Origin: Brachycybe producta
Lineage: Eukaryota > Arthropoda > Diplopoda > Playtdesmida > Andrognathidae
DNA length: 64,000 bases
Direction: 5' to 3'
Assembly: GCA_036925085.1 (NCBI GenBank)
Contig: JAUPFP010000041.1
Coordinates: forward strand, 1,456,001-1,520,000
Positions 1-64,000 of the stretch are shown piece after piece. The position numbers were made by a program, and so were the translations under genes. Position 1 is the first letter of the stretch. The number at the start of each line of letters is the position of its first letter. Below the pieces are notes generated by a model, which saw nothing but the letters and a program-made list of their open reading frames with translations, made no database searches and had not been told where the DNA came from.

Positions 1-178
1 TGTCACTCACTGCATAGGTTAACTATAGACTATGTTTTCTATGCTAACTGAACAAAAAAATCTGGAAAAGAAATCGTCCACGAATGCCAGCAAATCGAGT
101 AATTAAAACAAACTTAATATGCTGATAGAACAAAGAAGACGTTTTTAACAAACAAAAAACGTAACAAAAGTGACTTAC

Positions 179-3100
179 AGCGGATTCCATATATCAGGAG
201 AGGATCCAATTGTTTCTTTCCGTGTTTACCTGTACCAGATATATTTGAACAAGCTTGTGTCTCACGATCAAAAAGGAAGTCCAAAAGTGTTAAAGCCATT
301 TTTTCAGGTGTAACGATGTTGTTTATCACTTCCAAATTACTAAATTGTGAAAATAACAAATCTAGTCAATTTGTACAAATAGGTCAATCAAAAGATTAAT
401 TCGCTAATTGTTTAACTAAAACAACGCTAAAAAAAGTTACACAAAGTAAAATACAACACAAAAAGTATTAGGAAAAAGCATTAGGCCTACAAAAACGTGA
501 AAAGCACTGTACTATAAAATGAAGTAAAGTTTAGCCTATACAGAATGCTGTATCGGACCCTCCCTTTTAAGTTAGTATAAACTACATCCATGTTCACTCC
601 CACATCTAACATTTTTACTATGCAAAAACGTAAGCGTTTTTGAATAGCAAGTTTTGTCTGAAGTTATGAGTTCAACTTAGACCAAAATAAATTGGTACTT
701 ACGCTGGTGAAATAGCACAACGAACACGTTGTTCAAGATTATGTTCATCACCCAACCAAGAACCAGAAGGATAGTCCACTGTAAAAACAATATAAGTACA
801 AATTAATCGTAACATGAAGGCAGAAACCAAAATAAGTCCTGCATACAAATATAGCCTTCTAAAACTCCCCCCCCCCATATTCAAGTCACATTATGTAATT
901 AATGATTAAGAGCCTAGGTACACCGCCATCTTGTTGTTTTGAGCAGACGACAACGAGACAAATGAGTGTTCTTATATGGTGTTACTAAAACTGAAAGAAA
1001 TCGCCTCACAATCGCTCAATTAAAATACAGTAAAGCGCAAAATGCAATAAAAAGTATTGTTCTTCACGTGCTCGATTTATATAATTTTTGAAAAGGTCCT
1101 TCTATTTTTAAACAAGGTTCAAAAGTCGTTCGTTTTTTCAACCCCATGTTAAATCCCATAGGATCAAAAACCGTCCCACAAACATTTGAAAAACTCTCGT
1201 TAAAACAATTTAGAACAATAACAAAATAATTAGCACATACATTCATGTATTGGCTTCACGATGTTTCCTTTTTATAAATTTTAAAAAGGTCCTTCTATTT
1301 TTTAATAACGTTTAAAATCGTACGTTTTTTAACTCCATGTTAAGTCCCATAGGAGCAAAACACCGTCCCACAAACGTTAGAAGAACTCCCATTAAAATGA
1401 TTTAGAACAACCAAAAAAAATTAGCACGTACTTACACGTGTTTATTGCCTTCAGGATTATTCCTTTTTATAAATTTTAAAAGGGCTTTCTATTTTTAAAT
1501 AACATTTAAAATCTTACGTTTTTTAACTCCATGTTAATTCCCATAGGACCAAAAAAACCGTCACCAAACATTTGAAGAACTCCCATTAAAAGCGACTTAG
1601 AACAATCACACAAAAATTAGCACGTGTATTAATCTACTGGCTTCACGATGTTTTCTTTTTATAAGATAAGCACGCGAAATTATTTTTCTATTAATTATTA
1701 TGTGACTTCGAACCGGGAACAAAAACGTTAAAAAACCGTTTTTCAATCAACAACGATCGCAGCGCCTACATTCGGAGAAATTTCGAATTAAACGATGTAT
1801 CTAGCCTCTTAAACAAACAGTAAAAGGTTTGCACCAAAAGTACTATAGTTTATAACAGTAAACATAACATGTTTGATGTACTTGATTTAAGTAGTGATGC
1901 CATGGGTATTTTTGATAACTGTTATTTTATATTGAGAATTATGTACAGGCCCAGTTTAACACTTTTGGGGGCCCATGTGCCAAGTAGAAACTGGGCGTCC
2001 TTAGAAGTTAGTTCCCCAATGAATGATTATGAACAGGGGCGTAGCTAGGGAACTGCAAGACCCGCAATAAATGGAATGGAACTGTTGGAATCGATGCATT
2101 CCCAGACAGTGGCGTAGCTAGGCTTGGTAGCACCCCCCGCCACTTAAAAGTTTGCACCCCCTTAGCTCCTTCTCCACATAGCCCCCATACTAGGTGGGGG
2201 GGTACTAATGTGATGAACGGCAGAACAGGTCTGAACAACAGTAGTTCCAGTCGGATGGTTGGGAAAGGTTAGGAAATTAATCATGTTGCATGGGGGGGGG
2301 CAGCCCCCAGTTTTTAAAGATTATTAAAACAAATTTGTCCATTGTTCCGACCGTTCTTCCCGTTAATCAAATTAGGGAACAGTCGAACAATGGACTAATT
2401 TGATTTAATAAGAATAATTCTTTAAAAACTGGAGGCTGCGCCCCCAACTACCCTGCAACGAGCTTAATTTAACTAAACCTAACCTCCCGACTGTTCATAC
2501 AATTTTTTCGAATATTCCTACCGTTCTTCCTCCGTGCCCATTGATCTCTATGAAGATTTACTGGTGCAACTATGTAGTTTTTAAAAGTAAATATTAAATG
2601 AAAGTCTATTTATTTTTTAAATTAACTAAATAAATTAAGCGAGCGATTCGGAATCACTCGCTTAATTTACCGGGGTATTCAATTATTTTTGAAAATACAT
2701 AACTTTCATTTCGTTTTTTGCACCCCCAAACCTCCTGCGCCCCGACCCCCCCGCAGTTGCGGGTGCCTACCTACGCCACTGTTCCCAGAGAAGTCTGGAA
2801 TGTAGGAATGTCTTCAATTCCAGTGTGCAATGCACGCTTAAAAAGTTACGCCGTTCAGAGTGGACTTAGTTGAAGTGTGACTATGGTTCCTCAAAAATTT
2901 AAATTCTAAAATTCATTGCAAATGAACCAGTCAGAAAAATAGTAGGAACAGTCCAAAAGTTTGGTTTAGTAAAATTAAGTTGTTGCAGGGGGGTCTGGGA
3001 GGCACAGACCCCGACTTTTTTTTAAGAATTATTAAATCAAATTAGTCCATTGTTCCGACTGTTCCCTAATTTGTTCAATGGGCGGAACGGTCGGAAAAAA

Positions 3101-5238
3101 TGGACAAATTTGATTTAATAATTCTTTAAAAAAAAGTCGGGGTCTGCGCCCCCAGACCCCTTGGGAGAGGTAAAGGGAGAGCAAAGTTTTACGCGGCGGG
3201 GGCGCAACCAAGCCCAGCTATGCCACTGATTATGAACCTAACATATACATCAACTTCAAACACTGCATCCTGAGATGAACCCATCAAAAGAGCAAATATT
3301 ATTTCATAATCTCATGTTTTGCACTGACTATAGAGATTTGACTCTGATCATTTTTTGCAAAAACCCTGATCATTCTTAGGCGACACCCGTTTTCTGTCAC
3401 CCTTGTTTTCATAAAGCCAACGACTTTCTTTACACAGTTATAAATCACGACTTGAAGCTGTAAGTAATAAGCTACAAGATGGCGCTACGCCGCAACCAAA
3501 CCAACTTTTCACCAAAAGTGGACTCTGATCGTTTTTAGCCGTAACCCTTGATATGAATTTTGAACTAATTAGAGAATTAATTTGTTAGCTTCTATTGTCT
3601 TATTTGTGTAATAACGGCCATAACAGTTTTTTCGCTTTCTTTCTTCTTTATGTAGTGAAAGCAAGCGATTAAAATAAAACTTTACAAACATAACAATACA
3701 AACTTTTCAATGTTAACCGAGTTTGACCGTATCCCAACTGTTCTTGGTCGACATTAGCTCGGATAATTAGGTGACTACTGTACTTCAATGTTTATAATGT
3801 TTGACGTTTCCCCAAGACTCTGCTATCTTTTTTGAACTATACTACTAGAGGCATTGATTTTGCAAATAGCCCAAAATTTGCTGTACTAAGGGTGCATACA
3901 CAAAACCCACAAACCAACATCATAACCATTGTACTAACCTTCTGTATTCAATGAAATTAAGGTAATGCTGGATTTTGGTTTATGAATAACCGAAGAAACA
4001 TCTGCAACAAAAAAATGCACACTTTCAATTATTGGAACTTCCCTAATGAGAACTAACTGGGTCCAAAAGTTTGTTCGGATTAAGTGGAATTCTGGGGAGT
4101 AACATGCGTAGGTAATAATTCTGCCCTCAGTGCTGTCTGCATCGCCGACCCGCTAGCCTCTCACAACCTGCCACGCCAATGTCTAGTGACTAGATTCGCC
4201 CACTATCATCTTGTTTACGCTTTTAAGCAGTTATACTGTAATTCTATTAAATTAATTATTTGACAAAATAAAAGACGTTGGAATTTAATTTTCTTTTTCC
4301 TTTTCGTGTTTGGATTATCCAAAATTTCGAACCACCGTGGCTCTGATTAACGAGGGTAAAGGCCTGCTGTACTGTACATTATAAAAACTTGTATATACGA
4401 ATAAAGTAAATGCAAAACATTTCTGATAAGATGCTGATCCTCCAATAAATTAAGGTAGCAAACGTTTGCAGAACACCAAACTTGAAAGAAACAATTTTAT
4501 ATTATCATTGTATAAATGTTTTAAATTTGGCAAACTTTAATCCGAAACTCTGAGGCTGATTTGAACATGGCAACAACAACAACACAACTGAAGATAAATA
4601 ACCAATAGTAGCGTTGACACACACACAGAGACGCTTTCCCGCACGCCCGAGAGTGTAAGATTTTCCGCATGAAACCAGATTGCGTAGAGCGCATTTCATT
4701 TGCACAGTTTTATCTGGAGCGTGTGGTTTAGTTTTGCCAATATCATGTAGGATAACAGAAGTCCGAGTCCGTGACAAGCAAACTAACGTGTGGTAAACCA
4801 CGACGGTGTTAAAATCAACAAGCTCGCATGGGATTGCTTACGTGACCGGCTACAAGCATTACATTTACATGCCACTATCTTAACACCCACTCTCTTTCTC
4901 GCGTCAAAGCGTGCACACCACCTAATCGCAAAGGAAAGGCTCTGTTTGTAAAGACCGCTAATGTTAAAAAAAATCTACAATGAACAACTCATTTTGGAAG
5001 TACACGTGTTTTTCTGAACTTTATTTTTACCTTTTTTGTTTATTTCCTCCAAAATAGTGACAGTCGTGTCCGTAACCGAAGAAACCTCTTGTACATTGCT
5101 GCCGTCCCTTTCAACACTTTTGGCGATGGTCTCTAACTTCTCTTGAAGCGACTGACAACGAATGGCAACGTCGGACACTTTCTTCTCGATACCATTAATT
5201 CTCAACATAACTGCTCCATACATATTCTTCAGAGCTAT
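179..5238 (-). CDS. BANP: BANP-like (BEN domain) gene, partial, three exons
   Basis: BANP/SMAR1 is a nuclear BEN-domain protein that binds DNA and regulates CpG-rich promoters. Seen: exon 5031-5238 encodes a coiled coil (residues such as INGIEKKVSDVA and SLQEKLETIAK) like the N-terminal coil of BANP. Exon 703-778 contains WLGDEHNLEQRVRCAISP. Exon 179-339 contains TPEKMALTLLDFLFDRE, then SGTGKHGKKQLDPL and IYGIRC, the core of the BANP BEN domain. Splice sites are clear: acceptors at 5239-5240, 779-780 and 340-341, and donors GTAAGT after 703 and 179. Codon phases join across 703/339. No frame break is seen in these exons. The rest of the BEN domain and the C-terminus lie beyond position 1, and the first exon is not found. 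One or more exons between 778 and 5031 may be missing or unrecognised. Identity rests on remembered vertebrate BANP and is strong for the two BEN exons. Confidence 0.85.
1075..1665. repeat. Tandem repeat, about three copies of ~193 bp
   Basis: Three successive segments start near 1092, 1286 and 1479 with a shared block (AAGGTCCTTCTATTTTT and variants). Each is followed by a copy of ACTCCATGTTAA..CCCATAGGA and by GGCTTCACGATGTTT. The copies differ by scattered substitutions. The array lies inside the BANP intron and has no coding capacity that I can support. Confidence 0.8.
2034..3228. mobile_element. Outer hAT-type non-autonomous element with 8-bp target duplication
   Basis: The ends read CAGGGGCGTAGCTAGG and, on the other strand, CAGTGGCATAGCTGGG. 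Both sides are flanked by ATTATGAA (2026-2033 and 3229-3236), an exact 8-bp target-site duplication as expected for hAT transposition. It encodes no transposase. The 3' part (about 2985-3165) is a large imperfect foldback ending in GC-rich GGGTCTGGGAGGCACAGACC-type arms. It is interrupted by a second element at 2107-2781. Confidence 0.8.
2107..2781. mobile_element. Inner hAT-type MITE nested in the outer one
   Basis: Terminal inverted repeats begin CAGTGGCGTAG on both strands. Flanks are an exact 8-bp duplication TTCCCAGA (2099-2106 and 2782-2789). Inside is a foldback of about 170 bp (2287-2455) whose arms carry GGGCAGCCCCCAGTTTTTAAA and its complement, with ATTGTTCCGACCGTTCTTCC-type sequence toward the centre. 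A related block recurs at 27.1-27.4 kb, and the family 1 LTR element is inserted in that other copy. Confidence 0.85.
3237..5030. other. Intronic DNA, no gene recognised
   Basis: This stretch lies between the outer hAT element and the coiled-coil exon of the BANP-like gene. I see only short reading frames without recognisable motifs on either strand. A slightly GC-richer segment around 4560-4880 has no domain that I can name. Confidence 0.5.
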
Positions 5239-5597
5239 CTGAAATGAGAATATCAAATCAGACTTGCACCGTCACCTGGTGCATACAATCATACACATTT
5301 CAAAATAAGTATAATTCCAAGTTTATAGTTGGATTGTTTTTTTTTCAATAATAATCAGTGACAATATCGTGTATGTGGTGGAATGCTAAATTTTTATTAT
5401 AGAATATCAAGAAGCTACCATGTCGCAAACAAACATTCCAAAATAAACCTCCTAATGAGAAGGGTCAAAAGCTCTCTTTCAATAAACTGCCATACATTTT
5501 GAAATTTAATTGTGATAGGCATCGGGCATCAGATTAACTCTGATGGCCGAAATTATCATTTTATTAAGATTACGTTGCTATTATTGTTATCCATATT

Positions 5598-6271
5598 GTA
5601 ATACCCAGTAACTTGTAATCCCGCCAAAACCATAGCCTGGGGGTAAACAACTCATACTTGTCCCTAACTCCCTCTCTAATTAATATTCAAGTGGCAGATT
5701 GATACCCTCAGGACCATGGTCACTTGGACCTGGTTACACCTCGTAGGTGTACACAGGTTCAAGGTATAAAAAGACCATGTTCCTCTTTGTTCTTCGTCCA
5801 CTTTTGCTCAACTTTTGTACTACGCTGATTAACATATCCGTATCACATCATAGGCCCGTGGACGCACCTTTAATTAATGGTATTCAATCTTGTAACGTTT
5901 ATGTTTCTGTACAAGAATAAATAAAGTGTTTGCAATATGAAACTGCATTGTCTACCTGTTCTGAAACTAACCCTTCTCTAGACAAGCCGGAGACACCATA
6001 CAGCAAGAAGACATAGTGATCCCTAAGGAGCAACAACATCTTCCAATCAAAAGGAACATGCACATCAATGGCGGCCAGAAGAGTTGGTCACCATCCTTGT
6101 GAGCAGATTACACCCCTACACAGAAGGATGACTACAATCCATCACCATCCGACTCCTTCTATGACTCGAATCTTCTCCGTGCGGTCACCGCGCAATCAAG
6201 AGAAGATACGAGCTATAGAAAAAGAGCATAACGAATTGTTAAATAATCATGAGGTCGCCATAAAGCTCACA
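5598..6271 (+). repeat. LTR of family 2 element (plus-strand copy)
   Basis: It begins TGTAATACCC and ends in CTCACA, the TG..CA form. The first ~230 bp match, on the same strand sense, the LTRs of the minus-strand element at 47.25-56.85 kb. Shared blocks include CCCGCCAAAACCATAGCCTG, a GGACCATGGTCACTTGGACC palindromic segment, GGTATAAAA (TATA box) and AATAAA. The 3' part is more diverged. No partner LTR is found downstream, so the element is 3'-truncated. Confidence 0.85.
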
Positions 6272-6273
6272 TT

Positions 6274-6291
6274 TGGTGGAGGTGCCAGGTA
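6274..6291 (+). promoter_or_regulatory. Primer binding site, tRNA-Ala-like
   Basis: Two bases after the LTR end comes TGGTGGAGGTGCCAGG. This resembles the complement of an animal tRNA-Ala 3' end (TGGTGGAGATGC..). The same start follows every LTR of both families in this window. Confidence 0.65.
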
Positions 6292-8502
6292 TGCCTTGAT
6301 TTTGCCTTCTCCGAACGAACTACAGAAGATGTCCGTCTTAAGTCTCGTGACTGTGCATCACGAGTCTTCGTCCGTCCTTTTTATGTAAGAGACTCGACGA
6401 TCGCAAGAAATGGTCGACCGCGTGGCACCGATTTTGTTGAATCGTGTGTTGAAAGAGACTCAGTGATCACACACATCACTGGTCGGCTGCACGATTCTAT
6501 TGTCTTTTCCACGCCAAAGCGGAGGAAAAAAATACAGAGATGGTCTGCCAAATATAACCTCACTTCGTTGTAAGAAGCCCGCGCTCCGTAAGAACTGTTG
6601 TATCGACATCCATCAAGCACGTGGGAAACACCTTGGCATCAGTTTTATTGGACCGATGTGTTTCCGTCCTCGTTTGTGTATTTTGTGTTATTTATGTTTT
6701 CAACATCATCCCTTTTGTCTTAACTCTTATTTCAGTTCGAGAGGCACCCTATTCTATCCTCCTCCGTATCATTGGGTGGTAAATAGGCGACCCTCAGCCA
6801 TAATTTTAATCTCGAGAGGTGTCTTTTTAGTGAAAATTCCGTATCATTGTGCGATAAAAAGACAAATCTCATCCATCTTTTGTTCTTTTTTTTGAGAAAC
6901 GTTGTCTCTCTCAAAAATCACCTTTATTCTTCAACCTTTTTTTTCAATTTTCAAGTAAGTTTTTCATCAAACTCCGTATCATTGTTTGATAATTAACAAA
7001 GCTTAATCCACACTTTATCTAGCCACGTGCGACTCCATTGTTTAACTCTTCTTTTGTTCTTTGTTCTCACTTGTTTCTCTTGGGATACCTGCATCCCAAG
7101 TCATCATTCTTCAAGCAACTCACCATCATCACCTCAATGAACACTCACATGAACTATCTCCATTGAACACCATTGAAGCCGGCCGCCATCTTGGATCGAC
7201 CGGAAATTCTTCAAAAAGGTGCCAACGAAGCAGTTTTTTGCTCCATGTGAGAACATTGTTGATTCTCTTTTTGTTCTCTCTTTTTCTCTTCCAGTGGGTC
7301 TGCACTTGCGCGCCCTCCAGTGGAGTTTCTCTTTTGGAGAAATTTCCTTTCTTTTTTTTTTGATTTTCTATTATTGTGAATTTCCTCTTGGTGGCTACAA
7401 AGCGCCACCTGGCAGATTTCTTCTTTTGGACAATACACTCAACAACCGGAAGTGGCCACATCGGACACCGCCTACCAGATTTCTTCTCATCACTCATCAT
7501 ACTTCCTCACTTGCTCTTGCCTCTGTTTTTTCATCCAGAGTCATCTATCAGTGAGGACATCAAAACTCATTTATCTGAACATTTCTTCTTGTTTATCAAG
7601 CATTGTGCTTTACTAAACAAACCATCATTTTCATCTTTCTTCACTGAATTTGCTTGCTTTTCAATAAATTAAATTCTGAGATGTGTGGTCACCATACCAG
7701 GATTTACTACACTTTACAACAAATTCAGCTTTCTTCTCTGTTCTCTTTTTATAAAAGCCCAGCCATCTTAGACTTTCGATTCTTTGTGTGTCCTTTACAC
7801 ACACTGTCCTGCTCCTTATTTCAAGTGAACCTACAAGTGTGCAGTTACCGCATTTCTAGCTTCATTCTTCATGTTGTTTTCCTATTTTCTGCGGTGCAAT
7901 CTTTGATTGGGTGGTGTACCATGCTCAGATTTTGCATTGTGCATCAGCTGCTCTTTATTGAGGACTTTAGAACTCTCATATCCTCCGCATGGTCGCCATA
8001 TACGACGTGTTGAGAGAGATCCTTCTAAAACATGACACAAACTTAATAAAGAATTCACAATATTCTGCCCTAGTTGGGAACCATCAGTCAACATACGGCC
8101 AACTGAGGGACATTATAACCAACACGATAATCTGATACCACCGGACTGAAAAACAACGCCATCAGACTGAAAGACGACTTGGTTAAAAACATTAAGCATA
8201 GGTAATCCATTGTTACTCAGTGTATAATAGTACGAGGGTGTCGGTTACTGACAAATCGCGAAAACAAAGTTTCGTAATTACCAATGCAAGCCGACGTACA
8301 CCGACATACAAATCCATGACGAACCTAACAACCACGTGTAGAACGAGCCCCCTCATACAAGGACATCAATCCAGAACCGACCAGCATTGCTCAGAGTGTA
8401 CTCGAGAACCCTCAGAGCTGCACACACCGACCCGGACTTTGCCGGACTCGTTCATCACCACATATCCACACCACACCCACCATACACGCTGCATCACCAA
8501 TC
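6292..8502 (+). other. Leader/untranslated part of the family 2 copy
   Basis: This is a long region between primer site and gag. Parts match, in inverse orientation, the leader of the copy at 54-55.2 kb, for example the segment around 7176-7300 with GCCGCCATCTTGGATCGACC. It is rich in TTCTTTT runs. Frames here are short and overlapping, and I do not regard them as genes. Confidence 0.55.
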
Positions 8503-10837
8503 ATGGCTGCCGCACATGAATCCACCGACAACCTGCCTGATCACCAGAGTTCCCGGGAGTATTTGCTGGACGATCCCATCATTGCCAATGCGACACCACC
8601 GCCACAACCTGTCGGTCGCAGCCTTGACGAGTTCTTCTCACGGCTGGATGCACTAACGATGCAAGTGTCCAGCCTTGCCAATGCCCAGGCCGACCAAAAC
8701 TCATGGACTTTACCTCGACAAACGACATACACATGCCGACATCATAATGACTCCGACTCTTCAACTTCCTACTATGGCTACCGAGAGTCTTATGGTCCGC
8801 ATCATGATCGACACGACAGACAATACACACCACACCCATGTCACATGCCACGCCACCCTGACTAGCCACATACTCTGTGAACTACTGAACATTCATGTCA
8901 AGAGCAGTCAGATAATAAGCGACGCAGACACAAGTGTGCAGAGCCACCAACTATGACATGCGCTGAATCTCAACACTCTTGTCCGGGCTGCACGTAGTGG
9001 TCGCCACTCTGCACCCCTGGACCGAAATCAAGATCAAAGCCAAGACAGTCCTTCAGTCTAACCACAATGAGCAGTACCGATGTACACTGGGATGGCCAAT
9101 GTCAAAGATGGCATCTATAGGCCTACTCCCAGAGAACACTTAGTTGAAGACTTCAATAAGTACAATGGTCGCCACCCAGCTGACTCAATCCAAAAATTTA
9201 ATAGATTGACAGGTTTCCGTCCCTTCCTGGAAGAATTCCAGAAAGTGGCCAACCTGTACGAATGGACCGACCGCCATAAGGAGGAGTTTCTCACTGGGTG
9301 CTTCATCGGGGCTGCCTGCACATGGTGGAGCAAACTGCGATACGAAAATCGAGGTATCCCTTGGACAGAACCGAGTGCAGATGGTGAACATGTTTGGAAA
9401 GCCCAACGAACTAGCCATCTTAAGAGAAGCAGTATACAACGATGCTCCAAAAGGAAGGCGAGAATACACAGGCCTTCATCTGGGAATTCATGACTCGGCA
9501 ACCGAGTTTACAGGCAACTAAATGATCAGCTGCACATCAGTCAGTTGCGTCGTGCACTACATCCGATGATCCAAAGCGCCGTCCATCACCCACCAGCGAC
9601 ATCGTTTAAAGACTTTGCGAACGCCGTCATTAACATGGAGGTGGTTTTGCACTCCTTGAATAAATAGGCAATGGAACCAAAAGCACCAGCTGATCCGAAT
9701 GCTAGTAAAGGAGCATCGAAGACCGACAAAGAGCAACAGGTGGTAACCGCCAGCTCTAAAGACACTACACATCCGCCTAGGCCCAACAAATGGCCTAGCC
9801 AAACTGCATCAACCAACCTAAGACGACACTATCACTGACACCCAACGAGACGCATTGCGCACGTTTGACAAGAGCAAGTCAACGTGTAATAGTTGCGGAA
9901 AGTTGGGCCATTTCCTCTGTGAGTGTCGACAACCAAGGAAGGTCACGATTTAGCAGTTTGGAGCACCAAACACTGGCTATGACACTAAGGAGGAGGTCCT
10001 TGAGGCAGACATCATCACGGAGGACAGAACGGAGTTCACACTTATTCGTTTGGGATGACAGATCCATCAGATCCCTCACCCTTCAAAAACTCCGACAACC
10101 ACAGTGCCACCTCCTGCAAATCCCAATGACGACAGTTCTGACAATTCTGAGAAAGTACCGATTCATGTGATCAACCGGGCTTCCGAACATATGTGGACCA
10201 CGGACGATCCGATCACCTGGCAGGACACGCTCAACATACTTACGACATCCGTGGAAATAGAAGCGTGCTGGGAGAACAAAACGGTAGCCGTCATGACTCC
10301 AGGCACCCAACCACCGATGAAAGGCCACTCATGCTACTGGAAACTCATGAATACGGTGTACCAGCAGCTAGTTGACAGCTGTTCACCTCAGGAAGTCAGC
10401 GATTATGATGCGACAGAAACCCCCGAATCGCCGTCAGAATCAACGAAAAAGTTATACGAATGCTCGCAGACACCAGACATTTGGGCAGCATCAAGACAGT
10501 CGTGCTCGCACAAGAACACAAGGTCGAGGTCGAACCCGTGTTTGTCCCACCTAATGTTCAGGGTGTGAGAGGTGCCAAAATCACCGTGGTGGGACGACTC
10601 GCCGAGACGGTTCAGCTAGGCACCCACACAGTGCAAGGGCACCTGCTGGTGATTACCAGCAAGCCTGAAGCAATCATAGGCCGATATCTGGGCCGAGCTC
10701 TGCACCTGGCCGTGTCCATGGTGACAAATAAAGTATACTTGGAGGACGATCTCTTTGAGTCCATGCCACGACAGAAATGCATTGAAGAACACATCGGATG
10801 GGCTCTGGGAGAGACTTCATCAGAGGCTTCTTGAATA
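8503..10837 (+). pseudogene. Decayed gag-protease of the family 2 LTR element
   Basis: The start (HESTDNLPDHQ..) aligns with the gag start of the minus-strand relative at 53.7 kb (HDNTGSLSDHQ..). Capsid-like segments follow at about 9080-9440 (RHPADSIQKFN, FRPFLEEFQKVANLYEW) and match that gag closely. A zinc knuckle CNSCGKLGHFLCEC lies near 9883-9930. At 10430-10800 a retropepsin-like segment follows, with the catalytic triplet reading D-T-R (10469-10477) instead of D-T-G, and a later IIGRYLG resembling the ILG flap-side motif. The reading frame changes several times and stops interrupt it. Not functional as read. Family membership is certain; the protease call is probable. Confidence 0.8.
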
Positions 10838-11735
10838 TCTTCCAGTGCCTCTGGGAAAATCTAAGACCTCTGCTCTGGAAGTGACGATGATGATCTGAGG
10901 ATCAACGCTAGTGAGAACCGAACGTGACTAAATAAACAATTCATTAGTGTTTAATCTATGGCCGTCATAGATATAAACACTATAAATCATCAAAATTAAA
11001 ACAACAGAAAAATGACAATGGAATTTGAAAGGAACAATTGAGGAGAGTTGTCAAGAGGTGGGGAGGGGATAAAAGAACCCCCAACGAATAAATAACCCAC
11101 AACATCAACAACTCCTCTAAAACACTCAAATACCACCAAAACTCAACGAAACTACAACTACACAACTTCAATTTTTCCAACATGGCCGCCAACATTTGCA
11201 TATTGGCAACCACTTCAATAACTTCACCAAGACCACGTGGCTTCAAAACTTTCGACCACGTGGTGCACCTGAAACAACAACAAAACCACAAGTCAAGGAC
11301 GTCCAAAAAAACGAAAAAGTACCATAAAAGAAACATCAAAGGAAAGAAGAAAAAAACACCATGTCCCCTTACTATGAATGGACGTCAATGACCCGGACAG
11401 TCAACAGAAAAATAAAACTTCAAAGAGGACATTACGTCTGGGGGCCAGACCAATGTGCACCTCATGGAAAACACAAAAGAAAAACACAAAAGAAAAACTG
11501 AAGATATTTTTTTGGAACAGGACACCCTTGCAATTAAATCAATAAAAAATTTGGAACCTGTTACCTCCCCAATTAAATAATAATTGTTTTGGGAAATCAA
11601 CACCCTCCAAATTACGAAAAAAAATATAAATAGTGAGGTACATTAGTGACCTTGCTGACCCATTTATCTCTTCTTTTGGAAAAGGCATTAAAGAGAGAGG
11701 GAGAAGATTAATGACCAATTTCTACTACTACCGGT
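10838..11735 (+). other. Post-gag untranslated part of the family 2 copy, truncated
   Basis: The segments around 11040-11100 (GGTGGGGAGGGGATAAAAGAA), 11160-11300 and 11640-11720 match, inversely, 51.8-51.1 kb of the intact relative. Similarity stops near 11730, so the second ORF and the 3' LTR are absent. Confidence 0.6.
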
Positions 11736-11739
11736 CAGG

Positions 11740-12140
11740 ATAAAAAGATGAACGAATGAATGGGATGAACATTGGGGTAACTCTATAACCCGAAGCAGAA
11801 TGCATATAGAATTGGATGAACATTATATTTTGAACACACATTTTAAAGGTATGAACAGAAAGAAGTAAAAGGATGAACATACTTTAAAGGGATGAACATG
11901 GTTTGAAGGGGGATGAACATGGTTTTAGAGGGGACGAACATGGTTTTAGAGGGGATGAACATGGTTTTAGGAAGATGAACATCGTTTTAGGAGGATGAAC
12001 ATCGTTTTAGGGGGATGAACATCATTTTAGGGGGATGAACATTGTTTTAGGGGATGAGGATGGTTTAATGGAAGAAGAACATGATTTTATGCGGTATGAA
12101 CATGGTTTTATGGAAGATGAACATAGATTTAGGTGGATGA
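11740..12140. repeat. Minisatellite, ~20-22 bp unit
   Basis: About 15 imperfect copies of GGGATGAACATGGTTTTAGA run from 11740 to 12140, most regular between 11880 and 12120. It abuts the broken end of the family 2 element. The apparent open frame across it comes from the repeat period. Confidence 0.9.
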
Positions 12141-12272
12141 ACTCAGAAAGCGGGCAACAAACAACTCATAAAGGGGTCCTCGGAGGCCACTTCGATAATC
12201 AGGACGCCCCAGTGGCCCCTAGGATCATCAGCGGCCCCCAGTAGCCCCTCGCAAGTGATTCCAAATCACTCG

Positions 12273-13040
12273 TGTGGCAACCTGGTCTGCTCAAATTTTA
12301 ATTTTGAATGAGCAGACGAATTTCCCTATGGTGGTCTGCCTGACAGCTACAGTAGGCTGTTGGGACGGACGCCATTTTGGTGCCAGCAGACCTCTCACCA
12401 TAAAGTCTATGGGTGAGAGGTCAGATGTGACCTCTGTCCCCTCCAGGTGGAGTTGCCTGGCAGTTTCCTGTGGCCTAGTCAGCCACAGGATCTGGGCAGT
12501 TGGTTGTAGGCTTCAAGTAGGACTAGACCTGTGGGTGGAGGTCAGGTAGACCTCCACTGTCCAGCCTCTGGATCATCTTTTGTGCCTTGGCCTTTAGGCC
12601 TTTGTTTGCTACCTATTTACGGGGGCTTGGCTGGTAGTGGATTACCAGCCAAGTTGTGTACATATTTACTGCCATCGTATTTTATCATCTTTCTCATCGT
12701 AAGTGAATTAAAACACTTATTCATCTTACTTTGTGTCCGTGTCTTTATTTGGGGAGTACCGCGGAGGCTGGGTTTTCCGGTTGGGGTCAACACCACCATC
12801 TTCACCGTCTTGTTTCGGCCAGCACTCGTGTCGGCTCGCGGTAGAACTGGTGTTCTTCCACGATATTCTCGGCGTGGTCTTTCGTCGTGTCCGTCGTGGC
12901 TCCAGGAGCCAACACATCCCAAGGGAACACCGTGGGAGAGGTGGCTACGAGTACGGTCCCGTCCCCGTAAGGAGCCGGTTGACGGTAAGTTTTTGCAGTT
13001 AATTTACCGGGTTATTGTAATGGTCCGGCGGGACGTTACA
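12273..13040 (+). repeat. Outer 5' LTR (copy A)
   Basis: 768 bp, starting TGTGGCAACCTGG and ending GGACGTTACA. The preceding 4 bp CTCG match the bases after the 3' LTR. An AATTAAA run near 12705-12720 is a possible polyadenylation region. It is followed at 13043 by TGGTGGAGGAGCTGGG, a tRNA-Ala-like primer site. Confidence 0.93.
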
Positions 13041-13042
13041 AT

Positions 13043-13060
13043 TGGTGGAGGAGCTGGGCA
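13043..13060 (+). promoter_or_regulatory. Primer binding site of copy A
   Basis: TGGTGGAGGAGCTGGG begins two bases after the LTR. It is close to the complement of tRNA-Ala 3' ends, with a few mismatches after base 8. Confidence 0.6.
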
Positions 13061-13129
13061 CCTGTACCCCGCCTCTCGCACGGTGATTTACAGTGTATTC
13101 GACCGTTTAGTCGGTCGAATCACCGTGCG

Positions 13130-13620
13130 GTGAGAGTACGCCACTGGGCGCAGACTTTGGTCCGTGGGACAGCGGCGGAAACCACCGTGTCACCGTTTAT
13201 TTACCATTATTTACCGTGGGGAACGGACTCCGGTCCGTTGTACCGTGGTTAACGGCAAATTTACCGCACTTAACCGTATTTTTGCCGTTGATTTACTGTG
13301 GGGAACGGACTCCGGTCCGTTGTACCGTGGTTAACGGTAAATTTACCGTCGAACTACCGTGGGGCACGGACTCTTGTCCGTGGTACCGTGGTTTTCGGTG
13401 GTGTACGGTGTTTTACAGAAAAGTACACCATGGGAAACGGACTTTTGTCCGTTATACCGCGGTAGAAACCGGTAAAGTTAAACTCTGACCGTTCTTCACC
13501 GTGGGACACGGACTTTTGTCCGTGATACCGCGGTTTCACACGGTCCCATCCGTTCGTAACGGTATTTTGCGGACTGTTGTCCGTGAGGTTACCGTTTTCG
13601 ACGGTGGAAACCCGATATCT
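13130..13620 (+). repeat. Leader array of ACCGT/ACGGT units, copy A
   Basis: About seven units of 60-80 bp. Each is centred on a short inverted repeat GGACTnnnGTCC with flanking TACCGTGGT or ACCGCGGT blocks; centres lie near 13155, 13230, 13310, 13370, 13440, 13510 and 13572. The array sits between primer site and gag. Copy B has the same array at 15520-15990. Confidence 0.8.
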
Positions 13621-13752
13621 GGTGGCTTTGTCCAGATTTTACCGTCCATTTACGGTGAAAAATGGAGCCAGCCCCAAAAGTACCGACTGGAGGTCGGGAA
13701 CTTGGTGCAGATGCGGGTTTAGAGTTACGCGGCCGCGTAGTCGACCGTCCCC

Positions 13753-14657
13753 TTGGGGGCGGAAGGCGGAGATCCTCTGGAGACAGAGGAGCATAGCAGT
13801 AGCGCAGACGGGGATTTCCCGGAGGAGTGGGTCACGGTGCGGAAACGCCGCCGTGACATTCGTCCAGATTTCCTGTTGGAAGACAGTGGGTCCGACGGTG
13901 ATCTCAGCGGGGAGGACGATCGGCCACGGCCGAATGTCCAAGTTTCCACCATCGCCCGCCCGGTCGGACGTGGCGATCAACCCCGTAGGGACATGGTGGA
14001 AATCCCGAATGAGACTGCACGTGAGGGCCGGGCCTTTTTGGCCGGGCTATCCGAGCAGCAACTCATTGAGATTGCCTACGGGATAGATGTCCTTCGTTTG
14101 GAAGGACTGTCCCGGTCGACGGTTGAGCCGAGGGTGGCACCTCGATTTTCACTGTCGCCCGTGCGTGAAGGCGCACGGAGAGAGGAACCACCGGTGCAAC
14201 CCCGGTTGGTACCTCCACGGGAAGCACCCAGGCCATCTCCTAGGGGGATTGGCCGGGGAGTTCCTCCTGCACCCGGACAGCAGCCGAGGGTTCAGTTGAT
14301 GATACCCTCGGAAGCTGAGTCCGTGTCTGACATTTCGGGGAACCGGAGCAGGCAGCCTTGCAGGGTTAGCGCCGCTGCTTGGACGCCCGCTCCAGCGGTT
14401 CTAGCGGAGGTTCAGGCATTCGGGTTTTTTAACTTGGTCTACTCATTTGCTCGTTACGACGGCAGAGAGGACTTGACGCCTTTTCTCCGCAAATTCGAAG
14501 CGAAAGCCCGAGCTCAGCGCTGGACGGACGAATCCCGATGCAGTTTCTTTACGTTTCTGCTGGACGGTCCGGCTGAAGAGTATTACGCCACTTTGGTGGA
14601 AACTCTTCCAGACCTGACCTGGATGATGGATGCTATGAAGGATGCTATGCATAGCCG
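13753..14657 (+). pseudogene. Truncated gag of copy A, cut by an LTR
   Basis: It aligns almost throughout with the first half of the gag at 16056-17040, sharing EEWVTVRKRRRDIRP, GLSEQQLIEIAYGIDVLRLEG and FLRKFEAKARAQRW. The coding sequence stops at 14657, where the next base starts LTR B. An open frame continues into that LTR to 15048, but those residues are LTR readthrough. The capsid C-terminal part, zinc knuckle and all of pol are missing from this copy. Confidence 0.9.
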
Positions 14658-15424
14658 TGTGGCAACCTGGTCTGCTCCAATTTTAATTTTGTTAGAGCAG
14701 ACGAATTTCCCTATGGTGGTCTGCCTGACAGCTACAGTAGGCTGTTGGGACGGACGCCATTTTGGTGCCAGCAGACCTCTCACCATGAAGTCTATGGGTG
14801 AGAGGTCAGAAGTGACCTCTGTCCCCTCCAGGTGGAGTTGCCTGGAGGTTTCCTGTGGCCTAGTCAACCACAGGATCTGGGCAGTTGGTTGTAGGGAGCT
14901 ATCAAGACTAGACCTGTGGGTGGAGGTCAAGAGGACCTCCACTGTCCAGCATCTAATCATCTTTTGTGCCTTTGGCCTGTTGGCTACTTTGCCTTTTTGT
15001 ATATTTATGGGGGCTTGGCTGGATAAGGTATCCAGCCAAGTTGTGTAAATATTGTTACTGCCTTATCATCATACATCGTAAGTGTGAATTAAACACTTTT
15101 TCATCTTTTACTTTGTGTGTCCGTGTCATTTCTTGGGGAGTACCGCGGAGGGTGGGTTGTCCGGTTTGGGGATCAACACCACCGTCTTTCCGACTTGTTT
15201 CGGCCAGTCCTCGTGTCGGCTCGCGGTAGAACCGGTGGCGGCGTGGTCTTTCGTCGTGTCCGTCGGGCGTGGCTCCTGGAGCCGACACAACTCAATGAGC
15301 ACCGTGTGGGAGACGGCTACGGGTACGGTCCCGTCCCCGTAAGGAGCCGGTTGTGCGGTAAGTTTAACGCCGTTTTTGGGGTTTTGCTTACTGGGGTATT
15401 GTGACGGTCCGGCGGGACGTTACA
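14658..15424 (+). repeat. Internal LTR (5' LTR of copy B)
   Basis: 767 bp with the same termini as copy A. It differs from the two outer LTRs at shared diagnostic positions: GGGAGCTATCAAGACTAGAC where both others have GGCTTCAAGTAGGACTAGAC, AAGGTATCCAG instead of AGTGGATTACCAG, and a rearranged segment near 15057-15080. Primer site TGGTGGAGGCGCCGGG follows at 15427. Confidence 0.92.
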
Positions 15425-15426
15425 AT

Positions 15427-15444
15427 TGGTGGAGGCGCCGGGTA
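15427..15444 (+). promoter_or_regulatory. Primer binding site of copy B
   Basis: TGGTGGAGGCGCCGGGTA, two bases after the LTR. It is the closest of the four sites to a tRNA-Ala complement (TGGTGGAGATGCCGGGGA). Confidence 0.65.
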
Positions 15445-15519
15445 CCTGTACCCCGCCTCTCGCACGGTGATTTACCGTGAGTTCGACCGTTAAGTCGGTC
15501 GAATCACCGTGCGGTGAGA

Positions 15520-15990
15520 GTACGTCACTGGCCGCGGACTTTGGTCCGTGGGACAGCGGCGGAAACCACCGCTTCACCGTTGATTTACCGTTGTTTACCG
15601 TGGGGGACGGACTCTGGTCCGTTGTACCGTGGTTAACGGTAAATTTACCGTCGGTTACCGTATTGGTACCGTCGAATTACCGTGGGGCACGGACTACGGT
15701 CCGTGGTACCGTGGTTTTCGGTGGTGTACGGTATTTTACCGCAAGTACACCGTGGTGTACGGACTTTTGTCCGTTGATCCGCGGTAGAAAGTGGTAAGAG
15801 GTCGTTTACCGAGAAGTACACCGTGGGAAACGGACTTTTGTCCGTTATACCGCGGTAGAAACCGGTAAAGGTTAAACTCTGACCGTACTTTACCGTGGGA
15901 CACGGACTTTTGTCCGTGATACCGCGGTTGTGCACGGTTCCATCCGCTCGGTACGGTATTTTACGGACTTTTGTCCGTGAGATTACCGTT
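15520..15990 (+). repeat. Leader array of ACCGT/ACGGT units, copy B
   Basis: Seven units with centres GGACTnnGGTCC or GGACTTTTGTCC near 15537, 15608, 15691, 15762, 15832, 15905 and 15966, spacing 60-83 bp. Each is flanked by TACCGTGGT or ACCGCGGT. Transcribed, they could form a row of small hairpins ahead of gag. Confidence 0.8.
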
Positions 15991-16055
15991 TTCGACGGTG
16001 GAAACCCGAGATCTGGTGGCTTTGTCCGGATTTTACCGTTCGTTTACGGTGAAAA

Positions 16056-17831
16056 ATGGAATCAGCCCCAAAAGTACCGACGGGAGGTCGGGAACTTGGT
16101 GCAGATGCGGGGTTAGAGTTACGCGGCCGCGTAGTCGACCGTCCCCTTGTGGGGGCGGAAGGCGGGGATCCTCTGGAAACAGAGGGACCCAGCGGTAGCG
16201 TAGGCGGAGATCTCCCGGAGGACTGGGTCACGGTGCGGAAACGCCGCCGTAACATTCTTCCGGGAGAATACCCGTTGGAAGACAGTGGGTCCGACGGTGA
16301 TCTCACCGGGGAGGACGAGCAGCCACGGCCGCTTGTCCAAGTTTCCACCATCGCCCGTCCGGTTGGACGTGGCGATCAGCCCCGTAGGGACATGGTGGAA
16401 ATCCCGGACGAGACTGCACGTGAGGGCCGGGCCTTTTTGGCCGGGCTATCCGAGCAGCAACTCGTTGAGATTGCTTACGGGATAGATGTCCTTCGGTTGG
16501 AAGGACGACCGTCCCGGTCGTCGGTTGAGCCGAGGGTGGCACCTCGGTTCTCACTGTCGCCCGTGCGTGAAGGCGCACGGGGAGAGGAACCACCGGTACT
16601 TCCCCGGTTGGTCCCTCCGCGGGTAGCACCCAGGCCGTCTCCTCGGGGACTTGGCCGGGGAGCTCCTGCTGTACCCGGACAGCAGCCGAGGGTTCAGATG
16701 ATGATTCCCTCGGAAGCTGAGTCCGTGTCTGACGTTTCGGGGAACCGGAGCAGGCAACCTCGCAGGGTTAGCGCCGCTGCTTGGACGCCCGCTCCCGCGG
16801 TTCCAGCGGAGGTCCAGGCGTTCGGGTTCTTTAACCCGGTCCACTCTTTTGCTCGTTACGACGGCAGAGAGGACTTGACGCCTTTTCTCCGCAAGTTCGA
16901 AGCGAAAGCCCGAGCTCAGCGCTGGACGGACGAGTCCCGATGCAGTTTCTTTACGTTTCTGCTGGACGGTCCGGCGGAAGAGTACTACGCCACGTTGGTG
17001 GAAACTCTTCCAGACCTGACCTGGACTGAGCTGAAGGATGCTATGCGTAGCCGCTTCAGCACAAGCAACCAGGCTCGCCTCTGTTTCGGTGAATTTGAGT
17101 CAATGAAACAGGGGGCTACCGAGTCTGTTCAGGCATTCTACTGGCGGTTCTTGGAACTGCCCGACCGAGTGTCTCCGGGCGAAGACGAGAGCTGTCGGCT
17201 CATTCGCTTCAAACGGAAACTCCAGACGGCCATCACTGATCAGTTGATCGGTTGCAAGGCCGGTACGGTGGAGGCATATGCCCGAAAGGCACGGCTGGTC
17301 GAAGCCGATTTGCTTCTTGTAGGTAAATTACCTACCCGTACAAGAGGGGTTCCCCAGGACCGGGCTAACGCTCCGTCCTCCGGAACCACGGCTAGCTCTG
17401 GGAGCGCTGCCAAGGCTTCATCTTCGAGCCAAACGGGTGCGAAGGCTGCTGCACCGTCCAAGTCGGACAAAGCAGGAGCCAAGACCGGAGGCAAGAAGAA
17501 GAAGCAGGCAGGCTCTGGTGGAGGTCAGCCGGCGGCAACGCCTCGTAGTACGGACCGTTTGGGAGATTCACTCCGGCGACTAGGTCCTTGTTTCGGGTGT
17601 AACCAGATGGGTCACCTGAGGAAGGATTGTCCGAAGGCTGCGGCCAAAGGACAAGTTGCCAGAGTGGTGCCTGACGAAAGTCAGAGCCTCCAGCCAACGG
17701 CTGGCGTTGCGCCAGTTTGGTTGGAGGGTCGGAAGTACCTGGTCACCGTTCACGATGGCCAGTTCTACTATCGACTCGTGGAGGACGAGGAGAGATCCTC
17801 GTTAAACCGCCGCCGGTCGCCACCGAACTGA
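16056..17831 (+). CDS. gag: Gag polyprotein of copy B
   Basis: Gag forms the particle and packages element RNA. The frame is open for 591 residues from an ATG. An acidic N-terminal part is followed by a proline/arginine-rich stretch (about 150-220) and a Ty3-type capsid region (about 255-375: FLRKFEAKARAQRW, FFTFLLDGPAEEYY, QAFYWRFLELPDRV). A Ser/Ala/Lys-rich linker precedes a CCHC zinc knuckle CFGCNQMGHLRKDC near residue 512. The stop is at 17829-17831. Pol-like residues continue in the -1 frame from about 17770, which fits a -1 frameshift between gag and pol. The slip site was not identified. Confidence 0.9.
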   Translation: MESAPKVPTGGRELGADAGLELRGRVVDRPLVGAEGGDPLETEGPSGSVGGDLPEDWVTVRKRRRNILPGEYPLEDSGSDGDLTGEDEQPRPLVQVSTIARPVGRGDQPRRDMVEIPDETAREGRAFLAGLSEQQLVEIAYGIDVLRLEGRPSRSSVEPRVAPRFSLSPVREGARGEEPPVLPRLVPPRVAPRPSPRGLGRGAPAVPGQQPRVQMMIPSEAESVSDVSGNRSRQPRRVSAAAWTPAPAVPAEVQAFGFFNPVHSFARYDGREDLTPFLRKFEAKARAQRWTDESRCSFFTFLLDGPAEEYYATLVETLPDLTWTELKDAMRSRFSTSNQARLCFGEFESMKQGATESVQAFYWRFLELPDRVSPGEDESCRLIRFKRKLQTAITDQLIGCKAGTVEAYARKARLVEADLLLVGKLPTRTRGVPQDRANAPSSGTTASSGSAAKASSSSQTGAKAAAPSKSDKAGAKTGGKKKKQAGSGGGQPAATPRSTDRLGDSLRRLGPCFGCNQMGHLRKDCPKAAAKGQVARVVPDESQSLQPTAGVAPVWLEGRKYLVTVHDGQFYYRLVEDEERSSLNRRRSPPN

Positions 17832-18900
17832 GTGGTGTGCGACCGGTAAAGCTTCAAAGCTCAGGTGCCTGTCACGGCCTGAGCTCTGAACGAGGGACGT
17901 ACCTCCGGGCGGTCTCCAAATATGTGGATGTCCTGCGGAAGGCAGGGGTGCCTCTGGCGAGGTCTGCGGACCCGGAAATTACCCAGTGGGTATTTCCATC
18001 GCCATGCTCCACATTGGAGGCCGTGTGCAGCCAGCTGGATCGCTGGTTTGCCCCCTCACCCTACATGCCTAGTGGTGAGGTGCTGGATCGTGCGCTCATC
18101 GAGCAGGCGGGAGGAGTTGGTGCGCCCATACCTCCCGTGGTGCCTGGGGAGTCTCTGGTTTGTGAGACTGTGCCCCAGTCTTCTGCACGTCTGGGATTGC
18201 CATCCGGAGTGGACGGTAAGGTGGACGGGAGGCAGAAGATCGATGGTGGGAGCCCGCGGGTTCCCATCCCTGAGCTTCAGAGCCGGGCCTACGATGTGGG
18301 TGTCGATAGGCGATCGTCTGTTGGAGATGATCGTGGACACCGGGGCCGATGTGTCGGTCCTAAGCATTACGGCGGCAAGAGTGATGGAGTTGCCTATAGA
18401 GGAACTGGCGGTTCCTTCGTTCCTTCTTGGAATGGGTTGGCACTCCATCGAGTTAGCAGGGGTCACAAATGTGGAATTGACCATCCACAAGAAAACCATC
18501 AAGGTGCCTCTCCTTTTGGTGAAAGGAGAGGGCGAAGCGTTGTTGGGCGTTGATCACGCCTCACGCTTCGGCTTGATGGTAGATATCGTGGACCGGAAGG
18601 TCTACTTCCGGAAGGATGTCTGGATGGCACATCCAGATGCCCTCCAAGCTGCATTCACCGATCAAGCGCTTGAGGAACCTAGGGAGGTGGAAGCAATTCC
18701 ATCGCCGATACCAGGGGCTTTGCCTCCGGGACGGCAACTCCCAGGGGAGCCACCTGCACTCGAGAAGGTTGACGGGTGGGTGAACATTGTTTCACCAGAG
18801 CTGCCCGAGACCAGAACCTCTATCGGGCGCGGAGAAGTTTGTTCTCTGCGACTGAGGGAGAATGTCTGGCTACCAGCCCACGTACGACGTGTTGTATCCG
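17770..18900 (+). pseudogene. pro: Protease region of copy B pol
   Basis: Retropepsin cleaves the Gag-Pol precursor. After gag, the -1 frame is open to about 18285 (..PRVPIPELQSRAYDV); the sequence then continues in the gag frame with SIGDRLLEMIVDTGADVSVL. The catalytic D-T-G is at 18336-18344. Later GEALLGVDHASRFGLMVD is the matching second half (ILG-like). The frame change at about 18285 splits the domain, so it is broken as read by one small indel. Neither the active-site triplet nor the hydrophobic flanks are damaged. Confidence 0.85.
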
Positions 18901-19014
18901 TGACGTTGGTAGAGCATGCCGGCCCTGGCCAGCTGCTTCTCGTGGAGCCGCACCAGAAAGCCTTAGGTGGACGTGGTGTGTTAGCAGTGGCAGGCATCGC
19001 CGCAGCTAACCGGC

Positions 19015-20700
19015 TTGGCACGTACGATATCTGGCTTGAGAACGTGGGAAATGCACCTATTGCCCTGGAAACAGGAGGGTGTAGCCACGGCTCAAGCTGT
19101 GGAGGCTGCCATTGTGGTAGGGCTGGAAGAGCCGTCTGAGTTGAGAGGGGGAGACCCCACTCAGACGACGGTTCGACCAGGGGAGGCCTCGTCTAAGTTG
19201 AGAGGGGCGTCCGGAAACGGACGCCAAGTGCTCAATGTGGCGACGGCTCCTACTCTTGAAGAGTGTCTTAAGATTGGTCCTAATCTGAAGCCTGAAGAGG
19301 CGAGACAGCTTCGGGAGTTCCTGCTGGCACGCCGGGATCATTTCGCGTTCGACTTTACAGAGTTGGGTGAAACCTCTGGTCGAACATATGATTGACACCG
19401 GTGGGCAACCTCCAGTGCGAGAAGGATTGCGTCGAACCGCTCCAGCGGCCAGAGCAGTCGAGAAAGAAGAGGTGGCGAAGATGTTGGATGCAGGGGTTAT
19501 CCAACCTTCGCGTAGTCCTTACGCGAGCCCTATCTTGCTTGTCCGCAAGAAGGATGGTGGCTTTCGTTTTTATGTGGACTACCGGAAACTGAATGCCCAG
19601 GCAAAGCTGGACCAGTATCCGTTGCCTCGCATCGATGATGCGCTCGACTCGTTGGCCGGTGCGAAGTTCTTCGCTACCTTGGACCTGGCTAGTGGTTACT
19701 GGCAGGTTCGGATGGCTGAGCCAGACGTTGAGAAAACAGCATTCATTTGCTCTCAAGGTCTGTTTGAGTTCCGGAAAATGCCTTTCGGACTAATGCTCCA
19801 GCCACCATGCAGAGAGCGCTAGACCTCTTATTGGCAGGACATAAGTGGGAGACTTGTCTGGTGTACCTGGACGATATTATCGTCTTTGGGAACACTTTCG
19901 AGCAATTTCTCGAGGGACTCTTCACTGTCCTTGGACTGTTACGAGGGGCGGAGCTGAAACTCCAGCCGAAGAAATGTTTCTTTGGCTTTAACAAAGTACG
20001 TTATCTTGGTCACGTAGTGAGTGCCGAGGGAGTTGCTCCGGACCCGGATCTTGTGAGGGCAGTTCAGGAGTTTGATGTCCCGACGACGGTGACAGGCGTC
20101 CGCAGTTTTCTCGGACTTGCCGGTTACTATCGGAGGTTCATCAAGGACTTTGCCAAGGTGGCAAGGCCTTTGCACGATCTGACGAAAAAGGATGCATCCT
20201 TTGAGTGGTCGGATCAGTGCAAACTAGCATTAGCTCGGTTAAAAGCATTTTTAACCGAAGCGCCGGTACTCACCATGTACGATCCTCGTGGTGAGGTAAT
20301 TATCCATACCGACGCTAGTGGGTACGGCTTGGGAGTCGTAGTTTACCAGAAGTTGCCGGAGGACCGTGTCCCCGTGTTCTGGCCTACGCAAGCCGGCTCA
20401 TGAAAGGAGCGGAAACACGGTATTCGGTCACCGAGCAGGAGTGCTTGGCGGTCATGTTTGCCGTGGGTAAATTCCGTCCTTACCTCTTTAACCGGGAGTT
20501 CGTGATCGTAACTGATCACCATGCTCTTTGCTATCTGCAGACAGCCAAAAACCTGCAAGGCAGGTTGGGGCATTGGCAGATGCAGCTTCAAGAGTACCGG
20601 TTTAAGGTTCAGTATAGGAAGGGAACACTGCACGTGGATGCCGACGCTTTGAGTCGGTATCCTGTTCGTGATGTGGCGGACCTTTCATTACCTGAATACG
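19015..20700 (+). pseudogene. pol: Reverse transcriptase and RNase H of copy B pol
   Basis: The RT-proximal part (PEEARQLREFLLARRDHFAF) is in one frame to about 19380. RT follows in the next frame: AGVIQPSRSPYASPILLVRKK, FYVDYRKLNAQ, FFATLDLASGYWQV and FEFRKMPFGL. At about 19793 the frame changes again, giving the catalytic YLDD (19864-19875), then VRYLGHVVSAEGV and the thumb SFLGLAGYYRRFI. RNase H begins TDASGYGLGVVVYQ, shifts frame near 20385 and ends DADALSRYP near 20660. Catalytic motifs are all present. The three frame changes look like single small indels in a young copy, or sequence errors. Confidence 0.9.
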
Positions 20701-22160
20701 TCGAAGCCGACGTAGGTGAGGTTATTTACCACATCCGTTCCGAGGTGGATTGGGTCAAGGAGCAAGAGGCCGATGGCTGGTGCTCCAAAGTGAAGAGTGA
20801 AATCTTCCGTGACCCCAACTCGAACCTCCGGTTCAAGTTTGTGGTGGCAGATGACTTGTTGTTTGCCATCAGGTCCATCCAGGATCGGTTTAGAACTGTT
20901 CTGGTAGTTCCGAAGTCATGCCGGGCTTTCTGTCTGAGGAAGCTACATGACATTCCCGAAGCTGGTCACTTCGGGATGTTTAAGACCTACCAGAGACTGC
21001 GCTCACACTTCTACTGGATCGGTATGAAGCGGGACACTGCCGAATATGTTGTCATGTTTGGTGTGTCAAAGAGCGCGACAGTTCGCCCGAAGTCAGGGAT
21101 TTCTCCAACCGATTGTGCCGGAGTACCCAGTTGATACCTGGGGAATGGACTTCGTTGGACTGTTTCCTGCCTCCGTGGGTGGAGTCACCTATGTACTAAT
21201 CATGGTTGACTATTTCACCCGGTACGGTGTGGCAAGGACGGTACGAAGGGCCACGGCCACCTGTGTTGTGAAATTTCTGAAGGACGAGATCCTTTCGGTG
21301 TATGGCACACCGAAAGCTCTTGTCTCGGATCGTGGGTCCCAGTTCTCCAGCAAAGTCCTGCTGAAGTTCCGGGAGCGCTATAACATAGCGCATCACTTCA
21401 CGACGGCGTACCATCCGCAAGCTAATGGGCTTACGGAGCGTACGAATAAAACCGTAATGGAAACCATGAAGCGGTACCTTGATCCCCTCAAGGAACAGCG
21501 TGATTGGTGGGACAAATTACGGCCCGCCGTGTGGGCTTATAACACAGCTGTCCAGGAGAGTACACAGGTCTCTCCGTATCAGTTGTTGTTTGGCCGTGAG
21601 CCTCGGTTGGAGATTGACAACCTCCTTCCGAACGGTCCAGTCCGCGACTTGCCTGACAAGCAAGCCGTGGAAGAGCAGGCTCGTCAATGTTTGACGGCTG
21701 CTCAGAAAAGGCAGAAAGAGCGGTATGATGCTGGCCGTGTGGAGCCTCCTCTGTATCAGCCTGGTGATCAGGTGAGGATTAGAGATCAGGCTGGGAAGCT
21801 CGGTCAGGCGAAGAAATGGAGCTTGGCATATAAAGCTGAGGGGGGTGCGGTGGTCGCACGGTATTCTGACCTAGTCTACGAGAGTTTGTAGACGGTTATG
21901 GTCGGAAGGTGCGCGACCGGTTTCACGTAGATAACCTGAAGCCGTATATACCCACCTGCACTGTGAGAGAGGAAGATGGACTTGGTGTCTCTGACACCTC
22001 CTCCGATGCAAACAGCGACGCCACGGAGGCTTCGGCGCGGAGTGGATTGACTCCGGCGCTAAAGCCACCGTCCGTTTCTTCGCAAGAGTCTACTGACTCC
22101 GAGGCTGATGACCCCCCACCTCCTCGGTATAATCTCCGTCCGCGGAGACCAAAGGTGTTC
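20700..22160 (+). pseudogene. int: Integrase of copy B pol
   Basis: Integrase inserts the cDNA. The HHCC zinc region is HDIPEAGHFG, then after a frame change at about 21050, CLVC. The catalytic core holds D in DTWGMDFVG, D in LVSDRGSQF and E in ANGLTERT, with exactly 35 residues between the second D and the E. The C-terminal part (YQPGDQVRIRDQAGK, then RDRFHVDNLKPYIP after another shift near 21850-21905) resembles the GPY/F-end region. It is followed by an acidic tail ending in YNLRPRRPK near 22150, the usual C-terminal motif of Ty3/gypsy integrases. Confidence 0.9.
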
Positions 22161-22644
22161 GAGGTGAGTGGGTTCGACCCTCAAATAGGAAGTGTCACGG
22201 TGTGGGGTACCCTGTGGGTGTCCCTCCCGTGGTGGAGTAGAGCAGGCGGTCCGCTACTGTGGGCGGACGGCTGGGAGAGGAGGCGGCCGGACATTGCTGT
22301 GTTTGGGGCCTGCCACGGTTTCGGTAAAAACCAAGGGCGGCCCATCACCAGGTGTCCAGCCAAAGGCCCGACAAAATCGGTCCGTGGACGGAGAAATCCA
22401 TCCGTGAAAACCTCCGTGAAATCTCCAATTACCGTCAATATAAGAGAATTGACGGTAAATGTCTCTACCCACCAGTTCCAGTCTTGGTGTAGGAGAATTC
22501 ACCATGTGTCTGCCCCTAAAAAGGCAGACGACGGTGAAATCTCCATGGTGACCATGCATGAGGCGGCTGATGACGTTTTAGCCGCTACTGCACGGCCATT
22601 AGCCGCTAAGACGGTGAATTTGGCGGCTCGGCGCCATATTGTTT

Positions 22645-22784
22645 GCAAATTTAACAAACAAAAAACGCCGGCCACACATGGGGTGAAAAGACCCAAAATT
22701 CACCATCAAAGTTGCCGCTTTGATGGTGAATTTTGGGTCTTTTCACCCCATGTGTGGCCGGCGTTTTTTGTTTGTTAAATTTGC
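22645..22784. repeat. Perfect inverted repeat, 67-bp arms, 6-bp loop
   Basis: Arms 22645-22711 and 22718-22784 are exact complements as read, separated by TTGCCG. Arm sequence includes AACGCCGGCCACACATGG and its complement. It lies between the end of pol and the extra 3' ORF. Transcribed, it would form one long perfect hairpin. It could be a structural RNA, a palindromic insertion or an assembly foldback. Confidence 0.95.
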
Positions 22785-22859
22785 AGGCTGGAACAAGAAG
22801 AAATCGAGACAAAAGTAAGTCCCTCTAATGGAATTTCCTTCTCCTGCCTGTTGGCAGTT

Positions 22860-23470
22860 CTCTTATTTGTTAACGGTGTGTTTTACGGTCAATGACCGTA
22901 TACACACGTGGTGGGAGTGGTTCCGCCGCCATGACCGTTGTCATGTTGGCCAAACCATTATGGAAAGCACTTTTCCCGAGGGTTCAGCGCAGCGTTCCAG
23001 CGCCGTTTCGCTTGGGACGGCCCAAGTTCGACGGTGTTTGGATGGTAGAAGCCCGCCAGAGAGTGGTTTTCACCGTTCGAAGGCGGTAAAACACGGTTTC
23101 AACCGTGAATTGCCGACTTTGGACGGTGATAACGGCATGTTGCATGGTAGAAGTCCGTGCAGTGCCCTTTCCAACCGTCGGAACTCGGTGAAAGGGTGTT
23201 TTCCCCGTCCGAAGGTGGTCAACCATGGTTTTTACCGTGGTTTACCGACTTTGGACAGTGGAAACCGCGATTCGCACGGTGAGATCCCGTGGAATACCCT
23301 TTCTACTGGTTCCGAAAGGGGGAAAAGTGGTTTTCACCGTACGAAGGCGGTAAAACACGGTTTTGACCGTGAATTGCCGACTTTGGACGGTGAAAACAGG
23401 AATTCTCACGGTAAACGCCCATGGAATTCACTTTTCCACGGTGAAAACTTATTTTTAACGGTTCTTTCCC
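22860..23470 (+). repeat. Second ACCGT/ACGGT-rich array, before the 3' ORF
   Basis: The stretch is built from irregular repeats such as TTTTCACCGT, GAATTGCCGACTTTGGACGG and GTAAAACACGGTTT, recurring near 23060-23130 and 23330-23400. The motif content (ACCGT/ACGGT about every 15-25 bp) mirrors the 5' leader arrays. An open frame crosses it from 22828, but the repeat pattern suggests it is not protein-driven. Confidence 0.65.
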
Positions 23471-23479
23471 TGTTTGATA

Positions 23480-26266
23480 GGTCCACCACGGAAAAGGAGA
23501 AAGGCGACGGGAGTGGCCGACGGTCCCCCTCCCTCAGCCCGCTGCATCCTGGGGATGCAAGGCTGTTGGAGTCGGGATCGGTGGGCTCCCCATCATCTGG
23601 CGAACCGGAAATGGCTGACGCCACCGTGGAATCTGTTGATTCCCCGGCGGCAGAGGCCGTGGAAGGTCCGGAGTCTGCCCAGTCGACTCCGACCGGTGTC
23701 GGAGCCTTCTGGGGCAGATACCTGCAGTCTCCCACCAGGGATACGGCTGCTACCACCGTTCAGTCAGTGGCGGCGGTAGTTTCTCCGGTTGGAGAGCCTG
23801 CAGAAGCGGGTGTTGATGGTGGGAAAGTGGCTACCGGTGTGGTAACCGCTAGTACCCCGGAACCCGGGTCTCCGTCTGTTCGAGACCTCCTAGATTGGTC
23901 TAGGGTGGTCGTCTCCTTGCGAGCGTCCTTCATAGTCATAGACACGGAGATGGAGGTCGAAACCACCGTTGATTCGGTGGCTGACGCCTCCAGGCAGTGT
24001 CGGAGCCATAACGCCTCTTCAGAGGGCTCTTCGGAGTCTGACGGGAGTAGTTCGGCCTCCGAGGGTAAACCGTCTGGGACGGGATCCCCCGGAGTTCTTC
24101 CCGCCGATCCAATGTCTTTGGAGGCCGTGGCTGTGTCCTTGGCCGAAGAACAAGGCCGCTTGGATCGGTTGGATGAAGCTAGACGGGACATGGTCCAGGA
24201 AGGTGGCTTCCTGGTCGGGGACCATCGATTCTTCATCGGGGAGATTCCGACCGTGCAGGTGAGGAAGGACGGCGCGAAGAAGCGCAAGAAGAAGTCCGGA
24301 GCTGCACGGATCACTGCCAGGGCCAAGGCTCTCGCAGAGAGAGAGGCAATGCTTAAAGCTAAGGAGGAGGCGTTGAAGAAGTTCACGCCTGCTGTGGGGC
24401 TTCGAGCAGAGACTCTCGCCCGCCCTGACGGTTGTTCAGGGGCTGCTTGGCCAGAGAAACCGGCTGCTGGATCGGGTCCGCCCGAGGCAGTGGCTGGCCA
24501 CTCCGGCTGGCAGTTGGACAACCCGAAGAAAGACCGGCGAGCGGAGAAGAAGGCTACTCAGCCTCCAATACCCGCCCCCAGTAAAACGGGAAAATCTGTG
24601 AGTGGTGGTGGTGGCAAGGGACAAAAAGGTCCCGTCCTCGCACCCCACCAGTGGCTGAAAGCTCGCGGGGCAAGAAGGCCAGGTCCTCAGGTCGAGGAAA
24701 GGCCTCCGAACCTCGGAAGCCAGAGAGCTTGGAGGACAAGCTCAAACGGCTTCAGGCTCAAGCAGCGAGCTTGCACCGACAAATCGCTCGTGCGGTCGGT
24801 GCAGGTGAGCGGCAAGAGTTTGAGCGCCGGGCTGCGGAGTTCCCTCACCTGCAGGGAATGCCTGCCCGGAGTCCGCTCAAAACAGAGGAAATTCCTGTCG
24901 GTCGTGGCATCCCGCCTATTGCGAGCGCCACGACCATCGCTGGCCAGAAGCGAATCGCCGAGAGGGAGGCGATGCAGGCTTCCAGTGCACCAGCCCATGG
25001 TGCGGAAGCCAAAGCTACTGGTGGCAAGAGTCAGCCGACTTGCACCGAAGGAGAAGTCTTTCCTCCGGGATGGCCGAGGAAGATTTGTTTCCGGACAATC
25101 ATCCTCGACTGTCACTTTGGCTAAGGGCACTTCTACGAAGAAGAGTACGGCTCTGGCCGGAAAACCTTCGAAGAAGTCTGAAAAGGCGAAGGGGGCTAAC
25201 CACCCGCATAAGCCTGATCGGCCCAGTAAGTCGTCGGGGTCAGTTAAGTCTGACACGACGCATGGTCAACCTTCCTCTCACGGGAAGAAAAAGAAAAAGA
25301 AGCACGCCGGCCGGGAGTCAACCGATCCATACCCGTCCCGTTGAGGCGGCGCGGATAAATGGCAGGTCGATGCGCGACGTTTTGGTCGGCATGCCTCCAT
25401 CCTCCCCGAAGGTGGATGCGGTCTCAAGCCTGCGGGTTCGAGCAGTGGGAACCCTGCACCGTGTGATTTTGCCCTCACCTAGGGGCGAAGGAACCTCGGT
25501 TGCAGGAGTCAGTGTTCCCACAAGATGTGACCCCGTGACCCCCAGTGGGGGTACACCCTTCTCTCTGGTCCATGGCGGCGGGGTATTTGATACCCTAGGA
25601 CCTGAAACGTCAACCTCCCCTAGGCCTGAGGCTGAGGGACGGCATATTGGCGCATTGCCCCCGTATTCAGATGCAGAGGTGTATCTGAATAACCAGCTTG
25701 GTCTCTGGCAGGACCAGCCGGGAATGGAGGGTTGCCAATACCACGGCTACTACCGTCTGGATGAGCCACTTCCAGAGCCGTGGGTAACAAGGCTACCGCC
25801 GTACAACATGCGCCATGTGGTGGCGTTTGGTTGTGGAGATTTTCTGGTGGTCATGGTCGTAAACCCGGTCCAGCAAACATTTGCTATTTTGGATGTGGTG
25901 GGGCTAGATGCCGGGATAGTTCGTCTAGCCCGGCGTGCAGCCCCATTCATCCGTTTGCTGGGATGCGACTTAGGAGGTATGGCTGGACAGTTCATTACTG
26001 AGCCTCTACCAGGGTGCGAGACCGAGCCCGCGGTTGTCTTGGTGAACCTCCTAACAAGTCGGACGCTTCACACGCGTCCGCAACTCCAGAATATTCCTTT
26101 CGAAGAATTCCGTGCCCTGGAGGAAAGCCGTCTTAGGGGGACAGTCTTCGATACTGGTTTTGGGTTCCGTAACACCCAGATGTGCCTATGGTGGGCACGT
26201 CGGTGGGCTGCGGAGTGGATGGGCTCCACTTTCGCGACACCGCCAGAAAAGCTGTCCGGTACCTAA
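23480..26266 (+). pseudogene. Extra 3' ORF of family 1, unknown function
   Basis: An accessory protein of some 900 residues between integrase and the 3' LTR, read in three frames with shifts near 24650, 25070 and 25350. It starts with a Ser/Pro/Gly-rich low-complexity part, then a basic coil (KKRKKKSGAARITARAKALA). A further coil (LEDKLKRLQAQAASLHRQI) and a Lys/Ser-rich stretch follow. The folded C-terminal part (about 25660-26260) contains YLNNQLGLWQ, RLPPYNMRHVV, FLVVMVVNPVQQTFAILDVVG and CLWWARRWAAEW. That part resembles the C-terminus of the ORF at 48343-50520. It is not a membrane Env protein: I see no signal peptide or membrane anchor. Function not known. Confidence 0.7.
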
Positions 26267-26343
26267 GAAGGTCAGGTTCGGGGAGCAATCCTGGCTGGCT
26301 TGACTGACCTGTTCCCGAGACGAAACAGGGAAGTTGAGAGGAT

Positions 26344-27098
26344 TGTGGCAACCTGGTCTGCTCAAATTTTAATTTTGATTGAGCAGACGAATTTCCCTAT
26401 GGTGGTCTACCTGACAGCTACAGTAGGCTGTTGGGACGGACGCCATTTTGGTGCCAGTAGACCTCTCACCATGAAGTCTATGGGTGAGAGGTCAGATGTG
26501 ACCTCTGTCCCCTCCAGGTGGAGTTGCCTGGAGGTTTCCTGTGGCCTAGTCAGCCACAGGATCTGGGCAGTTGGTTGTAGGCTTCAAGTAGGACTAGACC
26601 TGTGGGTAGAGGTCAGGTAGACCTCCACTGTCCAGCCTCTGGATCATCTTTTGTGCCTTGGCCTTTAGGCCTTTGTTTGCTACCTATTTATGGGGGCTTG
26701 GCTGGTAGTGGATTACCAGCCAAGTTGTGTAAATATTTACTGCCATCGTATTTTATCATCTTTCTCATCGTAAATGAATTAAAACACTTATTCATCTTAC
26801 TTTGTGTCCGTGTCTTTATTTGGGGAGTACCGCGGAGGGTGGGTTTTCCGGTTGGGGTCAACATCACCATCTTCACCGTCTTGTTTCGGCCGGTACTCGT
26901 GTCGGCTCGAAGTATAACTGGTGTTCTTCCGCGATATTCTCGGCGTGGTCTTTCGTCGTGTCCGTCGTGGGTGGCTCCAGGAGCCGACACATCCGAAGGG
27001 AACACCGTGGGAGAGGCGGCTACAGTAAGGAGCCGGTTGACGGTAAGTTTTTGCAGTTAATTTACCGGGTTATTGTAACGGTCCGGCGGGACGTTACA
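26344..27098 (+). repeat. Outer 3' LTR
   Basis: 755 bp with TGT..ACA termini. At most positions where LTR A and LTR B differ it agrees with A, for example GGCTTCAAGTAGGACTAGAC and AGTGGATTACCAG. It lacks about 18 bp near 27025 that the other two have. It is preceded by purine-rich GGGAAGTTGAGAGGAT (26328-26343), the likely polypurine tract, and followed by CTCG. Confidence 0.93.
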
Positions 27099-27420
27099 CT
27101 CGCTTAATTCATTTATTTTCGAAAATAAAACGACTTTCATTTAGTTTACTGTGCATTGAAATTTTTTTTGAAGCTATTTTGATGAACGGCGGAACGGTCC
27201 GAACATCGGTAAGAACAATCGGAAAAATAGTAGGAACAGTCCGAAGGTTTGGTTTAGTAAAATTAAGTTGTTGCAGGGAGTCTAGGAACGGAGACCCCGA
27301 CATTTTTTTTAAGAATTATTAAATCAAACTAGTCCATTGTTCCGAGTGTTTCCTAATTTGTTCAATGGAAGGAACGGTCGGTAAAAATGGACAATAACCA
27401 ACCAATTAGAAGTTGCGTTC
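27099..27420. repeat. Remnant of the hAT-type repeat hit by the LTR element
   Basis: The sequence resumes the MITE body after the target duplication: CTTAATTC, then GAAAATAAAACGACTTTCAT, AGGGAGTCTAGG and the GGAACGGTCGG foldback segment. These match 2660-2720 and 2985-3110. It ends without a clear inverted repeat near 27410. Confidence 0.7.
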
Positions 27421-27522
27421 GTCATAACAAGGGCGGGGCCAAATGAAGTTCTCCACAATTTCTAACTGCCTGTCATTCGCTCAGCATACAACCATATATC
27501 ATTAATAACAAACGAACCTTAC

Positions 27523-27651
27523 CTTGAAAATCGTCTCATCTGATTTCCGACTATCGTTCGTAGTCCTTGGCTTCTTCATCAATAACGAACCTTCTTGTTT
27601 CTCTTCGTCGCCTCCGACAGTCGCGTATCGACGTTTGGATTCGCCGTCCAT
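27523..27651 (-). CDS. Candidate first coding exon, unassigned
   Basis: On the minus strand an ATG at 27651 opens 43 codons (MDGESKRRYATVGGDEE..KSDETIFK) ending exactly at a GTAAGG donor (27522). Composition is charged and low-complexity until the last residues, as in N-termini of nuclear RNA- or DNA-binding proteins. DETIFK just before the junction would suit the start of a KH-type domain, but this is a guess. The next exon would lie left of 27520, where I find only repeat and LTR sequence, so the LTR element may sit in its first intron or the gene may be incomplete. Confidence 0.4.
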
Positions 27652-30600
27652 TTGTTTTTCTCTCTCGGCCTCTCTCCCTTCCTTCCTTGAATCCTTCCCT
27701 CCCTCCCTCTGAAAGAAAGCAAATCGCGCCGTGAATTTATGAAATTGGGAATGATAGCGACAATAATAGTAAATACCGGTAAAACAATATTCGCGCCGAA
27801 AAAAATTAGGTCATGTAATCACGTTTACCTTTTTCAAAATCCAACGATAATATCGTTTCGTTCTTCGTCTCCTTTGTGTGAGAACAGCTCTTCTATTAAT
27901 GTGTCAATCTCCCTCTTTCGAATAAAAGAAGGCACGATAATACACAACTACGGTCATTTTTCGAAGCTACGGCCATAAGAAGACAATAAAAGCGAAAAAG
28001 AAACTAGTATGGCGCATCATTGGAACAATTTTCTATGGAGACATTCGCCATAAACATTACACCCATTTCAAGCGAATCTTATTTCATAATTTACACGTCA
28101 TAGTTGTATCCATGGTTGACAAATAAGAATTACTATTTTGTGCCAAAACTGAATGTAGCCACTAGATGGCGCAACCTGTATTAAGAGCTTCACATACTAA
28201 TGAATAACGATACTATATTACTATATATTTACGGAGCGTACGAGATTCTCACTCGATGTCGGCCCCTTGAAAACATCATGCCATACTGTATGAAATTCAT
28301 TCTTGAATTTCCTTTGCCGTAATCCTCATTAGAAAGATGTCTTCCTTCTAGCTTCAAAAAGCAGACGATGTTTCACTCACCTTTAGCACTTTATGGAGTT
28401 CATTTATCTTTATTCATTTATCTTGCTTTTAATTTGATATCTGGAATTCAATTTTATGCTGGTTACTGAAAATTAGAGCTTTCGAAATCCCGAATTTATA
28501 TAAACCAAGACAAGACATTCACACTTTAATTTTCGGTATCCATTGATCAGTGCCGCAACTAGGAATTTTGCGCACGGAGCCTACATTACTGTGAACGCCC
28601 CTTACCTCCATACAGGCTACTCAAACAAATTTGAGTAGTTAGAATAGTGTGAATAAATGAGAATTTTTAGGCTTGCAAGTGTTATACCTAGTACACACCT
28701 GATAAATTAAATGCATTTAAATGTGTTCTACAGAGCCCTGTGAAGGGCAAACAAACAATATGTCGAATTCAATTTATTCAGTTACTACTTAAATATAATC
28801 AGATAAACTATTGACAAAATAGCGATTTAGTATTTCAATTTAAAATAATAAAAGTCAATTTTTATTTGGTTCCTGTCCTTAACTGGATTCCGTATAATTA
28901 ACGTAAACACATTTAATTTGAATTCCTTTAACTCGTGTGTTTACAAGGTATTACAAGGCTTTAAATGAAAAACTACCATATTCACTTTAGTAGGTGTTAC
29001 TTATAGCACACAGCGTGCAACTTTTTGTAAATTTTGCAAATTGCACGACTGGTTTACTAGTGTGAAGAATTTAAATAATAACATGAAAACTACTAAATTA
29101 ATGTGCAATAAGAAAAATAATGGAAAAAAAAAGTAGAATTTCAAAATTTATAACTTTTTTAATTTTAATTTCTAAACGTTTGGCGCCCCTGTTTGTTGGC
29201 GCCCGGAGATTAACTTTCCCCATCCTCCTCGTTGTTGCGCCACTGCCATTGATCCAGAATTAAAGTTTCAATATCCAAAAGTGACCTGCCATCCATTGCC
29301 ATTGGTGGCACATATATCTGTAATATACACCGGGTTTAGTAAACATCGAGTGACCACAATAACAATAAAAGTTTTCATACTATGCTGTGACACTCTTCCT
29401 AAATTATAGTTGACACAGCGACCACTTATAAGCAATGTTCAGTTGTCGACATCCAGATTTAACCGACTAAATTTGAATACCCAGATAAACGCAGATAATA
29501 AGTAAAACGCTTAATAATGATGCAACCCTAGAAACCAAATTTATTACACGCCCCAGTCCTTAGTAAGGCGCGAAACTGTTAATTCTACCAACCTTGGACG
29601 TGGGATACATCAACTTCCTCAAGAGATCAAAGGTGAATAACTCCATTAGAGAGGAGCACACTTTCTGAATTGACATCTGATGGTAACAAAAGCAAAGTTC
29701 ATCGTATTGTTGCCCAGAGACTCATTCATCCCAATTTCATTTGGTGCTTTTTCAAATTCGTGCATTTAAGAACTACCTAAAAAATGGCAAGAAATGGGAT
29801 CATTTTTATGACATTTACGTTTTATTTTTTTATTTTTTTTAATATAAAGAAATTAAAAATGAAGACAAGCCACAGAATTTAATATATATGATCGTAAAAA
29901 TGCATATATTTATTTGTAAAATAATTTCACTATGTATAAGGATGTCCTTCAAATAATATCATATAAATAAGATGTTGCCATATGTAACATTATATAAAAA
30001 ATGTTGAAATATTCTTGGTAAGAATTAACTAATATAGTAATCGGTGTTATTGGAACATGTTCTCTTTTTTTTCCTTATTTCCCCTATTTTCCTAGTTCAC
30101 AAATTCACATTAAAATTCGCATTTGTTCTAAAACTTCCAATTATACCCCTCTTCCCCCTAAAAAAAGAACTTTTATAATTCAACAAGTTTTTTAATCACC
30201 TTGTCATTTCGTCTCCTTGAGCCTCAACAATAGGGCCACCTGCATAAAATAAAATTTTATGATTTTTTTTTGCAATATTTCTTTTATCATAAAAATATAC
30301 AACGAGGGCCACTCAAAATGTGTCCTCATTATAACGGGCGTATGAAATGATACGTAATGAACAAAAAAACATTTAAAATTACCCTCGCAAAACATTTACG
30401 GTCAAATAATGTCGACATTTTCCCTTTTAGCAATTAAACTCAAGGAATTGAAAAATAAAACAACATTGCGACGAACTTACACTTGATTTTTCCCATTATT
30501 TTCGTTACTGAGATCAAAATAGCGACTGCAATCGTAAAGAACGTCGGACACTTGCAAAAGATATTAAAATGACGAAAGATATTTATACGCTTTGCTGACC

Positions 30601-31029
30601 ACTAGGTTGCGCCACAATCGCACTTATCAATCGATACAGCAGTCGTATCGATATAAATAATGGGACGTCATTATGCAATCGGCGCCAAAAATAAAACTAC
30701 ATTGATGTGGTTATGCGGCTGCGAGTAATTGTCTTTCATTAGTATTTTCAAACTCGCACAAAAAGCTAAATTTTAAAGATAATATGAAAACACCCTTAAG
30801 TGATTGACCTACACTTATGATCTCTAAAACACATTTAAGTTTCTCTTCATTTTACATCTAACAGACAGAATAATCATGGTTCGAGAGCCGTATTAGTAAC
30901 ATGATTTCTGTTTCTTTGTGTACTCCAACAGTTAATATCGTAACTTAATTTATTTGTACCTTTTAAACAGACGACTGCTATACATGTATACTGGGGAAAA
31001 AATACTATACACATTACATTCTTTGACTT
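27652..31029. other. AT-rich intergenic DNA, no gene recognised
   Basis: I see no splice-compatible conserved coding segment on either strand. A partial copy of the dispersed inverted-repeat family lies at 30775-30876. A short GC-richer stretch near 29160-29260 looks like a decayed transposon end. Confidence 0.5.
30775..30876. repeat. Partial copy of a dispersed foldback MITE family
   Basis: It carries one end of the family: AAACACCCTTAAGTGATTGA.., CTCTAAAACACATTTAAG and terminal GACAGAATAA. Fuller copies are at 37.5, 44.7, 60.4 and 62.3 kb. Confidence 0.65.
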
Positions 31030-33866
31030 TTAAGCCGCAAATTTAATCATGAAATCCTTCAAGTCCAATTGAGGCGAAAAATGAAGATTCTAAAATAATC
31101 AAATGATTTTCAATTAGTTTATATTTTACTGAAATATAAGTACAAATCATACACACCTTTTCGTTGGCTAAATGCAAGATTCACTCGAAAGCAATAGGTA
31201 TACTGACATTTTGTGTCATTTCTGACGATATTACTTTAGGCAATCGACGGTAAACGTCGAGAAATGATTGCTCCATTGCATCTGTCAAAGGAGCGTCGTC
31301 ATCTTGAAAAGTGGTATCTCTATTTCCAAAATTTTCCAGATGCCCTCTTTGAGACGCTTCACATTGATACGTTTAGCCATACGTGCCAACGGAATGTCAA
31401 ATTTGGCTACTCGCCACGGCTGTTGGACAAGGTTATCACCGGTGAAAGCTGCCATCATTTGACTCATCGTTCCATCCTGACTTTCGAGCTGAGTATCGAA
31501 CCCAACGTTTGATTCGGGGAATCCTCGAGATGTTGACGGAGACGCACGATTGTCACTTCCGTCGTAACTTGTCTCACGTCTGTCATCTGGAATGCCTGGA
31601 CAAAAGTTTTCAACATCGTTAGCATTTTCGTAGTTGTAGTTTTGTATGTCGGCATCTGTATTTTGTACGCAAGACGGTTTCTGACGGATCTAAACGGAGG
31701 CGAAAACAAAAGATGATTATAATAAAACTTCCCATTAAAAATGCTGTAGATTGTTACACACGGCAGCTTTAGGATTCGTAAACAACTGGTACAATGTCTT
31801 CGTATCGTAGTGGATATCCTCAGGTAGAGTAGTAACTTCAGTATTCCAGAGTTTTATTGTTTCTTTCGTAAACGTCAATCTTGCCTTTGATTTTGCAAAA
31901 AAGCGTTCAATCTCCTCTGAATCTACGTCATAATCCTGTATCACAGCTGTCTTCTTAGCCCTCGGTTTGCGTTCTTTAGGGTCCTTAGCCATTGCGATTC
32001 CTGACGAATAGAGATATCTCATCTTTATAAATTTTTAACGGGAGAAAATCGTCATACGGCCCTAAAAGGTTGCAGTTTCGTTATGAAGACCTTTTGATAG
32101 CGGTTTAATGTTCCAGTGATTCAGTCCAGCCCAAGCCGTTTCGAAGTCTTTAATAAAGTACGAATATTCGCTTGGTTCAGTGGCTAACATCTGAGTTAAA
32201 TCCATGCTGAAAGTAAAAACACACTTAGAAATGAACAAATCAACAATTGATTTTGAAACGATGCTAACTTTGGAACAACTTCTGTTGGATCTCTTTCAGT
32301 TTCATGAATCGAATTAGGATTCGCCACAGTGTGATCTTCGACATTTTCTTCTCCTCCGCCTCCTCCTCCATCGTGAAAATCTTCATCTAAAATGTAAATC
32401 AGAGACTGTAGTTCTAGAATATATTGTTTTCCATCATTCGTAATAAAAAATAGATCTCAGATTACTGCATTCGTAGGCATCGTTTCGATCGGAACTGAGG
32501 TCTTTGTTTGATTCGTTTCTAACGTCCTCTGTAAATTCCCAGTTTGTTCCGAGCTGTGTTTTTTTAAAACAATGCGAATATAAATGTTTGACGTTTCTTT
32601 ACGTTGGTAAAAAAAAAGATGTCATTAATCAGACCGTATCTCCGAGTTTCCATGACCCAAACTCGAAATCAGCAAAAGGACAAATCTTTGTGGTTTTTGA
32701 AGCGATTATTCGAATAATATCGACAAAACTACTGATTTCAACAAAGCTAGCCTCCATTTGGCTTTTCGTCTGTTCTTCGGGCGACGAATGGCTCTTTTCC
32801 ATCGGATCCATCGAGTCTAAGACGAGCTCGCAGCCATCGTTACGACAACAAAGGCTACTCAAAAGAATACCACCACCGGCGCCTCCATCGGCAAACAGTT
32901 CCGTAGTTTTCCGAAACAACGGATCCACCTTCAAATTAAAAAAAGATTAGCTCATTAAGAGATCTTAATTACAATAAAATAAGATGACTGACTTCTAATT
33001 GTAGATCGAATTTGTTTGCATTCAAGGCTTTGACATTCTTTTCGATTGTTTTTCCTCGTTTTGCCTGAAATGAACGTAATTTAGAATGAGAACTCAAATA
33101 CATTAACGTCACTGCATAAAGAAAATCTAGGGGTTTCAAACAAATTCTTTTCTCTGGCAGTTTGAAAAAACGAAATTTTTTTAGCATAGTTTTGAAAACA
33201 ATAAAAAAAAAATCACCCCATTAATGAGTCAAAAGTATTTTAAAACCTCTTTTTTCTTCTTTTTAGCCCTTTCTCGACGGTCGTCACCACCTTCATCATC
33301 ATCGTTATCAACACCCGATTCACCATCGTCGTCACTCCTCATCCGCTTATCTTTCGCTCCTCCAGAAGAACGGCTGAGTCCACAAGCCATTTTCTGCGTT
33401 TCCGCATGAATACAATCCACTCTATAGGCATATATCTTAGTGCTCGCATCGAGTGTGCAACTCGCCACTTGGAAGTTGTTCATCTCCGAATCTTTCTTCT
33501 TGAGCATTTCGGCCATGTAATCAATTAAATGCAGCCCGAAAGCAATCTTCACGGTGATTTTCTGCAAGTGAACTGGTTTCATTATTACATGACAAACACA
33601 TAGAAAAATCGACTCTCTTTTCGTACGTTCTCAGCATTTAGTTTGATGCAGTCTTCGTAATGTTCAGCCAACTGTGCTGAAGTGAGCCCAGATAATAGGT
33701 TGGTCGAGTGAGAGTGCGAAGAATCAACTCCTCCTCCTCCTCCTCCTGAGGTGAAACCTACGGAAACGCGCCTGTCGTGCTGTTGACGTAGTTCCATTAC
33801 TCTGTTCCTTCTCCTCATCAATCTCTCCGCTTCGTCATCGTTCACAGGTAATGGATCGGTCGCCAT
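31030..33866 (-). CDS. NCAPH: Condensin complex subunit 2 (CAP-H / Barren), with two lesions
   Basis: NCAPH is the kleisin that closes the condensin I ring and is needed for chromosome compaction. Minus-strand exons: 33627-33866, 33247-33561, 32993-33064, 32635-32928, 32466-32553, 32269-32386, 32091-32206, 31762-32000, 31157-31689 and 31030-31089. Hallmarks: [93 protein letters not shown], and the C-terminal [14 protein letters not shown] and [10 protein letters not shown]. Joined, it gives about 691 codons (human 741). Two defects appear in exon 9: one base missing in an A-run after GIWKILE (near 31335), and TGA at 31181-31183 where Cys is usual. Exon 1 may extend upstream of the chosen ATG (33866). 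Head-to-head with SFR1. Confidence 0.9.
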
Positions 33867-34565
33867 CGCACTTCCCAAACCCAAAGGGGTTCCAGATCCA
33901 TCGTCAATCACATCTGCAACGGTCGGCGTAGTCGTCAAAGAAATAATGCTTCGCCGATTTCCTTAGAGACATCTTTACTGTAGGTCACTCTTTATTCTTA
34001 CCTATTTAAATCACATAATAAGCAAACAAATCGAATAAACAATGTGTGAATTACGGTCAATTACCTTAGAGACAAGAAGTTAACAATGTCGTTGAATAAT
34101 TTCCCGCCAAAAGCGACAAGACTGACAGCTCTAATTTAGATATGATACAGTAAATTTCATTGGCTGCTGAAGAAAATGAAACGAGTGTCGCTATTGGCTA
34201 ATAATAGCGAAAGCCAGTCAAACTAATCGAATCTAGATACTTGTACTAATATGGCGCATTTATAAGTATAATAGTAATAGTGAAGACGCCATTTTTGGTT
34301 ACCCATCGTGTTTATTTTAAAGCATTCTAATCGACTTCAAACCTTTACATTAAGAGACATGCTCTTGTCTTCTATTTTATTCCCGCTCACGTCACCCACG
34401 TGACCTAATGAAAATTTTATTTTTGTTACTACTATGTCATATTTTACATTCTTTTGGGTGGAATTTGTGGAAATTGCTTCGCATTCTATTCGTACATCCG
34501 TAAAGTCCATAATCGAAGCGGTTGCTTACATTTCAAGTGGCGGGAATTTTAAAACCCTTCACGAC
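33867..34565. promoter_or_regulatory. Shared upstream region of NCAPH and SFR1
   Basis: About 700 bp between divergent start codons; both genes act on chromosomes. It holds ATGGCGC (34252) and GACGCCATTTTTGG (34285), resembling YY1-type elements of bidirectional promoters. Part of the left end may still be NCAPH exon 1, since an in-frame stretch reads to 33963. Confidence 0.5.
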
Positions 34566-35294
34566 ATGAATTCGCAGACTCCGAATTTGACAAAAACACC
34601 ATCGTCTGCGAAGGTTTTTTGTGTTGCCGACTCATCGTCATGGTACTAAAGAATGATTCCTCTCTTTCTGTTTTAGGTTATGAGTTCAAGTTTGAAGGAG
34701 AGACTTCGTAAACTAGGACGATATCATGGAACTCCTCCTTCCACGTCGACTGTTTCGCCGTTATCAGCAACGAATACGATTCCAAAAGAGGAAACACAAA
34801 CGCCAATTCTGGACAGATTGAGACTGACACAAAGGCGGACAAACCTCAGTCTAAAGCTAAAGCGTAAACTTAGTGACGAAGGAGAGGAAGATGACGGAGA
34901 TAAACACGAAATGAACGTCACGAAAGAACGGGGAAAGGAAGAAGGAAATGAAACAAAATGCAAACGGCGTTGTGTCCAAACTGAAAGAATAGGTGGTGAG
35001 ATTATGGGAGAGGCCGATGTTGATCGAGAACTCGCTTACATTCGAGAACAGATCGAAAAACGAAAGGAATTTCTACGTAAACTGAAGTTGGTCAAAGTGT
35101 ATCGCACGAAAAACGATCTGAATGGTCTTGAAGATACGATTGTCCAGTGGAGAGAGGTTTGTGTCGAAGCCTTGAAAGAATTGAGAGACAAATCGACGGT
35201 AGAACCGAAACCAACGTATGGAGGACTTTTGGATCATCTACAAATAGATCATAAGTTGGTTCGATACGACAAAGAGGAAAACTCTTTTGACTAA
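34566..35294 (+). CDS. SFR1: Swi5-dependent recombination repair protein 1 (SFR1/MEI5), intact
   Basis: SFR1 pairs with SWI5 and stimulates RAD51/DMC1 strand exchange. Exon 1 is 34566-34613 (16 codons, MNSQTPNLTKTPSSAK) with donor GTTTTT. Exon 2 is 34677-35294 after TTTTAG. The start of exon 2 has SSSLKERLRKLG, the conserved N-terminal SFR1 motif. A basic/acidic disordered part follows, then the coiled coil DRELAYIREQIEKRKEFLRK. The C-terminal domain has LKLVKVYRTKND, GLEDTIVQWREVC and YGGLLDHLQIDHKLVRYDKE. Length about 221 residues, similar to animal SFR1. No stop or frameshift. AATAAA lies at 35346-35351. Confidence 0.9.
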
Positions 35295-37041
35295 TTTTCT
35301 TCCTCGTTTATTTAAAGACCATTGAAGTTATAAATTGTAAATGACAATAAACTTTTTTTTCTTATTTTTGGTTGTTATTGTTTTACATTTTATTGGATGC
35401 ATTTATTAAAAAGAAAGTAATATACGGATTTTATTCTGTCGATGAAATATTTTTGGATTATTTAGGAAGTTCAAGTCCAAGGTACATAAAAGGCATTAAA
35501 TCTTCCAGTACATTGAAGACGTCGAATGAAGGTCAAACAACGTGTGGTGGGTTTTGGTAAATTGGGTAAGTTTTTGCAAAATTCAAGAAATTATGCATTA
35601 TTATGTTATCATAGTTTATACAAAATGAGGTTTTATGCAAGCGTTTGGTCTTATTTGTTAATAATAAAAAAATAACTTGGCATAAGTTGACGTTAATGAC
35701 CATCTTTTTGCTGTACGTTTTGAAAACAACTTGAAAGTGTTATAGAAACTAAATATTGTTAAATAATAAACTTTGTATGGCAATTTGAAATTTACCAAAT
35801 TTGGACGTGTGATGTCCTGTTTCTGTTAAGTCATAATTAGAGATGAAAGTGAAACTTCGTTTCATTGTAATATTAATTTTATTTTTTAAATAAGTATATA
35901 TAAGTAAGTATATTTGCGCCAATTAAGTGAAAGCTTTTCAAATCACCTGTGCTAAGATTTTCGCTAGTGATGACGTCACACAATGACGTCAATTGCATTC
36001 CTGTAACTTTCCAAACTTAAAGTAAGCTCTCGATAAGTACATCAAGACTTCGACATTGTTGTACTTGTAGAATTTCTTCAAACAGTTTTCGTACTACAAA
36101 AAAAAAATGATTAAAAGAAGAAAAAAAATATCGAAAAATATTCAAAAGAAGCAAGTTTTACAGATAAGATTCAAAGTTTGTTATAAATTAGAAACGTTGA
36201 GATGAAATCTTTTAAAATAAACGTTTTATGGAATTTTTTTTTTAAAAAAACCTATTGATTTCTTTCCATTTTTATTTCGTAGAGCGGAAAAAAGGGTCTT
36301 CAAAGTTCATAAGTAATACTAGTAAACCCGACGTGCAACTTGCACAAAAGGAAAGTGACTGACGTAAGCAAAGAGTTGTAAACTAGGCTATAATGACTAG
36401 AAGGAGGTGAGATCTTGAAGCAATTAAGTGTACAGACATGGCGTCTTAACACCATAATATTTACCATGTATAGACGCCATAACGGTCCACCTATATAATG
36501 CAAAGGAAACCCCTGCCGGTGCTTCATTATTTTTCCTTAATACCGCATGTTAATTTTTTTTAATGAAAACGTATGGATACTAGTTTTTTTTTTACGTTTT
36601 CTATGACTTTTGAGATTTTTCCGGGACATTTCTCGTGTGTTTTCAGGTATATATCTGTTGGAAACCTTTAATTTCTTAAGTATAGTGTGTCGAAGTTTGT
36701 TTTTGTACAGACGCAATTGAAATCCCCATTCCCACTAAAATGACTCTTCTAGTCTATAACGAAACTAATAATTACTCCTATCTCCTTAAGTTGCTTCTAA
36801 AAGAGTTTCAGTCCAGAAGTGTATTTACTGGGGCGTCTTTTAGTAGTCGATAGACAAACTGCAAAAAGTAGTTGGCGAGTGGCTGAAACTTTTTGATTCG
36901 ACTGCTTTCCAAATGGCACTAACGTTATTAAATTTACTGTAAAAAAAATGGTTTAATAAAGTCAACTCGAGTGGTCGGTTTCAGCCACACTCCGACCACT
37001 TTTTTGTTGTCTTTTTCAAAATTAACGATATCAACACTAAC
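35295..37041. other. Intergenic, AT-rich, no gene recognised
   Basis: It contains poly-A/T runs near 36090-36240 and 36560, and short decayed repeat ends such as AAAGTGTTATAGAAACTAAA at 35735. I could not find the expected next CTR9 exon here on the minus strand. Confidence 0.5.
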
Positions 37042-38636
37042 AATCGATATAGTTGGGATGTTCTCTTAGAATACTCTTGTAGAGATGTTCGGCTTTGTCG
37101 AACTGACAAATCGATTCACAGAGACGAGCCAAATTATAAGTGGTCGTAATCGTAATGCAGTTGTAATAGTTCTCGTCGTGTTGAGATTTCTCGAGAAACG
37201 CCTCGTAATATTTCTTTGCGTCTGTTAGATTTCCGAGACAAAAATGAAGAGCAGCGACATTGTTTAGAATCTCTGGCGGAAACGTCGGCCTTAACCTTCT
37301 CGTTCAGAATACGTGTCGCCGTGCCATAAGCATGAAGAGCTCCTTGACTGTTAGACTGCTCGAGAATTTGAGCCAATTCGATCCACGCTTCGATGTCGTC
37401 CGGAAACTGTTCCGTTACCTTCTTTTAATGAGCCTTTTTAACGAAAAGAAAAAACAATCAGCGAACAAAATCAAATGTAACTATTTCTAAAAGAAGTGGA
37501 CTGTAAACGCCCCTCAAAGTCTGGTTATTCTTTCTTTTAGGTGCAAAATTAAATGAAACTTGAAAGTGTTTTAGAAACTAGAAGGGTCGCTCAATCCCTT
37601 ACGAGGTATTTTAATATTGATGATCTTTCAAAATGAACTTTTATGTCAGTTTACAAATGATCGAATATTTTTTTAATTTTTGTCTATAAAAAGTTTATTT
37701 TGAAAAATATCAACATTAAATACCCCTAAGTGGTTGAGCTACCCTTTCTGTTTCCAAAACACTTTGCAGTTTCTTTAAACTTCGCTCTTCAAAGACAGAA
37801 TAATCAAAATTCAAAATTCACCCGTTCATAAACCATGTTAAACAATTAACAAATGTTTTCAAACAAATTGATTTAAATTTTAAAAACAAATATATTTCTC
37901 GAAAAAGTAACTTCTGATCGCTGCGCACCCATATAAGTCACCACGTTTAACTTGCCTTCGCAAAATCTCATTTCGTCTGGCTTAAAGAGCTAGCATAAAG
38001 CGAACCCAAAATCTGCATCGTTTCGTAATTTCCAGGCTGTGCTTTCAAGACATACTCAAAACACCGAGCGGCCTTTTAAAAAAAATTACTCATCAGAACT
38101 AAAAAAAACAACTTCCGATCAAACGCGACGAAGAATTGATGATATTTACGTTTTCGGAGTCCCCTCGAAAAATATACATTTGTCAGAGTCCAAAATGCGG
38201 AAGAACAAAATTCGGAGCCGCGAATTGCGTCGCTTGATAATAATATTGAAACGCATGATCGTAATCGCTCTAAAAGAAAATATCACGTAAACAAAAAGTC
38301 ACAAAAACTTACAGTACAATCGAAACAAAAACCTGAACGTGAAAAGATCTCGCTAGCTGATAGCAACTTTCTGCTCTCATCGCTTCGTTTTCAGTGTTAT
38401 GAAAAGCATGCAAAGCTAAATGCTGAACTTTCTGATAGTCTTTCTTGAAAAAGAAATGATTAGCAAGATGATTGAGAACCATCGGATTCGAAGAATCAAT
38501 CGTGTAAGCTTTCGAAAGCATCTGAACTCCGTGACGAATCGAATCGGTCGTCTTGTTGTTCAGTTCGAGAACGGCTAGACCGACCAAAGCGCCGACACAC
38601 TGAGAATCCAAGTAAAGCGCTTGATCGAAAGCCAAT
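37042..38636 (-). pseudogene. CTR9: CTR9 fragment: four internal TPR exons with stops
   Basis: CTR9 is the TPR scaffold of the PAF1 transcription elongation complex. Exons (minus): 38333-38636 ([29 protein letters not shown]), 38150-38269 (DYDHAFQYYYQATQFA), 37956-38072 ([13 protein letters not shown]), 37042-37433 ([41 protein letters not shown]). They match roughly residues 200-480 of the ~1170-residue animal protein. Lesions: TGA at 38183-38185 (Gly expected), TGA at 37968-37970 (Arg expected, CGA to TGA), TAA at 37425-37427 (Leu expected) and one extra base near 37275. Introns are kept, so it is a duplicated rather than processed copy. The intron after 37956 uses a GC donor (GCAAGT). Upstream and downstream CTR9 exons are absent. 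Confidence 0.9.
37518..37805. repeat. Dispersed foldback MITE, full copy
   Basis: Inverted ends: CTGGTTATTCTTTCTTTTAG on the left and CAAAGACAGAATAA on the right. Sub-terminal AAAGTGTTTTAGAAACTAGA is matched inversely by CTGTTTCCAAAACACTTTG. It lies in the intron between CTR9 exons c and d. No coding capacity. Confidence 0.7.
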
Positions 38637-39889
38637 CTGCACCAAAATATAAAAAACAGCAAAGTCAAAATGAAAGATTAAAAAGACGGGAGGTTCGGAA
38701 ATTTATCGAAATGTGTCCAAGTAAACTTCCCAATAATAACGTTACATGTTAAGTTACAAGTAAACAATACATTCATACCGAACTTTCTGCAACGTTTGAA
38801 GCCTTTTCCGGTTTCTATCCAACTCGTTTCTCTTCTTCTCGATTTTAGCATCCAAATTAACTTCATCGGATGTTACATTCTCGATCAATTGCATGGTTTT
38901 CTTGATTTCCTCCTTAATAAAGAGATAGATTACACAGTAGATTCGAACGTATGCTTCGTATGACGAACACAAACCTCGACTTTGACAGTAACTCCCTTAA
39001 CCCACGACTCCACTTCACCGATTTCTATCTGTTTAGCGAGTGCAGCTGATCTCAAACCCTTTAACAAAGAACATGGTACATTATGCTTTGAATAGAAATC
39101 AACAAATGATCCAAACTTGCCCTAAGATCGACTTCTTTGCCAGAAAGATCGTACAGAGTCGCTCCTTTTGTTGTAATGTCAGATGCGAGCTGACGACAAA
39201 ATCTCGTGTCTTCAAACTGAAAAAAAGAAGACAAGATTAATAGATTACGAGGAGTAAAATAAAGAGGCCCTTGCCACCGTATTCGATACTTATTCACAGT
39301 TGTGAATATGGGACCTGGAAACGACTGTGATGAACGATACCTTTGTTGTAACTTCCTGTTTCAGCGTTTCGAGCCTTACATATACGAACGAGACTCATCT
39401 GAACTCGTTTTTGTAGCTGAAATCGCTTCGCACAAAAGTGTCGTAATCTTTAGAATGTCCTTCACGGCGTAACCATTGGCCTGATAAAGTTTCCTCGTGT
39501 TCAACTTCACATACGCTTTAGTGGCCTAACACAATAGTTAACAAAGATCAGTTAAAAAGGCTGTCGTTCGTTCAAAAATGAACCTTTTAAACACGACCAT
39601 AAACTGTGCAACAGAACGAATGAAGATAATTCGATCTTGTTCTGTGTTAACATCTGTCGGAATGTCAAAATTCGGCTCGTACCTTTAAAGAAACAAAAAA
39701 CGAAACATTATCAGCGATTAATCCAATAAAGATGACGTTATGTTACTACTTACGGACCTGCTTTCATTTTGTTAACGTTACCTGTTTAATAACCACGTTA
39801 ATATTTCAGCAACTAATGGAAAATTTGGTGTACGAAAGTTTTCCATTGAGGCGCGGATAACCCAAAGTTTTCATCATTTCAGTGAAATC

Positions 39890-40232
39890 TACGGAGCCCT
39901 GTTGAGGACATTGAAATAAATAAATTTGACTCGGACTCTTTCAAAATCTCGACTTACTATCTCGAGATCTCGACTTATATTCTAGACTTACGCTTCAAAT
40001 CACTGTATACATCTGCAGAAGTTAAGTACTGTTACGTTAGGTTAGGTTAGGTACTTAACTTCTGCAGATGTATACAGTGATTTGAAGCGTAAGTCTAGAA
40101 TATAAGTCGAGATCTCGAGATAGTAAGTCGAGATCTCGAGATAGTAAGTCGAGATCTCGAGATAGTAAGTCGAGATTTTGAAAGAGTCCGAGTCAAATTT
40201 ATTTATTTCAATGTCCTCAACAGGGCTCCGTA
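39890..40232. mobile_element. Foldback element with 6-bp target duplication at a splice site
   Basis: 343 bp; ends TACGGAGCCCTGTTGAGG and the complement CCTCAACAGGGCTCCGTA. Nearly the whole element is one long inverted repeat, centred near 40035-40045 (GTTAGGTTAGGTTAGG). GAAATC flanks both ends (39884-39889 and 40233-40238). The right arm has three to four copies of a 21-bp unit (GAGATCTCGAGATAGTAAGTC) where the left arm has about one. It sits exactly at the 3' end of CLUAP1 intron 1. Confidence 0.9.
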
Positions 40233-40291
40233 GAAATCTTAAAAAAGTTAAAAGTAAAAACACATTTCTAAAATAATAAAAACAAAGTGCA

Positions 40292-40305
40292 GTTGCCATG
40301 GCAAC
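40292..40305. promoter_or_regulatory. Perfect palindromic X-box (RFX site)
   Basis: GTTGCCATGGCAAC fits the RFX consensus exactly and is fully palindromic. RFX factors drive ciliary genes, IFT genes in particular. It lies about 75 bp inside intron 1 of the CLUAP1 locus, close to the start codon (40379-40381). Confidence 0.8.
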
Positions 40306-41033
40306 AAACACAAACATACCTCAAAACAAAAATAAACATAAATTTTTACAGTTTCCTACTTCGTAATTCACGATAAGACATTATTTTCGTAGTTCAAGAG
40401 TTCCAGTTCCTTTGAAGAAGGTTCAAATCGTATAATGAACTCGACAAAAAGTAATTTTGACAAGACTTTTAGGTTTCACCAGAAAATAACAGAACTGATG
40501 TCATCAACGTGGAAACGCTCAGCAGAGTCAGCATTAAAATTTGACACGATGTTTACTCATAACCATCCCTAGATAGCGCTACTTAATTAAATAGGATTCT
40601 CAACGTGAGGCCCAAAACGCCTCACATCATAGAAGAGAAAAGACCAACTGGCCCTCACAATGAATTAAATAACTTATAAAAATTCAATATTTATAAAAAG
40701 CTAAGATTTGATATACTATCAAAATACGAAAAACAAACAAACTAGAACGTGCTTTAGAAACTAGAAGGGTAGGGTAGCGTCTTTTTATGATGATATATTT
40801 CAAAATACACTTTTTGTGTGATTTTGAAAATAATAAAACTTTAATAAACATGAAAATACCATTAAGTGATTGAACTACAATTCTAGTTTATGAAACACAT
40901 TCAAATTTCTTTTCATTTTGCTGTTGAAAGATAAAATAATTAATCAGAATTTTTAAAAAATCAGCTGTTCACAAACAATCCGTATTTGTTTATTTATAGT
41001 TATTTAAATAACTATAAATGGATTGTTGGATTA

Positions 41034-41073
41034 TTTTTTTACTTTAATAATAATTATTATTAAAGTAAAAAAA
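41034..41073. repeat. Perfect 40-bp AT palindrome
   Basis: Seven T, then ACTTTAATAATAATTATTATTAAAGT (26 bases, in two halves of 13), then seven A. The two 20-bp halves are exact complements with no loop. A second palindrome (TATAGTTATTTAAATAACTA, 40996-41015) lies just left. Confidence 0.85.
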
Positions 41074-41675
41074 TTGCAAACAAATTCCGGAAATTGACAA
41101 TTACACAATGCAGAACTGTGGTACCTTCCGATAATTTAGTTAATTAAAAACCAAAAATAAAAACCCACCATTAATTTCCACAATAAATATACTATCATTT
41201 GCAAATAAACAACACACTATTTTTTTTAAAAAAATTTTTAATATAAAAATAAATGTTACCAAGAACCTAGTTTCATAAAAATAGAAATTCATTACAAGTT
41301 ACAAGTAAATTCACAATATTTCCTTGTAAATTGTCAACTTCTACTATGATTTCTAATAACAAAAATCTCTGCCTCAGAAATTCGAGGTCTCAGGTTCGAT
41401 CATTATCACGTTGCACAAATTGGAACAATCCTAGTATACGGTCCCCCTCACCAATTTAAATAAACTATAACTTGTTAAAAATATCTTGATGAGCTGAATA
41501 ATAATGCAAATTTAGTTTAGTGCAAACAAACCAAACATGCACAAAAAAGAGTGCAAAAGTTGGAGTTTACATGAAAGTATATGGCATTTTTAAAGTTTTT
41601 TTTTTGCTACATTAACATAAAGTAGGTGCATAATGACCTAATCAATTTTAAATAAAATCAAAATCACTTTAGAGG

Positions 41676-42104
41676 CTGTGCCACCCAGGCCCCTTGCAAC
41701 AAGCCTAAATTAACCCAACCAAACCAAACCTATCCTAGGTTAACTTAGCCCACCTATACAATATATAGGGTAAAAAAAACTTTTTTCAAAATGCCATTTA
41801 CCTCCATGTAAATTCTCACTTTTGCAGGCACTTTATTGTCCAAGTTCGTGGTTCATACCAAAAGACATTTGCATATTTCTTATTCATTTCGCCACAATCT
41901 TTCCAAATTTTATTTATTTAAATTATCGAGGGGGGCCCCTATACTAGAATTATACCTTCTAATGTGTAATTTACGCCATATTCATAAAATATATCAATCA
42001 AAATAAGTTGTTTTGAAAAACGCATTTTAAAAAATGTGTCCCTTATTACAAAGTTGGGTTAAGTTAGGCTTGTTGCAGGGGGCCAGGGGCACAGCCCCTA
42101 TAAA
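41676..42104. mobile_element. Non-autonomous element with ~40-bp inverted ends
   Basis: The left end has GGCTGTGCCACCCAGGCCCC then TTGCAACAAGCCTAAATTAA. The right end has the complement form, TTAAGTTAGGCTTGTTGCAG then GGGGCCAGGGGCACAGCC. About 430 bp, no coding. The ends resemble the GTTGCAGGGGG..CACAGACCCC arms in the hAT-type foldback at 2.99-3.16 kb. Confidence 0.65.
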
Positions 42105-42884
42105 TGGATTATTAAGATACTTACCGGTATCTTGATAGTCCAATTATTTATTTTTTTTTTTATTTCGATTGATTATTTTTGAGCAATTTTTTTAGGATTG
42201 AACGATATATTTTGTTAAAATGCAATACACCACTTGCTTCTGAAGCAAAGGTGTAAAAATGCTTTTATGAATGTGAATAATTGTAACTTGCAATGGTTGT
42301 ATTTTTATGAAACAGGATCAAGGGTTGCATAAAATTCATGATTTATTGAAAATAAAAACAAATTAATAAAATTAGGTTTTTTTTTGAAAAATTATAATGG
42401 GATTTCTTCTATTGAAATCAATAATTTCGTTTATAATGTTAAACTTTTAAGATAAGTTTCAAAATAAAACTTTGCTTTATTTTAAATTTCGAAATTTATA
42501 ATTGAAATGAAAGTTTCAATTTTGAATGAGAAAAAAAAATCGTCTGTCGTCATAAGCTTCAAGTTACAGCATGGCGACTCTATAAATATTTTTTTCCCCT
42601 CCTAATTTTCATTAAAAAATCATGAAATTTAAATGCTGCAACCCAATCGTATTTCTTTTTTTGTTTGTTTTTTTATAAAAATATAAATTTCTTATAAGTT
42701 ATAATTATATAAAATGTGGTAACGACTGATATACTTAAAATTATAAATAAACAATGAATGAAACTAATGAAATGACTAGAAACTAAATGAACCAGTTCGA
42801 GTCCAAGAAATGAGACTCTACTCTTATCACAGCACTCTCAACGTTAACCAAACACACGAACTTTGAACCGGACTCCTCATATTA

Positions 42885-44595
42885 TTAATTCTTCTCGTAA
42901 GCCCCATCAAGATCATCAGATTCAGAACGATTAAAACAAAACCAATTCTGAAGGGAGATGAAAAACACATTTAAAATATTTTATCTCCTTTTCTTTTTTT
43001 CGTTTAGTTGACAACTCGGTTCAAAAGCTACCAACAAACCTGTAGAGTATTTCGGAAGGATCGTTTCGATTTGCCTATCGTCGGCTTAATCACTTTGTGA
43101 TTCTCCTTCTTAACCTGTAAAAATAAGAAGACGTTAGAACTTTTTTTGTTTTTAACGACTCTTGTAAAAAGAACCGACGTCACTTCACCTTTCTGCACAA
43201 TCTCCATCTTCCGACTGGTTTAGGCATCTGAAGAGCATCTGTGTCAAGATCAGAGAGTGTTTCGGCATTCGTTTCAACATGCCGAACTTCTTCGGGACAC
43301 TTCTGTTCACCGAAAGAGAGGGCCATTCGTACAGGTTCTTCCGTTTCTTCTTTGTTCTAGAAAAAAAAAACGAAGTCAATAAAATCTCAATGTGTTTTAA
43401 TATATCGCCGTGTACTGACCGATGGAGAGACCTTCCCATGTTTATGCTCGTTTAAGAGCAATTTTAGGTCGGTCAGGAATGCAGTCGGTACCCAAAACAG
43501 CTCCATCGCATTCTCAATCGTGAATGCCAAAAGTCTCACCAGATCGTCCTCCTTCAACTTCCAATCCACAGCTTTCATCTAGAAATGAGGGAAAACGTGC
43601 CGTTACAATGTTGGAAATAAACACGCACATGTCGTATCTCTTAAATTACCGTCCGTGGACGCAGAAGGCACTTTGCAAAGACGTTGGCTAAATTTCTTGC
43701 ATTTGTTTTGTTCGCATTGGATTCCAGTGCAACCCGATGCAACAGACAGAGAAGACGACGAAGGAGATTCCTCTCAATCTTCTCTATTCGATTCGCATCT
43801 TCGTGATCTTTAGAAAAATTAAAAGAAACCAATAAGTTCTGCATCAAAACAGTTCACAACGATTTCAATCATATAAATGTTACCGGCAATTTCACAAAAA
43901 ACATTAAAAAGCTGTTGAGTGAAAAGCGGATCTTTGAGACATTCCAATGTTTTCATCAAAACGTTGGCAAAAACGTAAGAGTCGTAAGGATTTTCGTTCG
44001 AAGCTAAATCAAAATCTGTTTGGCCGATGTGCAAGTCGAAACGCAGTTTCAGTTCAAGCGCTAATAGGCTGCTCGTTTCAAACAAATCTTCTCTGCAGAT
44101 ATCTACAATAAGAACAGTATTTCAGTATAAAGCGAGAAAAAATCTTGCTTTAAAGGTGTAACACTAACGTTTTTCTTGGCCAAGAACAGTCATTAGGGTG
44201 TTCAAGGTCTTGGCCAACTCTGGAGTGAGCGAAAAAATTGACTCCGCATTTTGTAATTCATCTGAAAGTAATAAAAACGATTACGAAAACTGAATAGTTA
44301 ATAATTTAAACGAACGTTTTTGAAAGAAATATTAAAAAATCTTTATAATTTAAATCGTATCAAAGGTTTTATTATTATTATTATTGTTAACTCTAACTAA
44401 AAAACCTTTTCCGTTCCCCTTCCACCCCAATTCGCAAGAAGAAGAACCGAAAAATCCGAACCTTCGTTGATAATTTTTGGGCGGTTTTTGCTCAAACCAG
44501 GTCATTTTGAAGACTGAAAAGTCTTCCTCCATTGGCAAATCCCAATGGTCTTCCAAATGATCTTCATTCAATTCCCACCACTGACCACTGGCCAT
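42885..44595 (-). CDS. RhoGAP-domain-like protein, intact, eight exons
   Basis: Exons (minus): 44406-44595, 44169-44261, 43884-44102, 43650-43807, 43420-43578, 43189-43356, 43040-43114 and 42885-42947, all with GT-AG sites. They join to 1125 nt, 374 residues, MASGQWWELNEDH.. to ..DGAYEKN, with no stop. The middle (about 70-280) follows the RhoGAP pattern: ELAKTLNTLMTVLGQEK, EDLFETSSLLALELKL, PYDSYVFANVLMKTLECLKDP, NLLRRLLCLLHRVA and NKTNARNLANVFAKCLLRP. In active RhoGAPs the segment like EDLF is GLFR with the arginine finger; here it reads DLFE, so GAP activity is doubtful. The tail is Lys/Arg-rich (RWRLCRKVKKENHK). Arrangement is loosely like ARHGAP11/19, but I cannot name the ortholog. Confidence 0.75.
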
Positions 44596-44684
44596 CTAAA
44601 AAATATAAAATCAATTACATGTTTGTCATTTTGTTATGGTTGTGTTTAATTTTGTGATGGTTTTCAAATATAAACGCCCCAGAA

Positions 44685-44956
44685 ACTCTACTTATTCTGA
44701 CTTTCAAAGTGAAAAATTAAAAAAATGTGAATGTTTTAGAAACTAGAAGGGTAGCTCATGTTGATATTTCTTAAATAAGCTTTTTGTCATTTGATATGAA
44801 TTTGAAATTGAAAATGACCAAACTGGAAGCAGACGTTATTGATTTTTAAATGTTTGTCTTTAAAACGTCTATTTTGAAAGATATCAACACTGACAATAAT
44901 AGTATGTAATACAATTACCCATCTAGTTTCTAAAAAACTTTAAAGATAGAATAATG
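44685..44956. repeat. Dispersed foldback MITE, full copy
   Basis: CTTATTCTGACTTTCAAAG at the left end and AAAGATAGAATAA at the right. Sub-terminal ATGTTTTAGAAACTAGAAGG is matched inversely by CCATCTAGTTTCTAAAAAAC. Confidence 0.7.
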
Positions 44957-44984
44957 GAAAATAACGAAAGGTGTTTCCACTTCC

Positions 44985-45445
44985 ATAGCCTCCTTATTGA
45001 CTCCGGTGATTGACGGTGAATTTTAAATTCACCGCTGCCAAATACATTAATTAGAGACACTTACCGTAACTTCAAAGTTGATTTTTTCCGTTACTTCTGG
45101 ACAGAATCTCAATATTTTGGTCATTATACATTCTTCGATGTTTCAGGAATTACGATTCGCTTTGTTTTTTTGCATTTATTCAATAATAATAAACTGGTAA
45201 TCAAGAATACGAGAAAGACACAAGAAACGTGACAGCTCATGTTGCAAGACAAATTGGTTTTGTTTACTATTAAGTTTTAACGGTCGTGTTCTACAGCTGA
45301 ATTTGGAAGAGGCTCCTCTTTACCTGTTCTCAACAGTGATTGGTCTAAATAGATATCACGTGACTCACCCCCCAAAGTCATGGTAGTCATTTAGAGCCCT
45401 ATATTAAGAGAGTAACGTCAATGAGTGATGCTTTTTGATTCGTTG
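44985..45445. repeat. Diverged copy of the 58-59 kb repeat unit
   Basis: It matches 58130-58600 and 59060-59550 in the same orientation, including GACAGAATCTCAATATTTTG, TGATTGGTC and GGAAGAGGCTCCTCTTTACC. On the minus strand it carries an exon-like stretch, TKILRFCPEVTEKINFEVT, ending at GTAAGTGTC. Origin unknown. Confidence 0.7.
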
Positions 45446-45539
45446 CTGCAATCACGTTGGAGCTGTACGCCATTTTGAATCCTAAGAATGGCATTCATTC
45501 AATGAAAGTATATGGCAGCATATTATTTGGCAGTCATCA

Positions 45540-46715
45540 TCATAATTTCCTGTACCTTATCCTGCAAGCAGCAGGGTCGGCCTTGCTGGTTCTAACTCTC
45601 CACTCGTTCCGATTTTGCACCAAGCCCCCATATCCCGTTTTACTACCACATCCCAGGTTTGCTTGGGTCTTCCTCTACCCCGTTTTATTCCCAGGTCTAA
45701 GTTCATTGCCTGCCTCAGCAGCCCATCTTCTCCGCTCCTGAGGACATGCCCAAACCACCGCAGCCTATTTTCCTGCATCTTTTCTACTATATTTGTTACC
45801 CCTACACTACCCCTAATAAAATCATTTCTGATCCTATCCATTCTGGTCACCCCACTCATAAAGCTTAAAATTCTCATCTCAGCTACATGCATTCTATCCT
45901 CATGCACCTTCTTGATTGCCCAACATTCTGACCCATACAACATACCTGGTCTGACTACTGTTCTATAAAACTTTCCCTTCAATTTTATAGGTAACTTCCT
46001 GTCACATAAAACCCCACTAGCCTGCCTCCACCTATGCCACCCTGCTTTTATCCGGTTTGTGATGTCTAAGTCTAAGCTCCCATCATCTTGAAGCACAGAT
46101 CCTAAATATTTGAAGTCATGCGCCTGCTGCATTAAACTGTCCCCAAGTCTAATCCCCTCATTCAACTGTTCTTGCCCATCCCACTGAAATTTCATGTACT
46201 CTGTTTTTGCCCTACTTATTTTCAACCCCTTTGATTCCAAGGCATTGCTAGTCTCCTCTAACCTTATCTCGAGTTCCATTTTGGAGTCCCCAACTAAGAC
46301 TATGTCATCTGCAAACAGCATACACCAGGGGACCTCCTGCCTCACCCCTGCCAGTAACTCATCCAGGACCAAAATAAATAGATATGGACTAAGTGCTGAA
46401 CCCTGGTGCACACCCATCCTAACACGAAAACTGTCAGAGAACCCCCAGGCAGTCTTAACGCTTGTTTATGCATCCCTATACATGTCCCTCACCATATCTA
46501 TATAACTCTCACCCACCCCCTTCTTCTGTAAGACCTCCCACAATAACTTCCGTGGCACTCTGTCATAGGCTTTCTCTAGATCTATAAATACCATGTGTAA
46601 CTCTTTCTTGGCAGCCCGAAATTTCTCAATAACTTGCCTTACGGCAAAAATAGGGTGCATTGTGGATTTTCCTGGCATAAACCCAAACTGACTTTTGGCA
46701 GTAAGCAATCTATTT
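45540..46715 (-). mobile_element. 5'-truncated non-LTR retrotransposon (RTE-like)
   Basis: Reverse transcriptase on the minus strand. Present: [65 protein letters not shown] (catalytic FADD), GLKISRAKTEYM and the C-terminal GRGRPKQTW. The motif style resembles the RTE clade. One in-frame TAA (46466-46468) interrupts it just before MGVHQ. The 5' part, including endonuclease, is missing upstream of 46715. The 3' end near 45540 has TGATGATGA-type sequence. Dead copy. Confidence 0.85.
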
Positions 46716-47053
46716 AATCTATTTAACTTAAGTATTAAATGAAATGAATCTATTTAAATAAAATAATATTAAACAAATTGTAGATAAAAGTATTACAGTA
46801 TATTGCACAGATCTTTGTAAAATAAATGCACTGTAGTTACTGTACGGTAGTTTAGTTTTCCAAATTAATCCTTTTGAAAGTTTCACAATTATGTTTATGA
46901 TATGTTTTTAAAATCAGAAATCTGTTTGACATGTAGGGGTGGAAAATTCATAAGCAATACAGTTTGTAAATACAAGTTACAAAAGCAATACAGCTTGGTA
47001 GATCATATGTCTTTTTTATACTTTTCACATGTAATTTAGCGATATACGTTAAA
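46716..47053. other. Short intergenic stretch
   Basis: AT-rich DNA between the LINE fragment and the THAP start codon. Presumably holds the promoter of the THAP gene, but no motif can be supported. Confidence 0.4.
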
Positions 47054-47206
47054 ATGCCTTGTTGTGTCGCCGTGAATTGCAACAACAGGACAGAAAAGGG
47101 TTTCCGTTTGTTTCGTTTCCCTTCTTACCCTCAATGGAAATCATTGTGGGTAACAAAAGTTTGGCAAGACTGTTGGGAACCACATGGTGGTTCTTATCTA
47201 TGTGAA
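47054..47206 (+). CDS. THAP zinc-finger gene, exon 1
   Basis: THAP domains are C2CH zinc fingers that bind DNA, often derived from P-element-type transposases. Exon 1 encodes 51 codons: MPCCVAVNCNNRTEKG.., FRLFRFPSYPQWKSLWV.., ending SYLCE at a GTAAGA donor (47207). The first Cys pair (MPCCVAVNC) fits the THAP start, Trp residues are in place, and C50 plus His at the start of exon 2 complete C-x2-H. The partner exon is 9.7 kb downstream at 56896 because an LTR element occupies the intron. Confidence 0.8.
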
Positions 47207-47252
47207 GTAAGATGACATTTCAAAATAATTGTGGACCTAATATATTTCATAT

Positions 47253-47939
47253 TGTGAGCTTTTGACATCAACCAATATTTTATTACCAACCTTCAGATGA
47301 CATTTTCTACTTTTCGTTTCTTCTCTGAGCAGTATGACACCTGCACAGAGAAGATCCGAGCTGTAGAGAGAGCTGGATGGAGACAGATTGTAGTCACTCT
47401 TCTGCATGGGGGTGTAATCGATGCAGGAGAGTGGCGGCCATCTCTCTCTCTTCCGGTTGATGCTGATATACATCTTCTCCATCGGTATTCCGACTAGAGA
47501 AGATGTTGTAGCTGCTGAGAATCGTATAGCTCCTGCCCTATGAAACCTCCGGCCTCTGAAGAGAAGTTATTTACAGAGACATAAAGACAACGCTACTTCT
47601 TGTTACAACACTTTTATTCATTCCTTGTAAGAAGTACAGATACAAGGGTGAATAGTAAAATACTAACTGGAAATCCTCAGGCCCATTGATTTGGAATGTA
47701 TCGCAAAAACAGGCAAAGGAAAGAACTGAGGAACAAAGAGGAACATGGTCCTTTTATACCTTGGACCTGTGTACACCTGCGAGGTGTAACCAGGTCCAAG
47801 TGACCATGGTCCTTTATGTATCAATCCGCCACTTGGGCATGAGTCAGAAAGGTGAGTCAGAGAGGAGGGAGGGACGGTTGAGAGTTGTTTACCCCCCAGG
47901 CTATGGTTTTGGCGGGATCACGATTTACAGGGTGTTACA
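47253..47939 (-). repeat. 3' LTR of the family 2 element
   Basis: On the minus strand it runs TGTAACACCCTG.. to ..AAAGCTCACA. It includes a TATA box (TATAAAAG, 47751-47758) and AATAAA near 47607. It differs from the partner LTR by only a few bases. Confidence 0.92.
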
Positions 47940-48342
47940 TACCCTCCAACTTTGCTTGGAGTACGCCCTCGTACTCCAGCCAAGGGTGGAAGGTTTTCAA
48001 GTTACGCAGCGGGGAGACATGGGTGGCTGAGGACTTACCGTGTACAGAGGTGGTTATGGAAAGGCACTGGCACCGAAGTGTCAGCGCCCTTAAAAATTGG
48101 AAAAGGCTGAAAACATAAAACAAAGATAATTAATGCTCGCTGAGTGGCGAGCCGCTATTGAAATCTAAAAAGAAAAGAACAGTTGCAACGTATTTTATTT
48201 TTTTATAAATTTTTCGATAATGCCACCCGGATGGGTGGCAACCACATGAGTACATGTGGCGCGCAGCTATCCCTGCTGCGGAGGGTGGGGAGGATCCTGG
48301 GTCCATGAACCGTACGGGGGGGTAATCCCGCCGGACCTGGCC

Positions 48343-50520
48343 TCATCGGTAGCTGGATGCGGCAGACAGCCATTGTCCCTGGTCGTCAGGTAGATCCCGG
48401 TGGAAGATATTGAAGATGTCCCGGTCCCCGATAATCTTGCGGGAGGACCGCTTGTTGTACAGTGTAGCCCAAGCGGCGTCCCACAAGACGGCGATTCGGT
48501 AACGAGGATCCGGTTCCGGAATGTAGTGACGGCTGGTACGGAACGTCTGTCCAGCTGGCAGTCTAAAGACGGAGTTGACGAAAGCTCCCAAAAGGGCTTC
48601 CGTGGCTTCATCGATGGCATCTCCGGCGAAACTGGTGGTTTCAACAATCCGTCTTCTTGGGAAGACGATGGTGATGAGGACACTTGTTAGGCGGGAGAGT
48701 CCCACGACATATCGCTCCCGGGGAGGGAGGTCCAGACGGGGAAACCCTTCCTCCAAAGAGAAGTGTCCTATGTAAAGGGTGTTGGCAGAGCGCACTTCGC
48801 GCTGCCAAGTGACCCACCGATTGTTGAGCAACCTCTCGCCGGAGGTGGCTGCACGGAACGGATGATCCAGCGGTAACCGCCCCAGAGTAGCCCCGGCATG
48901 GGGTACAGTGGGCGGTGCGGCTGGTCGGGCTGGTGTTGGAGCCGCAGGTTCCAAAGAAACTGATGCGCCCGTGATAGGCCTGGCATGGCGCAAGGCGGAC
49001 CGGGCCATATCGCGGGCCCGCTGACGTAGTCGCTTCGATGCCGACTTCCTGCTCAGCGCCTCCAGTGGCTTGGCACTTCCTGGTGCACGGCCCAGTGCTT
49101 CCATGGGGTCACCTCCCTGTCGCATGACGTCTTGCAGAAGGTTTGTGATGGCCTTCTGTTTTTTCAAGAACGCGGCACGCTCTGCGGAAGGTGGCGGCAT
49201 CAAAGGTGTAGGCGTAGGTTGTCCAGAAGGGCGGCCCGGAGGTGGCGGAGGAGGAGAGCGACGCGGGACCCAAGTAGGAGGGCCCCGAGTTTCATAGCGA
49301 TGGTCGCGGTCCAGTTGGACTCGGTGATCCTGTAGGTCTTGCCTGACCCTTGGGTCGAAGTTATTACGCGGCGGAGGGCCGCGTCCAGAGGAACCACGTT
49401 GTTCCTGCTGACTTCTTCCGTCGGGTCGGCGTCGGGGCGAAAGATGGGAACCACGTGGCGAAGAGCGACGTGGTTGTGGCCGTTGAAGAGAGTCTCGAGA
49501 AGAGTGGTGGCCCCTGTAGGACTGTTGAGGCTCCTTGGGGCGAGCCCCAGTGGGAACCTGAACACGAGCAGGTTGGGGAACCACCACTATGGAAGGTAGC
49601 TTTGGAGTCGGAGTTGGTGTGGCGGCCTCGCTGCGTGGAGGCGTGGCACATCGGGAGGTTGGTGGTGACGATAATGGTGTATGAGGAGGAGGCGGCGGAG
49701 TGATTGACGGCACCGGTGAGCAGTGTTGGAAAGGCTCTGGTGGCGTTATGGGTGGAGAAGGAGATGTGGAGAGGCCAGTTGTCAGGGTTGCTGGCGAGTT
49801 TGAGGATGGAGGTGATGACGTGGCCGATGACGTAACTCGGGCGGCTTCTTGGAGTCGGGCCTCGATTTGCAGGAGCTCCTCCTTCGGGAGTTGCGCCGTA
49901 CACGGTAAGCCCAGCTCGACAAGGCGGGCGCAAACCGCACGGAGGTACGCCAGATTGTCCTCCCCTTCCTTCTTATCTCTGGCTGCCCGACGAAGAGCAG
50001 CCTCCCTCTGCAGCTCCAAGTGGAGGTCTTCGAGGGGGGAGGGCACAGATCCACCTCCCCCACGCTTCCCTCTTGCTTCAGCTCCACCCGGAATGGGTTG
50101 ACCAGGCGCGATGCTATCGCGGAATGCCTGGTTAACCCCCCATGCCATGAGGTTGATATCGATGCGGTCTTCCCGCTCCTCCCAGTAGTGTTTTGATGTC
50201 GTGACGTCGAAGGGGACGATGCTGCTTGGAGCAGCAGGCTTCCCTTCGCGCCCGACATTGGCAGGTCGCTTGAAGCTTGCTTTTAGGCGCTTCTCCCCAC
50301 GCCGGTGAAAATTCTCCGGTTCGGAGGAGGTGCGGCGCCTATCTATTATGTTTGGCGACTCTCTTCTTGTTGTGGGCGCACTGGCGGCGCCCGCCTTTTG
50401 TGGCTGGCAGGTAGATTGAGAGAGGGGTTCAGCGGTCCCCGCCGTTCCACTCTCCGTCTCATCTTCACTAGAAGAGGCAGACATCATTCTGCCTCCTCTC
50501 CATGAGCCTCTACCTGGCAT
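48343..50520 (-). CDS. ORF2 of family 2 element, unknown function
   Basis: 725 codons in one open frame. N-terminal Ser/Glu/Arg-rich part, then a coil-like segment (EDLHLELQREAALRRAARDK, EELLQIEARLQEA). A very Pro/Ser-rich middle with many PPPP runs follows, then KKQKAITNLLQDVMRQ and a basic RQRARDMARSALRHA. A folded C-terminal part (about 555-725) has LLNNRWVTWQ, LDLPPRERYVVG, VLITIVFPRRRIVETTSFAG and YRIAVLWDAAWATL. These match in order and spacing the end of the family 1 3' ORF (YLNNQLGLWQ, RLPPYNMRHVV, LVVMVVNP.., CLWWARRWAAEW). No polymerase, protease or integrase motif and no membrane segment. It may be translated from a spliced RNA, as gag lies 1.4 kb upstream. Confidence 0.75.
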   Translation of the reverse strand: MPGRGSWRGGRMMSASSSEDETESGTAGTAEPLSQSTCQPQKAGAASAPTTRRESPNIIDRRRTSSEPENFHRRGEKRLKASFKRPANVGREGKPAAPSSIVPFDVTTSKHYWEEREDRIDINLMAWGVNQAFRDSIAPGQPIPGGAEARGKRGGGGSVPSPLEDLHLELQREAALRRAARDKKEGEDNLAYLRAVCARLVELGLPCTAQLPKEELLQIEARLQEAARVTSSATSSPPSSNSPATLTTGLSTSPSPPITPPEPFQHCSPVPSITPPPPPHTPLSSPPTSRCATPPRSEAATPTPTPKLPSIVVVPQPARVQVPTGARPKEPQQSYRGHHSSRDSLQRPQPRRSSPRGSHLSPRRRPDGRSQQEQRGSSGRGPPPRNNFDPRVRQDLQDHRVQLDRDHRYETRGPPTWVPRRSPPPPPPGRPSGQPTPTPLMPPPSAERAAFLKKQKAITNLLQDVMRQGGDPMEALGRAPGSAKPLEALSRKSASKRLRQRARDMARSALRHARPITGASVSLEPAAPTPARPAAPPTVPHAGATLGRLPLDHPFRAATSGERLLNNRWVTWQREVRSANTLYIGHFSLEEGFPRLDLPPRERYVVGLSRLTSVLITIVFPRRRIVETTSFAGDAIDEATEALLGAFVNSVFRLPAGQTFRTSRHYIPEPDPRYRIAVLWDAAWATLYNKRSSRKIIGDRDIFNIFHRDLPDDQGQWLSAASSYR

Positions 50521-51959
50521 ATTTTCTTAAGAGTTTAAAAGTTCTTACTTTTTCAAAAGTCCCGCTGCTGGTGGTTACTTCCAAATAATAACAGAAATCG
50601 GTCCCCGATCACTCTGTTATTATTTCAAGAGGTCCAAAGAGTTCTGAAGGCCTGATGCACTGCACGTGAGTCCAAAGGCTTGAAGGTGGTACTCAAGCTT
50701 TGGATTGACAACAAAAACTGAAGAAGTTCGAAATTAAAATTTGGAACTTGGCACAGAAGTAGATTGAAGATTTGATGATTGAAGAAGATCGAGCATAAAG
50801 AGATGAAAAACGAGTGCTTCTTTGAAGAGAGCAAATCGAGTGGTAATTGACCAAGTTTGGTCACTTTTCTTATTTAATTTTAAAAGTTAGAAGGGCCGGC
50901 CCCTTTTAGAATAAGACACCTTACTCTAATTGGTTTCTTCACGACTTTATTTATTGGGGGTGGGGGTTGTCCCACCGACATTAGATGTGAGAGGTGTTGA
51001 TCTAATTCTTATCAGAGTCGGTCCTGTTTATTATTTTTAGATAAACAAAAGGACTAAGGAATCTCGAGGGAGAAGGGCCGTTATTTTATTTCACACCGAG
51101 GTGTGAAGTTGCCCATTAACTTTCTCCCCTTCTTTTCCTTAATGCCTTTTTTTGGAAAAGAATAGGTCAGCAAGGTTACTAATGTACCTTGCTGTTTGTT
51201 ATTATTTTTAGGGGGGAGTGGGACAGGAGTTGGTGTCCCACAATTCGATCTTAATTGAGAGGGTGACAGGTTCTTCAATTTTATTTTTTAATTGAAGGTG
51301 TCCGCTCTCACAAAATCTTCAAAACTGATTTTCTTCCTTTTTTTATTTGTTTATGGCCAGCAGTTTTTGTTGTTTGTTTTTTTTTCTTTGAAGTCCCAGT
51401 GCATTGGTCTGGCCCTAAGAGCAATTGTCTCTTTGAAGTTTCTATTCTTCCACTGTCGACAGCATGGTCAATGACGTCCGTCCATAATAAAGGGGAGCAC
51501 GGTGTTTTTCTTTTGCTGACCCTTTTATGGCTCTTGATTTTTCTTCTGAACGTCCTTGACTAGCCTTCGGCGTTTTTCCCAGGTGTACCACGTGGTTGAC
51601 AGTCGTGTGTGAAGGCCACGTGGTTCCCGTGTAGTTTATTGCATGTTTGAAATGGTTGCCAATATGTAAATATTGGCGGCCATTTTGAAAAGTTTAGAAG
51701 TGTTTCAAAAATTAAAGTTGTGTGAATTTTGTAGAGTTTTGGGAGTTATTTGAGAGTGTTTAGAGGGGTTGTTGATGCTGTGGGGTTGTTTATTCATTGG
51801 GGGGTTCCTTTTATCCCCTCCCCCACCTCTTGACAACTGTCCTCAGTTGTTTCTTAACACAACAATTCTCAAATTCCTCCCGCTCTTCTATTGTTGATAT
51901 TTAATGGTTGCTGGTGTTTATTTCCATAGTCATGAAATAAACACTGGTGAATTATTGTT
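50521..51959 (-). other. Spacer between gag and ORF2
   Basis: Noncoding by inspection. It matches the post-gag part of the 5.6-kb copy (10.98-11.72 kb). It contains several CACGTGG motifs near 51590-51620 and TTTT-rich stretches, and could hold an intron for a subgenomic ORF2 RNA. Confidence 0.5.
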
Positions 51960-53711
51960 CTATTTCTGTCGCGTTTGGTTTCTTGATAGCGTGGGTGGCC
52001 ACTTGATCGGCTCGCCCGAGGTCCATTTGTGTGCAGGAGCTCGGTCGAGCACTTTGATTGGTATGTCCTCAGAGTGGTCAGAGCTGTCATTGTCGGATGT
52101 GTCAGGAGGAGGTGCTCCGGCGGCTGAGTCTGCTGCTGGAAGAGGGATCCGGCGGATTTGTCCCGCCACTCGTATCAGAGCAAACTCAATGCCGTCTTCG
52201 GTGATGATATCCGTTTCAGGCACCTCTCCTTTGATGTCATAGTCGGTAACCGGCTCTCCAAACTGCTTGATTGCAACCTTCTTCTTTGGTTGCCGACACT
52301 CACGGACGAAATGCCCCAATTTGCCACAATTATAACACGTCGACTTACTCTTGTCGAACGTGCGAGTGGTCTCTGGTTGGGTGTCCGCTGCAGAGTGTCG
52401 GTTTGAATTGGTGGCAGCAGTCTGACTAGGCTTTTTATCATGCCTAGACCGGTGTGGTTTGTCTTTAGGGCTGGCGGCTGCCGCCGGCTCCTGGTCGGTC
52501 TTCGATGCTCTTTTACCCGACTGTGAATCAGCTGCGGGTTTTGGTTCCGTCGGCCATTTATCCAAGGACAGCAAGACCACCTCCATATTGAGGACGGCGT
52601 TTGCGAAGTCCTTGAACGACGTCGTAGATGCGTGATGCGCGGCGTTCTGTATGGTGGGATGTAGAGCGCGGCGCAACTGGCTTATACGCAGCTGATCGTC
52701 AAGTTGCGGGTAAACTCGGTCGCCGAGTATCATAAACTCCCAGATGAAAGCTTGTGTACTCTCACCTTCCTTCTGGAGCATCTCTGTGTACTTTTTCTCC
52801 AAGATGGCCAGTTCGTTCGGCTTCCCGAACGTATCTACCATCTGTGCTCTCAGTGCTGGCCAAGGAATGTCCTGAAGCTCATACCTCAGTTTACTCAGCC
52901 ACGTACGGGCGGCCCCAGTGAAACACCCCGTGATGTATTCCTCCTTGTGGTGGGCTTTCCAACCGTACAGGTGTGCCACTTCCTCGAATTCTTCCAGGAA
53001 GGGACGGAAACCTGTCAATCCGTTGAATTTTTGGATTGAGTCGGCAGGGTGGCGACCGCTGTATTTCTTATTGAACTCTTCCACGGAGGGTTCTCTGGGG
53101 GTTGGTCGATAGATGCCATCCTGGACGTTTGGTATCCCAGCCGGCATCAGACCTACCCCTTGCGGTAGAAAACGTGGCGCGTAAACTGAAGTGCCTTGTG
53201 TCGCTCCTTGGTGAGGCTGTTGTTCCGGGGGTGTCAAGCGGCGACCGCTACGTGCAACCCGGACAAGCGAGTGAGGAGAATCAGCACGTGTCGTAATCGG
53301 TATTTCCGCACGCTCATCTCTGTGACGCGGATCATCTGACTGCCCTTGTTGTTGCCAGTCAGGGTTACGCGGTAGATGACGTGTGTGCGGTGTGTAATGT
53401 CTTTCGTAACGATCGTGACGCTCTCTATAGCCAACATAGGGAACTGAAGAGGCGTCCGAGTCATCGTCGCGAAGTCGGTGTGTGCGTGTTGTCCGCCGTG
53501 GTGTAGTCGGTCGATTCGGTGTGAATCGGTCGTCTATGAACTGAGACATACGAGTCGAGAGTGCAGCCACTTGTTGTGACAGGTGGTCAAACTCGGCCCC
53601 AGTCGGCCGCGGCGGTGGTGTCACATCAGTAGTCATGGGTACTTCCAACAGATCTTCGTGCGAACCCTGGTGATCAGACAGGGACCCCGTATTATCGTGT
53701 GAGGTAGCCAT
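51960..53711 (-). CDS. gag: Gag of family 2 element, intact
   Basis: 583 codons in one frame from an ATG at 53711. The N-terminus has a short coil (FDHLSQQVAALSTRMSQF) and an Arg/His/Asp-rich part. The capsid region (about 200-390) has KYSGRHPADSIQKFNGLTGF, HHKEEYITGCFTGAARTWL and ESTQAFIWEFMILGDRV, as in Ty3-type capsids. A basic Ala/Lys linker precedes a CCHC knuckle CYNCGKLGHFVREC (near 460). The frame ends shortly after, before any protease. The 5.6-kb relative has protease-like sequence further on, so the loss of pro-pol happened after or within that junction. Confidence 0.9.
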   Translation of the reverse strand: MATSHDNTGSLSDHQGSHEDLLEVPMTTDVTPPPRPTGAEFDHLSQQVAALSTRMSQFIDDRFTPNRPTTPRRTTRTHRLRDDDSDASSVPYVGYRERHDRYERHYTPHTRHLPRNPDWQQQGQSDDPRHRDERAEIPITTRADSPHSLVRVARSGRRLTPPEQQPHQGATQGTSVYAPRFLPQGVGLMPAGIPNVQDGIYRPTPREPSVEEFNKKYSGRHPADSIQKFNGLTGFRPFLEEFEEVAHLYGWKAHHKEEYITGCFTGAARTWLSKLRYELQDIPWPALRAQMVDTFGKPNELAILEKKYTEMLQKEGESTQAFIWEFMILGDRVYPQLDDQLRISQLRRALHPTIQNAAHHASTTSFKDFANAVLNMEVVLLSLDKWPTEPKPAADSQSGKRASKTDQEPAAAASPKDKPHRSRHDKKPSQTAATNSNRHSAADTQPETTRTFDKSKSTCYNCGKLGHFVRECRQPKKKVAIKQFGEPVTDYDIKGEVPETDIITEDGIEFALIRVAGQIRRIPLPAADSAAGAPPPDTSDNDSSDHSEDIPIKVLDRAPAHKWTSGEPIKWPPTLSRNQTRQK

Positions 53712-55690
53712 GATTAATGAAGTGGCTTGTGTAATGTGAATATGCGGTGACGAACGAGTCTGGCGAAGTCCAAGTCGTTGTGTGCAGCTCCGAGGGTTCT
53801 CGAGTACACTCTGAGCTATACTTTCGGGTTCCAGTATGATGGGGCTCGTTCAGTTCGTGAAGTTGTAGGTCGGTGATGTCACGGTGCGTTGGTAATTTAA
53901 TGCTTGTCGGCAACCGACACTATCGTACTCTTATACACTGAGTAACGATAGATTACCTAAGCTTGTGACGTGTATAACGAAGTGGCCGTTCACTCCGTTA
54001 GTGTGGTGATGGTTGTATCGTGTTGATCGTGTTCTCAGTTGGGCGTGTGACGAGTTTTGGTTCCCAACTGGTGTAGCGTCGTGAGTTCTTTATTGAGCGT
54101 CAGATTTTGGAAGGATCTCTCTCGACACGTGGTATTTGGCGACCACGTGGAGGTTACGAGAATTCCAAAAACCTCAATAAAGAAACAGCAGATGTACAAT
54201 ACAACCTCGAGCGTGGTACACCACCCAATCGAAATTGCACTGTGGAAAGTGAATTAGAAATGAAGTGTATTGCAGTTGCCTGAAGAAGAGGAAAGCAATA
54301 CGAAGAGTAAAGCTAGAGCGCGGTGCCCGCACTTTTAGTTTTACTTGGAAACAAGAATGAAGAGTGTGTGTGTAAAGAACACACAAAGAACAAAAAGTTC
54401 AAGATGGCTGAACTTTTTTAAAGGAACAAACAAAGGAGAAGTTCAAGATGGCTGAACTCTCCAAAGAAGCAAGAAAAGAAAGCTGTTTTACTTTGGAAGT
54501 TTAAAACTTAGGTGCGGTGCCCGCACATCAAAAGTTTTAATTTAGTTTTATTAAAACAGTAAAACAGTGTAGAAATTGAAGTGTGTTCAACAAGCTAAAT
54601 GCTTGGTGAACCAGAAGAAATGTTCAGGCTGAAGAAATTTTGAGTCCTCACTGCTGGATGGCTCTGGATGAAAAAGACAGAGTCAGTGCCCAGTGAGGGA
54701 CTATGTTGAGTAGAATGAAGAAGTCCGTAGGTGGCGCTGTGGTGGCCACTTCCGGTCAGTTTATTGCAATGTCCAAAAATTGGTGATTGAAAAGTTCCTC
54801 CGGGGCACGTTTTTATGGTGGCCAGGAGAAAGACACAAAAAGAGAGAAAATTCAAAGAAAAAGAGAAGTTTTCTCTAACAAGAGGAACTCCGCCAGGGGG
54901 CGCGTGAGTGCAACCCTCTGGAAGAGAAGAGAAGAGAAGAGAACACAAAAAGATGAGAGAAGGTACAACAATGAGTCACATGGAGCGAAAAACCGCTCCG
55001 TTGGCGCTTTTTGAAGAGTGTCCGGTCGATCCAAGATGGCGGCCGGGCTTCAGTGCTGTCCAATGGAGAAAGTTCATGTGATGATGCATTGAGGTGATGA
55101 TGATGAAGAAATTGAAGAACATGACTTGGGACATAGAGGGTCCCAAGGGAAACACAAGTGTAAAAACAAAGAACAAAGAAAAGGGGGGACAAGAAAGTCC
55201 CACGTGGCTAGGAAAAGTGTGTTCTAAGCTTGTAAGCCCCCTAACAATGAGATAGAGTTAGGGAGAATTTTGCTTGAAAATTAAAGATGAAGAGTGAAGA
55301 TAATAGGACATTTTAAAAGACACACACGTCCTTTAAAAGCCTATTAATAGGTGGATAGATTAGTAGATGAGATTTGTTTGCTCATCTCATAATGAGACTG
55401 CAAACTCCTCTCGGAGAGTAAAAAGAATTTGTTTAAAGTGTTGCCCACGTGGTGTGGGTTTCACTTTGAAAATTAAAGAAGAGTGAAGGTGACAGTGGGT
55501 GATTGTAATGGAAACATGAAATACAAAAACACGGACGGAAACACGTGTGTCCAAACGGTTGTCCACGTTTCCGAGTGCTAAGCGGTCAGCAGACAAGAGT
55601 TCGTTCCCACGTGTCTCTAAGGACAGGACACAGAATCGTGCGGTCGACACGTGGTGTGTGTAGCCACAAGTCTCTTCCGCGATTCCACAA
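53712..55690 (-). other. 5' leader of the family 2 element
   Basis: About 2 kb upstream of gag. It includes a GGCACCGCACCTAAGTTTT-like repeat pair (54316-54330 and 54510-54525, GTGCGGTGCCCGCAC or close forms) and an AGAAGAGAAGAGAAGAG run at 54927. It matches parts of 6.3-8.5 kb. Open frames here are short. Confidence 0.5.
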
Positions 55691-56060
55691 AAAACGGTGC
55701 CATGCGGTTGGCTTTGACGTGATCGAGGGCCTCCATACATGGTCCCAACATAAAAAGGCGCCACGCGGTTGGCTTTGACGCTATCGAGGGCCTCCATACG
55801 TGGTTCCAACACAAAGGACGCCGCGCGGTTGGCTTTGACGTGATCGAGGGCCTCCATACGCGGTTTTACAAAGGCGCCACGTGGTCGACTTTGACGCTAT
55901 CGAGGGTCTCCACACGTGGTTCCAACACAAAGGACGCCGCGCGGTTGACTTTGACGTGATCGAGGGTCTCCATACGCGGTTTTACAGACAGGCGCCACGC
56001 GGTTGACTTTGACGCTATCGAGGGTCTCCATACGTGGCTCCAACATAGAAAAGACGGACG
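55690..56060 (-). repeat. Leader array of ~59-bp units, family 2
   Basis: Six units with cores CTTTGACGTGATCGAGGGCC or CTTTGACGCTATCGAGGG starting near 55712, 55771, 55831, 55887, 55947 and 56007. Between them alternate GCGCCACGCGGTTG and TACGTGGTTCCAACA-type blocks. Two unit types alternate (GTGATC and GCTATC), so the higher-order period is about 117 bp. It lies just after the primer site, as in family 1. Confidence 0.85.
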
Positions 56061-56139
56061 AAGCCTCGTGAGGCACAATCACGAGACTTAGGACAAAGGA
56101 CGGCTTCTGTTTACAGGTCGGAGAAGGCAGATGGAGCTA

Positions 56140-56157
56140 TACCCCGCACCTCCACCA
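56140..56157 (-). promoter_or_regulatory. Primer binding site of the family 2 element
   Basis: On the minus strand TGGTGGAGGTGCGGGG begins two bases after the 5' LTR. It is tRNA-Ala-like, as in the other copies. Confidence 0.65.
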
Positions 56158-56159
56158 AA

Positions 56160-56846
56160 TGTGAGCTTTTGACATCAACCAATATTTTATTACCAACCTT
56201 TAGATGACATTTTCTACTTTTCGTTTCCTCTCTGAGCAGTATGACACCTGCACAGAGAAGATCCGAGCTGTAGAGAGAGCTGGATGGAGATAGATTGTAG
56301 TCACTCTTCTGCATGGGGGTGTAATCGATGCAGGAGAGTGGCGGCCATCTCTCTCTCTTCCGGTTGATGCTGATATACATCTTCTCCATCGGTATTCCGA
56401 CCAGAGAAGATGTTGTAGCTGCTGAGAATCGTATAGCTCCTGCCCTATGAAACCTCCGGCCTCTGAAGAGAAGTTATTTACAGAGACATAAAGACAACGC
56501 TACTTCTTGTTACAACACTTTTATTCATTCCTTGTAAGAAGTACAGATACAAGGGTGAATAGTAAAATACTAACTGGAAATCCTCAGGCCCATTGATTTG
56601 GAATGTATCGCAAAAACAGGCAAAGGAAAGAACTGAGGAACAAAGAGGAACATGGTCCTTTTATACCTTGGACCTGTGTACACCTGCGAGGTGTAACCAG
56701 GTCCAAGTGACCATGGTCCTTTATGTATCAATCCGCCACTTGGGCATGAGTCAGAAAGGTGAGTCAGAGAGGAGGGAGGGACGGTTGAGAGTTGTTTACC
56801 CCCCAGGCTATGGTTTTGGCGGGATCACGATTTACAGGGTGTTACA
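56160..56846 (-). repeat. 5' LTR of the family 2 element
   Basis: Same sequence as 47253-47939 with few differences. TATAAAAG (minus) at 56658-56665 is the likely promoter. Confidence 0.92.
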
Positions 56847-56895
56847 ATATAATAAACAGATATTCTCTGAAAATATAACAATTAATGCATTTTAG

Positions 56896-57020
56896 GCTCA
56901 TTTTGATGACAATTTGAAGCAAATCGCCAGGATGGCCGCAAGCTCATAAAACCGAATGCAATACCAACAGTTTTTTCACATAAAATTATTCCACATAAAA
57001 AAAAATCTCCAAAGAAACGA
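56896..57020 (+). pseudogene. THAP gene, second exon, frame broken
   Basis: After TTTTAG (56892-56895) the sequence reads AHFDDNLKQIA, supplying the His of the C2CH finger. Then one base appears lost near 56930: the +1 frame continues DGRKLIKPNAIPTVFSHK, which is the conserved end of a THAP domain (LKPNAVPTIF-like). As read, exon 1 plus exon 2 stops at TAA 56947-56949. Further C-terminal parts are not recognised. Confidence 0.7.
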
Positions 57021-57175
57021 GGCGGAGAATGTGATGATATTTTTCATGCAAGAAATGTCCAACAAATTTGTGATTTTAAAAATGTACCAAAATAATTGTA
57101 TAATATTCATATTAAATAATTTTGAAAAATTAACTATAGTGCATTTATTTTACAATATTATGTAGGTACTGTAAA

Positions 57176-57520
57176 TCTTTCATTTTCAATTGTGTAAATT
57201 AGTTTAATATTATTTTAAGTTAATATTCATTTACTTTTAAAACTTTAATTAAATCGATTAATTTAATTAAATTTATTTAATTAAATTTAAATTTATATTA
57301 TTTTTTATTTATTTTATTATACTATTTTATATTTATATTAAATTTGTTTTATTTATATTTAAATTTAAATAATCTAATTAAATTTAAATTTAAATAGACT
57401 AAATTTAATCTAATTAAATTTAAATTTATATTTATTTTATATTATTTAAATTTAAATAGATTAATTTAATTTAATATATTTAATTAAATTTAATATAAGG
57501 TTCATTAAGGTACTTTCATT
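57176..57520. repeat. AT-only low-complexity tract
   Basis: It is built almost entirely of TTTAAATTTAAAT-type short words with many small palindromes. No coding. Confidence 0.8.
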
Positions 57521-57624
57521 ATTGTCACATTTGCAGTAAATGGCAGGCTTAGGATTCAAAATGGCGTTCAAATTTTCATTGACGTTACTCTCTTAATATA
57601 GTGCTCTATAGTCATTTAACGTAG

Positions 57625-59570
57625 AGCGCCACCAAGTGGCTTTTATCAGCAACCTAATATGCAGGGCTATTATGTTTCTGCACGGTATTTGCTAATTTAA
57701 ATATACATGTACTATATAGCCTTAACAACGTAGTTAATTAATTAGAAATTAACTACGTGGTTAGAGGTAGGAGTAGAATGAATGCGGCACTAGAATACTA
57801 TCGATACTAGGCAGACGAGTCTAGAAAACAAACCTTGAGTCTAGACAACCATAAAGATAAACAAGAGGGGTAAACCAAGATGGCGTATCAGGTACTTAAA
57901 TATTTATTGAAAAGCACGCCATCTTGGATTCAAACGGAACTTTATATATGGTTCAGTGTATTTTGAATAATATAAACACTGACCTTGGACGAATATAGAT
58001 ATTAGTCCAATATACTACCCTTCTAGTTAATAAAACACGTTAAATGTCCTTTAAATGTTATTTCTTAGACCAGAGTAATGGTCTAAGGTTATTCTATAAC
58101 GATAGAATAATGGAAAATAACGAGGCGTGTTTCCACTTCCATAGCGGACTTATGGACTCCGGTCAAAGCTTCAATAGTACTTGTTAGAAGCTCTTTGCTC
58201 CAGTGGTCGAGACGGCGATGACGCACCAAAATTTCAAATTTACCGCCGTCAATTTCAAAATTAGAGACACTTACCGTAACTTCAAACTTGATTTTTTCCG
58301 TTACTTCTGGACAGAATCTCAATATTTTGGTCAATATACGTTGTTCTGTGTGTCAGGAATTACAATTCGTTTTGTTTTTCGCTTTTATTCAATGATAATT
58401 AGGAGGGTAATCAAGAATAGGAGAGAGAGACACAAGAAACGTGACACCTCGTGTTGAAAGACAAATTGGATTTGTTTACTTTTAACGGTTGTGTTCTACA
58501 GCTGAATTTGGAAGAGGCTCCTCTTTATCTGTTCTCAACAGTGATTGGTCGAAATGGGTATCACGTGATTCCCCCCCCCCCAAGTTATGGTGGTCATTTG
58601 AAGAAGAGCGCCACCAAGTGGCTTTTATAAGCAATCTAATATGCGGGGCTATTATGTTTCTGCTCGGTATTTGCTAATCGAAATATACGTGTACTATATA
58701 GCCTTAACAACGTAGTTAATTAATTAGAAATTAACTACGTGGTTAGAGGTAGGAGTAGAATGAATCTTGTACCAGAATACTATCGATACTATGTAGACGA
58801 GTCTTGACAGCCATAAAGATAAACAAGAGGGGTAAACCAAGATGGCGTATCATGTACTTAAATATTTATTGAAAAGCACGCCATCTTGGATTCAAACGGA
58901 ATTTTATATATGGTTCAGCCTATTTTGAATAAAATAAACACTAACAGTATACTACCTTGGACGAATATAGATATTAGTCCAAGACTACCCTTCTAGTTTC
59001 TAAAACACGTTAAATTTCCATTAAATATTACTCCTTAGACCAGAGTAATGGTCTAAGGTTTTCACTTCCATAGCCGCCTTATGGACTCCGGTCAAAGAGC
59101 TTCAAATAGTACTTGTTAGAAGCTCTTTGCTCCGGTGGTCGAGACGGCTATGACTCAGAATAATTTCAAATTTACCGCCGCCAAGGCGGTAAATTTGAAA
59201 TTTTGAGACACTTTAGAGACACTTACCTTAACTTCAAAGTTGGTTTTCTCCGTTAATTCTTGACAGAATCTCAATATTTTGGCCAATATACGTTCGTCTA
59301 TGTGTCAGGAATGGCGATTTGCTTTGTTTTTTGCTTTTATTCAATGATAATAAACCGTTAATCAAGAATACGAGAGAGACGCATGAAACGTGACTGCTCG
59401 TGCTGCAAGACAAATTGGGTTTGTTTATTTTTAACCACAGTTCACTTATATATGCTTTTAACGGTCGCGTTCTACAGCTGAATTTGGAAGAGGCTCCTCT
59501 TTACCTCTTCTCAACAGTGATTGGTCGAATTGGATGTCACGTGACTTTGCCGAGTCCTGGTCTATAGCGC
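57625..59570. repeat. Two tandem copies of a ~970-bp unit
   Basis: Units start at GCGCCACCAAGTGGCTTTTA (57625 and 58608); a third start is at 59567. Each unit holds a hairpin around TAGTTAATTAATTAGAAATT (57733 and 58704) and GGGGTAAACCAAGATGGCGT with its later complement. Also shared are GGTCTAAGGTT, GTACTTGTTAGAAGCTCTTT and TTGGAAGAGGCTCCTCTTTA. Each carries on the minus strand the exon-like segment described at 45 kb (LTKILRFCPEVTEK and LAKILRFCQELTEK). Copies differ by small indels. Confidence 0.85.
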
Positions 59571-60419
59571 CACCACGTGGCTTTTATAAGCAATTTCAGT
59601 TAGGGGAGGCTACTTATTAGGATAAGGTGGCTACTGATGGCATGAGAAATAAACAAAAATGCCGATTATGGATTGCTTGTATGTTATGAAAATCATGAAA
59701 TAACGAGAAAAACAGCTGATTTTTGATTATGTTTGCTTTCATTTCACTGTTTATTATTGTAAAATGATTGTAATTGTGCAATTTTATCTGAAATAGGTAT
59801 AAAATGAGGTTGTTTTTAACAAAAGTAGGTTTGGAATGGTGCAAAAGAGAAGGAGGCAGCTCGTTGAAGTTGAGCACATCGTCTTCGACGTTAATGAAAA
59901 AGTTACCAGACAACCTTAAGAGGAGCCGTAAGAAAAGTTCACCAGATTGGTTATCTCGCCACATAAACGACCCTTACGTAAAAAGGGCACAGTTTGAGAA
60001 CTATCGTGCTCGCGCAGTGCCTTCAAACTTAACGAAATAGACGACGGGTTTCACATTTTCAAGCCGGGTCAATTGGTGGTCGACTGTGGGGCGGCTCCAG
60101 GGGCTTGGACTCAGGTCGCTACCTCAAGGGTCAACGCCAGAAACATAGGTCCACCTCTCATAGTCACCTCTCTAACCTTCAACGACGCATTCACGGAACG
60201 AAATTATTTCAATTTGACACTATCATGTAGAAAACAAAGATTCTTAGAACCATTAAATTCTAGACTAATTTGAAACTATAAGAATTGAGTCATTTTTATG
60301 AGTTCTTTAAAATGAAACTTTTTGAGTGCAGTTTGTAATAGGTGAATTGTGAATGTTAAAAACGAAAATAGCCTTTTTGTTTAGAAAAAATGATCTTTAA
60401 AAGTAAAAATTCCCCGTGA

Positions 60420-60660
60420 AGTCAGGTTATTCTGTCTTTTAAAAGCAAAATTAAGAGAATTTTGACAGTGTTTTAGAAACTAGAAGGGTATCTTCATGCT
60501 AATGTCTTAAAATGTTTTTTTATGACAGTTTGACTATAATCCAACTTTAGGCAAACTATATTTTAAAAATTTGTCTAATAAAAAGTTTATTTTGAAAGAT
60601 AACACAAAATGAAAAAATACAATTGTGATTCGTCTACCGTTTTATAGTTTCTAAAATTTC
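60420..60660. repeat. Dispersed foldback MITE, in MRM2 intron
   Basis: The left end has GTTATTCTGTCTTTTAAAAG and CAGTGTTTTAGAAACTAGAA. The right side retains TTTATAGTTTCTAAAATTTC but its terminal repeat runs into the T-rich array. Confidence 0.65.
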
Positions 60661-61262
60661 AATTTTTTATGCTCTATTTTTAAAAAAATTTGAAATGAAA
60701 AAATATTTTTGAAAATTTTTTAATTTTTTTTGGAAAAACTTTTTCGAAAGTTTATTTTGAAAATATTTTTAAAAAATTTTTTTAAAATTTTTTTTGAATT
60801 TTTTTTGGAAAAAATTTTTTGAAAATAATTTTCGAAAACTTTTTTTTGAAAATATTTTTTAAAATTTTTTTTTTAATTTTTTTTTGGAAATTTTTTTTTT
60901 AATTTTTTTTTGGAAAATTTTTTTTGAAAATATTTTTTAAAAATTTTTTTGAAATTTTTTTTTGAATTTTTTTTGGAAAAAAATTTTCGAACATTTTTTT
61001 TGAATGTTTTTTTTAATTTTTTTTAAAAATTTTTTTTGAATTTTTTTTTTGGAAAAAAAATTTTTTGAATTTTTTTTTTTGGAAAAAAATTTTCGAACAT
61101 TTTTTTTTTAAAAATTTTTTTAAAATTTTTTTTGAATTTTTTTTTTGGAAAATTTTTTTTGAAAATATTATTTAAAAATTTTTTTGAAAATTTTTTTTTA
61201 AAAATTTTTTTGAAAATTTTTTTAAAATCTTTTTTGAAAATATCTTTTAAAAATATTTTTGA
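60660..61262. repeat. T-rich simple array (TTTTGAAAA / TTTTTGGAAAA words)
   Basis: About 600 bp of words such as GAAAATTTTTTTTGAATTT and TTTTTTTTGGAAAAAATT. It reads as a Lys/Phe repeat on the minus strand, which I treat as an artefact of composition. It lies in the MRM2 intron. Confidence 0.85.
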
Positions 61263-61782
61263 CACAAACACAAAATTCTTGTGAAAAAAAAAATGAAAAC
61301 AAAAATAACCATAGTATTTTTAATCTCTTACATGTTATGGAAAAAAAACGGATCCAAAATCAGTGGTTGGAAAAGTGACCTCGGTCGATCTGAACTACTT
61401 GGCTCCAATCGAAGGGGCAATCATAATCACGCATGCCGATTTCACATTGCCCGAGGTACAGCAATCGATCGAAGGACATTTCGGCGATAGGAAGCCAGAC
61501 GTTATAATGAGTGATATGGCTCCGAATGCGTCCGGAATGAATTTCGTCAACAACGAAAATATCGTTCTCTTGGCATTGACAGCCCTTTCGTTTGCCGTGA
61601 AGACGTTAGCCATCGGAGGGCACTTTCTATGCAAAGTGTGGGACGGAAGCGAGACGAAGAAAATCGAGACGGCGATGGAACGGTTCTTCGAAAATACGAG
61701 ATATGTCAAACCACCGTCAAGTCGATTTGATTCGTCAGAAATCTTTATTCTCGGTCGCGGTTTTAAGGGAACTTCTAAATGA

Positions 61783-62300
61783 TTTTGTTTACTGTATGAT
61801 TTTTTGTTTTAATAAAATGTTATTTTTATTTGATTTTTCTTGTGTCTTTTGTCCATTACGCATAATGTCACATTGCGTATTATCAAAATTCATTATTTTG
61901 CAAGATAAACTAGCGCTTAAAATGTACAACACTCCACTAACGCTAGCCACAAGAGGAGATATATAATATATATTCCTGATTTTCTTTAGTAACGTCGATC
62001 GCCGGCATAAACGCTTATTATAGAATCTGTACTTCCTGCAGCCAAATTCATCTGTAATAAATATTATTTCATATCAATTAGTTTTAACTTTACAGTTTTT
62101 CAAAGTCGCTTTATACTAGAATCCCCCCCCCCCCAACCGTCATGGTTTCGAGAAAATGTGCGTTTCAAGCAAACCATTACGAAAAAAACTAGAATAGTTG
62201 GTGATACTGCTTAGTTTTTACGATGATGTTTTTTAAGTTTGAAAAAGGCAAAAATTATTTTCATGAAATACTGAAGAAGAAACTAAAAACGTACTATTCT
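61783..62300. other. Intergenic, no gene recognised
   Basis: 3' flank of MRM2 with AATAAA at 61811 and a run of C at 62129-62140. No coding signal. Confidence 0.5.
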
Positions 62301-62665
62301 AGAAATCTTTCAGGTGTAAAATGAAAAAAAAAACTTGAATGTGTTTTAGAAACTAGAAGGGTAGCTCAATCACTTAATATTTTCATGTTTTTATCTTTCA
62401 TCATGTTTTTATCTTCTAGAACGGTCGCTGAATCACTAAAAAGTATTTTTATGTTGATATTTTTCGCAATAATCTTTTTATATGCAAAATGAATAAAAAA
62501 TATTCTCTTGTTTTACGTTGGGTTCTTTTTAAAATCACATAGAAAGCTTATTTTGAAAGATATCAACATGAAAATATCCTAAAGTAATTGGACTACTCTT
62601 CTAGTTTCTAAAACACTTAAGTTTCTCTAGAAAGTTATTTTGTTTCACAAAGACACAATAACCGC
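62300..62665. repeat. Dispersed foldback MITE with internal duplication
   Basis: GAATGTGTTTTAGAAACTAG near 62337 and the inverse ACTCTTCTAGTTTCTAAAAC near 62592; right end CAAAGACACAATAA. A repeated TTTTCATGTTTTTATCTT at 62380-62420 lengthens this copy. Confidence 0.7.
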
Positions 62666-62760
62666 AATTTACGTGGCGTTTACACTTTTAAACCACTTTA
62701 AAGTTGACACTTGACCGATTGGTTGTTGAATTCTTAAAAAAAAAACACTGATTTTCGTAC

Positions 62761-62943
62761 AGCAAATCATTATCACGATCTGGTTTGTCCTGAATGAGCC
62801 ACTAACAGATCGAATCGATAAAGGAGAGCAGCTGGCAATTGGATATTCTGTTCGAACGATTTCTTTGGATTGTAGCGTCCGTACGCCGGATTTGCCGCGG
62901 CCAAAATCGGCACACAAGCGTTTAAGCTCGTCATTATACTGGC
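62761..62943 (-). pseudogene. MCM7: Isolated MCM7 exon with a frameshift
   Basis: MCM7 is a subunit of the replicative helicase. After acceptor TTTATTAG (62944-62951) the minus strand reads [20 protein letters not shown], then [20 protein letters not shown] and LYRFDLL, the AAA+ core around the arginine-finger segment. One extra base (near 62802) shifts the frame; [13 protein letters not shown] follows in the next frame, as in MCM7. It ends at a possible donor GTACGA (62755-62760). No other MCM7 exon is found on either side in the window. So it is a single-exon fragment, or the gene continues to the right beyond the satellite. Confidence 0.85.
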
Positions 62944-62984
62944 CTAATAAACCAAAATTGAAAACCAGTTACGGGTCATACTAA

Positions 62985-64000
62985 AAGGCAGGACGGGCAG
63001 AAAAGGCAGAAAATGCAGAATTTCATTATTTCTGGGCAGGTAGCGATATTTTTGGGCAGGTAAGGGTAATCGAGGGTAGGTGGGGGTACTCCCTACTAAT
63101 CTAGACCATTACCTGCCCGGAAAAAAAATTTCCGGAATTTTAAGAAATTTTTGAATTTTTTTGTATAGGGCAGAATGGGCAGAATGTCATTATTTCTGGG
63201 CAGGTAGCGATATTTTTGGGCAGGTAAGGGTAATCGAGGGTAGGTGGGGGTACTCCCTACTAATCTAGACCATTACCTGCCCGGAAAAAAAATTTCCAGA
63301 ATTTTAAGAAATTTTTGAATTTTTTTGTATAGGGCAGAATGGGCAGAATTTCATTATTTCTGGGCAGGTAGCGATATTTTTGGGCAGGTAAGGGTAATCG
63401 AGGGTAGGTGGGGGTACTCCCTACTAATCTAGACCATTACCTGCCCGGAAAAAAAATTTCCGGAATTTTAAGAAATTTTTGAATTTTTTTGTATAGGGCA
63501 GAATGGGCAGAATGTCATTATTTCTGGGCAGGTAGCGATATTTTTGGGCAGGTAAGGGTAATCGAGGGTAGGTGGGGGTACTCCCTACTAATCTAGACCA
63601 TTACCTGCCCGGAAAAAAAATTTCCGGAATTTTAAGAAATTTTTGAATTTTTTTGTATGGGGCAGAATGGGCAGAATTTCGTTATTTCTTGGCAGGTAGC
63701 GATATTTTTGGGCAGGTAAGGGTAATCGAGGGTAGGTGGGGGTACTCCCTACTAATCTAGACCAATACCTGCCCGGAAAAAAAATTTCCGGAATTTTAAG
63801 AAATTTTTTAATTTTTTTGTATAGGGCAGAATGGGCAAAATTTCATTATTTCTGGGCAAGTAGCGATATTTATGGGCAAGTAAGGGTAATCGAGGGTAGG
63901 TGGGGGTACTCCCTACTAATCTAGACCATTACCTGCCCGGAAAAAAATTTCCGGAATTTTAAAAAAAATTTTGAATTTTTTTGTATAGGGCAGAATGGGC
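62985..64000. repeat. Satellite, 164-bp unit, six copies to window end
   Basis: The anchor CTGGGCAGGTAGCGATATTT (with variants) has its GGG or the matching base at 63034, 63198, 63362, 63526, 63690 and 63854, exactly 164 bp apart. Each unit contains GGGCAGAATGGGCAG, GGTAGGTGGGGGTACTCCCT and a CCGGAAAAAAAATTTCCGG palindrome. Units differ at only a few bases, so the array is young. It continues past position 64000. Confidence 0.95.

Follow-up and report, generated by a model that had tools for sequence, protein, structure and literature searches.

Do two different families of LTR elements in the genome of Brachycybe producta carry the same C-terminal domain, and what might such a domain do for them? 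The question is raised by a stretch of 64,000 nucleotides (GCA_036925085.1, contig JAUPFP010000041.1, positions 1,456,001-1,520,000, forward strand) from this 295-Mb genome, referred to here as the window, in whose numbering positions are given. The window holds two LTR elements with the domain, family 1 on the plus strand and family 2 on the minus strand, and we refer to the C-terminal domain common to both as X. We found X where the original prediction had placed it, at about 25643-26263 (plus) in family 1 and at 48346-48900 (minus) in family 2.

Two elements in the window and the homology of their C-terminal domains

The family 1 element (12273-27098, plus) is bounded by LTRs at 12273..13040 and 26344..27098 that are 94.3% alike and flanked by a 4-bp target duplication, CTCG. 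Between them, and on the same strand, lie a gag with a CCHC knuckle (16053..17828, by Pfam), an aspartic protease region (17883..19136; gag-asp_proteas 9e-6, below its cut-off, and Asp_protease_2 2.3e-5, above its cut-off), a reverse transcriptase (RT)/RNase H piece (19768..20400; RVT_1 8.5e-10, RT_RNaseH_2 5.8e-13), an integrase core piece (21028..21888; rve, E 9e-17), a linker whose frames are broken in this copy (21870..25642), and X (25643..26263), which has no Pfam match and sits within a 480-codon open stretch (24824-26263). The LTRs, the short target duplication and, as read from the coordinates, the order gag-protease (PR)-RT-RNase H-integrase are those of a Ty3-like LTR retrotransposon; the window copy has several frame breaks. 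Inside its outer LTRs the insertion has one more LTR (14658-15424), and a block of LTR plus 5' gag is present twice (12271-14657 against 14656-17053, 87% alike); its linker contains three 132-bp repeats, a length that is a multiple of three (23062-23449).

The family 2 element (47253-56846, minus) has a 3' LTR of 687 bp (47253..47939) that is 99.4% identical to the 5' LTR (56160..56846), and its target duplication is the 4-bp ATAT. On the minus strand we found a gag (51963..53849; Retrotrans_gag 5e-8, CCHC 4e-7) and, beyond a 1.4-kb interval (50521..51962) with no ORF of at least 150 codons on the strand of the element, a second ORF, ORF2 (48346..50520, ATG at 50520, 725 aa, no Pfam match). 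ORF2 consists of a proline-rich and basic N-terminal part of approximately 545 aa followed by X, which comprises its last 185 residues (48346..48900).

Sequence comparison indicates that the homology of the two X domains is real and above chance. BLASTP aligned them with an E of 4e-5 (26/95 identical), and an hhalign comparison of the family alignments (four rows of family 1 type against ten others), the check proposed with the original prediction, was significant at E 3.3e-6 over 142 columns with a probability of 88. A profile free of window sequence, built from 13 X domains of other families and run against a set of 1,000 shuffles and 1,203 pieces of the window, recovered family 2 X at 3.5e-44 and family 1 X at 1.7e-4; the best of the remaining entries stood at E 0.86 and the best shuffle at 2.2. 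The reverse profile, built from three family 1-type rows, gave a non-significant E of 0.39 against family 2 X and is the weakest of these tests. Chance or convergence of short motifs would fit this last value and the low identity of the best pairwise match, yet BLASTP, hhalign, and the window-free profile agree and the other families bridge families 1 and 2, and we regard this already disfavored reading as extremely improbable.

Most of the motif order that had been proposed as common to the two domains held, as LNN-x4-WQ, Y-x-G, a proline before the first paired hydrophobic strand, and a strand ending in NP or FP all align. The last proposed motif, LW-x2-[AR]-x-WA, did not: the family 2 LWDAAWA aligns with LVNLLTSR of family 1, and the family 1 CLWWARRWAA sits in a tail without an aligned family 2 counterpart. 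A further motif seen in the N-terminal part of family 2 ORF2 and in the linker of a third type of element (the F-type, below), ...I.PG...PGGAE, is not claimed here because BLASTP gave it an E of only 0.04 over 24 residues.

Spread of X and its place in the elements

A search of other LTR elements of the same genome, also suggested with the original prediction, recovered X in further families. The pattern LNN-x4-WQ, written with codons absent from both window copies, matched 132 places in the genome compared to 8 for a reversed control; the pattern LPP-x2-R-[HY]-VV matched 278 places compared to 1, and nearly all of the 100 listed were family 2 sequence. We retrieved 40 loci, 38 by the first pattern and 2 by the second. 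By eye, X was present in 36/38 of the former, many of them decayed; L061 and L079 were unlike X by eye, and the two loci of the second pattern (L099 and L100) were not X. Counted by eye and from a tree, intact X copies fall into seven types, namely family 1, A, family 2, C, D, E, and F. In an alignment of 17 rows, which omits decayed copies and near-duplicates, N27, W32, Q33, Y43, and E51 (family 2 numbering) are invariant, and L25, N26, G45, P59, D141, and L170 deviate in one row each. Queries with F-type X returned at least 152 matches (28-100% identity among those listed) and queries with E-type X at least 150 (33-100%), both lists running into other types; with the best 150 candidates scored per search, X copy numbers are lower bounds. 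Just beyond the window, at G000:C41:1521831-1522319, lies another F-like X that is 59% identical and interrupted by one TGA, and seven further places with a near-equal score and one TGA each suggest that it is a repeated relic.

We asked where X sits in these elements, given that the original prediction had it in an extra 3' ORF of both window families. This description stood for family 2 and not for family 1, in which 11 better-kept copies have X in the same uninterrupted frame as integrase, 1,502-1,508 codons apart from it. These frames span 1,929-2,966 codons, at least 2,879 in 8/11, and were picked for equal frame length in the integrase and X lists, many other copies being shorter or broken. 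In one F-type copy a single open phase takes in RNase H, both the zinc and the core domain of integrase, approximately 870 codons of linker, and X. The longest E-type (2,350 codons) and C-type (2,097 codons) frames are consistent with such an arrangement, and C- and E-type copies probably have the same integrase-linker-X layout. Going by these open frames, X forms the extreme C-terminus of the integrase frame in family 1 and the F-type and a separate ORF in family 2. One unnamed domain occurs across a lineage, closing the integrase frame of some families and making up a protein of its own in another.

The gags and LTRs of families 1 and 2 had been described as not obviously alike. This is true of the LTRs, between which we found no match of at least 80 bases at E 1e-10; the gags do match each other (E 1e-26, 25.6%, 285 aa). 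X may have been inherited within one lineage of Ty3-like LTR elements, a reading we prefer to exchange. Separate acquisition of X, or its movement between families by recombination in place of common ancestry, would account for the long branch on which X of family 1 and A lies in the tree and for the linkers of families 1 and 2, whose similarity is undetectable. There is also a precedent in bdelloid LTR elements, very different members of which have ORF3 types in common, the GDSL and DEDDy ORF3s being common to them and other retroelements (PMC5408684). However, the gags of families 1 and 2 are homologous, and X has a 3' position in all three families, after integrase in families 1 and F and after gag-PR in family 2, so that we consider acquisition or exchange unlikely. 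The bdelloid ORF3s resemble X in being a non-envelope extra protein 3' of pol in several families; they differ in that they are GDSL and DEDDy enzymes that retain their catalytic residues, whereas X lies in the integrase frame in families 1 and F.

Searches of protein databases returned no sequence relatives of X. Against 5.8 billion proteins, with proteins of query-like length as candidates, there was no match to family 1 X at E 0.01, to family 2 ORF2 residues 540-725 at E 0.1, or to the 17-row profile at E 0.1. A PDB sequence search gave nothing below E 0.5, and a Pfam search with the 17 rows gave nothing convincing (best E 0.048, one row). The accessory modules known from LTR elements are for the most part chromodomains, envelopes, and enzymes that were captured. 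Chromodomains and a DnaQ-like exonuclease are among the accessory domains called well known in PMC6338049. We conclude that X is an undescribed accessory module of several LTR families in the B. producta genome.

Fold and catalytic residues of X

The original prediction saw a faint likeness of X to Ulp1/C48-type proteases. We found this likeness in the fold matches of a low-confidence model of family 2 X, almost all of which, among those listed, are CE-clan (Ulp1-like) proteases. The model has a helix with LNN, strands, and a helix, an order like that of CE-clan proteases (Ulp1/SENP, NEDP1, poxvirus I7L, and ASFV pS273R), and C48 proteases have LND at the place of the LNN of X. The likeness did not extend to the family 1 model, which is poorer than that of family 2 and gave no CE-clan match, or to C48 sequence matches: none of the 17 X domains matches Pfam C48, and hhalign of X with approximate sequences of three C48 proteases gave P 0.5.

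The original prediction also noted that no catalytic Cys is placed and that one copy lacks the His. No Cys or His is conserved throughout the 17 rows, the best Cys column having 5/17 and the best His column 8/17. The residue after D141, by eye the site of the Cys in DCG, is A, L, G, D, or E. The His of the R-H-V-V column is present in family 1 and A and absent from the other families, with a His one column earlier in two E rows. In lacking residues conserved in this way and any match to Pfam C48, X differs from the CE-clan proteases, and on its aligned residues X as a group lacks what defines an active protease of this clan. Taken as a whole, the interpretation first offered for X is partly supported.

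A rival reading takes X, in family 1 and A if not elsewhere, for a functional cysteine protease or deubiquitinase of the CE clan whose catalytic residues are arranged in an unusual way. Besides the fold of the family 2 model, this would be consistent with the residues of family 1 and A, in which the His of RHVV is accompanied by an Asp in ILDVVG/VLDVLG and by a common GC that precedes the D141 column by some residues; of 30 family 1 loci, one of them the window copy, 29 keep RHVV, 29 ILDVVG, and 26 GCETEPA. We nevertheless consider an active enzyme improbable, given the low Cys and His counts in every column, the variety of residues that follow D141, and the lack of the RHVV-column His in other families. 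The fold of X, as modeled at low confidence for family 2, is probably that of a CE-clan (Ulp1/SENP-like) cysteine protease with the catalytic residues lost. If these are lost, X should bind and not cut, and it may still act as a CE-clan-like domain by binding a ubiquitin-like partner.

Mobile elements have other links to the ubiquitin/SUMO system, among them Mutator-like elements. One parallel is found in the Ginger1 transposases, in which an Ulp1 or OTU domain lies C-terminal to a Gypsy-like integrase (PMC2836005), much as X follows integrase in family 1. Ginger1, as characterized there, is a DNA transposon with terminal inverted repeats, whereas X has no conserved catalytic residues and belongs to an element that is bounded by LTRs and carries gag and RT; the LTRs and RT led us to reject family 1 as a Ginger1 transposon. 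Ulp1-like domains also occur in retroelements, namely nematode NeSL families and Utopia-1_TSP, in which, according to PMC4640811, the domain is N-terminal, is called a protease, and belongs to a non-LTR element. Among the papers listed by searches of the open-licence PMC literature, we found no description of an Ulp1/CE-clan domain in a Ty3-like LTR element. If the Ulp1-like fold of X is true, the ubiquitin/SUMO link of Ginger1, Mutator-like, and NeSL elements would reach Ty3-like LTR elements, with binding replacing cutting.

Retention of X in family 2 and its possible role

We found signs that X is maintained. The dN/dS ratio is 0.16-0.29 in the 8/15 X pairs with estimable dS, although dS exceeds 2 in 5/8 of these, and the other 7 pairs are saturated. 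X is free of stops in 28/30 family 1 loci (window copy included), a biased sample since these loci are the best-scoring matches.

Family 2 keeps X in a reduced element. No PR was found in its window copy, and the interval bounded by the LTRs of this copy showed no ORF for RT or integrase. Elsewhere in the genome the PR matches of family 2 lie mostly within an 839-codon open frame, a length sufficient for gag plus PR, and in two copies the PR has DTG and scores above the Pfam cut-offs. In 16 copies, chosen from the PR and X lists by nearness, the PR piece lies 3,165-3,242 bases from X; since ORF2 takes approximately 1.6 kb of this distance, RT and integrase cannot fit. Family 2 thus has the LTRs, gag, and PR (in two other copies) of a non-autonomous Ty3-like member, without RT or integrase in the copies inspected. 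Its X frames are mostly 727-754 codons long, and X is 99-100% identical in all of the best 150 copies scored, 30 of which differ from the window copy at 0-5 of 555 bases; this indicates a recent expansion. Family 2 therefore appears, from its copies, to be young, abundant, and apparently pol-less, with an intact-looking aspartic protease and X kept. By retaining X, a very young and seemingly pol-less family offers a natural experiment that asks which proteins have to come from the element itself.

A comparable case is found in plants, where purifying selection acts on the gag and env ORFs that Athila families without pol have kept; like family 2 they are non-autonomous, multiply, and keep gag and a 3' ORF, and they differ in that the 3' ORF is called env and that family 2 also keeps an intact-looking aspartic protease (Athila: PMC2410132). 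By analogy with Athila, an element with LTRs, gag, PR, and X but seemingly no RT or integrase suggests that X most likely works with Gag or RNA, not with the enzymes.

Our leading reading, which we give about an even chance of being right, is that X is an inherited accessory domain of a Ty3-like lineage, with a probable Ulp1-like fold without catalysis, whose role is to bind in the company of the Gag particle. In families with X at the end of Pol, the protease of the element would be the likely route by which X is freed; in family 2, X would be made from its own message as a separate protein beside gag and the aspartic protease. X would then remain associated with this particle or the RNA in it and bind a partner from the host; a first guess from the fold is ubiquitin, SUMO, or a protein to which either is attached, and this binding might steer, stabilize, or mature the particle. 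In a bolder version, which we regard as possible and well short of probable, an Ulp1-like protease turned into a non-cutting ubiquitin/SUMO reader on the end of Pol, and the lineage gave rise to a pol-less satellite swarm that depends on gag, aspartic protease, and reader. If satellite success depends on keeping these three, X would mark a life-cycle step for which no other element can stand in.

Alternatively, X could be unrelated to proteases and belong to a packaging or chaperone protein that binds nucleic acid, in which the basic N-terminal part binds and X dimerizes it. The first 545 residues of family 2 ORF2 (15% K+R, 15% P) would suit this function, as would the retention of X alongside gag in a family that lacks RT and integrase. 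However, the conserved part is X, which is rich in hydrophobic residues (ILVFMYW, 34% compared to 17% in the N-terminal part), and the fold comparison points to another class, so that we think a packaging protein rather unlikely and keep to a binding module.

The position of X, 3' of pol and in family 2 in an ORF of its own, is also that of env, and an envelope-like or cell-to-cell transfer protein has to be weighed. Env-less Drosophila elements use a short transmembrane (TM) protein (PMC11952523), and one F-type linker has a TM-like segment. We found no TM-like window in family 2 ORF2 (Kyte-Doolittle, 19 residues), and hence no sign of the TM anchor of an envelope there; the sole such window in the scanned family 1 pieces is a strand pair inside X, and family 1 X is in frame with integrase. 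These scans disfavor the envelope reading, which we consider very unlikely. The F-type segment lies between integrase and X, at residues 269-287 of L107.

The window contains several other features. A relic of a third family (5593-11722, plus) consists of an LTR and a gag region with approximately 69% likeness to family 2 at the DNA level, followed by a PR piece; neither X nor a second LTR was seen for it in the window. Among 150 scored matches to this PR piece, only the window itself is at 100%, and the others listed are at 75-77%. An ORF at 34677-35294 (plus) encodes a Mei5/Sfr1 recombination-repair domain (PF10376, E 5.5e-11) and is probably a host gene. A reverse transcriptase ORF at 45557-46465 (minus; RVT_1, E 3.6e-16) has a non-LTR look by eye. 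Finally, we found a satellite with 164-bp spacing at 63005-63960 and an array with a period of approximately 13 bp at 60648-61298.
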